NCBI GenBank assembly: GCA_020284085.1
Contig: JACEVL010000461.1
Location: 62,001-126,000 of the forward strand
Source of the DNA: Aporrectodea caliginosa
Lineage: Eukaryota; Annelida; Clitellata; Crassiclitellata; Lumbricidae
Length of the DNA stretch: 64,000 nt
Direction of reading: 5' to 3'
Below are positions 1 to 64,000 of this stretch, piece by piece. Below the pieces are notes generated by a model. The model saw only the letters and a list, made by a program, of their open reading frames with translations, did no database searches and had not been told where the DNA came from. The translations under genes were made by a program, and so were the position numbers. Position 1 is the stretch's first letter; every line of letters starts with the position of its first letter.

Positions 1-570
1 TTCATTGATTGCAGTTTCTCTAAGAAGAGTGACGGCAGTCGGTCTAATAACTAATGGAACCCAAATTCCATTTACCATTTCTTGGTACACAGATGTCACC
101 ACTTGCCGATTTCCTTTCGGTATAGGCCTATATCTAACTGGTAGACTTCATCGAAATTATAGACTGTTTTCATATATAATTCCCGGTAATAAACTTTACG
201 TCGCCCTTCTACTGATATGATTGGTTCGTTTAAAAATCATTCAAATATTCATTTGTGTTAGTTGAAATCTTTTAGATGTAGATTTAAATGTGCACGTTTT
301 CTATAGAGACTTCATTGAAAACTGAACAGGCTCCAGGCTAAACGCCTCGATCCCGTTGAAGTTTCAATGAAGTGATCGGGGTGAGATCCTTCACCACCGT
401 TGTCAGTTGGAATCGGTGCCATGATATTAAAGGTCCTCTTGTAGGGACCATGCTTGCCCAAGATTTTAATCTCCTAAATTGGCTACCATCGGTAAATGAA
501 CCGGCATCTTCAAACAGAGAGGCGCATGACACGTACGAGATAACGAATGTTGTGTATGACACGGTCCTGT
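1..570. other. Presumed intron sequence, no feature seen
   Basis: Short open frames occur here but none has a domain, composition or splice context like the neighbouring exons. It lies upstream of the first recognisable exon and is probably intron of gene 1. Confidence 0.4.
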
Positions 571-1040
571 AACCTTTTTCAGTCGGTGTCACGACAAGTC
601 GTCTACAGACTTATCGTCTACAGACATTTCGCCGAAAGACATTTCGTCTACGTCATTAGGGCCAATAAACAGAGGCCACTTTCTTAAAACGTACTAGATA
701 TTCTCATGGGTCCAGCTTCTAATTACGGAAACAATTATTTTCATCAATCCACCTTCTATTGAATCGAAAACTTAGTTTCATCCATCCATCCAGCTTGGTA
801 TCCAGCTTTTATTTACGGGAAAATTTATTTAGATCAATCCACCTTCTATTTCAATACAGAAATGTTTTCATCAATCATACTTCCATTTAGAGAAATAGTT
901 TTTCATCAATTCCAGCTTCCATTTTAAAGTTACAATATCAAATCATTTCGTAGACGAAATGTCTGTCGGCGAAATGTCTGTAGTCGAAAAGTCGTAGACG
1001 AAAAGTCTGTAGACGAGTTGTCGTGGAACCTTTTCAGTCG
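571..1040. mobile_element. Foldback MITE with long terminal inverted repeats
   Basis: About 80-bp ends are reverse complements of each other (588-657 against 944-1026) and carry several copies of the motif GTAGACGAAATGTCTGT. The left copy lacks about 16 bp present in the right one. The interior has degenerate repeats of a CCACCTTCTATT-type motif. The element is flanked by a 14-15 bp direct repeat (AACCTTTTCAGTCG type, 571-585 and 1027-1040), longer than usual for a DNA transposon. Confidence 0.75.
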
Positions 1041-1121
1041 TATCTCGTTAACTTTTTTCGTCACTCAAATGACGTTTGAAACATTCCCTGATTAATTAGT
1101 GCTCTATGTCTATGTTTCTAG

Positions 1122-1250
1122 CCGCGACTACACCTCTGCCGATTACCTCAACTTCAGCGACAACTACAAATGTGACTTTGTCGACAACCGAAATACAAAC
1201 CACTGGACCTCAGCCAACGAACGTTACGGAAATTCCAACGAGCACTGAGC
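1122..1250 (+). CDS. Gene 1 exon: Thr/Ser/Pro mucin stalk
   Basis: Acceptor TTCTAG and donor GTATGT bound 129 nt with phase 1 at both ends. The 43 residues are rich in Thr, Ser and Pro and include N-V-T sequons, typical of an O-glycosylated stalk. The single 3' base joins in frame to the next mucin exon at 2276. The upstream partner exon is outside the window or unrecognised. Confidence 0.7.
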
Positions 1251-4200
1251 GTATGTATAATTTATGTATGAGCACTTGTTATAGCACCCCTTCAAGATTT
1301 CTACTCAGAGGCGCTCCCGACTACAGCGCGGACACTGAATCGGAGTCTCACGCCGAAGCGCATGAGCAATTGCGAGTGAAGGACTTGCCAAGGGTCCCTA
1401 CGTGGCGGCTTGAGGCGGATTCGAACCCGCAACCCCCCGGCTGCAAGGCACCGAACATACCCCTACACCACCGCGCCCCACAATATTTCTCTTGTCATTG
1501 TCATTGTAATTGCGCAAGTTTGTTGTGAGATCGTAAATCGCGAGTTGCGTCATTGCTTAGCGTAGGCTTTAAGAGTTCCTTAGTAAACACAATTTGAATT
1601 AATTATCTTAAACGCGAACACTGTTGGCCTCCATCATAGATTCATCAAAGCTGTGCGGTGCATGCCAGCAATCCAAAACGCGCTACCGCCGTTTTTAGTC
1701 TTAGTTGCTGGCACAAACACATCGAAAAACCGATGATCGCAGCTGCAGTCGATTAGGATCGTCGGACAGCGGCTTGAGACGCTATGCGAGGTAGCTTGGT
1801 GCACATTTATCTTATCCTCGGCATATGAGTGTGGTCGGATAGGCCTCTCCCTCACCGTCTCCTCTTCCCACTGACAAACGCATACAGAGTGGTGACGTAC
1901 CTGAATATATGTGTGGTTAGATTATTCCCCAGTACGTGAGGATACGAAAAATGAAGTCGCCAACACTTCATACCCATCGCTGCTCAAGGGTAGCTTAGGG
2001 CATTGCACATCTCATTGACCATCCTGTGGTCGTGCTTTGCTTAACAGCAAAAGCACCACAGAAGTCTACCCTTCGTATATGTATCTACCGTAGTTAAACT
2101 ACTAATTTCTCATAAAATATTTAAACCAATATTAAGCATTTTCATTTTTGGAGTCCAGGTTGTCGACAGCCGGGACAGTTTGATAAAGTTCTTTTATCTA
2201 GTCGTGTCGATATGACTTGAACTTGAAGACAATTTGGGGTGTTTCTTTAAGTTATATTTTTACATTTTTCTGCAGTGAACCCAACAGAAACGGCGACTAC
2301 TTCAGCTGTAGTGCAAACTAAAACTTTAACAACTTCAGCCTCAGCTGAAACGACAACTTTAGCCCCAACGACAGTTTCAACCCCAACGACAATATCAATC
2401 CCAACAACTTCGTTCCAAACAACATCTTCAGCCCCAACGACAGCTTCAGCCCCAACGACAGCTCCATTCCAAACGACAATTTTAGTCCCAACGACAACTT
2501 CATTCCAAACGACAATTTTAGCCCCAACGACAACTTCATTCCAAACGACATCTTCAGCCCCAACGACGTCTTCATTCCAAACGACATCTTCAGCCCCAAC
2601 GACATCTTCAGGCCCAACGACAGCTTTAGCCCCAGCAACATCTTCAGTCGCAACGACAATTTCAGCCCCAAAGACAATTTCATTCCAAACGATGATTTCA
2701 GCCCCAACCGCAACTTTAACCCAAACGACATTTTCAGCGCAAACGACAACTTCAGCCCAAACGACAATTTCCGCCCCAATGACAACTTCAGCCCCAACGA
2801 CATCTGCCGTCCCAACGACAATTTCAGTCCCAGCGACAGCTTCATATCAAACCACATCTTCAGCCCCCGCAACAACTTCAGCCCAAACGACCATTTCAGC
2901 CGCATCGAAAATTTCAACCCCAGCTACTGCTTCAGCCTACACGACAACTTTAACCCCGATAACAACATCAATCCCAACAGCTTCGATTTCAACAACATCG
3001 CTTGCCTCTTCGACCACTCCATCCCCAATTACAAATTTTACTTTAGCCACATCCACGAATTCAGTTGCCACCACAACTGCAGCTCGAGGTTCTTCTTTGC
3101 CACCAACGACAACAGTAGCTCCAACTTCAACATTAGCCCCGAGCACAACTTTATCCCAGAACACAACATTAGCGCCAACTTCAAATTTGACACCAACTTC
3201 ATCTTCAACAAGTTTCGTTGATACACCTACTTCGACTTTAACGCCATCAATAACTTTAGCACCAGCGAGCCCTACACTTCTAACTTCAACCCTGTTCGCA
3301 ACTTCTACTTCGGCTGCAAATACAACTTTAACCCCAATAACAAACAATGCAACAGCAATTACACAAACACTTGTTGCATCTACTGCGACTAAGACAACTG
3401 CTCCCGTGACATACGAAACCACGGCCCAACCTACTGTCCCACTAACCGCTTCCGGATTCCCGAATAATTTGTCACTTACCACGACGATTCTAGAAGTATT
3501 GGAAGTCACAAATAAAACTTCAGGTATTTACACTTGTTACACTTGCTGGCCAACTAAGAACTGATATCCTCCTCCTGCTCATCCTGCTCTTCCTCTTCCT
3601 GCTCCCCCTCCTCTTAATCATCATCATCGTCAACAACAGCAACAAGGGCATAATCACCAGGAGCATCACAGCCGATTAACTGTAGGAACCAAGGACTTTC
3701 AATCAGACAGATTTTTGGCGCCCAACGCAACATCTGAGCTCACTGAAAATTCGTGCAATTACATTGCGTTTGATTACGCAATCGACCAGATTAAAATCAC
3801 TAGGTCCACATTCCAGCTGTACCCGAAAAGTTTTTTCCTGATTTGTTTCCGATTTAGACAGTACTTAGTTTCTCTCTGTGTCTCTCTAAACACTATGTAA
3901 TAAAAGCGTGTCTTTTTACATAACTTGTTAATAGCGGTCACGACAACAACTCAGCCAACTACAACTGCACCCGGTACAACAGCTGGACAAAGTACAACTG
4001 CTGGTATGACTACTCTCGGTACAACAGCAGCGACAAGTGCAGCTGCGACTAGTGGAACTACTCCTAGTACATCAGCTGGAACAAGTACAACTGCAAACGG
4101 AACAACTGCTGGACCAACTACAATTGCTCCTGTTACAGCTACATCTGCTGGACCAACTGGAAGTTCTGCAGCACCCACAACTGCTGGACCAACCACAGGT

Positions 4201-6718
4201 TCTGCTGCATCTACAACTGCTGGACCAACCACAGGTTCTGCTGCATCTACAACTGCTGGACCAACCACAGGTTCTGCTGCAGCTACAACTGCTGGACCAA
4301 CCACAGGTTCTGCTGCATCTACAACTGCTGGACCAACCACAGGTTCTGCTGCAGCTACAACTGCTGGACCAACCACAGGTTCTGCTGCATCTACAACTGC
4401 TGGACCAACCACAGGTTCTGCTGCATCTACAACTGCTGGACCAACCACAGGTTCTGCTGCAGCTACAACTGCTGGACCAACCACAGGTTCTGCTGCAGCT
4501 ACAACTGCTGGACCAACCACAGGTTCTGCTGCATCTACAACTGCTGGACCAACCACAGTTTCTGCTGCAGCTACAACTGCTGGACCAACCACAGGTTCTG
4601 CTGCAGCTACAACTGCTGGACCAACCACAGGTTCTGCTGCAGCAACAACTGCTGGACCAACCACAGGTTCTGCTGCACCTACATCTGCTGGACCAACCAC
4701 AGGTTCTGCTGCATCTACAACTGCTGGACCAACCGTAGGCTCTGCTGCAGCTACAACTGCTGGACCAACCACAGGTTCTGCTGCAGCTACAACTCCTGGA
4801 CCAACCGCAGGTACTGCTGCAGCTACAACTGCTCCACCAACCGTAGGTTCTACTGCATCTACAACTGCTGGACCAACCGGAACTCCTGGTGCAGGTATGT
4901 CCTTTCCAGTGTTACTTCAGACTTACCGTTAACGTCAGTACAGCAAGGTAATGTGTAACTAGAAAGCCATATTTTGGTAAATGCAACTTAAGGTACGATA
5001 AGGTAATGTTGATTTAACGCATGGTAGGTAGCGCAATGTTACGCAAGGTAATATTGGGTAAGGCAAAATCAGAGTAGGTAGGATGATAGTTGTTCGTTTA
5101 TTATGCCATATTTCCGTTAGCCTACGAGTAAACATTTGAGGGATATACCGTTTAGCAGTTTACCTACTTGCCACTCATAAAGTTCTGAATGTTAGTAGAG
5201 CCGTCTGAGTGTAGCCTTTTACACGTTTACTTCTTCCTGTCAAACCAAATCATTTTCAATTCTACAAGTTCAAACGATTTTTGTCCCTGTGCACAAGGAG
5301 AATATTAAGAATGTTCAGTGTTTAATCTAGACGTTCTTGGGGGAAGTCCCCGCCAGGATCGAGTTTAACCCCCCCAGAAAAATGAAAGAGATGTTTATTT
5401 TGTACAGAAAGTGTGAAATTTAGGGATAATCCCCCAGGATTTATCGTCAACCCCCCCCCCCCTGCGTCCCCGTGGTCAGGGTGGATTGAGGAAGGGAAAT
5501 TTGTGTTAGAAAACTCTCGTTACTACCTCCTCGAGAAAATTCTTGGGAAAACTGGTTACTACCTTACTACCCCCGGTCGTGAACTTTTCAAATATGTTGG
5601 ATACCCCCTCGAACCCTCGATTCCCCCGACAGCAAGGGGAATAGATTAAACACTGAAGAAAGTTGGATAAAATCAGTAGGAGGCTTTGAATGTACACGTT
5701 TCGTGTCGTCTTAGTTAGAATCGACGAGACCATGACTTGTCAAGAACTGTAATTTCGCTCCTGTTCCAGAAACATAAGTAAGTAAATAAGTAAGTAGGTA
5801 AGTAAGTAAGTATATCCTTTATTGAGAAGCACTAGCAAACGCACAGCACTGTACATGGCAAGATTAATACATTCAAACAAATAAACTCAAATTTATATAT
5901 GCAACCAATGAATTGAATGAGAAGCTTTATTGTACATCAAGGGAACATAGAGGAAGAAGAGCTTGGGATAGTCATAGGGGAAAATGAAGGGTTCAAATAG
6001 CCAGATCTAGGGAAAACATAGTTTATTTGTATAGCATCCGGGCAAGGAAGCATTTCTGAGACATTGTCATTTCAATTTCAGTGTGTGCTGCGAACTGCAC
6101 AACATATGGATGCAACTCTACGGGAGCTTACAAATGCGATCGCTGCGATACAGGATTTACTCTAACGTCAAACGCAACATGCAGCCGTATGTATAGTGGT
6201 TTATCGTGATAGTAATTATAGAATTAAATATCTATTATATTTTCTATTCAATCAATCAATCAATCAATGAAACTTAATATAGCGCCCCTTCAAGATATCT
6301 ACTCAGAGGCGCTCCCGGCCCAACCACAGCTGAAAAGAATAGTTTTCAGAAAGGTATAAAATGCAGGTGAAGAGTTCCTAGGTAAGAGACGGAGCTCAAG
6401 AGGAAGCCCATTCCAGATACTCGGTCCCACAACCGAGAAGGCCCGATGTTGCATTGTAGAAGTGCGTGCAAATGGTACGCTCAGGTCACCGCGGACTGCA
6501 GAGCGAAGGGGTCGGCGGCCAATATTGGCAGAGATAGAGCGACTATTACTGGCTAATAGACAAAACCAATATCATCCGCATAAGAATATTGTGGCGTTGC
6601 CCTGGATATTTTATTATGGATTAAAATAAAAACTCGACATCTAGTTTAAGACCGAATTTACCTGAGCAATATCGGTTATGAATCCTGCATGTTCGATTAT
6701 TTACACTTTTAATGATGT

Positions 6719-6803
<85 letters not shown>

Positions 6804-9800
6804 AATTTTGTTTCTTAAATCAAACTGAGAAGTATGCAGTGAATATACCTGATATTGTTGTAACAAATGATAATAAGTTGAAATGGAGTCGAATTTAACT
6901 GTTTGGCAGCCTGCTCATTTTACTGTGGCTTCCTAGGGAGTTGAAGCCTTGAAGGCTGCGTGAACCTTATGGGCTAGGGGTATCGAACGCGCCTCCGTCT
7001 GATCTTCGTGCCAGCGTGTTGCAATTCAGCCATCTCCCAGCATATGTAGCAAGCAATTTTGTCCGCTGTATTGTATAATGTCGGCTGACAACAAATTGGC
7101 AGGAATTGTAAATGACTTTTGTGATATTTTGATTTCTTTCAGCTTGCGCTCAGCACTGCACAATGTACGGATGTAATGCCACAGGTGCTGGCAAATGCGA
7201 CCGTTGCGATACGGGATATATCTTAGGTTCATCTAGCACATGTGACAGTAAGTCAATGTTAAATCTTGCTGAAGTAATAGTCTTAACTGTCTTGTATTTG
7301 AATGCAATGTTTGTGACGTGAGTAACGAATGAAAATGCCATCAATCCCACACGTAGTTTCATTGATATTTTTCTTATCATTTACTAAAAATGTTTCTAAA
7401 GATTTCATTAAAATATGTGCGTTTATTGTCGCAGATATTTACACTGGTTTAATTAAATTCGTTTCAGCTTGTTCCGCGCACTGCACGACGTTTGGATGTA
7501 GCAACGCGGGTAACTTCAGATGCGATCGTTGTGACATGGGATATGGTTTGAATTCAATTGGCACATGTGAAGGTAATTCCAAAGAACATGATAAATGAAG
7601 CTTAACTCTTAGATGCACAATGTAAATTTGGTAAATTAAGGTTACATATAGCGTGAATGTTACGAGTGATGGATTTACAATAGAAGCAGGCAAGGTAATG
7701 GCTTAAAGGCGGCACATTCCAGGGGGTGGCAAAACTTTAAAATTAAAAGACTAACAATCGAACATTAGGTTCAAAACCCCAAGAAAGAAGTGATTCAATG
7801 AATACAATTATAATAACATTTAAGTTAAAATGTTTGATTATAAATACTAGGATCGACAAAAAACTTGACTTCTGAGAGAAAGAGTTCTAAACCCGACTTC
7901 GGATGTTCGTGTGCCGTAATTGTAAATACTGGTAAATATTTGGATGCAAAATCACGCGCCGTTAGGCCTACATGTTACATGTTGCACAGATACAGAGTTT
8001 GTTATAATTTAAAACAGAATACGAGGTCGTATTTGTGGCTTCGGTGATGTTTTCTAAGAAGAAACTCTTGCTACTAACATTTTACTTGTGCCTTCTGCTT
8101 AGAAGAATTTTTATGTCGTGCTTTAACTGTGCCTTTCTTCAAAGTGCCTTAGTAAAAGATCAGCCTTGCTTTAGTCGTCAAATATACTCGTTCACCGCTG
8201 CTTTTGACAACATTATTAACGATGAAGCCATTTATTGATTTTAGCATGTTCCACACACTGTCAAACATACGGATGTAACGTTACGGGCGCTGCGAAATGC
8301 GATGAGTGTGATACGGGATACGGTTTAAATTCAGCTGGAGCATGCGATGGTATGAAATTTAAGAAATGTAATGCTGTATTTACGACTAATAATAGCGTTG
8401 AACTGTATTTAGTTTTCTAGCATCCGAGTGCGTATTGCTGTCATATATAGTTGATTTGACATTTTTATGGGAATCCATTATCGCGTGCCAAAGCATGCAA
8501 GATGAAGAATCTAGCAGGCGACGTGTACTCTTAGTACTTATGATGAGCTGTCATTAAGCACCCAGCTCATAAACTATTTGGTATTACTAAAGAATTTGCT
8601 CTTATATATTTCCGTGTAACAAAACTAATAGGCTACAAGATTTTCCAAGTTAACGAATCTGATTTTTAAAAGCAATGGCTAAAACTGAGACATTTCTTAT
8701 CCAGCTTGTTCTGAACATTGTAAAACGTACGGATGCAACGCCACTGGCGCTCAAAACTGTGATCGTTGCGATGACGGATTTGTCGTTTCACCAAACGGAA
8801 CATGTGACCGTATGTATTTATCGCTGTGAAAATTTTTAATCTGCTATTTTCTTTAATCTTGATTCGCATCTACCAAGCGTGTAAGAACTGAGGTGATTAG
8901 TATAACGGGCTGTCTGTTGTTCCAAATGATATGCAATCGTTTAATGTGCAATCTTTTAACGTCGTGGACAAAGCCCACAATGATGTTTGAGACTTGTGAT
9001 TGCATTCATTTCAGCTTGTTCTGCGCACTGTACAACGTACGGATGCAATACTACGGGTGCCTACAAATGCGATAGGTGTGACTCTGGATATGAATTAAAT
9101 TCCAATGAAATATGTGAAGGTATTCATTTCAAATTTGTGATTTTTGTACAGTCTTACAATTTAGATAACAGGCTATATGCAAATATGAAATCTTTGATTT
9201 TGTGCCTTTTAGTATTTGATTTCAATTTATTCTGCGAATTGCACGACGAAATTCTAAGCGAAGGGAACCAGTCTCTTGACGAGAGCTGAGTCTTGTCAAG
9301 TGGATTGAACAGAGATACCAAATGAAGGTCCAATGCCGTTACCTAAGAGACTGAAGAGATAGAAAGATTTTGACTCAACACCCCACACACATATAGGAAT
9401 TTTGCGCAACGATTAAACTTAACTTAGCAACATGACGGTGTAGTTTCGAGATTTAATTGAACAAATCAATAAAATGGTGCATAAAACCAAGAGGGTTTGA
9501 AAGAAAAGTAGGCTTAGTCACAGAAGATTCCGGACAAATGAATATTATTGGGCAAAAGTCGCGAGCTGCCGAAGGACGGAAGTTTAGATTGACGATTGCT
9601 TCATTCACATCCGAAATAGTTTCTGTCTGCCATCTATAGCAAGCAACGGTCCAGATTAAAAATTGAACAATTACCCTACTAGCAACTTCTCAAACAAATG
9701 CTAAAGTCAGAACTCCACTAACCAAAACGACGGACAGAATATATACCACCGATGCCTCGATTTCTAGTGCTGACACGAGTGATACAATATTAAATGACAG

Positions 9801-12800
9801 TGGCTTCACCACTTTTAGTACAGTAGCAACATTTGTCAATGAAGCGGATACAGTGCTATCAACTGGTATCAAATTCAATCGCCCCTCAAACTTCTGCAAC
9901 TCATCCAAACGCATGGGCGTAGCCAGACAAAAATTCCGGAAGGGGTTTTAAGATTTCGAGGGGTTTTCCATTGAAAATCGTCGCAAAAGTCCAGGTTTTT
10001 TGTATTTTGCATGTAAAAGCATATAAAAAAATTTCGGAAACTTATTTGGGGGGGTTTGAAACCGTAAAACCACCCCCTAAATACGCCCATATCCAAACGT
10101 ATCCGAAAGAAAGGCAACAACTACACAAAATTTTAGTCCTGATATAACTACTCTAGTTAAAACTGCATCCGCTGCACCAACTTCTGCAGCTCAGATATCC
10201 GCTTCATTGATAAATATTACCGCTTCTCAAACAAATGAAGCTAAGACAAACACTTCAGTGCAGAATGCTTTTTGTTCAACAGCTGGACCCACTACAACTA
10301 CTCCCGGTGCAACAACTCTACCAGCTACGACTACTCCTGGTACAATAACTGGACTAACTGCAACTGCTTCTGGTACAGCTACTCTTGGTACAACAGCTGG
10401 ACCAACTGGAACTAATGTTCCACCTACATCTGCTGGCTCAATCGGAACTACTGCTGCAGCTACATCACAGACTGGAACAACTCAACCAACGACCACAAAT
10501 ACTAAAACATCACCTGTTGCAATTACCACACAGACTGGAACAACTCAACCAACCACCACAAATACTAATACACCACCTGCTGCAATTACCACACAGACTG
10601 GAACAACTCAACCAACCACCACAAATACTAATACACCACCTGTTGCAATTACCACACAGACTGGAACAACTCAACCAACCTAAAACCACAATTAAACAGA
10701 CTGGAACAACTCAGCCAACCACCACAAATACTAAAACATCACCTGTTGCAATTACCACACAGACTGGAACAACTCAGCCAACCACCACAAATACTAAAAC
10801 ATCACCTGTTGCAATTACCACACAGACTGGAACAACTCAGCCAACCACCACAAATACTAAAACATCACCTGTTGCAATTACCACACAGACTGGAACAACT
10901 CAGCCAACCACCACAAATACTAATACATCACCTGTTGCAATTACCACACAGAACAACTCAGCCAACCACCACAAATACTAATACACCACCTGTTGTAATT
11001 ACCACACAGACTGAACAACTCAACCAACCACCACAAATACTAATACACCACCTGCAGCAACTACATCACAGACTGGAATAGCTACACCTGCTGGACCAAC
11101 CGGAACTCCTTCTGCAGCTACAACTCCTGGACCAACTGGAGTTTCTGCTGCAGCTACAACTGCTGGACCATCTGGGACTCCTGCTGTAGCTACAACTGCT
11201 GGACCAACCGGAACTCTTGCTGGAGGTACAATTCTTTGACCAACTGCATGACAATCATTCACTGCAATATTCTTTCTTGCTCATGATACCCAAATCTAAT
11301 TTTCTTTAATATTCCTTTGCTGATGATACCCAACTAAAATTTTCTTTTCACACTTTATCTTCTGACTTTTGTCTGTTCATCTGTTGTTCACTGCCCTGAA
11401 GGAGGTGCATTCTTGGTCGGCGGCCAATAACCTCCTCAATCCATCGAACATTGACTTTCAACTGCTGGACACTTCACAGCATTAGTTTAAATCTGTTTAA
11501 TTAGGTGACTCGTTTGTTAAGATGGCTGATACTGCTTATTACATGGGTGTCTTCTCTTACTGATTATGTCAATTCTGTTGCAAGTCTTCATTTATATACA
11601 TTCGTGACACATAGATCATTGGGCTTTATGTCTACAAAGATATCGCTGGCAAAGGCATCGATTTCCAGTCTCGACTTGATTACTGTAACTCGCTTCTTGC
11701 TTTATCAGTAATTAAAAACTACCGAAGCTCCAGAGAGTTCTGAAATCTTTGGATAAATTGTTATTGCACTTGTAATTTCGACACTTTATATAGCATCGTC
11801 GGTAACAAGCAACTTCTAGGATGCTTTCCTAAACTGTCTACTGTCAGCGCAAATGTTAATGCTCGGAGCAAATGAAAGAAGTAAATTTTAAACTATTTTT
11901 TTAAGAAAAAAGGTTCTGGCTTCCTGAATAGGTGCTGGAGGACTGATCCAGGCACGTAAACCAGCGACCCGACAGGCCCGATCACACGTTTTAGTTTTGT
12001 TACTGACATGAATACATAACCGGACTTTGATTGAGATCGTCCGATGAACGCCTGGTGTTATCTGCGAGGTTGCGTGGTGCTCAGATGTCAAGACATTTAT
12101 GCCCCCGGATGCAAAGTTTTAATCTGACACGCTCTCCTCTTCTGAGCCACTGAAGCTGATCTCGTATAGCGGATATAATGTGGTCGAACCGCTCTAATCG
12201 TTTGACCATAACAATGCGTCAAACTGTGGGCATTATAACCTCCGCGCTTAAATCTTTCTATTGGCCTCCTACTCCGCAAGTAATCTCTTTTAATTGTTGG
12301 CTCATTGTTTACAACACAATGAATAATTGTCAACGTATAGCGTCTAAAGTCAGTTCTGAATTTCGAGACTTTCTATCGTTATATGATAAACTAGAACTAT
12401 TACGGTAGATTTATGAAACTCTTTTCATGTATCTGTCCGTTCTGCTCAATGGTTTCTTGTCATTTTCGTTCTCAACTCAAGGCCTGCATTTTCAAATTGC
12501 CGACAACCCCGCCCAATGGCGCCTCTTTGTCCATGCGGGCTTGTCTTTTGGACATTGACATGATTGTGGCTTGGTTTTGGTGCACCTTAGGTTGATTCCT
12601 CGTGCATTAGAAATAGACGGAATAGAAGTTATTAATTACAACTACAATTCCTGCTGCAGGTACAACAGCAGGACCAATGTTTCTACTTCTGCTGCAGGGA
12701 ATAAAACAACAGGAGCAACTAGAATTGGTGCCGCTAGTGTAACACAAGCTCAGCCGGCCACAACTGCCTCTCCGACGAGAACTACTACATCAACTATAAC

Positions 12801-14934
12801 ACCGACAAGCCCAAGACCTCTAGGTGAGTTTTCGAACGTATGAAGACAACGTTTCATACAGAATTTTACAATAATGGTTTTTTGTCATCTATTCCGTATG
12901 AAGGTAAACAGTGAAGATTAAAGTATCACACTCACCACACGCCTCTGGATTTTTGTCCATGCGAATAAATTTGGACAATGTTTGTAATCTTGGAGTTATA
13001 CTCGACCCAAAATTTTCTAAAACTCGAAATAGATGTGTCACGGAATCTTCTTCTTTCTTTAAACCTATCTCAAGCACTTTTCCTTCCCTCTAAATACAAT
13101 CGCTCAAAGTTTTCTAAACTGTTGTTAGAAGCGAATTTGACACAGTTATTTTAAATGAATTGGTTCTTATTTTAAACACAGTCTTTTAACACACAAGTAC
13201 TTCAGTGCCAATGTTCTTCATCAACACAACTCAATTGTATATCTCGAGGTGAGTTCTCTCCTGCATTAAAACAACTGTCATCAGCAATTTCAGTTATATC
13301 GCGCGCAATTAACACCTGCAATCTTCAGTAAATAATGTTTACTTAAGCCAGGCGCTCGCTATCCGCCCACTCACCACTAAAACGCATATATAGACTTAGT
13401 TGCGAATAAAATAACTCATGTGTAACCTTATGGAGTTACCTCGTTCTCAAAATATTCTAAACACTTGTTCAACAGATGCAACTTCTCGAATATGCTAACT
13501 CCTTCAACTCAGAAGGATCCGACACCAAAACCAGCAGCTCACACAGATATTTCCATCAAGGGTTAGTAAAATCACTTGACTCCGAATGACGAGTATCAGA
13601 AAATAATCCGAGTTAGCACAGACTCAGTGGAATGAAGCCTCCTGAAACCAGATTGTTGTCTGGGTAATAAGGAATTCTTTATTACAGATAGCATGTCATC
13701 TGCATCGACACAATCTTAACCATCTTCCATAAGCAAAACGATAGGTTAGTAGTATTGGACAATAATTAGCCAGGTCATAAGCAGCATCCAAGTCATAAGC
13801 AGCGTCCAGACGTTGGCGTTAAAACAACCTCTCGCTTCTGGGAGGCTGCAAGAGACCCTCAGCTAAAGTGGTGTTGAACAACTATAAACTACAAGAAATG
13901 GCACACTAATGTCCACGAAATCCTTAAGTAAGAATGTCGGGCTGGGGCCCAGCTCACATTACTTTAAAGACGAAGACAGCAGAAACTGGCGATTTTTTTC
14001 CTTCGTTTGACATAGTTATGTATGTAATTATGTTCTGAATTTATTTGCATCAACCATGCAAAATGCAGACAGAAAGAGGAAGCTCACAGATTAGCAGCGG
14101 AACACATCATATACAGTTTTCTAATGTTCCAGAGCTCACTTATTTTGGGTCCTCAAGTCCATGCTATTAGGAACCACTAGTTTTAAACCCTTGAGAGTTT
14201 TAGACAATGCCAGAATCATCCGCATTAGAATATAGCGACGTTGTCCTGGATGTGACATTATGGGTAAAAATAAATTATTGATATCTCCTAGTTAAAGAAT
14301 ATGCTTTTCAAGTTAACCAATCTGATCTTTTAGCAATGACTGAAACTGAGACATTTCTTTTCAGCTTGTTCTGCGCATTGTACAACGTACGGATGTAACA
14401 ACACTGGTGCTGGCAAATGTGATACTTGTGACTTAGGATATGGCTTGAATTCAGCTGGATCTTGTGACGGTATGTATTATTAAAGTGTTTATCTCAGCTG
14501 TGGCTCATACTACCCGATAGCGCATTGGATAACACACTGGCATCGAGAGCGAGAGGTACCTCGATCGTAACCTGTGGGCGGACATGCTTTGTAGGCTGCT
14601 ATTAGCGCCGTGTATTGCAGGTTGTCTGTTCTGTTAGTAGTTAAGATTTATGTCTTCTGTCATTTGTGTTCTTGTGAATTGTTAAATCGTCATAACATGT
14701 AAATGTACAGCGCAGTGCGTTTGTCAGGCGCTTGATTAAAGAATAAATATTATTATTATTTTTTTATTATTACTATTATTGAATCCCTCAGGCATTAGAA
14801 AACATCCGAAGAGTTGTTTTTGTTCTGGTATATCCTCTCCGGTCAACTGTGCGAATGTGCCTCGAACTAGCGTTATATCGTTGCGTGGATATTGGCGCTG
14901 GAAACTTTGTGGTCTCGATCTTCTCATTATTACA

Positions 14935-14978
<44 letters not shown>

Positions 14979-15908
14979 GACTTTTTAGTAGTAGTACCAG
15001 TAGTAGTAGTAGTAGTAGTAGTGGCATGGATGTAATACTGAATGTGTAGTAGTAGTAGTAGTCTTAGTAGTAGTCTAGTATTAGTAGTAGTAGTAATGTA
15101 GTATTATTCATGTTACAGTTTGATTATACAGTTGATTTCAGTTTCGTTGGCTTCCAGTAATATTGTATCACATTTAAATTTCAGTTTGTGCTGCGAATTG
15201 CACGACGTATGGATGCAACGCTACGAAAGCTTTCAAATGTGATCGCTGCGATGCAGGATTTGTTCTAACATCAAACGCAACATGCAGCCGTATGTATAAC
15301 GATATTTCATGATTATAGTAATATCATTGAATATCAGAATATTTTATATAGACAATTTCATCCGCATTAGAAAATTGTGGCGTTGCCCTGGATGTTTTAT
15401 TATGGATTAAAATAAATCATTGATATCTCCTAGTTAAAGAATTTGTTTTTCACGTTAACCAACCTGATCTTTTAAAAGCAATAACTGAAACTGAGACATT
15501 TCTTTACAGCTTGTTCTGCGCATTGTACAACGTACGGATGTAACAACACTGGTGCTGGCAAATGTGATACTTGTGACTTAGGATATGGCTTGAATTCAGC
15601 TGGAGCTTGTGACGGTATGTATGATTAAAGTGTTTATCTCAGCTGTGGCTCATACTGCCCGATAGCGCATTGGATAACACACTGGCATCGAGAGCGAGAG
15701 GTACCTCGATCGTAACCCGTGGGCGGACATGCTTTGTAGGCTGCTATTAGCGCCGTGTATTGCAGGTTGTCTGTTCTGTTAGTAGTTAAGATTTATGTCT
15801 TCTGTCATTTGTGTCCTTGTGAATTGTTAAATCGTCATAACATGTAAATGTACAACGCAGTGCGTTTGTCAGGCGCTTGATTAAAGAATAAATATTATTA
15901 TTATTCTC

Positions 15909-15941
<33 letters not shown>

Positions 15942-18900
15942 TATGTTACAGTTTGATTGTACAGTTGATTTCAAATGTATGACTTGGGTAATATTGTATC
16001 ACCATTGATTTCAATTTCAGTTTGTGCTCCGAATTGCACGACGTATGGATGCAACGCTACGAAAGCTTTCAAATGTGATCGCTGCGATGCAGGATTTGGT
16101 CTAACATCAAACAAAACATGCAGCCGTATGTATAGCGATATTTCATGATAATAGTAATATCATTGAATATCAGAATATTTTATATAGACAATTTCATCCG
16201 CATTAGAAAATGCTATATGTGGCGTTGTCCTGGATGTTTTATTATGGATTAAACTAAATCATTGATATTTTCTGATTAAAGAATTTCATTTTCACGTTAA
16301 CCAATCTGATCTTTTAAAATCAATAACTGAAACTGAGATCGTAATTTCATTTACAAATTTGTTCTAGTTAGCAAAACAACGTACGGATGTAACTGTCACT
16401 GGTGCTGGCAAATGTGATACTTGCGACTTAGGATATGGCTTGAATTCAACGGGAGCATGCGACGGTATGTATGCTGGCATGGATTTTAATCGGAATGGGG
16501 TTATGTTGCAGTTTGATTATAGTTCCTGACTTTCAAATGTTTGTTTCGTTAATATTGTATCACCATTGACATTTAAATTTCAGTTTGTGCTCCGAACTGC
16601 ACGACATATGGATGCAACGCTACGGGAGCTTTCAAATGTGATCGCTGCGATGCAGGATTTGGTCTAACATCAAACGCAACATGCAGCCGTATGTATAGCG
16701 AATATTTCACGATAATAGTAATATAATTGAATATCGGTTAATATGGTTCCTATCATTTTATACGCTGCCCGTTGGGTTGTAGCACAATTTTGCCAGCTTT
16801 CCCTAGAATCAGGTTCGGAGAGACAATAATACTTCTAAGGTAGTTAATTTAATGTGATTTAATTAGTGCTGCTTTTGTCAGCCTGTTCTTCGAATTGCTG
16901 CAAGTAACAGCGACATCGCTAGGTTACAAATCCCGGCAGCCATAAATTTCATTCTTAATAAGTTCTAAATGTTCCTCATGAATTTAACTTTATATGCTGT
17001 TTCAGGAAGTCACTTTTATGAGCGAAATGTGTTCTATAAGGCTTGAGCATTCTTTACGTATGATAATATATGGATTCCGCTTGACATGACGCGCTGATTT
17101 AAAACTTGTGTATTCTCAGCACGATATTTAGACGTGTGACGATTAATTTCAGCTTGTTCACCGCACTGCACCATGTACGGCTGTGGCGTCACTGGAGCTT
17201 ACAAATGCGATACATGTGACCAGGGATATGTTCCATCCCCAAACGGAACATGTGTTATACGTATGTAATACTTGAAACATTTATCGAAAAGATAGTGCAT
17301 TGGAAAGTCTATGTTATCTTTTTAACAGCGCTTTTTTCATAGATCAGCTCCTTTGTGAGGTAGGCTAGGCCCCTACATAAGACACGATATATAATAATGA
17401 ATCTTCGTTCATACGTTGCATTGTCAGAACGCAATGCGAATGCGATTACAAGAAAAGAATATGTGTAAGCATTGGCTTACCGTTTCAAGTTTGGTCCCGG
17501 TGCGACACGCTGGTCTAGATTCTTTCTATTAACGACGCGGTGTCCAAACCAAGATGACTGACGACGCCTTCCTCCTGGCTTATCCAGCTTCTATTCAGGC
17601 TTGGAACTGGAACCACAAGAAAGATGGACTATTCGGTTAGCGCGTTGTGTGCAAAAGAAACGGACTTCGTGTAATGACTGAGGGAAAGTTGTTTTTGTAC
17701 ACACCTTCCTGTGTAGTAAAGCAGTATGATTTTGTAATAGGGATGCCACTCTGGATTTTCGGAAAAAGCTAGAGCGAGCCTGTTAGAAAAGGCTCCTGAT
17801 TTTTGTTAACGAATCGTAAGTAATCGTAAATTTATATAGCGCCCTTCAAGAAATGCTCCTGACCTGACAACACCAATCCACGATCGAAAAGAATTGTTTT
17901 CAAACGCCTGCGGAAAAGGGGCAAGGAAAGACCAAGGCCCCTTCATTACGTAGGTTGCTAGGCAACCTATTCCAGGAAAGATGGACCGACTCCACAGCAA
18001 AGCTTTTATGAAGCAACCATGGAAGTTGGAACTGGAGCCACAGGAACAACCTATTCGGCGGTTCGCCTTGAGTGGCAGAGCGAAGAATCTAACCTGGTAT
18101 GGAAAGCACTCAAAGCTCCCTGATAGACTGGGGCTTGACCTGCACGACAATTGGGAAAGCATTAGGATCTTATGCTCAATGCGTTTTTGCATTGGCAGCC
18201 ATGGCAGTGCAGTTCCTCCCGTATAAAGCCAGATATATGATCGAACTTTGGTATGCCTCCTATCAGCCGAGCCGATGCATTTAGCACAGATTGTAACTGA
18301 CTTATGCGCGATAGGGTTAAGCCCGCAGAGATAGCACTGCCATAGTCGACTCTGGTGCATATACATGAAGGCATGCCTCAGCGTCGTAGCGGCTTTAGAT
18401 GTTAGAGAGCGGCGTACCGAGCGAATCTGACGTAGATGGTAAAAGCACGTGCGACATACATTCCTCACGTGTTCTGAAAAGGTCAATTCCTGGTCCAGGG
18501 TCACACCTAAGTCCCGCACAGTGGTAGAGAAAGAGACGCCAGGAAAGCGAAGCTGTAGATAGGATAAATCGACTTTGGATAGGAATACGTATACGTGGAA
18601 TTAGTACAAATTACTAATGCAACACAGCTGAATTGCACATCTGCTACATAAATTAAATAGCCAGAACTAAAAAAAACACATACCTGTCACAAATAGTATT
18701 GCTGAAATTCAGTGTACATAGGATGAATGATGTTAGGATCAATACATTACATGTGAGAAAAAACTCTTTCCACAAACGCTGAGGAGTGGGGCATGTGTCA
18801 GCCTCTGGAAGAAATAACATTGGCACGAATGAACATTCCAAGTATTGACCTCGACTGATATTCATTACAAATGGTGCAGTAGAGTAAATGGAGCCGAAAT

Positions 18901-21900
18901 TCTACATCTATGCAGAGGTGCGTTTACCACTAGGCGCCAAGGGCCCCAAATCTCGGAGGGCCCTAAAGGAATGAAAATATTTCTTCAATTACTGTATAAA
19001 AATAAAATTTTAAAATTTTATTTATTTTAATATAGCCTATTTCTTTTTTTGCAGATTAGCAGTCACATAAATGTACTGTAGCCTACACTTATACATATTC
19101 TTGCGTTTTAAAACTAAAATCAAATAACTTCACATTCCTTGAAATAGCTTCTATAACTGATCCTAATTACAGTGTCAATAACACGCACAAAAGTTCAACC
19201 CTGTGGGTTTTGCACATGATAGGCTAAATACCACCAGTCTTTAGAAGGGCCCCCAAAAACCTTTGCACCTAGGACCCCGTTTTCTGTAAACGCGCCTCTG
19301 CATTCATGGTATTAAACTTTGCGTAGAATGAAACTTAGATAAGCAGTTTTGTATCAGGGGAATCATTGTTTGGTAGATTTGACTTGCCCCGTCAACTTTA
19401 TCAGCTGAGCTTTCTGATTAGAAATAAAGACGAAGGGCATCCCACTGCTCTAAAATGTGATGAACACCTGCTTCTCGGGAAAGTCATCGTGTTTCGCTTA
19501 TATTCAAAATTTTATGTGATTCAGTTTCAACGGTCTCCAGTCTTACAAAAAACATACGAACTTTGAACTGTGCCTACAACTTTACAATAACTTCGAGAAG
19601 TTAAACAAATAAGAACTTACGAAATATTCGAAAAATTATCGCAAATTCACGAATCGGAATCACAATAGATGATAGATTATTCATAGAACCTTATTAAGCC
19701 GGCTGGCCGCGGCGACGTCATCCACACCATAGATGATAAATATAGAAGTCATAGTCGCCACAACGACCTCTTATAAAATAAATTAGATAACAGTCGCCAA
19801 CATAGATTGGTTTTAGTGAAGTTCAGAGTGTGGAGTTATTTTAGTCAAACTGTCTGAAATAAATTTAAGTAATGTTTTAGGAATTGCTGAAAATGTACGT
19901 TTTTAACACGCATTAAAAGTACATGTAAAAAGCTAGACCTTGGGGAAACCTCTGAACCAAGACAAGACCGTTGTATTCTAAGGCGTTATCTAGGTGGAGA
20001 AAGTTAAGAGTGGCAACCTGTTTGGTACCGGTTTAAGTTGAGAAGCAAACAGGAACATGCTATTATGTCTGTAAATGTATATTCGTTTAGTCATAAAACA
20101 ACAGTAGAGGTGCTCCGACTTAACAATCCCGAGAAAATAAGGCTGTCTTTAAGCAGCGAAAAAAATGCAGGGAGGCCCAGCTTGAAGCATTCAGCGAGTC
20201 GTTGGTTCCATATTGTATGGCCAATTAAAGCAAAAGCAAGATAATGTAAGAAAATATCGCATTTCCTACGTTACTTATATAGGCTATATACGACATAGTA
20301 AATATTCCATCACAGACAGCTCGAGAAACATTTTGCAGCTTATCTCAAGTTGCATCTTCTTACAGTAGTGAGATAGTAATGTTCATGAGGTTTCAGAAGG
20401 CGCTATAAAAATAGCCAGCTACATGAATTATAATCGTGCTGATAGAAATTCATGAAGTCACCGAAGCCGCGAATTCCATGATTTTCGGAATATGCCGTGA
20501 ATGCCGTGAATTTTCCCAAATGCCGTGAATTGCCGTGATTTGGGGCAAATCTAGTTAATTTAATGCAACACGGCGTTATATTAGGAAGTGATCTGTTTCG
20601 CAACGTGGCAAATTACAATAAATGTATATAAACTAGAACCAAGGTCGTTGACTAGAACAGCCATGCGATGACGTTGACGTGAATGACGTATTTCCGGTTG
20701 TGCAACGCGTTTGTATTGGCCGACATTTGTATTGTTTTTCCTCGATTCCTTATGTTTCGCATTTATCGACTTTTAGCGCAAATTAAATTCTTTCATTATT
20801 TTTGATTAGGAAGAAAGTGGTAAATGTATCGTGCCTGGGTCATGCTAAATGTATGTAATGATGGTCTAGAATATCATATTATTATGACGTCATTTGCTTT
20901 TTTCTATCAATCTGATGCTAAAAGAATAATACACGCTGATTTTAATTCCAGCTAAATGCTACCAGAATTAGTTACATATCCATTTCAAAACAATGCGAAT
21001 ACATTGGCAAAGACAGTATACTTGATTTTAACTTTGTTCTTGCAAACCCTTTTAACTATCTAAAAGTTATGTAAATTGGGCGTTTGTAACTTTAGCCTAA
21101 CGCTTTATTGTAAGTTCAATCTCTGAATGACAACTAACGTTTTGTATCAAACTATTCATGATTGTAAACTCCAAATTTAAAAAATGCCACTTGAATACTA
21201 GGTGCAGCAGTTTATTCACGAGCGCTGTAACTAACTACATGTAAGCCTAATTTATTTAGGTTCAAACGAATTGTGTCCTTATGGACAAAGCCCAAGAGGT
21301 CGGATATTTTCTGGGTCGGATGATGGCTACTGGCAGGAATATTTGCCGCAAAGTTTCTGCTTTGGCAACAAGAAATTCCGAGACATTTTCGTAAGTCATT
21401 TGATTATTGATTATTATTATTATGATTTCAATTGTTTTTCTTGTATCAAACTGATTTAGTTTTTTTACCTCTATTTAGTAATTATTAAGTGCTAGAAGAA
21501 TTTGTTGGGTATCGATTTCCTAACAATTGAATACCATTGGCAACCTAGAGTATACTTGATTTGCACATTGTTCTTGTAAATTCTTTTTTTAGTCAACACT
21601 GCCTAACCTATACTGATGCAAAAGGAATTGGATATTCCGCCAAACCTTATGCTTGATATCTATAGCCCACCCTATTCTTTAGGCAATAGGTGGATTTTCA
21701 CCTTTTTTGCTATTTACGAATTCAATCACATCGTTACACTTTAGGGGTGGCTTTTAACACTCTCTTTGAAGGTGTAATATCCCACGCTACAGGTGTATTA
21801 GACCACGTGATATTCAACATAAAGGTGTGATGCGCCATCGGTTGATGCCTTGTGCATTAGACACCGGCGCAATAGAAGTTGCTAACTACATTCGTCCCTC

Positions 21901-24900
21901 ATTCTAAGGTGTGGTATCCCACGAGGTGTGATATTCCGACGTTAAAGGTGTGGTATCCCCCTCACTGTAAGATGTTATATCCCATGTTAAAGGTGTGGTG
22001 TTCCTACTTTGAAGGTGTGGTATCCCTCTCTTATTCTAGGAATATATATAAATTTACTAAATAAGTAAATCATTAGCATATATTAGTCTATATTTTAGTT
22101 AATTGTTATACATATTTACACATATCTGCATATGTAGGAATATACATTAATGTACTATAGAAATAAATCATTAGCATATATTGGTATATATTGTAGGATA
22201 TTAATTACTTAATAAAAGTACACGTATTTCCATTTATTTTCTGACTAGGCCTAAATGCCTGTATAACATGTATATATAACTATATATATGCACAAATGTA
22301 TATATATATGTAAGTATTTATATTGATATATACTACACAACGTGCCAACTCGGAGGTAATATGAGACGACAGTAATTTCTTTTCGTAAATGCTGTACTAA
22401 TAGAACTCCAATTGAAATGTGAAACAATAAAGAAAGATTTGATTTCATTGTTATATTTATTATTTTTACTTATGTTTTTGAAGAATAAGGTAATCATCAT
22501 AATTATCATCATCATCATCATAATCGTCGTCGCCATCATTATAATTAGTCTAATGACGGTGCGGCTCTCATTTCTTTTGTTGTCAGTTATTACGAGCAAT
22601 TAAACTAATAGAGAAAATGTGCTATTGTTGCAGGTGAACGTGAACGGATTCATTTCTTTGGGACAAGGCTATGTCTCTTGGACTCCAGTCAACTTTCCAT
22701 TACACACCGGGTACTACTATGGTGACCGCAACTACACCGGTTATAATTACTATTACGATTACCTGAATATAATAGCGGCGTTCTGGGCTGACATCGACAC
22801 TCGTGGGAATGGTCCTGGGAGAATCTCCTACAACGAATACAGTCGGGATTACTTCAGCTACTCACCATCATCGGACCTTGAACAGCGAGTTTTCGCTTGG
22901 GCTGCTGACAGGATCAGATATCGTGCTGGAGACTCCGGCTTCTGGCCTTCGATGGTCGTCGTGATAACGTGGGAGAACGTTTCGCCGTACCCGTACTATT
23001 ACACGATGCCAAAAGTAAGCAAACGATACGATAATCTTTCGGTCACGAGTAAACCTGTTTCAAAGCTAAAGCAGTACTGGTTGGATACTCTTGGTATTTC
23101 ACTAGGACTAGTAATACTGGCCGTACACAAAATGTCTGAAGTAATCTGTTTCAGAGCTAAAGCAGTACTTGTAGGATACTCTTGGTATTTCACTAGGAGT
23201 AGTAATACTGACCGTACGCAAAAAGTCTGAAGCGTGTTTAATTCACTGATGTTCAGGTGAACATGTATTTCTTCCTTTAAGACGATGTGAATTAAAAAGT
23301 ATATTAGATGCAGCACAAGAAAAATCAGCCCCATCGCCAATGTTTCGTAATCGTAATCGGGAGATGCAAATATCTCAGGTGCTACTCTAATGTAAGCGCG
23401 GGGCACCAGCTTATTCACGAGCGCAGCGTCGTGTCACAGATGTTAAATGAAGATCAGAGTCTGGTTGCCAAAGAGACCAGAGATCGGAGATCGGTTAGAT
23501 GTAACTGATTCTTGCACAGGGTATAGAGATGCTCAAAGACACTCGCCGTTTGCAGGCAATTATCAAAGATCATTGATAGTGGTCTCACGTGGGGGTGCTC
23601 GATAGCGTAGTGGTTAGCGTGCTGGACTGTCAATCGAAGAGTCGAGGGTTCATCAGAAATTTGCTTCGAGATTTCTGCCCCTAGCCAACTCACCTATAAT
23701 AAGTACACTGTCGGTTGGAAGATGAGACGGCGAGGGGAAGAATTGGCCACAAGCCCTCATATACCGAGGCTAAGAAAATAAAATCGTTAATATTCATACT
23801 ATATCTTCTGCCTCAGAGCTATATGAAGGTACTGCTCTGCTCTTCTTCACATCTTGCATTCTTATATATATATATATATATATACATATATTATATTATA
23901 TTATATTATATTATATTATATTATATTATATTATATTATATTATATTATATTATATTATATTATATTATATTATATATTTCATATATTATATGTCAGTGA
24001 TATTCGTTCGACTTTCAGTCAAAGACTACGTTCCAGATGGTCCTTGTTAGCGATTACAGATATTACAACAGCTACGCGATCTTCAACTACGACTATTTTT
24101 CAAACTGGGACGTAACGCGAGATAACTGTCAGGGTTTCCAAGCTGGAAATTGTCAGTACAGAAATCTCTATACTTCTGGTACTCCACTGGCTTACAACCT
24201 ACCAAGCATTATCGGGGAGAGAGGTGAGATTCTTTTACCAACAAAAGTAATAAACCATTAATTTTATGTATACCTCAGGATTATAGTGCTTGTAGCGTGA
24301 TGGTAGTAGCGGTTGCGGCCGTAGTGGTGATGGATTTATATGTGAAAATGGTATAATGATTAGTGGGAGCGAAAGTGGGGTTAGTTTTGTAGGAATAGGG
24401 AAAGCAAAAACATTGAGAACTTAGGTGTAATCGTAATCGAATATTTTTATAGCGCCACTAAAAAAACAGAGGCGCTCCTAACCCGGGCCAGTGTCTTCAC
24501 TGTGCAGTGTTAGAGAGAGGTTTTTAGGCGCCGGCGGAACTGGTCAAAAGAGATATAGAAAAGGTCAGTCCTGAGGGACTGAAGTAACTAGTTCCAGCTA
24601 CTGGGACCAACAATAGCGAAACTCCTGGGCCGTAGAAGTATTCGCGACGTACGTTTATGTGAAACTCCTCTTCATCTGCGATAGATTTAATAAATAACTA
24701 TAATGGTAAGACTTGCTCAGGATTATTTAATTCGAAGCGCTGTTTTTTTTACAACGTACACAGTTCCTATTTTATGACTCAATATACTTTTGTCTTAAGA
24801 GCGTGGTATTGATGTTATAGTCGTTTTGTTAGTAGTACTTGGGCTTAACGACACTTTTTCATATCGAAGATGATTAATGTCGGAGGCAGAGTACAATCTC

Positions 24901-26880
24901 GTGCTCCACGTTTATATTGCGACCGAGCCACCCGCATTAAAGATCCTAGAAATTAATCTCTGATAAACCGACCGACCTGGAATCGAACCCGGGCCGCCGG
25001 CGTGGCGAGCGGGCTACCAAGCCACTCGGCCACTCAGGATCAACATACAATTTAACTGCTGACGTGAGTGAATGCATACGGTCTCTGCTTCTTCATAGTG
25101 ATAATACACACTGTTTAGTGTTTGTCTCTTGTTGAAAGGTGGAAATGGTCAGTGGATCCTTCCGGTTTCTGGACCACAGTCGATTACACTGACCTCCGAG
25201 TTCAAATGTCGTCGGTGGCACTGGGCACAGGCGAGTAACTCGTTTGCGATCAGCCGTGCACGAAGATTCCTACCACCATGTCAGTTTGGCAGGCACTTTG
25301 GGATCCTCGATATCAATTCGACTACACCACTGGATGTGCAACTGCCCTGTTCTCTCCCTTCAGCACATACACACAGGTGAACTATAATATTTCTAGTCAT
25401 AGATAAAATGTTTAAACTTAATAGATATGAGTTGGTGTTGTTCTAATTCATTTAATTCAAAATCATTCTTTTCTTGATATTGAAACTTTGAGCGAAACAT
25501 CATTTCCTAGAACAACACAAAAATTGAATCTGAGCGAAACAGTGTTTGTTAGAGCAAGGACAAAAAGGAAAGGAATATGACTGTGTGGATAACTGAAAAC
25601 TTTAACGATAAACTGTGATAGAATAATGAATAGAGACTATTCCCTTTCGTCCCGTTCACTGTCTATTGACTTTGTAGTACTAATGCAACGAAACGAAACT
25701 TTTACGGTGAAATTGAGTCATTGATGTTTTGTTTTTGACGAAACATTAAATTTGAATGGAACGCACTTGTTTTCACGGCTCTTTAGAACTCTTCAAAAAT
25801 TGTGGCCCAATGGGAATGAGATACTTGGTTTTGACAGGTTACCCAGTTTTCCATGGGCGGTTACCTCCTCTCCCTCAGACAGAAATCCCTATAATGTGAC
25901 ATTGAACCTGAAAATTTCAACAAAAGTACATGATAGATAAATTAATCACGTTATTTATTTTTATTTCTAAGGTTAACAACCTAACTTCCACTGAAATGTA
26001 TTGTCTATTCAATATTTTTCAGCTGTGCTGATTCCACTATAGACATTTGCTGTTTCGTAAAATGAATTGGAAATATATTTAACTGTTGCAATTAGACAAA
26101 CACTTTATGATTCAATTCTCATGTTCCTAAGTTTTACCAGCGAACTCCAAAGAAACTCCTATCGGCCTAAGACACAATTAATCTAATGGATAATTTGTGT
26201 ATGCTTACAGACAGAACCGTAGTGTACATCGTGTTTGCCAATCCAATCACCAACTGGACAGTGAATGTTACTAATTCGATCATAATTTCAATGAATGGCT
26301 CCAACCAATCCGCCATCTTCAATTTGTATAAAGCGTTCACAACTCAACCAACGCTTCTTATACCTGTTGCTGGAAATACCTGGAATTTCTCATGGACTCC
26401 ACTAAACACGGATGCTGTGAACTTCACGTATGCTACAACCAATAATATATTACTAGTTTGGATGAGTACGATGTAGCTTCAGTATATGGTAGTTTATGAT
26501 TATCTGTTGTATTCAGGCGGGCATGCCAGATGGAAACCCTTTTCCTATTGAGCTCAGCCTTTGACACAATGATTATATTATGCCGATGTAATGTAAGCTC
26601 ACTTTAATGTATTTTGCATTTTTGATTATCAAAAATATATCTTTAAAAATACAAACATCATGAATAGTTTTTTTCTTCCAAACCCTATCCTGGAAATCAC
26701 TCCGCTAAAACTATGGTAGCTATGGCAGCCTATGGTGAATAAGCAGTAACCATGTGATCATGTACAGTATATTATGCGCCGTCCTACGTTTCAGAAAATA
26801 TAGGATCATGTAAAGACCATATGATATAAATGGGCTTATGGCTGCTGACCACATTATCTCAGTCGTAATCACGAATATAT

Positions 26881-26911
<31 letters not shown>

Positions 26912-29900
26912 TTTATTGCAACCTTTAACAACTCATAAAATACATACATTTGTGCTAATCAATAACAGAGTAATTAAAACACTGAACATTAAAGGCACAT
27001 AACAGTTATTTTAACAGTATCGAGGGAGGAGTTATTAATGGGAGCAATGGGAGGCTCCTAAGGGATTGATATCCCGCTGGTTGGAGACACCCAGCTGCGT
27101 CAAGTAGCAAAGGTTCGGAAGAAGGCTGGGCTAGGAAAGCCAAAATCTTATTTTATTTTATTTTTTCATAAAAGAACAAAGGAGTAGGCTACATCGGGTA
27201 ACTTAACTAAACTTATCTAATATAGCTTAACTAAATAACTCGAGGACCGGTGCGTCGTGCAACAGGTGTAAGTTTATATGTGCCTATACTTTCAGAATAT
27301 TAGTTCCTCATTATGTCAATTGGTGTGCGCCCATGAGAAAGAAGCGTAATGTTTTTTTAAATTCGTGTCGTGTTTTAGAAGAACGAATTTATATATATAT
27401 ATACTATACATAATATATTTTTATAACTGTATATATTTATATTGCACCGTACCAAGGCAAACTCTTTTTTATCGTGTAGTCTTTATAGGTTATAAAATCA
27501 TTGATACTCCGAGATTCTGGCATCATGAGCGCCTTTGTCGGGAGGCGGACATCAGTCTTCTCTCAGCGGTCGTAGGGAACCCGGTTCATGTGCTGCGTAG
27601 GTTACTGCCAGCGGATCGCTCCCTGTCTCTTGCAGACAATCTAATGCGGAGAACTTTTATAACTACAGTGCTGTGCTCTCTTTAATTAAGATGTATGTGC
27701 GGTTAGGCAACTGGTATAAAAAGGAATGTACTTACTTACTTAGATTGCAGAACCTATATGTTGATAGCCCTTTATCTGCGGATTATTTAGTGCACTGACG
27801 ACGTGATGAGTTATGATGCTAATACTACTATGGTGCCGATGTAGATAATGGAGAGATTAATTAGTTCTTTTAACATATTTTGTGCAAATGCAGTGGTTAA
27901 GATTACTCTTCTATAGGTTCACTGGTAACGATTCGACTGGATCAACTGCGGTCCCTATGACGCTCACCGTCAGGTTGTGCGGCTGTGTAAACAACGGAAC
28001 ATGTCAGTGGAGCGTCCTCCAACCTGGTTACAATGATACCGACATATTCCAGCTCGTCTCCTGCGCCTGCGACCGAGAACTTTACGAAGGTAATTCAACC
28101 AGTTGTTATAATTAATGGCAAGTGATAGTCTAATGGTTAGAGTGCTGATCTTTCAGCCGAGGTGTCTGGGGTTCGAAACTCCGTCAGGGCAGAAATTTGT
28201 TTCGAGACTTCTGCTCCACCTCGTTCCATAGCCATCTCAGCGTACATGAGTACATTGATCGTACACTTTGGGTGGAAAATTGAGACGGCGAGATGAAGCC
28301 ATCGTCATTGTTAGCGTTTAACTGCACTTCCCACTCATTCCTTTTACTTTCGATATTTAGTTTAAATTAGTTAAGGTTAGTTAAGATTTTTATGTTAATC
28401 AAGTCAACAACTGTTATACTTAGTAAAGCATCTTTCGGTCGCCACATATTCTATTGAAATTACATAGAGGTGTCCCTACTTAGCGGGATCTTTGATCTTC
28501 AGGGCCTTCCCTTGTGGCATTCAACAATCCATACTTAAAAGTGCAATCTGATTTGTAATATTATTGTTTATCGTTGTTTGGCTACAAATAAACGATTGAT
28601 TGATTGATGCACTAACTACAACATGACCACCTGTATATAAAAAAACCAAGTTCATATTAAAGTAGTTCATCATCACCATCATCATCACCACCACTACCGC
28701 ATTTATTAGTCGTAGGATCATCATCATCATCAGTTCCTGACCCCATCCACTTGGCGGCGATGGGTACGAATAAATGATCTCCATTGTCCTCGGTCTCTTG
28801 TCAAGTCCATTGCTCCCCTTAGTGTCAGTCCACGTGATGTTATGTCTTATTATATTGTCTCTCCAGCGTTGTCTTGGTCTGCTTTTGTGTCTTTTTCCTT
28901 CAAATCTTGCGTGTAGTGCGCTGTGTGGAATTCGGAGTAGTCGTAGGATAGTAATACGTAAATCTGGTTAGTTTCGATACATCATTCTGTAAGCATCTTT
29001 TTACTTTCCAGGAGACTTTTGTGAAAGATTCGTCAATGGTTGTCGATCGGAACCTTGCGGACCTCGCCGTAACTGTAGTCTAACATATCCAGGTTTCCAA
29101 TGTCTGGAGTGTATGCCGGGTTATCAGTTAGCAGATAACAAGTGTTGGGGTAAGTTTATGATTATATGGAACGAAGTAACTTCATAAAGGAACGTATAGA
29201 TTCCGACTAATGTGTCGAACATTTACATTTTTCATTTTAAAATACCGCAGTTTTTGTGAATTTCAATGGAATTCAAATTTGATATTCCACGAAATGGAAC
29301 ATCTTTGGACAATTTATCGTTTTTTTAAATAATTAATTTTCTCAACTAAACGCTTTGCTTTTATCAAAATGGAGATTATTTGTTTTGCTATTATAAATAC
29401 TACTTAGAATACTTTTCCTAGGAATGTGAAAACGTAGGTTTAACTGGACGGCGCATTCTGACTACTGAAGAAGCAGATTATGTGGTTTGAGTGAACTCCA
29501 TTAAAGGAAGTTGATTTGAAAAGTTCCCATCGTATCTTAATGCGTTTTCAGCTGTAATTCTATCAAATCGTTATAGATATTGACGAATGTAACGAGACAA
29601 ATCCCAATAATACCTGCAACAACGTGACTGAACAATGCGTGAACACCGACGGAGGATACAACTGCACGTGCAAAACCGGATTTGTTAGAAATGGAACCGT
29701 ATGCCAAGGTAATCCCAAACTGTTACTCATTTCGCCTATTGATTCTTTGAATACACCTTTGCAGTGTTGCTCAATGACACTATCGGATAAAAATATTGCG
29801 TAGCCTGCTAATCCTGTGGTACGCCTAACGATACGAGGTTGCTAAAGGCAAGTCGTTTCCAGGCAATCGATTCTGTGACGAAATCATAGTATTCGTTACT

Positions 29901-32900
29901 GAAATAAGCTAAAACATAAACATTTGTTTTTTTTGCAATTCATCTCTTGACGGTTGAAAAAATAAATAAATACATGTAGTAACCCGGAATAGCATTAACC
30001 TTTATTTAAAAATGACCAAGCCGGAATGAAAGAATGATGAAAAGAATATTCTTTATAATAGCATAGGAGTATAATGAAAAGAATAATTAAAATCGAATTA
30101 CTCAGCGACGAAATTTTTCATTCTTTGATTATTTTCAGACATTGACGAGTGTGCTTTACGGTTGGCCAACTGTGTTCAAAAATGTACCAACACATATGGC
30201 GGCTTCACCTGTCATTGTTATCCAGGATGCACCTTGAGCGACGGTTACAACTGTTCAGGTGAGCTACTATAACATAAACAGTATTTATTCATTCATTCAT
30301 TCAAACATTTATATAGCGTCCCTTCAAGGTAAATTCTCAGAAGCGCTCCCAACTCCATCCCGGGCAAAAAGGTAAGTTTTCAAATGGACATAAACAGTAT
30401 CCGTACTGTACATGATCTAGGGAACAGGCATCTCAACTTCTGGACTGGAAAGGAGGGAATTTTCCCACTGTTGAAGATAGCTTCCACAAATTTTGTTCTT
30501 GCTCATTGTTTCTTCACTTCAATGAAAGTGAACTCTGACATAACCATAACCATAAATTTTATTAAACCCAAGTATAAAACAACGAAAGGCAAGTACAAAA
30601 GAGAAAAACAGACAAACATAGACATAGAGAAACTTAATTAGTAGACACAGTGAATTTAGGAATAAGAAACAAAAGTATGGCAAAATAATTTAATAGATAG
30701 TTAAGATAGAGAGAATATAGTGAAATTATAAATTACAGACAAAAATGGAAAGCTCTGTTTAGAATGTAAATTTACGCATATATTGGCTTTAGTTTTTAAT
30801 CGATTCATTGCATTCTTTTAAGGTTCGGACACAACGAACTGCACCTGCGACTTCTGCTGTTCAGATTCCTCATGTGAATGCAGACCTGGTTTCCAACCCG
30901 ATAGCAATAATAATTCCTGCTCTGGTAAGATCTCTAATTCATGGATATACATATTCTATATTTACAATAATTTTAACGAGTAAGCCCTTTCAGCTGACGT
31001 AATCGTAATCGTAATCGAACATTTATATAGCGCCACTCAAAAACAGAGGCGCTATGACTCGGGTCAGTGTCTTCACTGGTAAAGAGAGAGGTTTTCAGGA
31101 GCTTGCGGAATTGGTCAAAAGAAATAGCAAAAAGGTCAGTCCTGAGGGACTGTGGTAACCGGTTCCAGCTGTTGGGACCAACAATAGCGAAACTCCTAGA
31201 CTGGGCCGTAGAAGTAAGCACCCGCGGGACAACCAAGTAACCGCGGGCCGAGGACGTAAGCACACGGATGGATGCAGTCCCTCACACAGAAACACTACGT
31301 TCTTCTGTGTGTCTACCTGATGAAGCCTTGTTACATCTATTGAACGTCAATGTCTATTTTTTATTTTCTATTAAAATGAGAGAAAATATTTCCTTATATA
31401 TATTACTGAACCTTTTCATCATTCCTGCAGACATTTAGGCTTAACACTTTAGCGACAAGCGCGTACCAAAAGTGACTGGGAAACCAATGCAACTCTCGTT
31501 ATAGTGTTTTAACACTGTGTTATCGGTCAGTCAAATGTGATAGACGGGCTATACATAAGTATTGCAACCTTCTGAACGTAGGAATGAAATTCCGTTCACT
31601 TGGGTCTGATTACTTGTATGCATTTTCTGGCACGGAAACTGTAATAGATGGAAAAGCGGCCATCGATTGTGTTATAATATAACAGCTCACACTTGTTTGA
31701 AAGAAAATATTGCTGGTTTGAAGTTTGACAGAACCCAAGAGGGAGAATTGCAAAACTGGTGATAAATGGATGTGCTATTTTTTCTGTTTGGCAGATATCA
31801 ACGAATGTCAAACCACTCCGAATATTTGCGGAGCCAATGCCAACTGCAGTAATACAAACGGCAGTTTCACCTGTGCCTGCAGCCCAGGCTTTGAACTTGA
31901 AAACGAACGATTCTGCCAACGTTAGTATCATGTAGTTGCAATGAAATCTAGTAACGAAGATCAGTAACGCATACTGCAACGCCTAAGCGAACTAAATGCT
32001 AATATGATGTCTAATATCACCATGCTTATGATCTGACATTGCCTTGTGAATGACTACGACATCGTCTGCCTGGAAGCCCTAAGATAAGGATTACTCTTGT
32101 TCATGCAGGAGATTTCATCCTGAGCAATTTATTAACTAACTTTATTTTTAGCTTCAGTCTGTTTAAACAGGCTAAACTAATTTTTTTAATAAAAACGTTC
32201 GGGTCAGCCGACACCCACTCTCATTTATATGGTAGATTAGTACTTCGTTTTTACTCTAATCAACGAGTCAGTTTAATTTTCTAAGAATTTCTAGTATTCT
32301 TATTATTTATTTTTTTTTCCAAATAGCGTGCAGGCAAGGTTACTGGGGTCAGAATTGCTCGAAGATTTGTCAGTGCAGTTCCGAATACTGCAACAGTGCT
32401 TCAGGATGCACTCAGTGCACAAACAGAGGTTTTACAGGAGCCAACTGCGACGTGGATATTGACGAATGCCAGAGTGGAACCAGTGGATGTCCCAGTCACA
32501 GCGCTTGCAACAACACTGACGGTTCTTACACTTGTGACTGTAATGAGTGGTATCAGTTTTTGAACGGAAGCTGCGAATGTAAGTATGAGATGGCCTTAGC
32601 TTTGTAGAATACGTTAATAAAGGCTCTTATAAATAGTTATATGTATGGTTACATAGAATACATATTTTTAGATTCATACAGCTTGCATTTTTGTATTCTA
32701 GTAGTAAGGTTTCAGTTTAGACAACGGCCTTCTGAAGATTTACGATCTTTACTAGTGGTTCTATGACATGGTTTATGTTTAGATATGTGAAAACTGTAGT
32801 AGATACTAGCAATACATTGCATAAATGCAGGCTGCGTCTCTCTGCCATCGTCAAAACAACATTGAGGACCATTATCCAACTATTAGTCAAATTTCAGCCC

Positions 32901-35900
32901 CGAGCGCCATACTATAATGTAATGATATAACGTATATAAATATATCACGGCGTATACCAGAGGGTATGACTTATAGCCTATATCACGAGCATATATGCCA
33001 GATGTGATCGTGGGGCGCGGTGGTGTAGGGTATGTTCGGTGCCTTGCAGCCGGGGGGTTGCAGGTTCGAATGCACCTCAAGCCGCCGCGTAGGGACCTTG
33101 AGCAAGTCCTTCGCGCACAATTGCTCTGCAATATAATTGCTTCTGCGCCGCCGAGGCGCGTGCACTTCTGAGCTGGGGCAACCGTAGTAAGAAGGGCGAT
33201 ATCAAAGATCAGTTGTATTGTATTGTGATTAAATGACTCGTCAGCATAAATCATGAAGCTGACATTCAGAGCTATCTTCGGACATAAATTGTGCAATCCA
33301 AAGTCAAAAACAGATTTAAATGTGTAGGCTTTGATTAGTATATGGATCACGTTTCATTTTCAGAAGTGTGCAATATGTTTAATTATAATTTTAACAGTAA
33401 TCAAGACTGTAACTAGCGCCTCCTCAATATAAATTGATCAAACTGCTCCCGATTCGACAGCACAAAGCCATGAACAGGTTAAATTCTTTAAAACGCTGAG
33501 ACCTACTGAAAAAAGGCGAAGAATATTTGGCCACCATAATTATGCATGATGTTTAGTCACCTAAGTTGTTACTAGTTTACTTGTGTCTTTAATTTTAAGA
33601 GTATAAATATTTTTCTTTTAAATGTACGTTGTTTCTAGTACTGGATTCCTGCGTTTACGACAAAACTAACCAACAACTGGTGCAGTCATCGAACATCCAA
33701 AGATGTCAAAATGCTGGACGATGCGTTAATGGATCTGTTAATGAAGGCAACTATTCCTGTGACTGCCCTGCAGGGTACACTGGAGCGCGTTGCGAGATAG
33801 GTACGGATATTAGAAACGAGTATTGAAGCCATTTATTGACTGAAAATCAACATCTAATCTCATAGTACTTTATAATGGTTTAGAAAAGGTTGTATTATAT
33901 TAGATGAATATCAATACAATGTAAAGTCGCTGTGAAATATATACTATATATCTTATACTACTGTTGTTGTTGCTGCTGTTAGAGCTATTGTTTTATATAT
34001 AGTCGTTTTATATTGAATCTCTAGGCTGTTGCTGTTGCTGCTGCTGGTGTTGCTATTATAGTTGCTATTAGTGTTGTTGCTTTTGTGTGCTGCTGTGGCT
34101 GTTGTGCGGAAAGACAAAGAAGAGGATGGAAACTAGATAATGAAAGTAAAGGTCCCATTGTTCCTATTAGAATGTGGGAGAGGTGCTAATATACCACTTG
34201 ACGTGGAGTCCTATCGACAAGCTTGAACCCGTGATCTTTAAGATCACAGGCCGAGCGCTAACCGATTAGAGCACCGTTCGCAGTGCAAGTCAGAAACCCT
34301 TCTTAAATTGTTGATTTGTAGCATGTTGAAATTTCAAATAGAAAGTTTTGCAAAGGTTGTAGTTATGTTGAGGTTTAATGACAATGGCGTACTTTATCAT
34401 AAAAATTGTTATTATGTTATTATGTAAGTAACATTATATGAGAGATCACGAGAATCCTGAGAATATGCTGAATACACGAATTCATGGTCAAACTACTGCG
34501 TACAGATATGACAAGTCAGGAGAAGAGTACTCCTCCATCGAAAACTTGCATTTATTTTATATTTCATTGCAGATATTAATGAATGTGCAAGCGACCCTTG
34601 TCTGTACGGTGGAACATGCACAGATCAACTTGACAAATACGTCTGCAACTGTACCGTAGACCACTACGGAGATTTTTGTCAGCTCAGTGAGTATTATTCT
34701 ACACATGTTGTTGTGTTGTCTAGGTATTCTATGTACGTTGTATTAACATAAAGCATAATACTAGAGCTACTTGATAAATGTTGCTGCATTTTTATATGTA
34801 TCTAGCACATCTTGTGGATATATTGAGTTCATGTGTTGTGCATCAGCACGACGATATTGATGATAGAGACGAAAAGCATTAATGACTCGGATGTGTTTGG
34901 CGTATTAGGCTTCGAGGTTTTTTTGCATTAATCAATCATTCTGAGAATTTATATAGCGACTCTTCAAGATATCTACTCGGAGGCGCTCTCTGCGCTAGCC
35001 TATTATGATGATAAGTGTCATTGTAGGGCGCGGTGGTGTAGGAGTATGTTCGGTGCCTTGCAGCCGGAGGGTTGCGGGTTCAAATCCACCTCAAGCCGCC
35101 GCGTAGGGACCCTGGGCAAGTCCTTCACTCGCAATTGCTCATGCGCTTCGGCGTGAAACTCCGATTCAGTGTCCGCGCTGTTGTCGGGAGCGCCTCTGAG
35201 TAGAAATCTTGAAGGGGCGCTATAACAAGTGCTTATACATACTTACATACATACATACATTACGAACGGAAAATTACATCAGTTAGCAAAACAATGCACG
35301 GTATCTGTCAGTAAGCCAGAAAAAGAAACTTTCTTTCTACGTTTCACGGAAGGTTTAGGCTGAGTTAATGAGAATGCATAAGGTGCTCATCTAATCCATA
35401 TACACTTCTATAGCGCCGTCTTCAAAATGCGGAAGGCATCAATTGATAGTCGATTCAGATGAAATTGTACTCGAGAATCATGATCCGCTGGATGAGCACA
35501 GTCGAAATCCGATTCTCCAGAAAACCACAAATTATCGGGCTACGTTTGGCAAGTGGGTTGAAAGAGTCGAATCCGAAGTTGGAACCTGAAAGACAACAGA
35601 CACTGGGGGGGGCGATAGCGCATTGGATAACACACTGGCATAGAGAGCGAGAGGTACCGCGATCGAGTACCGTAGGCGGACATGCTTTGTAGGCTGCTAT
35701 TAGCGCCGAGTATTGCAGGCTGTCTGTTCTGTTAGTAGTTAAGATTTATGTCTTCTGTCATTTGTGTTCTTGTGAATTGTTTCAATTGCATAACTGTACA
35801 CTGTAACCGGTTGCGGTTTGTCAACCGGATTGTTTCAATAAAGAATATTATTATTATTATGTTTCCCCTACTCAAAAAACGTAGTCTATAATTATGACCA

Positions 35901-38900
35901 TTAGTTCAACCGATAACTGCAGAACGAAATATCTGAACAGCTCATGAATTCGTGTCCTCATTAAATAGAAATCCTACACATGATTTAATTTAGTAATTTC
36001 TTTTATTTTATGTTTTACAGACATTACACAGACCACTGCTCAAGAAGGTATGATGTTTGTTTCTTATCAACCTTAGTATACTGTTAAAATTTTAACATGC
36101 ATAAAATTATCATCAAAAAGACAAAGGTATTGAAGATAAGTAAAGGAAAGGAAACTGTAGTCAGAATACACATTGGAGGAAAACAGATAGAGCAAGTCAA
36201 AGAATTCTGCTACCTAGGGAGTATGATCACGACAGTTGCCAAATGCCACAGAGAAATTAAAAGAAGGATAGCAATAGGAAAGGAGGCATTCTCAAACAGA
36301 AGAGAATTACTGAGAGGAAAACTAAACAGGAATCTAAAGATAAGAATGTTAAAGACACTAGTATGGAGCGTGGTGCTGTATGGATCGGAGACATGGACAA
36401 TGAGAAAAGCGGATATAAGAAGACTGGAAGCTTTCGAAATGTGGACATGGAGAAGAATGGAAAAAATCAGCTGGAAAGAACATATAACAAATGAAGAAGT
36501 TTTGGGAATAATTGGAGAAGAAAGAGTCCTTATACGCACAATAAGAGACAGGCAAAGGAAATGGATCGGGCACACGCTGAGAGGAGACTCACTACTAAGA
36601 ACGGTCATCGAAGGAAAAATGAAGGGGAGGAAGACAAGAGGAAGACCAAGACAGATGATGCTGGATTGGATGATGACAAACGGCTTCAGGAAACTGAAAG
36701 AAGAGGCCCAACAACGAGAGAAGTGGCGACGTCGGACATTTGAACCTGCCTAAGAGGCAGAGAACCACAAGAAGAAGAAAATTATCATTGTTGTGTTACC
36801 TAATTTCACTATAAGCTCAGCCCTCAAGTTGCCGGCAGTGCGAGGTACTCCGAGAAAAAAAGAAAGGTTTTAAGGTGAGAGAAAGAGGAAGAGATGCTAC
36901 CAGAGAGCATTGTAGAGCGTAGAGAAGGATGAAGTCTATTCCATAGAGAGGGACCTATAGACACAAAGGATCTGGATTGAGCCATTGTAGTCCTAACACG
37001 GGGAACAAAAAGGTCAAACCGGTCAGAGGATCTGAGAGGACGCAATGACGTGGCAGAGAGGGGACGGAGAATTTGGTGACAAAGATATTTTGGAGCGAGA
37101 CCCAGTTGAGATTTGAGCCATGAGAATGGGAACTTTAAATTGGATGCGCACAGAGAGAGGTAGCCAATTAAGTTGTTCGGCCATAAATGTAGAGATGTGA
37201 CAGATTCGAGGGAGGCGAGCTATAAGTCTGGCAGCAGCATTCAGTACAGACTGAAGAGGAGATATGTCTAACATATAGGCATATCTTTAAATTCGCTCCT
37301 ATTCCAGAAAAATTGCCACTTCATTTCAGTGTGTGCTGCCAATTGCACGACATATGGATGCAACGTTACGGGTTCTTTCAAATGCGATCGATGCGATGAA
37401 GGATTTGGTCTGACATCAAACGCAACATGCAGCCCTATGTATTGCGATATTTCATAATGAAAATTATATAATTGAATAACATGGATATTTTCTATTATTG
37501 GCTGTTAGACAAAGCCAATATTATCCTCATTAGAAACTTGTTAAAGAACTTTTTCAAGTTAACCAACCTGACCTTTTAAAAGCAATAACTGAAACTGAGA
37601 CATTTCTTTTCAGCTTGTTCTGCGCATTGTACAACGTACGGATGTAACATCACTGGTGCTGGCAAATGTGATACTTGTGACTTAGGATATGGCTTGAATT
37701 CAACTGGAGCATGCGACGGTATGTATGCTTCAAGTTTTTTTCTCGGCTCTGGCTCGTATGTTGCAGTTTTATTATACAGTTGTATTCAAATGTTTGTCTT
37801 CGTAATATTGTATCACCATTGGTTTAAATTTCAGAATGTGCTCCGAATTGCACGAAGTATGGATGCAACGCTACGGGAGCTTTCAAATGCGATCGCTGCG
37901 ATCCAGGATTTCTTTTCACATCAAACAATACATGCATCCGTATGTATAACGATAGTTTATGATAATAGTAATATCATTGAAAATCAGGATATTTTATATT
38001 TGGTACTTACACAAAGCCAAAGCTTACATGGGCACTAGAAAATTGTCTGTAATGTTTTATTACGGACAAAAATAAACTCAGAGGATTCCTAGTTAAAGAC
38101 TTAATCTGTCTGCTAATAATTTCCTTTATAATTCTTGCATGTTCTATGATTGCTATTTTAGTTACACTTTATAGCATGCAATCTTTGGCCGCTGAATTGC
38201 ATAAAGGTTGCCGACAACTAATTGGCAGGAATTGAAAATGACTGTTGAGATATTTTTTATTTCAGCTTGTGCTCAGCACTGCACGATGTACGGATGCAAC
38301 ATCACAGGTGTCAACAAATGCGACAGTTGCGATACGGGATATGTCTTAAATCCATCTAAGACATGTGACCGTAAGTGAATTTGTAATTTAACTAAATTAA
38401 TAGTCTTACTTGTCTTGTATTTGAATGCATTATTTGTAACGTCAGTGGCGAATGAAAATATCATTGCACGACAATAATTTTAATGATTGTTGAGGTATTT
38501 TTATTTCTTTCAGCTTGTGCTGAGCACTGCACAACGTACGGATGTAACATAACGGGTGCCAACAAATGCGACCGTTGCGATGCGGGATATGTCTTAAACT
38601 CCTCTAACGCATGTGACCGTAAGTCAATTTGTAATTTAACTAAATTAATAGTAAAAATTAGGGGTGGGCAACGATTAAAAATTTTATTCGAGATTAATTG
38701 CACGATTAAAAGGTTTAATAGCGCGATTAATTTTTAATTGCATGTCACAATAGATAACAAGTACAACTATTCTACCGACTCTGAGTAGTTCGTAATCGTA
38801 ATCTCCAAACTTCTAAAGCGCCACTCGAAATCCAAGCGCAGGGCACCAACTTATTCACGGCCGCTGCGTCTAGTCAGAGGGGTTGTCCAAAAGAGTAGTC

Positions 38901-41900
38901 CGAGGGAGGTCCGAGCCCGGTTTCCGGAGGATCAGAGAGGGCACAGCAGATGTTAAGTTGGGTGTCTTAGGTCGAGGATTGGAAGGTACAGGATCAGATG
39001 AGTCAGGGTAAGAGTTCTTGAAAAGGAGAGACTTAGTTTAGAGTGGAAAGTAGTTACGTTGAATATGCACTATATAAATGCTTGCAGTCAATTAACAAAA
39101 AGCAAATATGCTTTTACTACTTGTTTTCGGTGGCGGCGCCAGGGGGCAATAGGGGGCTTAGCCCCCACCCCTTAACTGCGGCTCAGCCTCCCCCAAAAAA
39201 GTGGGAAATTACTCCAAGTCACAGGGAGGAGGGGAGAAAAGGGAAGGGCTGGGAGCTTTAGCCCCCCAACCTGAAATTCTGGCGCCTCCACTGCTTGTTT
39301 TTACTTTTTAGTTTTTTCATTAAAATTTAAAGTTTAGACTTCGAGTTTTTACTTTGTAATAGCGGTTTTATCAAGAATTGTTTTAGCGTTTAGGACTGGG
39401 CATTTAACGCGTTAATAACGCGTTAAATGCCGAGTCCCAAAAAAGTGTCATTGCACGACAAGAATTGTAATGACTTGAGGTATTTTTATTTCTTTAAGCT
39501 TGTGCTCAGAACTGCACAACGTACGGATGTAACATAACTGGTGCCAACAAATGCGACCGTTGCGATGCGGGATTTGTCTTAAATTCCTCTAAAGCATGTG
39601 ACCGTAAGTCAATTTGTAATTTAACTAAATTAATAATCTTAATTGTCTTATATTTGAACGCAATGTTTGTAACGTCAGTGTGAAGATTTTCCGAGTTTTA
39701 TTTCGACAAAACAACACTCGATGTACATCAACGCAAATCTCACAGAGTCCACTATTTATACTACAGGTCTGGCTAGCCTTCTATTCTTTGATTTTAATTG
39801 TTCTGCAAATTGCATGACTTTAACCTGCAACGCAACTGCTGCTTGCAAATGCGACCGCTTTGGATGCAACTTCATTGGCGTTCACAAATGTGATTGTTGC
39901 GAAGCCGTCTTGTTCGTAACGTCACGCAGAATGTGTGGCCGTGAAGTTTTCATAGCTGTTGGTTTCATTATCTCTGATTAATATCTACCATACATGTAAC
40001 AGATTAGGTGTTTTGATATGAAGAGCTGCCTGTTATTGCAAAAGATTTGCACTCGTTGCTTAATATACTAACCCGATGTGCGTTGTTGTTGGGGCCCGGT
40101 AGCGCATTGGATAACACACTGGCATAGAGAGCGAGAGGTATCGAGTTCTAGTCCCGTAGACGGACATGGTTTGTAGGCTGCTATTAGCGCCGTGTATTGC
40201 AGGCTGTCTGTTCTGTTAGTAGTTAAGATTTATGTCTTCTGTCATTAATTTTGTGCTCTTGTGAAGTGTTTCAATTGCATAACATGTAAATGTACAGCGC
40301 ATTGCGTTTGTCAGGCGCTTCAATAAAGAAAAGATTATTATTATTATGATTACAATGATGTCTGATACTTGTAATTCCTTTCATTTCAGCTTGTTCTGCT
40401 TACTGTACAACGTACGGATGCAATATTACGGGTGCCTATAAATGCGATAGATGTGACTCTGGATATGGATTGAATTCAGTTAAAGCATGTGAAGGTATTC
40501 ATTTCAAGATTGTGATTTTTCGTACAGTCTTACAATTTAGCCTAAGGGATTTTTGAACATGTAGTCTTTTATTTTATTCCAAGAGCTTGTTCCGCACACT
40601 GTGTAACATTCGGGTGTAACGTTACGGGTGCTGCGAAGCTAGCCTTCTATTGTTTTGTTTTAATTTGTTCTGCGAAATGCACGACTTTAAGTTGCAATGC
40701 AACTGCTGAGCACTTTCAAATGCGCCCGAGGTTTAAGCAAATCCATTGACGTTTACAAATGTGATCGTTGCGAAGTCTAATTGTGCATTAAGCCAAACGG
40801 AACATTGGCCGTATGTATTAGCGCCGTTTAAGCCTTTAGCTGTTAGTTTCAGTGACTCTGATTAACATCTACCCTACGCGTAACAGATAAAGTGCTATAT
40901 GATATAAAGAACTGAATGTTGTTCCAGGTGGTATGCAATCGTTGTCTTATGTGCAATCTTTTAACGCCTTGGACTAAGCCTAAAATGATGTTTGAGACTT
41001 GTATTTTAATTCATTTCAGCTTGTTCTGCTCACTGCACGTTCGGATGCAGTATTACGGGTGCCGGTAAATGCGATAGGTGTGACCAGGGATATGGATTAG
41101 CTTCAACTGGAGCATGTGAAGGTATTCATTTCAAGATTGTGATTTCTCTTACAATTTAGCCTAAAGGATTATTGAACATGTAGTCTTTGATTTTATTCCA
41201 CTAGCCTTCTATTGTTTGGTTTTTATTTGTTCTGCGAATTGCAACGCAACTTCTGCTTACAAATACGACCGCTATGAATGCAACTCCACTGGCGCTGACA
41301 AATGTATTAGTGCCGTGAAAGGTTTTTAGCTGTTAGTTTAATTATTTCTGATTAACATCTACCCTACGCGTAACAGCTAATGTGCTATGACATAATGACC
41401 TGACTGTTGTTCCATATGATATGCAATCGTTGTTTACTTTGCAATCTTTGTTTACTTTGCACTCGTTTAACGCCTTGAGGAAAGCCTAAATGATAGCTGA
41501 GACTTGTATTTTAATTCATTTCAGCTTGTTTACTTTGCAATCTTTGTTTACTTTGCACTCGTTTAACGCCTTGAGGAAATCCTAAAATGATAGCTGAGAC
41601 TTGTATTTTAATTCATTTCAGCTTGTTTACTTTGCAATCTTTGTTTACTTTGCACTCGTTTAACGCCTTGAGGAAAGCCTAAAATGATAGCTGAGACTTG
41701 TATTTTAATTCATTTCAGCTTGTTTACTTTGCAATCTTTGTTTACTTTGCACTCGTTTAACGCCTTGAGGAAAGCCTAAAATGATAGCTGAGACTTGTAT
41801 TTTAATTCATTTCAGCTTGTTTACTTTGCAATCTTTGTTTACTTTGCACTCGTTTAACGCCTTGAGGAAAGCCTAAAATGATAGCTGAGACTTGTATTTT

Positions 41901-43886
41901 AATTCATTTCAGCTTGTTCTGCTCACTGCGCGTTCGGATGCAATACTACGGGTGCCTACAAATGCGATAGATGTGACTCTGGATATGGATTGAATTCAGC
42001 TGGAGCATGTGAAGGTATTCATTTCAAGATTGTGATTTCTCGTGCAGTCCTACAATTTAGCCTAAGGGATTATTGAACCTTGTAATCTTTAATTTTATTC
42101 CAAGAAGCTAGCATTCTATTGTTTGATTTTAATTTGTTCTGCGCATTGCACGACTCTAAGTTGCAATTCAACAAATACGACCGCTGTTTATGTAACTCGT
42201 TTACAAATGCAAAAAAACTGCGTGAAAAACCACTGCAGCTCAAACAAACACTTTAGTAGCAAATGCAGCCACTGCAATTACTGAATTTCTTGACTTGTTC
42301 CGCTCCTATTTTAATTGGTCATAGAATAAAATTTAAATGTAGGTCCTAACTGATAGTGGTGTCATGTTTCAGTCAATGCAACTACGACTTCGCCTACGCT
42401 CCAAACAAGTATGTCCACCTTACAATTAATAGTTATTAGACAGTTTAATTTACATGATTTTGTTGCTTTTTGAACATGCTTATTTTCAATTCATTTAATA
42501 TTCTTTCGTTGCTAATTACTAATAATGTCGTCAAAACCCGTCTTTCCATTATCCATTGATCATTTCCCGGAGCATTTCTACATACTATGCTTCTTCCTTT
42601 GATGCTTCCACTGTTAACCCGTACAATATAGATCAATTCTCTTTATTTAGCGGCTGTTGGGAAATAACCGATTAATCGGCCGGAAATCGGTTAGGGCCGG
42701 ATTTTGCACTAATCGGTATTAATTGGAATCGGCGCATCCCAGGACTCCTGATCTAAATAACAAAACAAATAATATTTTTTGACCAAAAACAATTTCTTCT
42801 TTCATTAATACAAAAATAGTAGGTCTGTTTTGGCGACCTCCTACGGTAGTATTTAATCCTGAATATTGAAAATCCGTGGAAAATAATAAAATTGTGAGTC
42901 GACGCGTCATCAAAATGGCGGACAGTCTGGTTTTTTAGTAACAGGCAGTGCCTAAAACCAATAAAAGTGAACATTGCCGATTAATTGGATCGGAATCGGC
43001 GAAAAAGCAGGCCAAATAATCGGAATCGGAAATCGGCAAAAATACCAATCGGTCCTTCCCTAGCGTCTGTCAAAGCCCGAGCACACATCGCTGTCTAACT
43101 GATCTAAACTGGCGCATTAATATGTCCATTAAAGTAAGTAGACGTATTTGCAGTAATATGTTGGCAAACATTCGATCAATAACATAACATAACAAGGGTT
43201 TCAAGTGGTTCAGAAGACGTTTAGTCTGTGTTAAAACCACTGCAGTTAACCTGAAACATGATTAATAGCCCAATTTTCCTAGCTTCTTAAAAGCTGTGAT
43301 AGTGTCCACTGAGACAGTACTATCATCCAAACTATTCCACAAATCTACAACTCTTGCACTGAAGAATTACTGCCCTAATGTCCCTTTCGGTTTCTTGAAT
43401 GATTTATACCTATGTCCCCGAGTCGCCTTGTTTGGTGCTAATTCAAAAAACAATCCATCTATCATTTTTCTGTAGAATACTCTAGCTGTGTTTTTCGTGT
43501 TTTCAGCAACTCCGCTTGCGGTCGTGATTACGGTAGCCATACTGAGCACAGTACTGGGATTGATTAGTGTGGCTGGACTGACCCTGGGAGGCATCCTCCT
43601 CTTCACTCGCTTCTGCCCGCTGTTGGGTGCAGGCGGCGCTCTGAGAGCTGCCGCTCAACCAGTAGCTGAAGCCGCTCCGGGGATGTTCACGCGACCGTCA
43701 ATGTTCCCAGCTGCACCTCCGCGTCGATACTGGTATCCCTCTTACCTCAACGACATCGAGGCCGCTCGACCGCCCTATCCAATGGGTCGGCCAGCGGCAC
43801 CCTATCGCCCGGCTTTCACAGGGCCACAGACTGCCGCTCAAAGCGATATGCCTGTCGTAAGCAGTTACTTTCAAGTTGATTGGTAG
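1122..43886 (+). CDS. Gene 1: modular membrane mucin (STP/Cys-module/NIDO/AMOP/EGF/TM), 5' partial, multi-exon
   Basis: Gene-level entry; exons are listed separately. About 45 candidate coding exons lie on one strand and join in frame. The order is mucin stalk, six-Cys modules, mucin, modules, NIDO, AMOP-like, beta-rich segment, EGF-like run, modules, transmembrane helix, short cytoplasmic tail. NIDO plus AMOP plus EGF is the layout of the MUC4/sushi-nidogen family of cell-surface proteins, so a large heavily O- and N-glycosylated type I surface protein is inferred. No signal peptide exon is visible, and the first visible exon needs an upstream phase-1 exon, so the 5' end is outside the window. 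Phases agree across almost all junctions, which supports one gene. Splitting into two genes is possible but there is no internal leader or membrane exon before 43507. Confidence 0.75.
1251..1491 (-). mobile_element. tRNA-derived SINE (family A)
   Basis: Read on the minus strand it starts with a tRNA-like head with box B GGTTCGAATCC, and ends in a tail related to the 3' ends of the LINEs here (GCGCCTCTGAGTAGA... then TATAAC). The same family lies at 33006-33230 and 35025-35260. Its tail reaches the splice donor of the preceding exon. Confidence 0.8.
1780..2040. repeat. Fragments of SINE family D
   Basis: 1790-1870 matches in reverse the segment GAGACGG...CATATGCCGAGG seen at 51850-52150, and 1955-2035 matches its AACACTTCAT...CCAT tail in forward sense. 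Probably two rearranged fragments in the intron. Confidence 0.45.
2276..3523 (+). CDS. Gene 1 exon: large mucin domain, Thr/Ser/Ala/Pro repeats
   Basis: Acceptor TTTTTCTGCAG and donor GTATTT define 1248 nt (416 codons), phase 1 at both ends, fully open. The first half is built of degenerate short repeats such as APTTSFQTT and SAPTT; the second half is irregular but still Thr/Ser-rich with scattered Asn sequons. No cysteine occurs within the exon. This is the classic composition of a mucin O-glycosylation domain. Long opposite-strand and alternate-frame open readings here come from the repeat composition. Confidence 0.85.
3524..3934. other. Intron with pyrimidine-rich tract
   Basis: Intron between two mucin exons. 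3566-3620 is a CTCCTGCTC/CTTCCT-rich tract followed by ATC/AAC trinucleotide runs. No exon recognised. Confidence 0.6.
3935..4894 (+). CDS. Gene 1 exon: mucin tandem-repeat domain (36-bp units)
   Basis: Acceptor GTTAATAG and donor GTATGT bound 960 nt, phase 1 both ends, 320 codons. After a 70-residue Thr/Ser/Gly lead, about 19 copies of a 12-residue unit GPTTGSA(A/S)(A/S)TTA follow, from about 4186 to 4880, encoded by near-identical 36-bp repeats. The unit ends are degenerate as expected for a VNTR. The product is a rigid O-glycosylated stalk segment. Confidence 0.85.
4895..5315. other. Intron, short AAGGTAATG-like repeats
   Basis: 4940-5075 carries several loose copies of the motif AAGGTAATG. 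No coding exon seen. Confidence 0.4.
5316..5655. mobile_element. hAT-like MITE, C/G-run rich
   Basis: Ends are inverted copies of CAGTGTTTAATCTA (5316-5329 and 5642-5655). Flanks AAGAATGTT (5307-5315) and AAGAAAGTT (5656-5664) form a near-perfect target duplication. The interior has runs of C and G and no convincing coding region. Confidence 0.75.
6082..6186 (+). CDS. Gene 1 exon: 35-residue six-Cys module 1 (type A)
   Basis: Acceptor TTTCAG, donor GTATGT, 105 nt, phase 1-1. Cysteines follow C-x3-C-x4-C-x7-C-x2-C-x11-C, with the core [15 protein letters not shown]. The spacing recalls furin-like and VSP-type cysteine repeats, an inference from spacing only. The core holds an N-x-T sequon and the end carries N-A-T. 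Founder-like type A module also seen at 15185, 16021, 16584, 37330 and 37835. Confidence 0.85.
6283..6560 (-). mobile_element. LINE 3' fragment (CR1/L2-like reverse transcriptase C-terminus)
   Basis: The minus strand translates to a typical LINE C-terminal segment including [17 protein letters not shown], followed by a 3' tail GGCGCTATA. It is 5' truncated and sits in the intron between modules. Confidence 0.7.
6575..6655 (+). repeat. Residual type B module intron sequence
   Basis: The stretch with CATCCGCATAAGAATATTGTGGCGTTG matches intron sequence that precedes type B modules at 14215, 15355, 16195 and 37500 (longest quoted piece here is split: CATCCGCAT then GTGGCGTTG). No type B exon follows, suggesting one was lost. 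Confidence 0.5.
6715..6802. repeat. (ATG)n microsatellite
   Basis: About 29 uninterrupted ATG/GAT units. It abuts the 3' end of the minus-strand SINE that follows, consistent with a SINE tail expanded into a microsatellite. Confidence 0.95.
6803..7040 (-). mobile_element. tRNA-derived SINE (family C)
   Basis: On the minus strand it starts with a tRNA-like head (box B GTTCGATACC) at about 7020-6985 and continues through GGAAGCC... to a tail at 6803. Relatives lie at 47157-47397, 57662-57905 and 58815-58895. Confidence 0.7.
7143..7247 (+). CDS. Gene 1 exon: six-Cys module 2 (type C)
   Basis: Acceptor TTTCTTTCAG, donor GTAAGT, 105 nt, phase 1-1. Core [19 protein letters not shown] with all six cysteines. 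Its 3' intron resembles those of the type C modules at 38266 and 38514, which links the first and third arrays. Confidence 0.85.
7468..7572 (+). CDS. Gene 1 exon: six-Cys module 3 (type D)
   Basis: Acceptor GTTTCAG, donor GTAATT, 105 nt, phase 1-1. Six cysteines kept; core [19 protein letters not shown]. This module lacks the N-x-T sequon found after the third cysteine in most others. Confidence 0.85.
7573..8244. other. Intron, nothing recognised
   Basis: AT-rich intron. Short open frames lack domain or compositional support. Confidence 0.5.
8245..8349 (+). CDS. Gene 1 exon: six-Cys module 4 (type D)
   Basis: Acceptor GATTTTAG, donor GTATGA, 105 nt, phase 1-1. Core [19 protein letters not shown], six cysteines and N-V-T sequon. 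Confidence 0.85.
8350..8704. other. Intron, nothing recognised
   Basis: About 355 bp between modules 4 and 5. No repeat or exon recognised. Confidence 0.5.
8705..8809 (+). CDS. Gene 1 exon: six-Cys module 5 (type E)
   Basis: Acceptor CTTATCCAG, donor GTATGT, 105 nt, phase 1-1. Core [18 protein letters not shown]; two N-x-T sequons. Confidence 0.85.
9015..9119 (+). CDS. Gene 1 exon: six-Cys module 6 (type F)
   Basis: Acceptor CATTTCAG, donor GTATTC, 105 nt, phase 1-1. Core [19 protein letters not shown]. The downstream intron start (GTATTCATTTCAA) matches those of modules at 40390, 41020 and 41913. Confidence 0.85.
9205..9262 (+). pseudogene. Degenerate module relic
   Basis: TTTGATTTCAATTTATTCTG then CGAATTGCACGACG resembles the start of a module exon but lacks an acceptor AG and the rest of the module. 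The same degenerate start recurs at about 39790, 40650, 41215 and 42125. Confidence 0.6.
9683..11225 (+). pseudogene. Gene 1 mucin exon, interrupted by MITE and frameshifts
   Basis: Acceptor CCCTACTAG and donor GTACAA bound a Thr/Ser/Pro-rich region that starts and ends in phase 1 but is not open throughout. It holds about nine copies of a 63-nt unit ([21 protein letters not shown]) from about 10465 to 11075. A MITE interrupts it at 9912-10090, with a shift between the frames read on either side. A 23-nt shortfall at 10676-10700 creates a stop, and 5-nt and 1-nt deletions occur near 10953 and 11012. The final Pro/Thr part (11085-11225) is in a different frame from 10207. Either the exon is dead and skipped, or some indels are assembly errors in the repeats. 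Confidence 0.6.
9912..10090. mobile_element. MITE with CATGGGCGTA termini
   Basis: Short inverted ends CATGGGCGTA and ATACGCCCAT. A perfect 9-bp direct repeat ATCCAAACG flanks it (9903-9911 and 10091-10099). 179 bp, noncoding, inserted in the mucin exon. Confidence 0.8.
11226..12697. other. Intron, mostly unrecognised
   Basis: No exon recognised. 12587-12645 resembles 21839-21890 (both contain GTGCATTAGA and ATAGAAGTT), a small dispersed repeat. Confidence 0.4.
12698..12823 (+). CDS. Gene 1 exon: short Thr/Ser/Pro stalk
   Basis: Strong acceptor TTCTACTTCTGCTGCAG and donor GTGAGT give 126 nt, phase 1-1, 42 residues rich in Thr, Ala, Ser and Pro without cysteine. It continues the second mucin block. 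Confidence 0.65.
12824..14364. other. Intron, mostly unrecognised
   Basis: A Pro/Thr-like stretch at 13498-13560 before GTTAGT could be an old stalk exon, but its only acceptor gives the wrong phase. 14205-14340 is the conserved type B module intron. Nothing else seen. Confidence 0.4.
14365..14469 (+). CDS. Gene 1 exon: six-Cys module 7 (type B)
   Basis: Acceptor TTTCTTTTCAG, donor GTATGT, 105 nt, phase 1-1. Core [19 protein letters not shown]. Almost identical to module 9 at 15510. Confidence 0.85.
14512..14770 (+). mobile_element. tRNA-Arg-like SINE (family B)
   Basis: Head GATAGCGCATTGGATAACAC resembles a tRNA-Arg 5' half including box A; a degenerate box B region follows. The body ends AATAAATATTATTATT, i.e. 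a microsatellite tail. Other copies: 15654, 35610, 40090, 47493, 55815. Confidence 0.8.
14935..15110. repeat. (ATT)n and (TAG)n microsatellites
   Basis: 14935-14980 is ATT repeats; 14988-15100 is broken TAG/AGT repeats. Confidence 0.9.
15185..15289 (+). CDS. Gene 1 exon: six-Cys module 8 (type A)
   Basis: Acceptor AAATTTCAG, donor GTATGT, 105 nt, phase 1-1. Core [18 protein letters not shown]; near-identical to module 10 at 16021. Confidence 0.85.
15510..15614 (+). CDS. Gene 1 exon: six-Cys module 9 (type B)
   Basis: Acceptor TTTCTTTACAG, donor GTATGT, 105 nt, phase 1-1. Core [19 protein letters not shown]. Part of a duplicated two-exon block with modules 7 and 8. Confidence 0.85.
15654..15940 (+). 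mobile_element. tRNA-Arg-like SINE (family B), duplicated with host intron
   Basis: Nearly identical to 14512-14770, including the variant CATCGAGAGCGAG not seen in the other copies, and the same flanks. It was copied with the surrounding block rather than inserted independently. Ends in an (ATT)n tail. Confidence 0.8.
16021..16125 (+). CDS. Gene 1 exon: six-Cys module 10 (type A)
   Basis: Acceptor TTTCAATTTCAG, donor GTATGT, 105 nt, phase 1-1. Core [19 protein letters not shown]. Confidence 0.85.
16363..16464 (+). pseudogene. Dead six-Cys module (type B)
   Basis: The 3' two thirds match type B modules up to the donor GACG/GTATGT. At the 5' end the acceptor CAG is replaced by CAA, the first two cysteines are lost (GTTCTAGTTAGC), and one extra base in TGTAACTGTCACTGG shifts the frame. 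It cannot be spliced or translated as a module. Confidence 0.8.
16584..16688 (+). CDS. Gene 1 exon: six-Cys module 11 (type A)
   Basis: Acceptor AAATTTCAG, donor GTATGT, 105 nt, phase 1-1. Core [19 protein letters not shown]. Confidence 0.85.
16866..16945 (+). pseudogene. Module relic, 5' part only
   Basis: TTTTGTCAG followed by CCTGTTCTTCGAATTGCTG matches a module start, then similarity decays. No donor or later cysteines. Confidence 0.45.
17153..17260 (+). CDS. Gene 1 exon: six-Cys module 12 (36 residues)
   Basis: Acceptor TAATTTCAG, donor GTATGT, 108 nt, phase 1-1. Core [20 protein letters not shown]; one extra codon before the donor. The asparagine of the usual sequon is Gly here. Last module before the NIDO domain; its final C joins GT of 21260 to give Arg. 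Confidence 0.85.
17261..17805. other. Intron, nothing recognised
   Basis: First part of a 4-kb intron. No exon seen. Confidence 0.5.
17806..18545 (-). mobile_element. LINE fragment, CR1/L2-like reverse transcriptase C-terminus
   Basis: The minus strand encodes a 237-residue open frame starting at [16 protein letters not shown] and containing [18 protein letters not shown], typical of the C-terminal part of LINE reverse transcriptases. Overlapping frames carry [14 protein letters not shown], so the copy has frameshifts. It is 5' truncated and the 3' tail (GCGCTATATAAATT) lies at about 17825. Confidence 0.85.
18546..21259. other. Long intron, no exon recognised
   Basis: AT-rich. 20465-20545 has about five clustered copies of GCCGTGAAT. 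No coding exon or clear transposon boundaries. Confidence 0.45.
21260..21390 (+). CDS. Gene 1 exon: NIDO domain, first part
   Basis: Acceptor TTTATTTAG, donor GTAAGT, 131 nt, phase 1 in and phase 0 out. The text CPYGQ...[12 protein letters not shown]...FCFGNKKF matches the start of NIDO domains (LFPYG, DDG, F.FFG..Y). Continues directly into 22634. Confidence 0.8.
21755..22040. repeat. Degenerate tandem repeats, AAGGTGTGGTATCCC type
   Basis: About seven irregular copies of a 28-34 bp unit containing AAGGTGTG(G/A)TATCCC between the first two NIDO exons. Confidence 0.6.
22634..23014 (+). CDS. Gene 1 exon: NIDO domain, central part
   Basis: Acceptor TTGTTGCAG, donor GTAAGC, 381 nt, phase 0-0, 127 codons. 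Hallmarks of [35 protein letters not shown], and [20 protein letters not shown] domains are found in nidogen, alpha-tectorin and MUC4-type proteins. Confidence 0.92.
23057..23234. repeat. 91-bp tandem duplication
   Basis: Two adjacent copies beginning GTTTCA(A/G)AGCTAAAGCAGTA at 23057 and 23148, about 90% alike, in the NIDO intron. Confidence 0.85.
23592..23790 (+). mobile_element. tRNA-derived SINE (family D)
   Basis: tRNA-like head GATAGCGTAGTGGTTAGCGT, then body with CAGAAATTTGCTTCGAG and GAGACGGCGAGG, as at 28123-28320 and 51850-52150. Confidence 0.7.
23866..23976. repeat. (TATAT)n / (ATTAT)n microsatellite
   Basis: AT dinucleotides followed by about 18 copies of the pentamer ATATT, ending 40 bp before the third NIDO exon. 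Confidence 0.95.
24019..24223 (+). CDS. Gene 1 exon: NIDO domain, C-terminal part
   Basis: Acceptor GACTTTCAG at 24018, donor GTGAGA, 205 nt, phase 0 in, phase 1 out. [20 protein letters not shown] is the conserved NIDO C-terminal strand, followed by CQGFQAGNC. The 24018 acceptor is preferred to 24036 because it keeps the usual FQMVLVSD. Confidence 0.85.
24430..24680 (-). mobile_element. LINE 3' fragment (same family as 30999-31290)
   Basis: Minus strand encodes a broken [15 protein letters not shown] C-terminus and the 3' tail AGAGGCGC...GGCGCTATAAA. 5' truncated. Confidence 0.65.
24790..25037 (-). mobile_element. tRNA-Ser/Leu-like SINE (family E)
   Basis: The minus strand starts CCTGAGTGGCCGAGTGGCTT (box A as in type II tRNAs), box B GGTTCGATTCC, then a non-tRNA body ending in a GTCGTTAAGCCC tail. 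The long body after the head argues against a real tRNA gene. Confidence 0.7.
25139..25376 (+). CDS. Gene 1 exon: AMOP-like segment
   Basis: Acceptor GTTGAAAG, donor GTGAAC, 238 nt, phase 1 in, phase 2 out. After WILPVSGPQ comes [10 protein letters not shown]...[10 protein letters not shown], matching the C-x-x-W and LPPC signature of AMOP domains, which follow NIDO in MUC4-type proteins. The later AMOP cysteines are not evident, so the domain is reduced or split. Confidence 0.7.
25787..25827 (+). CDS. Gene 1 candidate mini-exon (41 nt)
   Basis: Needed to link the phase-2 donor at 25376 to the phase-1 acceptor at 26211. Acceptor ACGGCTCTTTAG and donor GTTTTG give exactly phase 2 in and phase 1 out, adding about 14 residues ([13 protein letters not shown]). 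Supported by phase logic only. Confidence 0.45.
26211..26427 (+). CDS. Gene 1 exon: beta-rich extracellular segment
   Basis: Acceptor ATGCTTACAG, donor GTATGC, 217 nt, phase 1 in, phase 2 out. It holds [20 protein letters not shown] and many N-x-S/T sequons, no cysteine. It occupies the place between AMOP and EGF where MUC4-like proteins have a VWD domain, but no VWD GDP motif is seen. Confidence 0.7.
26428..27916. other. Intron with transposon remnants
   Basis: 26881-27130 starts with (CAAT)n and an AT-rich tail like a minus-strand LINE end. 27483-27690 reads [17 protein letters not shown] in one frame and resembles an unidentified transposon end. No exon recognised. Confidence 0.4.
27917..28089 (+). 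CDS. Gene 1 exon: end of beta segment and start of EGF-like
   Basis: Acceptor CTTCTATAG, donor GTAATT, 173 nt, phase 2 in, phase 1 out. [18 protein letters not shown] followed by [13 protein letters not shown] matches the strand-plus-EGF junction seen after the VWD/beta region of MUC4-like proteins. Confidence 0.85.
28123..28320 (+). mobile_element. tRNA-derived SINE (family D)
   Basis: tRNA-like head with GATAGTCTAATGGTTAGAGT and box B GGTTCGAAACTCC, then CAGAAATTTGTTTCGAG and GAGACGGCGAG. Confidence 0.75.
28445..28612 (+). mobile_element. LINE 3' UTR with (GATT)n tail
   Basis: GGTGTCCCTACTTAGCGGG then GATCTTTGATC, ending in ATAAACGATTGATTGATTG. Same 3' UTR as 59760-59895 and 63560-63750. 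Confidence 0.7.
29012..29149 (+). CDS. Gene 1 exon: EGF-like
   Basis: Acceptor TTACTTTCCAG, donor GTAAGT, 138 nt, phase 1-1. [16 protein letters not shown]... with eight cysteines and [13 protein letters not shown]. Completes the EGF begun at 27917 and adds another. Confidence 0.85.
29150..29576. other. Intron, nothing recognised
   Basis: AT-rich intron between EGF exons. Confidence 0.5.
29577..29708 (+). CDS. Gene 1 exon: calcium-binding EGF
   Basis: Acceptor CGTTATAG, donor GTAATC, 132 nt, phase 1-1. DIDECNET...[12 protein letters not shown] is a full cbEGF signature with the DIDE calcium ligands and the D/Y hydroxylation-type motif. Confidence 0.92.
29709..30138. other. Intron, nothing recognised
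   Basis: AT-rich intron between EGF exons. Confidence 0.5.
30139..30258 (+). CDS. Gene 1 exon: calcium-binding EGF
   Basis: Acceptor TTATTTTCAG, donor GTGAGC, 120 nt, phase 1-1. DIDECALR...[16 protein letters not shown]. Confidence 0.92.
30283..30385 (-). repeat. LINE 3' tail fragment
   Basis: (ATTC)n followed by TTTATATAGCGTCCCTTCAA and GCGCTCCC, the inverted 3' end of the local LINE family. Confidence 0.6.
30823..30924 (+). CDS. Gene 1 exon: short Cys-rich, atypical EGF
   Basis: Acceptor TTCTTTTAAG, donor GTAAGA, 102 nt, phase 1-1. [18 protein letters not shown] has seven cysteines in 34 codons, an EGF-like ending but a compressed N-terminal half. Confidence 0.8.
30999..31290 (-). mobile_element. 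LINE 3' fragment
   Basis: Minus strand encodes [19 protein letters not shown], a LINE reverse transcriptase C-terminus, then EWRYINV and the 3' tail with GTAATCGTAATCG. 5' truncated. Confidence 0.8.
31795..31920 (+). CDS. Gene 1 exon: calcium-binding EGF
   Basis: Acceptor GTTTGGCAG, donor GTTAGT, 126 nt, phase 1-1. DINECQTT...[16 protein letters not shown], complete cbEGF. Confidence 0.92.
31921..32326. other. Intron, nothing recognised
   Basis: AT-rich intron ending in a T-rich tract before the next acceptor. Confidence 0.5.
32327..32578 (+). CDS. Gene 1 exon: laminin/MEGF-type EGF plus cbEGF
   Basis: Acceptor TTCCAAATAG, donor GTAAGT, 252 nt, phase 1-1. [18 protein letters not shown] is a laminin/MEGF-type EGF; it runs into [12 protein letters not shown]...[12 protein letters not shown], a cbEGF, so two domains share one exon. 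This exon differs from the one-domain-per-exon rule around it. Confidence 0.92.
33006..33230 (+). mobile_element. tRNA-derived SINE (family A)
   Basis: GGGGCGCGGTGGTGTAGGG head and box B GGTTCGAATGC, then CCGCGTAGGGACCTTGAGC. Rearranged 3' half. Confidence 0.75.
33639..33800 (+). CDS. Gene 1 exon: EGF-like
   Basis: Acceptor GTTTCTAG, donor GTACGG, 162 nt, phase 1-1. [20 protein letters not shown] then [12 protein letters not shown], a canonical EGF with a longer N-terminal loop. Confidence 0.9.
   Translation, partial: YWIPAFTTKLTNNWCSHRTSKDVKMLDDALMDLLMKATIPVTALQGTLERVAR
34150..34290 (-). mobile_element. Possible tRNA-derived SINE
   Basis: Minus strand has GGTGCTCTAATCGGTTAGCG and GGGTTCAAGC, a tRNA-like head, followed by a non-tRNA body. 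No second copy in the window, so the call is weak. Confidence 0.4.
34573..34686 (+). CDS. Gene 1 exon: calcium-binding EGF
   Basis: Acceptor TTTCATTGCAG, donor GTGAGT, 114 nt, phase 1-1. [19 protein letters not shown] then [14 protein letters not shown]. Last EGF of the run. Confidence 0.92.
34935..35330 (-). mobile_element. LINE 3' end interrupted by a SINE
   Basis: 34940-35020 and 35260-35330 are contiguous in the related copy at 60440-60590; here a plus-strand SINE A (35025-35260) is inserted, ending in (CATA)n. A nested insertion. Confidence 0.75.
35025..35260 (+). mobile_element. tRNA-derived SINE (family A), full length
   Basis: Best preserved copy: head GGGCGCGGTGGTGTAGGAGT, box B GGTTCAAATCC, CCGCCGCGTAGGGACCCTGG body, 3' part GCGCCTCTGAGTAGAAATC matching the local LINE tail, then (CATA)n. 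Confidence 0.85.
35610..35865 (+). mobile_element. tRNA-Arg-like SINE (family B)
   Basis: GATAGCGCATTGGATAACAC head and AATAAAGAATATTATTATT tail. Confidence 0.8.
36021..36047 (+). CDS. Gene 1 exon: 9-codon stalk linker
   Basis: Acceptor TATGTTTTACAG, donor GTATGA, 27 nt, phase 1-1, reading N-ITQTTAQE. Similar in type to the stalk exon at 42373. Joins the EGF run to the third module array. Confidence 0.6.
36097..36780 (+). mobile_element. LINE fragment, RTE/craniofacial-type RT C-terminus
   Basis: A 218-residue open frame with [44 protein letters not shown] and [11 protein letters not shown], the C-terminal signature of a widespread non-LTR retrotransposon class. It ends in AAGAAGAAG. It lacks the catalytic part and lies within the intron, so it is not a host gene. 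Confidence 0.85.
36815..37285 (-). mobile_element. LINE fragment, CR1/L2-like
   Basis: Minus strand reads [34 protein letters not shown] and [19 protein letters not shown] in two frames. 5' truncated, frameshifted, abutting an unrelated LINE in the opposite orientation. Confidence 0.85.
37330..37434 (+). CDS. Gene 1: six-Cys module 13 (type A), donor site lost
   Basis: Acceptor CATTTCAG and a fully open six-Cys module ([19 protein letters not shown]). The donor position reads CTATGT where all sister modules have GTATGT. Normal splicing out is therefore unlikely; as a symmetric exon it can be skipped without a frameshift. Could be functional via the GTATTG four bases on, which would shift the frame. 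Confidence 0.6.
37614..37718 (+). CDS. Gene 1 exon: six-Cys module 14 (type B)
   Basis: Acceptor TTTCTTTTCAG, donor GTATGT, 105 nt, phase 1-1. Core [19 protein letters not shown]. Confidence 0.85.
37835..37939 (+). CDS. Gene 1 exon: six-Cys module 15 (type A)
   Basis: Acceptor AAATTTCAG, donor GTATGT, 105 nt, phase 1-1. Core [19 protein letters not shown]. Confidence 0.85.
38266..38370 (+). CDS. Gene 1 exon: six-Cys module 16 (type C)
   Basis: Acceptor TTTATTTCAG, donor GTAAGT, 105 nt, phase 1-1. Core [20 protein letters not shown]. First of three near-identical module-plus-intron copies spaced 248 bp. Confidence 0.85.
38514..38618 (+). CDS. Gene 1 exon: six-Cys module 17 (type C)
   Basis: Acceptor TTTCTTTCAG, donor GTAAGT, 105 nt, phase 1-1. 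Core [19 protein letters not shown]. Confidence 0.85.
39128..39293. mobile_element. hAT-like MITE with perfect 8-bp duplication
   Basis: Inverted ends CGGTGGCGGCGCCAG and CTGGCGCCTCCACTG; target duplication CTTGTTTT at 39120-39127 and 39294-39301. 166 bp. Confidence 0.85.
39400..39430. repeat. Perfect 31-bp palindrome
   Basis: Arms GCATTTAACGCGTTA and TAACGCGTTAAATGC are exact reverse complements around one A. Further imperfect pairing extends to GGACT...GAGTCC. Confidence 0.95.
39499..39603 (+). CDS. Gene 1 exon: six-Cys module 18 (type C)
   Basis: Acceptor TTTCTTTAAG (AAG instead of the CAG of sisters), donor GTAAGT, 105 nt, phase 1-1. Core [19 protein letters not shown]. Confidence 0.8.
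39776..39943 (+). pseudogene. Chimeric module relic
   Basis: Open but lacking an acceptor AG before CTTTGATTTTAATTG. Reads [20 protein letters not shown] then a second partial module [12 protein letters not shown]...MCGR. It looks like two modules fused by an internal deletion. Confidence 0.6.
40090..40348 (+). mobile_element. tRNA-Arg-like SINE (family B)
   Basis: GGTAGCGCATTGGATAACAC head, AATAAAGAAAAGATTATTATT tail. Confidence 0.8.
40390..40494 (+). CDS. Gene 1 exon: six-Cys module 19 (type F)
   Basis: Acceptor CATTTCAG, donor GTATTC, 105 nt, phase 1-1. Core [19 protein letters not shown]. Confidence 0.85.
40583..40815 (+). pseudogene. Chimeric module relics
   Basis: CAAGAGCTTGTTCCGCACAC begins a module that breaks at GCTGCGAAG, then joins the CTAGCCTTCTATTG relic start seen elsewhere, and ends TTGGCC/GTATGT like an old donor. 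Several stops interrupt it. Confidence 0.65.
41020..41121 (+). CDS. Gene 1 exon: six-Cys module 20 (type F, 34 residues)
   Basis: Acceptor CATTTCAG, donor GTATTC, 102 nt, phase 1-1. Core [21 protein letters not shown]: one codon shorter than other modules between the second and third Cys. Confidence 0.85.
41200..41312 (+). pseudogene. Module relic
   Basis: CTAGCCTTCTATTGTTTGG start, then TTCTGCGAATTGCAACGCAA and TACAAATACGACCGC, an internally deleted module with no acceptor. Confidence 0.55.
41427..41911 (+). repeat. 97-bp minisatellite carrying a 3' splice site
   Basis: Five near-identical 97-bp copies. Each holds TTGTTTACTTTGCA (twice) and ends TTTTAATTCATTTCAG, the same polypyrimidine tract and AG as the true acceptor of module 21. 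AG ends fall at 41524, 41621, 41718, 41815 and, for the true site, 41912. Decoy use would read 15 codons to TGA. Confidence 0.93.
41913..42014 (+). CDS. Gene 1 exon: six-Cys module 21 (type F, 34 residues)
   Basis: Acceptor CATTTCAG, donor GTATTC, 102 nt, phase 1-1. Core [21 protein letters not shown]. Shares the one-codon deletion with module 20, so the two are sisters. Last module before the stalk. Confidence 0.85.
42103..42270 (+). pseudogene. Module relic
   Basis: CTAGCATTCTATTGTTTG start and CTGCGCATTGCACGACTC then a heavily deleted module body. No splice sites. Confidence 0.55.
42373..42408 (+). CDS. Gene 1 exon: 12-codon Thr-rich stalk
   Basis: Acceptor CATGTTTCAG, donor GTATGT, 36 nt, phase 1-1, reading [12 protein letters not shown]. 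Juxtamembrane stalk just before the transmembrane exon. Confidence 0.7.
42658..43062. mobile_element. hAT-like element, ACCGATT-rich ends
   Basis: Ends (T)GGGAAATAACCGATTA and the inverse TTGGTATTTTTGCCGATT...; flanks GCGGCTGT (42650-42657) and GCGTCTGT (43063-43070) differ at one base. Same family as 61212-61646. Confidence 0.65.
43190..43490 (-). mobile_element. LINE 3' end, L2/CR1-like
   Basis: Minus strand reads [17 protein letters not shown], then in another frame [19 protein letters not shown] and [10 protein letters not shown], the classic C-terminus of L2/CR1 reverse transcriptases. It ends within about 20 bp of the acceptor of the membrane exon. Confidence 0.8.
43507..43886 (+). CDS. 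Gene 1 exon: transmembrane helix and cytoplasmic tail
   Basis: Acceptor GTGTTTTCAG, phase 1 in. [20 protein letters not shown] through GGILLF is a 27-residue hydrophobic helix, followed by a Pro/Tyr/Arg-rich tail with [19 protein letters not shown]. Two ends are possible: reading through to the TAG at 43884-43886, or splicing at CCTGTC/GTAAGC (43861, phase 0) to a further exon, as gene 2 does. Candidate downstream acceptors with phase 0 are at 45287 (TTCTGTTTTCAG) and 45647; neither is decisive. This anchors the protein with the modules outside the cell. Confidence 0.85.
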
Positions 43887-45970
43887 TTTATACTGCATAA
43901 TCTATTATTATTATATTAGGCTATTATGGTAATATCATTATATTATCACCTACTATCTGCGTCTAAAAGCTGTTCTTGAGATTCGACAAGGAATGCGCTT
44001 TTCATAAATTTAATTTAACTGCTATTTATCAATTCTTAAATGTTATCGGCTCATTTATATCCTGGGTGCATCCTTAGTTACTTCCTTATCACTGTAACCG
44101 TAACGTATTACGTCCTTATTACTGTGACCGTAACGTAGCCTGCTAATTATATTGTGCCAATTTATTAGACTCATCGTATTCAATGTTCCCTCTATCGGAA
44201 ACTGCACTGAAAAGATGTTGGCTTTGCTTGTTGTAGCGGTGGAGCGTGCTGAGGAACTTTCAAAACAACAGAGGACCATATAACAACTACCGAAATAACA
44301 CATACTTCTACTGATGACAACAGTAAGAAAGTATAGGCTACCAAGAATGACTTAACATTACATTAACGTTGCAGTAGCCACTGCCTACGAACCAGACCAC
44401 ATAACTTCACTCTGCCGCCCAAAGACGATCGGAACTTTATTTCACGGGCACTTTATTAGGGCATATTCTAAAATTTTCATAAGTATCTGCTTCTCCCATA
44501 GTACCTCAGTAGGAAAGAGACCGGAGTTCTCCTTGATAATGACATTTAATTTAGCTATTTACTTCCTGTAACAAGTTGCGTCTGTGACAGCTTGGTTTCA
44601 TGATGAAACGAATATTGATTGATTTATCTAGAAACTCAATATAGCGACAATTAAGTACCTCACAAAGCTCTTATTACCCTAGCACAGATGGTGCTAAATC
44701 GATGGTGACTTGAACTCAGCACATATGGAAGCAGATGGTCAGCCTCTTCCTCGCCATCTGTTTTCCTTCAATATTTTCTATTAGCAGTGTACGGCCAATG
44801 TACCCATTTTATCGCTAAGTTCGTTAGGGGCGCAAGTGCAGCCGAATTCGAAATATCTTGGCTTTAACTGGGATTTGAACACCGGACCTCTGAATTGACA
44901 TTAAAGTACCCGTACATCCCATTTCATTGGTTGGTTAGTTTAACGACACTGTGTCATAGCAGAGTTGACTAGCGTCGCCCTTCTCTTTTCTACAGGCTTG
45001 GGACTGACACTACCACAGTTAGGGTAAAGGTGGAGTTGAGTTACATTACGCCACATACGGGTTGCCTTTGGTTCTGCGTTTGCTCCACAGGGTCCACTCT
45101 GACTCTTTCTATTCTCACCTCAAAACTGTCCTTTTCAGCCGTGCTGGAGTCGAGAGCGCTCCTGAGTGGTAACCTCGAAGGGACGCTAAATAAATCTTCG
45201 AAATGAATGAATGAATTATTTAATATAAATAGGTAGTTTTCTTTAGATGTCGTTGAGTGAGTTTCAATGATGCTTTTTCTGTTTTCAGAGTCCAAAATCG
45301 ACCCTCCAGTCACACAGCTTAGTCCAATGATGTGACAGTTTGCCTCAGATACACGTATATTATGTCCTTGAAACCTATACCTCCGTTGTCCGTGGAACTC
45401 GATACTATTAAGTAAAGGGCAATTTTGGTAATTCGTAAAGAACCTCCGTGACCGTGAAACTGATTTCTTTCTAACTATTTTTCATTTAATCGGGCTTCTA
45501 TTTTGACTTTCACTTGTCTTTTTAACGCGGAACTACTGCTGCATGTATTCATGACTTGGGACTTACGCTTTAAAGAAATGTATATACCTGGATATCACTT
45601 GGGACATGTATCCTGCTTGATGTAACCAACATGTGAACCATTTCAGACCTTTGGATTGGATCCACAGTTTAACGGCAGCTTATGGCAACGTAGACCGTTG
45701 CCGCCGACAAAGATTATTTTTGGCATATTACATCTCGTTAGTAATTTCAGACCTGAAACTGAACAAATTACGTATACCGTTGTCAAATTGCTGAGACCTT
45801 TGTTAAAAATCCAGTATGCGTGTTTTATATACGGAGCAGATATCGAGTTTCATTGTAGAGTTGCACGTTCACCTTTGATTTCGCTCATTCGCATTGAGGA
45901 CATGTCTCAGTTTCTTTGTGCCGACTTGGTCGTTAGCTAATGGATCTTCTGTAAGATATCGGGTAACCAG
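43887..45970. other. Intergenic or 3' region of gene 1, repeats
   Basis: 44940-45015 repeats at 57068-57165 (TTTAACGACACT...GGCTTGGGACTG). 45050-45215 is a plus-strand LINE 3' end (CTGTCCTTTTCAGCCGTGCT) like 60110-60300. A 94-codon open frame from 45656 has no recognisable domain. Confidence 0.45.
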
Positions 45971-46161
45971 CAGTGGCGGCACTACACCAGGGCAAGCAAG
46001 GGCAAATGCCCTGGTAAAAAAGCCTTTGCCCTGGTCGTTGCCCTGCCAGAATTTTTGCCCTGCAGAGAATTTATTTGGGGCATAAATTGCCCCTGCACTG
46101 GTTACTTGTATGATAACCCTGGTCATGCCCTGGTTACAAAAAATGTGTGGCGCCACCACTG
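45971..46161. mobile_element. hAT-like MITE with perfect 8-bp duplication
   Basis: Ends CAGTGGCGGCACTACAC and GTGTGGCGCCACCACTG; target duplication GTAACCAG at 45963-45970 and 46162-46169. Interior has repeated TGCCCTGG words. 191 bp. Confidence 0.9.
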
Positions 46162-46872
46162 GTAACCAGGATTGTATTCGCTCCAGGATTAACGTGACAT
46201 GACTTTCTGGAGGTTCGCAATTATCATGATTAGCAATTTATAACGTTCACCAAATCGAAGACAGACTTAATTCATCATTCTCCGGGAGTTTCTATGGTGT
46301 TTTTGTAGAATCATAAAGTATATTTAATTACTAAGCTATGTGGGCAATTATGTCGTATACTTTGAAATAGAATAATGCAGAGTTTGCTTTACACTCTTGA
46401 TGAAGGATGCTGTGATGTTTAATTATCGTAAGCTTGAACGTTTGTGTAATTCTAATTTAATTTCGTGTAGGCAAAAATTCGTCGCGATGTAAATAGGAGT
46501 TGCAGCAAGTTGTTATTATCATCAGTAGGCAAGTTCTAGATTTATCGTTAAATCACTGTATCGGCAGTGAAGTTATTGGACTAGAAACTTACATTGTATA
46601 TAAATATGTAAGGCTGGCCAACTGTGGCCATACTAGTTACCACCTACCAGTTGTTAAAGAAAATCCATTTTACTAACACTTTTAACAATATTGGTCATGT
46701 TTTAACTTATTCTAGTTAACGATATATGCAAATTTATACAAGATGATATTATAATGGTACTTGTAATTATGTTAACTTATAAAGCATTTATTAAAAGCGT
46801 TTCAACATTGTTTTTAGTGTTATTCGTTACTGGAAATACAAAGTACTTCTCATTAACAGCACAATACGACAC

Positions 46873-46947
<75 letters not shown>

Positions 46948-47156
46948 CGTCCTTCCTTTACCAGCGTATCTCATTAACGATACAACGCTATAACGCAATC
47001 GCGTTCCGAGGCGCATTCGCCAACCAGGACAACGACGAGTAGGGTCATCTCCACTCCAGACAAATTATATCGACAGCTAGTAATATCTAAGTCCCTGAGG
47101 GATCCTGTATACCTCGGGGCATAAACTAATAATAATAGTTTTAATAGTTATAATAA
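46162..47156. other. Intergenic, AT-rich, (TAA)n microsatellite
   Basis: 46872-46946 is about 25 TAA units. Nothing else recognised. Confidence 0.6.
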
Positions 47157-47397
47157 TAATAATTTATTTATTTATTCAAACTGACAAGTACGCAGTAAGA
47201 TTACATGACATAGTAGTAACAGACGATAACAAGTTTAACAGGAGTCGAATTTAACTGTATGGCCGCCTGCAAGGCGCCCGTCTGTCCTTCTGTCCATTTT
47301 ACAGTGGCCTATAGGGAGTGGAAGGCTGAGTCAACCTTATGAGGCTAGCAGGTATCGAACCCGCGTCCTTCTTATCTTCATGCCAGCGTGTCAGCCA
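47157..47397 (-). mobile_element. tRNA-derived SINE (family C)
   Basis: Minus-strand head GACGCGGGTTCGATACC; body GGAAGGCTGAGTCAACCTTA on the plus strand; ATT/AAT tail at the left. Confidence 0.75.
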
Positions 47398-47492
47398 TCT
47401 CTCTATGATCTCCGCCTCAATGCAAATGCAATACATCAATACAATGAATCGATGCAATTACATCACTACAGTAGGCCTACAGTTGCAGAAAG

Positions 47493-47730
47493 GGGCCCGA
47501 TAGCGCATTGGATAACATCTGGCACAGAGACCGAGAGGTACCGAGTTCGAGCCCCCGTTGGGCGGATATGCTTTGTAGGCTGCTATTAGCGCCGTTGTAT
47601 TTCAGGCTGTCTGTTCTGTTAGTAGTTAAGATTTAATTGCATAACATGTAAATGTACAGCGCAGTGCGTTTGTCAGGCGCTTATTAAAGAAAAGATATTA
47701 TTATTAGTAGTAGTAGTAGTATTAGTATTA
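47493..47730 (+). mobile_element. tRNA-Arg-like SINE (family B)
   Basis: GATAGCGCATTGGATAACAT head, internal deletion, (ATT/TAG)n tail. Confidence 0.75.
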
Positions 47731-48189
47731 GTATTACACAGCCACCAGGTTAAATAAATATTCTTTCAGTCATGCTCCCTTATGTTGCATGATTGAAACA
47801 CTCGTCTTGAAAACTGAGAGCTAAGCATCGAACCGCTCGTGACCAGTTACTACAGAGAAAGAAGGCTTTAACTCTTTCACGAAATCGATTGATGTAAGTA
47901 TTTCCTTCAGACCGTCGAGAAGCGAATAACAGAAAATTAAAAATAGTTCTAAAGTCAAATATTGGCAATTTCAAAAAAGACAAAAATGCAAAGCTGCCGC
48001 CGTATCACATCTTATGTCAAACTGTGTCGGTATCTTTACCTTCGATAAACTTTGAGGGCAGATCCATAGTCATGCTTCGATACACATCAAAAGACGAGCC
48101 GACAAGTAACTCGCAGCTATGGCTAGAGCACGTATCTTCAGAATAGCAGGTCGTCTTTTGTGTGTTGAAGACTTAAGTGGCTTAATTGT

Positions 48190-48303
48190 GAAGAAATGCA
48201 TATATATATATCTATATATATATATAAATATAGAAATGCAGATGTGAAGAAATGCAGATATATATATATATTTATATATAGAAATGCAGAATATATATAT
48301 AAA

Positions 48304-48339
<36 letters not shown>

Positions 48340-48455
48340 TATATATAAATATATATATATATAGAAATGCAGATGTGAAGAAATGCAGATATATATATAT
48401 ATATATATATAAATGCAGGATATATATATAAATGCATATATATATATATAGGCAT
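48190..48455. repeat. AT-rich minisatellite with GAAATGCAGAT units
   Basis: Alternating (TA)n runs and the word GAAATGCAGATGTGAAG repeated several times. Confidence 0.85.
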
Positions 48456-48722
48456 TCAAAGACAGACAAACAGGACCACGTACATAGCGACAGTTCATGC
48501 ATTCACTCGCATCAACAACAACGAGACAATATACATGTGTATATCAAGAACGTGTCTATGCATACCGTTTTATATGCAGCTATGTGTGTACTGAAGTCCA
48601 TACATACCTACTTAGCCCAAGAGCGTATTTTATGCGAGAGGCGATGTCGGGTTCCCATGACAACTGCTCGTACTCTGGTATTGCCAGTCCTAAGCCTGGA
48701 GAAAGGAGGAGGGCGACGCTAA

Positions 48723-49267
48723 CAGTGTGATTCTCGTTAACGATAACGATAACGAAAATGTTCGTTAACGAAAATAAAATGATTTCGTTAACGATAACTA
48801 TAACTATAACTAAAAAATAACATTAACTATAACTATAACTATAACGAAAATAACAATAACGAAAATTCATCTTTATTTTCGTTAATACAAAAAATAAAAA
48901 TTGTAAGTGCAATATGGACGATTCGACATAAATGAGAAGGAAAAATGCGATATTTTTATTATACAATTTGTCAGTTACTTTGGAAACTCGTGTATTCATG
49001 AAGCTGAATGTACCCATGCTTCAAAGGCTTTCAAAGCTCTGAGCAAATTGTGAAACAGCTGGTTAATACGCACAATTTTGCTTACAGCCTTATTTATTGT
49101 AACTAAGTAGTAACTAAAATTAACTAAAATAAAAATCCATTAACTATAACTATAACTATAACTAAAAAATAATACTAACTATAACTATAACTATAACTAA
49201 AATATAAAAAACATTAACTATAACTGTAACTATAACTAAAATAAAATCTGTAAGGAGAATCACACTG
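48723..49267. mobile_element. hAT MITE with TAACTA-type internal repeats
   Basis: Ends CAGTGTGATTCTC and GAGAATCACACTG; perfect target duplication GACGCTAA at 48715-48722 and 49268-49275. Inside are runs of TAACTA and GATAAC on both sides of a unique centre. Confidence 0.92.
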
Positions 49268-50372
49268 GACGCTAATCATTATTGTTGTGGAACAATGTCA
49301 TTAAACAGCAACAAACAGGGTTCCCAATACCGTATTTATGCGAGAAGCGATGTCGGGTTCAAATCTTCTGAAACTGTTACACTTGCCTTACACCTGATTT
49401 AACGTCATCGATTCCCGATCTATTTCTGATTTTGTCATTGATTGACAATCAAAGCACGCCTACATCGTCATCTGTGTCAATTTCTCAAAGAGGATCCGAT
49501 AATTTAACCAGGATCACAAGGTCAAAACATCTTTGCCACCGTGGAAACAGAGGTGAGAAAAGGGTGGCCCTATCAGCGGAACAATACTGTTCCTTTTGGG
49601 TCTACCCGTTGACACCCATAAACTACCAAAACAAACTGTAATCTTTGTTTTTTGGTGATCAATAATGCTTATGAACTTCAATCAATCAATCATTTTATTT
49701 ATTGAAACCTGTGTAAGCCAATATATACAAACATGGACAAAAAAAGAAAATTTAAACTTGACTTTGAGCTTGAGAGTATAGCAGTACAACCTAGACCAGG
49801 GCACGAATTTACTTTTTGTTACCGTAAACGTATCCCATCCCCTATCCATACCTCCCGCTCGCGCTGCCAGTGGCTCGTGCAATGCCAACTGTCTACATAC
49901 CTGCACAACGCCAGCTAAAGTGTAGCCCGACTTGTATTGCGGAAAGGCGTGTCGACCAACTTTAGGTTGACGAGGATTAACCCGAGTACCTTCGGGGAGT
50001 CCACTGTTTAACTTAAAAGAACAAGGTGCTGTTGTTTCATATGCTGCCGGTGCTGCAGATGTGCTCGCGAATTTCCTTGTACGAGCCGAAAATCCATTAA
50101 AGTAGTTCAGTTAGCTAACTGAGTTATTCTCGTCTTGGAACTTCCCAATTTCGGAGTTTCTGCAAGTATCCTACACGTCGAAAGCTGCGGAAATGCAATT
50201 TAATAAAATCTGGTGAGAATTCAGTTTTTATTTACGCAATGAAATTTGTAATTGTCAGAAGTCGTAATCGTGAGCACCAAACTTTTAAAACGCCACTCAA
50301 AAGCCAAGCGCAGGGCACCAGCTTATTCACCAGCGCTGCGTCGAGTCAGAGACAGTAGTCAGTAGTCTAAAG

Positions 50373-50917
50373 CAGTGCTTCCCAAAGTGGTGGTCCGCGG
50401 ACCGGTACCGGTCCGCGAGTCCTCAGTTGCCGGTCCGCAGAGTGAGTCAAGAAACTGGTCACATTGTCTCGGAATCAAGAAATGACCATTATATTTTTTT
50501 AAGTAATAACAAAAACTGTCAAAAAGACTTATTAAGATTGCATTTATAAAGGGCAATATCATCATATATTCGTTTAATGTGTTAACAACAGACATAACGC
50601 TGTAGGTGTACATAGAAAATAAAATACATCTAGATATTAATAGTATGAATTAATAATAGCTTAGTAAGAGTTCAGGAATAACATACGAGATATAAATTTT
50701 CGTGAGTCCTTGTCAGGAAGGTTATAGAGTCATATAATTGGCTTAACATGCATTGAACTCAATTTTGAGGAATTTAAGTGATCGAAAAAGAAACAGAGAA
50801 ATAATTAATAAATTTGGCACCGGTCCTCCTGCAGTGGAAAAATTCCTGCCTGCCGGTCCGTGACACTGAAAGTTAATTCCTGCCGGTCCGTGACAATGAA
50901 AAGTTTGGGAAGCACTG
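50373..50917. mobile_element. hAT element with perfect 8-bp duplication
   Basis: Ends CAGTGCTTCCCAAAGTGGTG and TTTGGGAAGCACTG, inner subterminal GGTCCGCGGACCGG repeats; target duplication GTCTAAAG at 50365-50372 and 50918-50925. 545 bp, noncoding. Confidence 0.93.
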
Positions 50918-51393
50918 GTCTAAAGGAGGTCCGAGTCTGGTTGCTAGGGAAAATGCTATGAAATCTCTAGGCGACCTGTAATCTAATGTAATCTAACCTC
51001 ATGACTTCTATCTTTTGCTTTTATCACATTGTATATATTAATTAGTCTTTGAAGTCCACGACTAATTGAATCCAAAGGCACACAGGGAAGTGAGAATCAT
51101 GTTAGGGAATAGAACAGCGAGATAGGTATATAAAGATTAAAGCTAACTTGATACCACTTCAGCTAGCAAATAATGCACTTTTGCGATGTGTTTAAAAGGC
51201 GAAATATTTAAGTGTGCAGATATATACATGTACATGCATGCATACGCACATGGCCTACCAAGGCAAAATTACACATGTATACAAACCAGCACATACATAT
51301 ACATGCACACAACACAAACATACATGCAGCCTCACGTCTAAATGTATTTGTTTCAGGTAATTCTAAGCTATAGTTGCCGACATCCAATTAAAC

Positions 51394-51427
51394 ATGAGGA
51401 TCGAAAACGTCGCCATTCTTGTGTTAC
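51394..51427 (+). CDS. Gene 2 exon 1: signal peptide start
   Basis: ATG in AAACATGAGG context, MRIENVAILVL, donor GTAAGT, phase 1 out. The start is supported by the matching exon of gene 3 at 62532. Confidence 0.8.
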
Positions 51428-54400
51428 GTAAGTATTAACTTTTTACTGTAGACCGAATTGTGTAATTGTACGTCGATATAACAGACATTCTGAAATAGCA
51501 CTGTTACAAGCAATTACTGCAAGCAATCGAGAAGAAGGCAGGACGCAGGATTACCCCATCAGAAGATTGTATTTAAATACGTAAACGAAAACTATTGTTT
51601 AAATGTATTGTTTGTGTTTTAGTCTTCGCATTACTGCCTCTTATCATTTGCAGAACAACGAGACCAACAAGTAAAGGTCAGCTTCTTCTCCCCTTCTTTA
51701 TACTAAAGCGACTTATTAAAGATGTAAACTGCTTATTTGCCTATTTTTATTCCCATTATTTGTACCCTGTTTCGGTGTGTCACCTGGTTTTGTCATTAAG
51801 CGAATATATAATATTTTTATAATAATAATTCTTAAAATCAGTTTTGCATCGCATTATATCGCATTGGAGTGCATACTGGAGGTCGAGAGGTCGGGAATTC
51901 AAATCCCCGACAGGGCAGAAATTTGTTTCGATATTTCTTCCCCATCTACATCCCTATCCAACTCAGCTATAATGAGTACACTAACCGTACTCTATCGATG
52001 GGAAGACGAGACGGCAAGAGAGAGAGGACTGGCCACCAACCCTCATATGCCGAGGCTAAAAAAATGAAACCGCTAACACTTCATGCCCATGGCTGCCTGA
52101 TGGCTAGCGTAAGGGAATGCTCTTCCACTTCTTCTATATCTCATTGTGTTGAATGAAAGCATTACCTCACATTGTTTGCTGAAGCTTCAGACAAACTAGC
52201 GAGGCGAGAAGAACCGTTGAGGTATACTTGGAAGCTCCCGAAATAATCTACCGTTAAATACATATAGGCCTATACGTGCATGCGTATACATAAATACAAG
52301 TAAAGTACATATGTATACATTATACATGCGCATACACGCATAAATTTAAACACAGGCGCAAATACATATCATGCATTCGTAGACCTACACATGCATACAC
52401 CCGCATGCAGGCATTCCTGCAAGCATGCATGAGCATGCATTCTTACATACAATACAAACATACATACATACAATCAGTGCTTTTTTTTAGCCGGAACGCT
52501 CCGGAACGGCGTTCCGGAACCTTTTTCAGCTATTAAAAAATAATTTATTTAATATTTAATTTTTTGTATAATAAATTATTTAGCTATTTAATTATAATTT
52601 CAATGATTACAGTGTTTATTGATATTGATATAATTAAATAAAAATATTAGCATAAAATATGCCCCTTTGGTCAACCGTCCATCGATACATCATGTCTCAG
52701 ATCTCAAATTTGACGTCGTTAAAACAAAATAATTTCCGGTCAACGGCGTCCGTCGTCTTCATGTCTTTAGCGTAAACCTGGGACTATTATTACTGTATTC
52801 AGTAATAATAGTCCTAGCGTAAACTAGGCTATACAACGTTTAAATAATACACGTTTTCAAATTATTTTTCATTCAACCCAACTCTAGAATGACAAAAATT
52901 ACGGATTTATGGTCGTCATCATCAAACAGCAATGTTCCTATAAGTGAAAAAGTGAAGAAATAATAACAGAAGAATTTCTTAAAAGAAATTTAAGCTTAGT
53001 TTCACTTGCGTGTGATGGTGCAGCTGTGATGTTGGGATGCAAACGTGGGCTTAAGACGTTGCTGAAGGAAAAGTTTCCATCTATACTAGTTTGGTATTAT
53101 GTAAATCACAGACTGGAACTGTCCGTAGGTGATGCCGTGGAGGATGTCTCAGGAATCAATAGATTTAAAGCATTCATCGATAAAATTTTATGTCCTCTAT
53201 CATGCTTCACCAAAGCACAGCAGAGAATTGCATATTATGTGCAAACTTATTTGAAGTCGAGTAGTTAAAAATTGGACGAATTCTTAGCACGCGATGGGCG
53301 ACCTCCGGTTATCGTTCAGTTGTCTGGACAAACTACAAAGTTTTGGTGCAGCACTTTGAAGAAGCAAAACTTGATCCTACCAGAGACAAGAAAGATAAAT
53401 GCACATATGAAGGTTTACAGCGAAAAATTAGGTCTACTTCTGTTGAATTTTTGCTAGATCTTGGACCGATGTGTGACGCCCTCCAAGAATTGTCAGAATT
53501 AAGCTTGGATCTGCAAGAACGCAATACAGAGCAGACCTAAATGTCAAGGCTCTTGAACAAGTTTTTCAGACCCTCATTATGAAAGTGCGACTAAAGCTGC
53601 ATCAGAAAATCTGTTCAGGGGAGTTTCACGTTACAAAAGACTGTAAAAATGATCCACCATTTTTTCATTACACAAAATTAAAAGAATCAATTGAACAAAG
53701 GTTGCTTGTTGGCGCAGATGCTGAGTTGGCGTTTTGCTTCTGACTTTGTTCAGTTCCGGAACCTTTTTTCCTAGAAAAAAAGCACTGCATACAATACATG
53801 CATATATACATGTACATACATACATGCATAAATAAGAAACTTAAATAAACTATACTAATACTAACCGTGCACAGTTACTGTAGTTACATACGGTTTTGCT
53901 TCATTAACTTCTGATGCGTCGGTATTTTGACTCTGAACTGATTCCCTCCGTTATTTAAAAGGAAACTATAAGAATATACTTACTTACTTATTTATTTACT
54001 TACTTGTTTACTTATTATGAGTCGGTTGGGCTTTTAGTTCACGTACGAATTGTTGTTGCGTATTTTTCAGCTGCATCAACTACAAAAACATCCACGAAGT
54101 CACTCACAACAGGTAGGAACAAGAAGCACAGTATATTTAATTAGACCAGAAGAAGCGATGTAATTCCCTGCATCTGGTGAAGTTGAACATAACGCAATGC
54201 AACAGAGCGTAATCACGCACTTACATAGCGTTGTTTTGTTCCAGTCAAATGCATCCGTCATCATGGTTTCTTTCATGCAACTTGAATTAATGTCGTGAAC
54301 TTTTTCTTTTCGACACAGCTGCTAAAGTCACTGATAACACCACCGCGAGACCTTCTACCACAAGGCCTACTCCTTCTACCACAAGGCCTACTCCTCCCAC

Positions 54401-57400
54401 CACAAGGCCTACTCTTTCTACCACAAGGCCTACTCCTTCAACCACAAGACCTACTCCTTCTACCACAAGGCCTACTCCTTCTACCACAGGACCTACTCCT
54501 TCTACCACAAGGCCTACTCCTTCTACCACAAGGCCTACTCCTTCTACCACAAGGCCTACTCCTTCTACCACTAAGCCTTCCCCTTCTACCACTAAGCCTT
54601 CCCCTTCTACCACAAGGCCTATTCCTTCTACTACAAGGCCTACTCCTTCTACTACAAGGCCTACTCCTTCTACTACAAGGCCTACTCCTTCTACCACAAG
54701 GCCTACTCTTTCTACCACAAGGCCTACTCCTTCTACCACAGGACCTACTCCTTCTACCACAAGGCCTACTCCTTCTACCACAAGGCCTACTCCTTCTACC
54801 GCAGGGCCTTCTCCTTCTACCACTAAGCCTTCCCCTTCTACCACAAGGCCTATTCCTTCTACTACAAGGCCTACTCCTTCTACTACAAGGCCTACTCCTT
54901 CTACCACAAGGCCTACTCCTTCTACCACAAGGCCTACTCCTTCTACCACAGGACCTACTCCTTCTACCACTGGGCCTACTCCTTCTACCACAAGGCCTAC
55001 TCCTTCTACCACAAGGCCTACTCCTTCTACCACAGGGCCTACTCCTTCTACCACAAGGCCTACTCCTTCTACCACAAGGCCTACTCCTTCTACCGCAGGG
55101 CCTACTTCTTCTACCACAAGGCCTACTCCTTCTACCACAAGGCCTACTCCTTCTACCACAAGGCCTACTCCTTCTACCACAAGGCCTTCTCCTTCTACCA
55201 CTGGGCCTACTCCTTCTACCACAAGGCCTACTCCTTCTACCACAAGGCCTACTCCTTCTACCACAAGGCCTACTCCTTCTACCACAAGGCCTTCTCCTTC
55301 TACCACTGGGCCTACTCCTTCTACCACAAGGCCTATTCCTTCTACTACAAGGCCTACTCCTTCTACCACAAGGCCTACTCCTTCTACCACAAGGCCTTCT
55401 CCTTCTACCACTGGGCCTACTCCTTCTACCACAAGGCCTATTCCTTCTACTACAAGGCCTACTCCTTCTACCACAAGGCCTACTCCATCTACCACGAGGC
55501 CTACTCCTTCTACAACAGGGCCTACTCCTTCTACCACAAGGCCTACTCTTTCTACTACAAGGCCTACTCCTAGTCGGTTTACCAGTATCACCGTTAAAAC
55601 CACAGCGAGACCTTCTACCCCAAGGCCTACATCGAGCAGGATTACCAATGTCGCTGTTAAAACCACAGCAAGACCTAGCACTGCAACTACTCCGAGCAGA
55701 ACAGCGGTGCCACCTCGTACTACTACAAGAGCAAGTTTTAACACAAGTATGTATCTACGATAAAAAAATCATACGTGATTGTAAATATTTGCCCTAGGAA
55801 AAGTCTGCACTCTAGATAGCGATAGCGAAATGGATAACACACTGGCATAGAGAGCGAGAGGTACCGAGATCGAGATCCGTAGGCGGACATGCTTTTGTAG
55901 GCTGCTATTAGCGCCGTGTATTGCAGGCTGTTTGTTCTGTTAGTAGTTAAGATTTATGTCTTCTGTCATTTGTGTTCTTGTGAATTGTTTCAATTGCATA
56001 ACTGTACACTGTAACCGGTTGCGTATGTCAACCGGATTGTTTCAATAAAGAATATTATTATTATTTATTATTATTAATATTATATATAATTATATACAAT
56101 ACATTATATATACAATACGATATATATATATATATATATGTATATTTATATCGATTGTTATAGTTCCGTTTTCTCAAAGCAACACGTTTGTGGAACCTGA
56201 GCATGGTGTCATCTCTCTCTAGGAACCTGAACATGGTGTTATCTGCTCTATAGGAACCTGACATGGTGCTATCTGCTCTAGAAACTTGAACAAGATTCAT
56301 TCATAAATTCATTTATTCATAAATTTATAGAGCACCCATTCAAGAAGATTACTCAAAGGCGCGATATGATGTCATGTCGCTTTTTAATCATCTTAGCATT
56401 GCTTGGTAACTTAAGAACTTACTGTTCTTAAATAGCAGTTGACATCGTTTAGTTTAACGCAATAAGCGATTATTATTAGTTTCTCTGAAAGATGGACACA
56501 ATACAAGTCAATTTCTGTTGCCCATAACTCTTTGCAATTCTATTTTCAACTAATAGTTTTCTTTGATATACACAGTAGCTCTTCACAACTCTGTTTATAC
56601 CAGTATTTTTCGTTTTAGAAACATACGTCGCAGCCACAATAACAGCAGCAACAACAACAGGTAAGTAAGATCAGTCACATTCTTTCATGTACAGCAATTC
56701 GTTATATATAAGCACTAATTTTTGTAACCGTGCTATTAAATCTATCAGAACTTTTAAATTTTAAATTTGCAACAGTCAATACAACACAATACAGAGCGAC
56801 CTACAAAACCATATCAAATCAAATCAAATTTCAAGTCAACTCAAATTTATTGGAATCGATTTCAGTAATTGACACATTCACAATGCACAGTGAATTATAC
56901 TTATATTATAAAGTTTACAAGTCATGCAAGTACTAATCAATAGACAATGTCCTGTAATAGGCCTATTGTGAAAATGGATGTTCAAAGTAAAAGGGTAGCT
57001 CACTAGTCATCCGCACTCAATATCATTCAATGCGATACGACACAATATCAAAGTAGTAGTAATTTCAGTTTAACGACACTATGTGATAACAAAGATCATT
57101 AGCGCCGCCCTCCTCTTTTATCTAGGCTTGGGACTGGCGCTGACAGAGTACAAGCAGTGGCGGAGTTGACAATATCAAAGCGATATAATAATGACTATAT
57201 AGCTACTAATAATGTTTCTTCAGCGACTCAGAATGCTGCCTTGTCTACACCGATCATAATCGGAATCGTCTTGAGCCTAATCGCAATCGTGGTTCTCATC
57301 ACCTTCGGAATTGTTGCCCTCATCCGCTGGTTCCTTTCTCCTCCTCTGAATCCCGTTACATCATTCCCTGCACCCCAGACAGTAAACGCGGTTGCTGAGG

Positions 57401-58371
57401 CAAAATTGAGGACAGCTATGCCCCCATCAAGCCCAGCAGACCCAATCTACTTCAGAAGGGTGTACGACCCTTCCCCCATCGACTTTCGTCCTGCGAGCTT
57501 CTACCAGCCGCAGTCGCTGACTCGGGTGCAACTCGGAATGCCGAGTACAGGGGTTAGTAAGGTGGCTTGTTTTTTTTGGAAACGTTGTCAATATTATATT
57601 GAATTTTATTGTATTTTGTGGTGTTGCATTGTATTGATTTGTAATGTAGAAATAATATAATATTCTTTTATTATTTCAAACTGACAAGTATGCAGTAAGA
57701 TTACATGATGTAGTAGTAACAGATGCTAACAAGTTAACAGGAGTCAAATTTAACTGTACGGCATCCTGCAAGGCGCTCATCTGTCCTACGGCTTATTTTA
57801 CAGTTACTTACCCCTAGGGAGTGGAAGGCTGCTGAGACTACCTTATGGGCCTAGCGAGTATCGAACCCGGGTCCATCTGATCTTCGTGCCAGCGTGTTAC
57901 CATTGTGCTGTACTGTATGGATATTTTATTGCATTGTGAGGTGTTGTGATGATGATATTCGTTTATTTAAAAAAAATATAAGTTGACATACCGCAACTTA
58001 GAACAAATAAGAAAATAGATTGTATTGATTGATTGTATGTCCGGCTTCAAGTTGGAGTGTCCAGGTAAGTAGAACTGCCTGGTTTTGTATGCACGAAGTC
58101 ACTGAGCACTGTATTCATTTGTTTTGTATCGTGCTGCATTGTGTTGCGTGGTATCGATGTCAGGCTTTCAGTCGGAGAATAACTCTGGTAGGCACAGTCA
58201 GGCTAAGACAAATTGATTCTGGTTCCTACTCGTATGGAATGAACATGAAATCAGTCATACATGTATTGATCACATTGTTATAAACGAATGAATGGCGTTA
58301 AGCATTTTCATTTCAGAATTGGGTCAGTGGAAGAAACTACCGTTCCTTTGTCCGACCATACTGATGGCGTT
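51394..58371 (+). CDS. Gene 2: small membrane mucin, complete, seven coding exons
   Basis: Gene-level entry. Joined order: 51394-51427, 51623-51676, 54071-54112, 54319-55746, 56619-56660, 57224-57552 (or 57556), 58317-58371. The product has a cleavable signal peptide, a Thr/Ser/Pro stalk dominated by a 7-residue tandem repeat, a single transmembrane helix and a Pro/Tyr-rich cytoplasmic tail. No cysteine-rich or globular domain. All internal junctions up to the membrane exon are phase 1, as in gene 1. A type I cell-surface mucin is inferred. It shares membrane-tail layout with gene 1 and leader exons with gene 3. Confidence 0.82.
51623..51676 (+). CDS. Gene 2 exon 2: signal peptide end
   Basis: Acceptor GTTTGTGTTTTAG, donor GTCAGC, 54 nt, phase 1-1. 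FALLPLIICRTTRPTSK completes a hydrophobic leader with likely cleavage near the Cys. Confidence 0.8.
51838..52155 (+). mobile_element. tRNA-derived SINE (family D)
   Basis: CAGAAATTTGTTTCGATATT, GAGACGGCAAGAGAG and CATATGCCGAGGC follow a degraded tRNA-like head. A copy begins at the matching place in gene 3 (63957). Confidence 0.7.
52475..53787 (+). mobile_element. hAT transposon, deleted copy with transposase remnants
   Basis: Ends CAGTGCTTTTTTTTAGCCGG and AAAAAAAGCACTG; perfect target duplication CATACAAT at 52467-52474 and 53788-53795. Pieces of a hAT transposase remain in order: MTKITDLWSSSSNSN at 52889, VMLGCKRGLKTLLKEKFPS and NHRLELSVGDAVEDVSGINR at about 53030-53200, HFEEAKLDPTRDKKDKCTYE at about 53350. 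Stops and deletions make it inactive. Confidence 0.93.
54071..54112 (+). CDS. Gene 2 exon 3: Thr/Ser stalk
   Basis: Acceptor TATTTTTCAG, donor GTAGGA, 42 nt, phase 1-1, ASTTKTSTKSLTT. Confidence 0.75.
54319..55746 (+). CDS. Gene 2 exon 4: mucin tandem repeat (21-bp units)
   Basis: Acceptor TCGACACAG, donor GTATGT, 1428 nt, phase 1-1, 476 codons without a stop. About 58 copies of a 21-bp unit encode PTPSTTR with variants PSPSTTG, PIPSTTR and PTLSTTR. Higher-order blocks repeat. Every unit offers several Thr/Ser O-glycosylation sites and an Arg, giving a basic stalk. Other frames are also open only because of the repeat. Confidence 0.9.
55815..56070 (+). mobile_element. tRNA-Arg-like SINE (family B)
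   Basis: GATAGCGAAATGGATAACAC head, body as in 35610-35865 including the ACCGGTTGCG variant, (ATT)n tail. Confidence 0.8.
56619..56660 (+). CDS. Gene 2 exon 5: Thr/Ala stalk
   Basis: Acceptor TTCGTTTTAG, donor GTAAGT, 42 nt, phase 1-1, TYVAATITAATTT. Confidence 0.75.
57068..57165. repeat. Dispersed repeat (partner 44938-45020)
   Basis: Both contain TTTAACGACACT, TAGCG(C/T)CGCCC and GGCTTGGGACTG in order. Confidence 0.6.
57224..57552 (+). CDS. Gene 2 exon 6: transmembrane helix and tail
   Basis: Acceptor TTTCTTCAG, phase 1 in. TPIIIGIVLSLIAIVVLITF then GIVALIRWFL is the membrane helix. The tail is Pro/Tyr-rich (PADPIYFRRVYDPSPIDFRP). Ending at 57552 (GTTAGT, phase 0) gives a good join to 58317; the stronger donor GTAAGG at 57556 would give phase 1 and a different tail. 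The phase-0 choice parallels gene 1. Confidence 0.8.
57662..57905 (-). mobile_element. tRNA-derived SINE (family C)
   Basis: Minus-strand head ACCCGGGTTCGATACTCGC; ATTATTTCAAACTGACAAG tail at the left. Confidence 0.75.
58317..58371 (+). CDS. Gene 2 last exon: cytoplasmic C-terminus
   Basis: Acceptor CATTTTCATTTCAG; in phase 0 it reads NWVSGRNYRSFVRPY then TGA at 58362-58364, with 3' UTR following. In phase 1 a longer frame of about 42 codons is open. Start and length of 3' UTR are not determined; AATAAA at 58907 is a possible poly(A) signal. Confidence 0.6.
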
Positions 58372-59375
58372 CAGCCGCAGAAGCAGAAGCATCAACAGGA
58401 ATTTCTCTTATATTATTTACATACTAGAGTCAGTACCGTCTTAACACTGTTAACAGCATGGTAGGCACTTGGCAAAGTTTCACTTCTGCCGCGCGTGGAG
58501 GCAACGCACGAGGTAATTTTTCTGGTGTTATTAATTTGGGGCCGTAGACTCGTGGGGTTCCTGGCGACTGCCCATGGGCACCCATGGGCACCATGCCTTA
58601 AGACGGCACTGGCTACAGTAGAATCGTTGGCCAGTCTTTCCTGTAAAGAAACTGTTAATTTGAACGTGAAGTCGGATCGTTTTTCCCAATATCTTTGCTG
58701 AGGGTTTTATCAATTATACTATTTGTGTCTGTAAGCGGTGGTGAAACACCTCTTGTTTAAAGAGAAATGTATACGAGAAAGCTACATCTTCAGCGGCAGA
58801 ATCATTTTTGGAAAACACAGCTTCCCCTATGGAGTGGAAGGCTGAGTCGACCTAGAGGGGCTACGGGTATTGAACCGCGTCTTTCAACATCACCAGGCTA
58901 TTCACAAATAAAGATACATTAGGAAAATAACGTCCTCTTGGTGTATGTTTGCTTTTTCTACGACCATGCCCAGACGAAGTTCTCTAATTGACACTGGCTC
59001 CACGTTTTGAGCTGCGTTTGTTTTGAACATAGAGTAAATACTACACTGAGGACGTGTATTGGCATTAGATTGATGTTTTGCTATTTTATGGTAGGGCTAC
59101 AAGGATCTATGAAAACTGTGTGTGTGTGTGTGTGTGTGCGTGTGTAGGTGTGTGTGGGTGTGTGTAGGTGTGTGTGTATGTGTGTGTGTATGTATGTGTG
59201 TAAGCCTTTGTTTGTGTCTATAGGATGATTGTTTATATAGCTCCTAGATTTTCATCAGAGGCTGTTTATTGTTCCAGCAACTAAAAAACATGAGAAAAGC
59301 ACTCGGACACATTACTGTTTCCTACATGAGGAAAAACTCATTAAGCGGTTACGTCAGTAGACTATTAGATAATTT
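58372..59375. other. 3' region of gene 2 / intergenic
   Basis: 58815-58895 is a minus-strand SINE C fragment. 59112-59210 is a (GT)n microsatellite. No further exon recognised. Confidence 0.5.
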
Positions 59376-59379
59376 TTTC

Positions 59380-60031
<652 letters not shown>

Positions 60032-60099
60032 AATAACGGTAGCACAATAATACCAGGAATGCATGATATAATAATGGACTGAAAATTGAACGCTATTTG

Positions 60100-60300
60100 G
60101 CGCTCTGACATGTAAACAGGCTCGTTTCGTGGTCCCTCGGTCTGGAACGGGCTCTCTCTGGCGCCACGTTTGCTCCCCATGGTCCACTCCTACACGTTCT
60201 ATCCTAACCAAAAAGCTGTCCTTTTCAGCCGTGCTGGGGTCAGGAGCACTTCTGAGTGGTACACTTGAAGGGGTGCTATATAAATCGTTGTAATGAATGA
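60100..60300 (+). mobile_element. LINE 3' tail
   Basis: GCTGTCCTTTTCAGCCGTGC, GGTCAGGAGCACTTCTGAGT and GTGCTATATAAATCG, like 45050-45215. Confidence 0.65.
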
Positions 60301-60434
60301 ATAAAGTAACGAACTAAACAATAGAATGGGCGAATGAAGGAATGAATGGACGAATCTATGTTTGAACGAAGTGAAGAATGAACGAATGTTGAGCTGAATT
60401 AATTGTATTCATTTTAGTGCGATGGATGAATAGT

Positions 60435-60600
60435 ATTTCATGCATTCATTCATTCTTAGAATTTATAAACCGCCTCTTCAGGCTATCTACTCAGAGGCGC
60501 TCTCGGCGCAAGCCTATTATGATGATAAGTCTCATTACGAACAAAAAAGTCAAAAATATTATATCAGTTAGTAAAACAAAGCACAATACGCTAGAAGAGT
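60435..60600 (-). mobile_element. LINE 3' end (uninterrupted copy of 34935-35330)
   Basis: CATTCATTCTTAGAATTTAT then GGCGCTCTCGGCGC and CCTATTATGATGATAAGT, CATTACGAAC. Shows the pre-insertion state of the 35021 target. Confidence 0.7.
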
Positions 60601-61211
60601 CACCACTGGCAGGCCCACGCACACGCGTGGAACCAACCAAGTATTTGGTCTGCGGAAATAGAATATAACATTCTCCCTGACACCAGAACATCGTCCATAT
60701 TCTAAAAAAGTACGATATCATTCAAGGACCTTGGCTGCTTTGTTGCACTGCTTGAACCATACATACTTAAACCAATGAAACCAGATTCTTTACAGAGGAC
60801 GCGCACTGCATGTAAATTGCTTTTGGAGACGAGTAAAAATCTGTAGAAAGGCATCTCATTTGACCGCGCGAATAGTAATTTGCCGTTGCCTCAAATAGCA
60901 GCCGACTATTCCAGGTTTTAATCTGGGCCCATATTAGTGGCCTTGGTATCGTGATACCGTTCCTTTGTCGACATCTTGGCGGTTTAGACGTCAATGGCTA
61001 TTTGCAGCCATGACAGCGGGTATGCTGTACGGTCGAGTTTTATTGAAGATTAGTTTCTACATCGTATTCATGGATGGCTGAAAGGCTTTGCTCGGGTTTA
61101 CAGTGTAGAAGTTGTCACAAGCCTACAAAGGAAATAAGTCTACTGGACGCATGAAAATGAACGAAGAGGCAATGGTAAACTGAGGAAAATCAGCCGCAAG
61201 TGCACCAGAAT

Positions 61212-61646
61212 TAGGGAACGTCCGATTGGCATTTTCTTGCTGTTTTCTGATTCCAGATACTAACCGTATATTTGGCCTGCTTTTTCGGCCGAATCCGGAG
61301 TCGATCCCATTTATGGGCAGTACATTTATTTTCATTTCCAAAGATATAATAATTAATCAAAGCTAAACCAAGGGATGTAACTGCAATGAGAGTTTATTCA
61401 CTGAACTATTTCATTATTTTACACGGACTTTCAATTATTAATTAAGAGTAAAGATTACCGAAGGAGGTCGACAAAACAGGTTACTATTTCTGTATTAATG
61501 AAAGAAGAAGAAATTGTTTTTAATCAAAAATATTACTTTTTTGGTATTTGAATCGGTCGTCCTGGGATGCTCCGATTCCGATTAATACCGATTAGTGAAA
61601 AATTCGGCCCGAACTTATTTCCGGTCGAATAATCGGCTCTTCCCTA
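61212..61646. mobile_element. hAT-like element, ACCGATT-rich ends
   Basis: Ends TAGGGAACGTCCGATTGG and CGGCTCTTCCCTA; flanks ACCAGAAT (61204-61211) and GCCAGAAT (61647-61654). Same family as 42658-43062. Confidence 0.8.
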
Positions 61647-62531
61647 GCCAGAATCAATATTTTATCGCTGCCTTGTAAACAACCAAATAAAAAGTTGCGT
61701 TTCGATATGGTTATAAGCCGCAAGCGGTTTAACGACATCCAGACCGAGAGCCCATGGCCCCATGCACCCATCGCCGCCTGCGTGCGGCTGCAACTGCATC
61801 AGACGCAAGGCAGAGCAGATAGAACTGAATATCATCAGCATAATATGATTGGCTCAGAACAGCATGTGCAGCCAGCAGTGTACTGATGTCCGACGTACAG
61901 TTTGTGCAGCAGCTGCGCTCGCGATGTTTCCTTGCACGAGCCGAAAACCCAATAAAGTAGTTAGCTTAGGCAACTGAGTTGTTCTAGTCTTGCAACGTCC
62001 TGACATTGGATTATTTGCAAGTACGTCGCATGCTGAGGAAATTTAGTTAAATCGGGTGAGAATTCAAGTTTTTATTTAGACAATTTAGTCTGTAATTGTC
62101 AGAAATACTATAAAATCTATAGGCTACTTGCAGTCTGTTCTAATTTAATCTAATCCCAGGCAGTGTCCGATTTGCCGGAAGTCGGCTTAAAATAGGGCCT
62201 ACAAAGATTAGCCTAATGATAACTTGATAGCACTTCGGCTAGCAAATAAAGCACTTTGAGATGTGTTTCAAAGGTGGCATATTTAACTCTGCAGGTATAT
62301 ACTTGCATGCATGCTCACATTCCAACGCAAATACACATACAGCCAACACATACATACGTACACATAATACTTATACATCTCTCGCACTGGAAGCGCCTCT
62401 GAATGGTGTAGCACGTTGAGTGGCGCTATATAAATTTACAGATACAATACAATACAATCCACCCAAAGATACATACGTGTATTTGTTTCAGGCAAATCTA
62501 AGCTATAATAGTTGCCGGTGTCCAATTAAAC

Positions 62532-62565
62532 ATGAAGAATGGAAACTTCGCAATTCTTGTGTTGC
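62532..62565 (+). CDS. Gene 3 exon 1: signal peptide start
   Basis: ATG in AAACATGAAG context, MKNGNFAILVL, donor GTAAGT, phase 1 out. Paralogue of 51394-51427. The rest of the gene lies beyond the window, so its ectodomain is unknown. Confidence 0.8.
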
Positions 62566-63882
62566 GTAAGTATTAACTTTCGCCGTAGACCAAATTATGT
62601 GAATTGTTATAAGACGAACCCATTGGAATTATGTGTGTAACTACTAATGTATTATGTCTGTATCGGCTAATATTTGTATCACTATGTTTAATATAACGCT
62701 TTTTTGTATAGGCCTACAATGATGTGCCGCACAAGAGCGAAGTAATTACATCATAGATCAAGAGCCGATACTTTAACCCATTTAGCCTGGATATCCCGTG
62801 TATTTTCGGGATGGGGAAATCCACTCCCTTAGCACCTATACCGGTTTGAATTGGTTAGGGATAGTATACGCCCAGCAGGCGTGGAGCCCGTATAAACTCT
62901 GGATAACATCAAATGGCCATGGCTGTTGTGCACATGCTGTAGCAGCCTGTGGAAGTCTGGGTCTAGTTACGTCATCACCGGTGGCTGCTAGCTGGCCGCC
63001 GTCGAAATCCTATTGCAGAGGTGCAATAGCCTTTTTTAATGGCGGGCCAGTGGCAATATTTTCCAGCAAGTGGCGGGCCAGGGTGCCTAAGCCCTAAGGT
63101 GCCTGAGCAAAACGGGACTCGGTGAGCCCGTCCCCAGAAAATCTTTGCGAATATAAATCTAAAACGGTGCATTTTAAAGCATACAAACGACCAAATTGTT
63201 AGGCTTAAAAAATCTTAATTTTCATCTTTATTATCAGTCACGAACATCACATAAAACTCACTTTAAGCCTTAAAAATGGCATTTGAACTTTTATTCTCAA
63301 ATTGTATAGTCTTATAGCCTAGGCAAGGTTCCGTGGGCCAGAAACGCGGGCCGGTGCTCTTTGACACCTCTGCAATATAGGGCGTCGGTATTTATACAGA
63401 CATTCAGACAAATAGTTGTCAGTAGTTAAGTAGTAGTTAAGTTTAGTAGTTAAGAGTCATATGTTTTGAACTAATATTGTTCCCTTTGCAAGTTTCAGTT
63501 TTGTAGTCTGTTCTAAGACACGTACTTTAAGTTATCTGTTCCGTCCATATTTACTACCTGGTAATTGGGGTCCCTCCTCTAAGCGGGATTCTTATCCCTT
63601 CTGGGGCCCCATTGTTGCCTACGTTCCAATGATTTGTTTTCTTTGCTGAGTTTATGTTTGTCTATTGTTTGCACTATATTGATTTGCTGTGTTTATGTTT
63701 GTATAATATTGGTTCACAAAGGTTTCAATAAATAAAATGAAATGAAAAAAAATTCTGAAATAGCACTGTTAAAAGCAATTGCTTACCTGTCAATAGGCAG
63801 AAGAGAAGTAGGACGAAAGAAGATAGCATTTAAATATGTAAACAAATAATGTTATCTAATGATTGTGTTGTTTGTGTTTTAG
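62566..63882. other. Gene 3 intron 1
   Basis: No exon seen. 63555-63750 is a LINE 3' UTR (GGGGTCCCTCCTCTAAGCGG, CAATAAATAAAATG tail). Confidence 0.6.
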
Positions 63883-63936
63883 TCATCGCATTACTGCCTC
63901 TTATCACGTGCAGAACAGTGAAAACAACCAAGAAAC
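63883..63936 (+). CDS. Gene 3 exon 2: signal peptide end
   Basis: Acceptor GTTTGTGTTTTAG, donor GTAACT, 54 nt, phase 1-1. IALLPLITCRTVKTTKK, paralogue of 51623-51676. Confidence 0.8.
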
Positions 63937-64000
63937 GTAACTTTCTTAAAACCAGTTTTCATTGCATCATGTCGCATTGAGGGTGTTCGACAGTGTGAAA

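Follow-up and report, generated by a model that had tools for sequence, protein, structure and literature searches.

Human MUC4 presents, in this order, mucin repeats, a NIDO domain, EGF-like domains, a single transmembrane segment and a short tail (PMC5354666), and its VWD domain bears a putative GDPH cleavage site (PMC8660890 and PMC5354666). Mucins with NIDO, AMOP and VWD have been described in sea anemones with varied extra domains, and copies with a partial set of the three are termed mucin-like there (PMC9080433). The phase 1-1 symmetry of shuffled extracellular modules has long been established in animal genes (PMC8001218) and, this being a textbook feature, the phase 1-1 modularity of the locus presented here is by itself unsurprising.

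The window, that is, the whole stretch of 64,000 nucleotides that was analysed, corresponds to C460:62001-126000 (plain positions refer to the window, those prefixed with C460 to the contig). We consider, with a probability of about 0.73, that it contains the 3' part of a single giant gene for a type I membrane mucin, derived from a MUC4-type gene and carrying arrays of a six-cysteine (six-Cys) module. This gene would extend over at least 72 kb, the window holding ca. 43 kb of it and 2,375 of 7,028 predicted residues. The 39 exons modelled between 1122 and 43886 (Table 1) join, consistently with their phases, into one open frame with a predicted product of 2,375 aa and a single stop, at 43886, the final exon encoding a transmembrane segment and a cytoplasmic tail. 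Their AG/GT borders exist by construction, since exons were picked for them, and splice-site scores, many of which are low, come from a generic, untrained matrix. Exons compatible with the frame continue for 28 kb upstream of the window on the same strand, among them 10 mucin exons that range from 96 to 3,567 nt and are compatible with phase 1-1, and two six-Cys arrays; a join of 62 exons (39 from the window and 23 from upstream) gave a frame of 7,028 aa whose only stop is the final one. The start given in the original prediction, 1122, could therefore not be maintained, as it is just that of the first modelled exon in the window. Additional small exons are possible, for instance at 12.7 kb or in the interval of 17.3-21.3 kb.

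Table 1. Modelled exons, relics and remnants of the locus (window positions, with contig positions in brackets where given; phases as entry-exit)
Feature	Position	Strand	Phase	Remarks
Small mucin exon	1122..1250	+	1-1	129 nt; like-sized exons upstream at C460:33912, 48781, 59558
Mucin exon	2276..3523	+	1-1	1248 nt; T 33%, S 16%, P 10%
Mucin exon	3935..4894	+	1-1	960 nt; 36-nt tandem repeat, 21.5 copies; weak acceptor score
Six-Cys exon C1	6082..6186	+	1-1	
Six-Cys exon C2	7143..7247	+	1-1	
Six-Cys exon C3	7468..7572	+	1-1	
Six-Cys exon C4	8245..8349	+	1-1	
Six-Cys exon C5	8705..8809	+	1-1	
Six-Cys exon C6	9015..9119	+	1-1	
Broken mucin block D	10246..11226	+		Approximate limits; outside join
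Six-Cys exon D1	14365..14469	+	1-1	
Six-Cys exon D2	15185..15289	+	1-1	
Six-Cys exon D3	15510..15614	+	1-1	
Six-Cys exon D4	16021..16125	+	1-1	
Partial six-Cys remnant	16398..16463 (C460:78398-78463)	+		C-terminal part only
Six-Cys exon D5	16584..16688	+	1-1	
Six-Cys exon D6	17153..17260	+	1-1	Donor 3 nt further out
NIDO-region exon a	21260..21390	+	1-0	
NIDO exon b	22634..23014	+	0-0	
NIDO exon c	24019..24223	+	0-1	
AMOP first-half exon relic	25139..25376	+		7 nt shorter than upstream copy; frameshifted
Exon X1	26211..26427	+	1-2	Big_9-like beta-sandwich, second part
Exon X2	27917..28089	+	2-1	Big_9-like end and EGF-like CxCxNGxC stretch
EGF exon 1	29012..29149	+	1-1	
EGF exon 2	29577..29708	+	1-1	
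EGF exon 3	30139..30258	+	1-1	
EGF-like exon 4	30823..30924	+	1-1	
EGF exon 5	31795..31920	+	1-1	
EGF exon 6	32327..32578	+	1-1	Double
EGF exon 7	33639..33800	+	1-1	
EGF exon 8	34573..34686	+	1-1	
Stalk exon	36021..36047	+	1-1	27 nt
Six-Cys exon E1	37330..37434	+		CT for donor GT (dead or skipped); outside join
Six-Cys exon E2	37614..37718	+	1-1	
Six-Cys exon E3	37835..37939	+	1-1	
Six-Cys exon E4	38266..38370	+	1-1	
Six-Cys exon E5	38514..38618	+	1-1	
Six-Cys exon E6	39499..39603	+	1-1	AAG acceptor
Degenerate six-Cys remnant	39799..39936 (C460:101799-101936)	+		
Six-Cys exon E7	40390..40494	+	1-1	
Degenerate six-Cys remnants	40588..40704 (C460:102588-102704)	+		
Six-Cys exon E8	41020..41121	+	1-1	102 nt
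Degenerate six-Cys remnant	41228..41326 (C460:103228-103326)	+		
Six-Cys exon E9	41913..42014	+	1-1	102 nt
Degenerate six-Cys remnant	42135..42173 (C460:104135-104173)	+		
Stalk exon	42373..42408	+	1-1	36 nt
Terminal exon	43507..43886	+	1 (entry)	Transmembrane segment and cytoplasmic tail; stop codon last

The original prediction, a giant modular mucin gene whose exons can be gained or lost without a change of frame, is partly supported, and a membrane-anchored mucin of this kind, encoded by one gene, is the best reading. That the gene is built almost wholly of phase 1-1 exons was borne out by 33 of the 38 internal exons of the window model (3 mucin, 20 six-Cys, 8 EGF and 2 stalk exons) and, as in class 1-1 modular proteins, modules coincide with exons bounded by phase 1 introns. 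All eight EGF exons and both stalk exons are of the phase claimed, as are three of the four mucin blocks of the window, the fourth (block D) being broken, and 20 of the 21 six-Cys exons have an in-phase donor (3 nt further out in one of them), the other one lacking it. The five remaining internal exons make up the NIDO set and the X pair, each of which is 1-1 when taken as a block; the idea of frame-neutral modules holds inasmuch as blocks have been duplicated and lost at the locus, and fails for the NIDO exons, X1 and X2 taken singly. Among 6,339 random AG..GT intervals of 90-120 nt taken from the window, 414 are open and phase 1-1, and the six-Cys exon copies, being related, do not count as independent trials against this figure.

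As for the predicted NIDO/AMOP/EGF core, NIDO and EGF were confirmed by Pfam on the joined window core (NIDO, E 3e-22; EGF_CA, E 6.4e-26), AMOP turned out to be a frameshifted half, and no VWD exon was found. The locus is like human MUC4 in having mucin blocks, NIDO, EGF-like domains, a single transmembrane segment and a short tail in the same order; it differs in that the window copy has no usable AMOP and no VWD, in its eight EGF exons, in the spreading of the mucin part over many exons, and in the six-Cys arrays, which separate mucin blocks and also intervene between the membrane and the EGF exons. By the rule of PMC9080433, the window copy would be called mucin-like, of MUC4-type descent, and not a MUC4 member. 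The domain order, for which the original prediction had found no described counterpart, is therefore in part that of a truncated MUC4-type core; the six-Cys module and its combination with such a core could not be matched to a known family, and the combination was not found in the parts of the open-licence literature covered.

A fuller core (core 1), with the order NIDO-AMOP-VWD-C8-3-Big_9-EGF8, is located at C460:4.8-28.8 kb. Pfam matches to pieces of it include VWD (E 5e-6, in a model of the domain that lacks its middle) and C8-3_MUC4 (E 1.3e-6), and its VWD carries GEPH. The AMOP region of core 1, in which the frame after the first-half exon was read as the second half of AMOP, gave no Pfam family match, and it aligns with public relatives. 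The 13 exons common to both cores (731 codons) are stop-free in both copies, with pS 0.77 and pN 0.27. Synonymous sites are thus near saturation, which implies that the duplication is old and that constraint acted on both copies during most of the time since; judging from this sequence comparison, the window core has been shaped by purifying selection in the past. A first search of public proteins rendered 431, mostly via EGF repeats, of which 120 were listed. Pieces of core 1 align collinearly, at ca. 22-38% identity, with six annelid and mollusc proteins named mucin-like or uncharacterised (Ridgeia piscesae P0065 and P0077, Lamellibrachia P0103, Littorina P0097, Liolophura P0013 and Haliotis P0025), which present NIDO, regions matching the AMOP, VWD and C8-3 pieces of core 1, and then the X part and EGF arrays. 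Among the four that were scanned, Big_9 was found in two, C8-3_MUC4 in one and SEA in three, whereas SEA had no Pfam match in the window core, the tested six-Cys arrays or the terminal exon. With phmmer, X1-X2 matched only the annelid proteins P0065, P0103 and P0077 among 125 proteins.

The window core departs from core 1 between NIDO and X1. Because the AMOP relic is 7 nt shorter than the upstream AMOP exon, its frame is changed, and its inclusion would lead to a stop ca. 100 residues later; when it is skipped, NIDO, which ends in phase 1, joins X1, which starts in phase 1, and the frame is intact to the end. AMOP cannot, therefore, be in use in a full-length product. Counterparts of the second half of AMOP, VWD and C8-3 were not found before 26211 in the window, where the space from AMOP to X1 is 0.83 kb, versus 7 kb across which these and further exons extend in core 1, and no VWD-like frame was found between 25377 and 26211 in a comparison that did not include ca. 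23.9-24.1 kb. The window copy is consequently without an intact AMOP, a VWD with a GDPH-type site, or C8-3_MUC4. Since pN is below pS in both pieces of the relic (0.35 versus 0.65 in the first, of 46 codons, and 0.13 versus 0.55 in the second, of 31 codons), the loss of AMOP looks recent relative to the duplication of the core.

Two further lesions lie outside the core. In mucin block D, the mucin frame changes three times within 63-nt repeats, and the six-Cys exon E1 has CT where GT is expected, at 37435, so that a full-length product requires the skipping of this dead exon as well as of the AMOP relic. The frame is unbroken in 13 other mucin exons amounting to 14,928 nt, which makes a general poor assembly an unlikely cause of the broken block D; the AMOP and donor lesions could be local assembly errors. 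These 13 exons are what is left of 16 Thr/Ser-rich blocks after C460:33396-33503 (no phase 1 donor), C460:47452-47550 (weak) and block D itself were dropped, a stretch at C460:74718 lying outside the 16.

The six-Cys module corresponds to one exon with regular borders. Twenty-one exons with the six-Cys pattern were found in the window, E1 (37330) being dropped from the join for its donor. Over three loci (C460, C113 and C590), AG is found two bases before the first Cys codon in 95 of 95 pattern matches, and GT four bases past the sixth Cys codon in 93 of 95; an added filter for the C460 matches removed none of 37. The modules are also rich in N-glycosylation sequons. A comparison with 300 shuffles per locus in which Cys positions were kept rendered 62 sequons in 37 modules of C460 versus 17.7 in shuffles (maximum 28), 31 in 17 modules of C113 versus 8.9 (maximum 15), and 112 in 41 modules of C590 versus 21.3 (maximum 34). 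The longest DNA matches between arrays, introns included, are of 88% over 1,129 nt (A-B), 72% over 994 nt (A-C) and 77% over 2,327 nt (B-C). B2-B6 and C2-C6 are mutual matches in the same order, and A1-A4 and A7 match B1-B4 and B6, the best matches of A5, A6 and C1 being elsewhere; arrays A, B and C can hence be described, as far as alignments tell, as largely collinear copies, introns included. D1-D5, before the core, have their best matches in E1-E3, after the core, and E4, E5 and E7 are closer to arrays A-C than to D, in a comparison that is not fair to E8 and E9, which are one residue shorter. About five near-identical 97-nt tandem copies at 41430-41918 seem to consist of a six-Cys acceptor region without the module.

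No credible family match was obtained for the module, which appears to resemble furin-like (FU) repeats. Pfam rendered no furin-like or VSP match for the six-Cys modules of the three loci and, for the module, only sub-cutoff matches such as the Tc5 transposase C-terminus and DUF6140; NCBIfam gave nothing beyond one sub-cutoff SelD match, and Rfam no match at gathering score. A sequence search of the PDB with a six-Cys array rendered three zinc-finger proteins (E 0.01-0.36), which were taken for chance. One search led to five public proteins related to the arrays, and a three-row profile to 14 (E 4e-19 to 3e-4); candidate lengths were limited in these searches, so that longer relatives may escape them. 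Those named are from dinoflagellates, from ciliates and from an annelid, whose protein P0134 has a hydrophobic C-terminus; the best ones look by eye like furin-like repeats, and PF03302 was found on 4 of 19. A low-confidence structure model of one module (pLDDT 76, pTM 0.39) has as its best fold matches the FU domains of R-spondin (E ca. 4, TM ca. 0.6), none of them significant. The Cys spacing is similar to that of the FU repeats of R-spondin (Fu1-Fu2), of dinoflagellate and ciliate repeat proteins and of P0134, but the C2-C3 spacing is mostly 4 (3 in C590) instead of 2, and the module is here one phase 1-1 exon, of 102-108 nt in the window, with many sequons. None of the 120 core relatives listed out of 431 was matched by a six-Cys array with phmmer at E <= 1, and none of 125 proteins contained five or more modules by a strict Cys-spacing pattern; phmmer is to be preferred, since the pattern also missed the furin-like P0121 and P0122. 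An analogy, and only that, can be drawn with gel-forming mucins (MUC2, MUC5AC, MUC5B), which are secreted, have VWD and cystine-knot ends and contain CysD domains: mucin blocks alternate with small Cys-rich modules in both.

In the 1.1-Gb genome that was searched for relatives of the locus, the six-Cys query rendered at least 151 matches (150 of 276 candidates were scored), on at least 15 contigs among the matches listed, and the NIDO query 33 matches on 7 contigs. C460 is the sole contig in both sets, and the pairing of NIDO and six-Cys looks unique in the genome, in both cases among the matches listed. A 30-kb region of another contig (C590:417001-447000) contains 41 six-Cys exons, in every one of which AG and GT occupy the usual positions; a Ser/Thr-rich stretch and a candidate transmembrane terminal exon come next, and the region is apparently a predicted gene for a stand-alone six-Cys surface protein; its terminal exon showed no match to that of the window. 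A 20-kb region (C113:1410001-1430000) carries an array of 17 modules, the last of which has the usual furin-like C-x2-C and is perhaps a link to ordinary furin-like repeats. Five matches with identical scores, spaced ca. 1.6 kb apart, at C1786:2984-9666 are perhaps a very recent tandem amplification. A 50-kb contig (C853) considered as a closer paralogue locus was dropped, as neither EGF-like nor mucin context showed up near its NIDO matches in a scan for phase 1-1 exons.

The preferred reading would have arrays of the short six-cysteine module joined to a gene of MUC4 type (NIDO-AMOP-VWD-C8-3-Big_9-EGF-TM). In the outer part of the predicted protein, Thr/Ser-rich mucin blocks would alternate with sequon-dense, Cys-rich arrays, the former as extended O-glycosylated segments and the latter as compact, N-glycosylated, disulfide-braced ones; further inward would follow NIDO, half a Big_9, the core of eight EGF exons, the second six-Cys array, a short stalk, the transmembrane helix and the tail. 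The NIDO-EGF part and the second array would lift the molecule off the membrane. Because nearly all blocks are bounded by phase 1 introns, they could be duplicated, as with arrays A, B and C, and lost, as with VWD, AMOP and the donor, without loss of the downstream frame. With no VWD, and hence no place for a GDPH site, the window copy probably stays uncleaved, in one piece, core 1 having GEPH. A role in an epithelial surface coat (barrier, lubrication, adhesion) seems likely, and glycosylation, disulfides, localisation and the transcript itself are deduced from the predicted gene. The single-gene reading is supported by the open 39- and 62-exon joins, the Pfam matches to NIDO and EGF, the VWD and C8-3_MUC4 matches of core 1 and its collinearity with annelid and mollusc proteins, the constraint on the core, the sequon excess and the likeness among arrays. 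Counted against it are the signs of decay (AMOP relic, block D, dead donor), the low splice scores, the affinity of E4, E5 and E7 for arrays A-C, and the lack of a signal-peptide exon above background in C460:28-64 kb.

These same signs of decay could mean that the copy is a pseudogene that no longer makes a protein, to which the several six-Cys remnants would add, as would an AMOP that was constrained until not long ago. The lesions are confined, however, to blocks whose loss is frame-neutral, and AG/GT sites and open frames are retained by 13 core exons, by the terminal exon and by 20 six-Cys exons, which random decay is unlikely to have spared, so that we hold this explanation to be decidedly unlikely. 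Quite unlikely, too, is a division into two or more genes, for instance with a first gene that closes past the EGF exons and another, of six-Cys transmembrane type, that occupies 36-44 kb. The C590 locus, with its 41 six-Cys exons, stalk-like stretch and transmembrane candidate and with no NIDO among the matches listed, suggests that six-Cys transmembrane genes exist alone, and the 2.9-kb gap from 34686, the end of EGF exon 8, to 37614, where the first usable six-Cys exon starts, holds a reverse-transcriptase-like frame. Nevertheless, a scan listed no terminal exon with a transmembrane segment on the way from the EGF exons to array E, the hydrophobic-looking stop-to-stop frame at 34.0 kb having been rejected as a TTGCTG-type run within an intron; EGF exon 8 is followed by a phase 1-1 stalk exon, and D1-D5 and E1-E3, which flank the core, match each other best.

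It can also be the case that the gene of the preferred reading extends further, core 1 and the window core forming in tandem a gene of more than 100 kb with one membrane anchor, a possibility that we put forward tentatively. Core 1 is followed by three six-Cys exons and, from C460:33.9 kb, by phase 1-1 mucin exons on the same strand, and no start exon stands out between it and the window: the search for a signal peptide or first exon in C460:28-64 kb gave six candidates versus five on the minus strand, none above background. Still, little weight can be given to the lack of a recognisable first or last exon, and a scan for terminal exons in C460:28.8-63.1 kb rendered nine entries, of which four are read-through of six-Cys exons and the others lie at C460:29556, 33739/33757 and 47552/47600; the minus strand is an unfair control here, as antisense mucin reads hydrophobic (24 entries). 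These candidates were taken for chance, although that at C460:29556, located immediately past core 1 and encoding 39 aa (hydrophobicity 2.63, acceptor score 1.0), could anchor a separate gene 1. The exon-like stretch at C460:33403-33503 runs into a stop and lacks a phase 1 donor. Since the contig starts inside Thr-rich sequence, the true 5' end may be off the contig. A broader proposal, which appears rather unlikely as a whole, is that of a two-core surface mucin gene of more than 100 kb, with 33 or more six-Cys exons and 13 mucin exons, all of them frame-neutral, within a six-Cys family of surface proteins that is amplified across the genome and apparently lineage-restricted, whose arrays vary by duplication and skipping to give a variable coat, possibly with a role in recognition or defence.

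The single-gene reading would make the locus a well resolved case of exon-modular growth and loss, in which one contig holds two MUC4-type cores, one fuller and the other without AMOP-VWD-C8-3 yet otherwise in frame. It also brings to light a module with no credible Pfam or NCBIfam match, at least 151 matches in the genome and a single-exon form in 95 cases. Exon shuffling, array variation among individuals and isoform diversity of the surface coat become directly testable with long reads.

Other sequences accompany the gene in the window. Open frames at 36088-36753 and 17806-18600 (minus strand) look like what we take to be remnants of LINE reverse transcriptases. At 54306-57660, 21-nt repeats (58 copies) encode a Thr/Pro-rich block, with a candidate transmembrane terminal exon at ca. 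57224, and this stretch looks like a second, separate mucin gene downstream; its terminal exon has at best a weak likeness to that at 43507 (E 0.03). Related stretches at C460:131216 (with stops) and C460:137272 suggest a tandem family, whose members by eye share an FRPA-like tail motif. A TTGA tetranucleotide is repeated in 34 perfect copies at 59895-60031.
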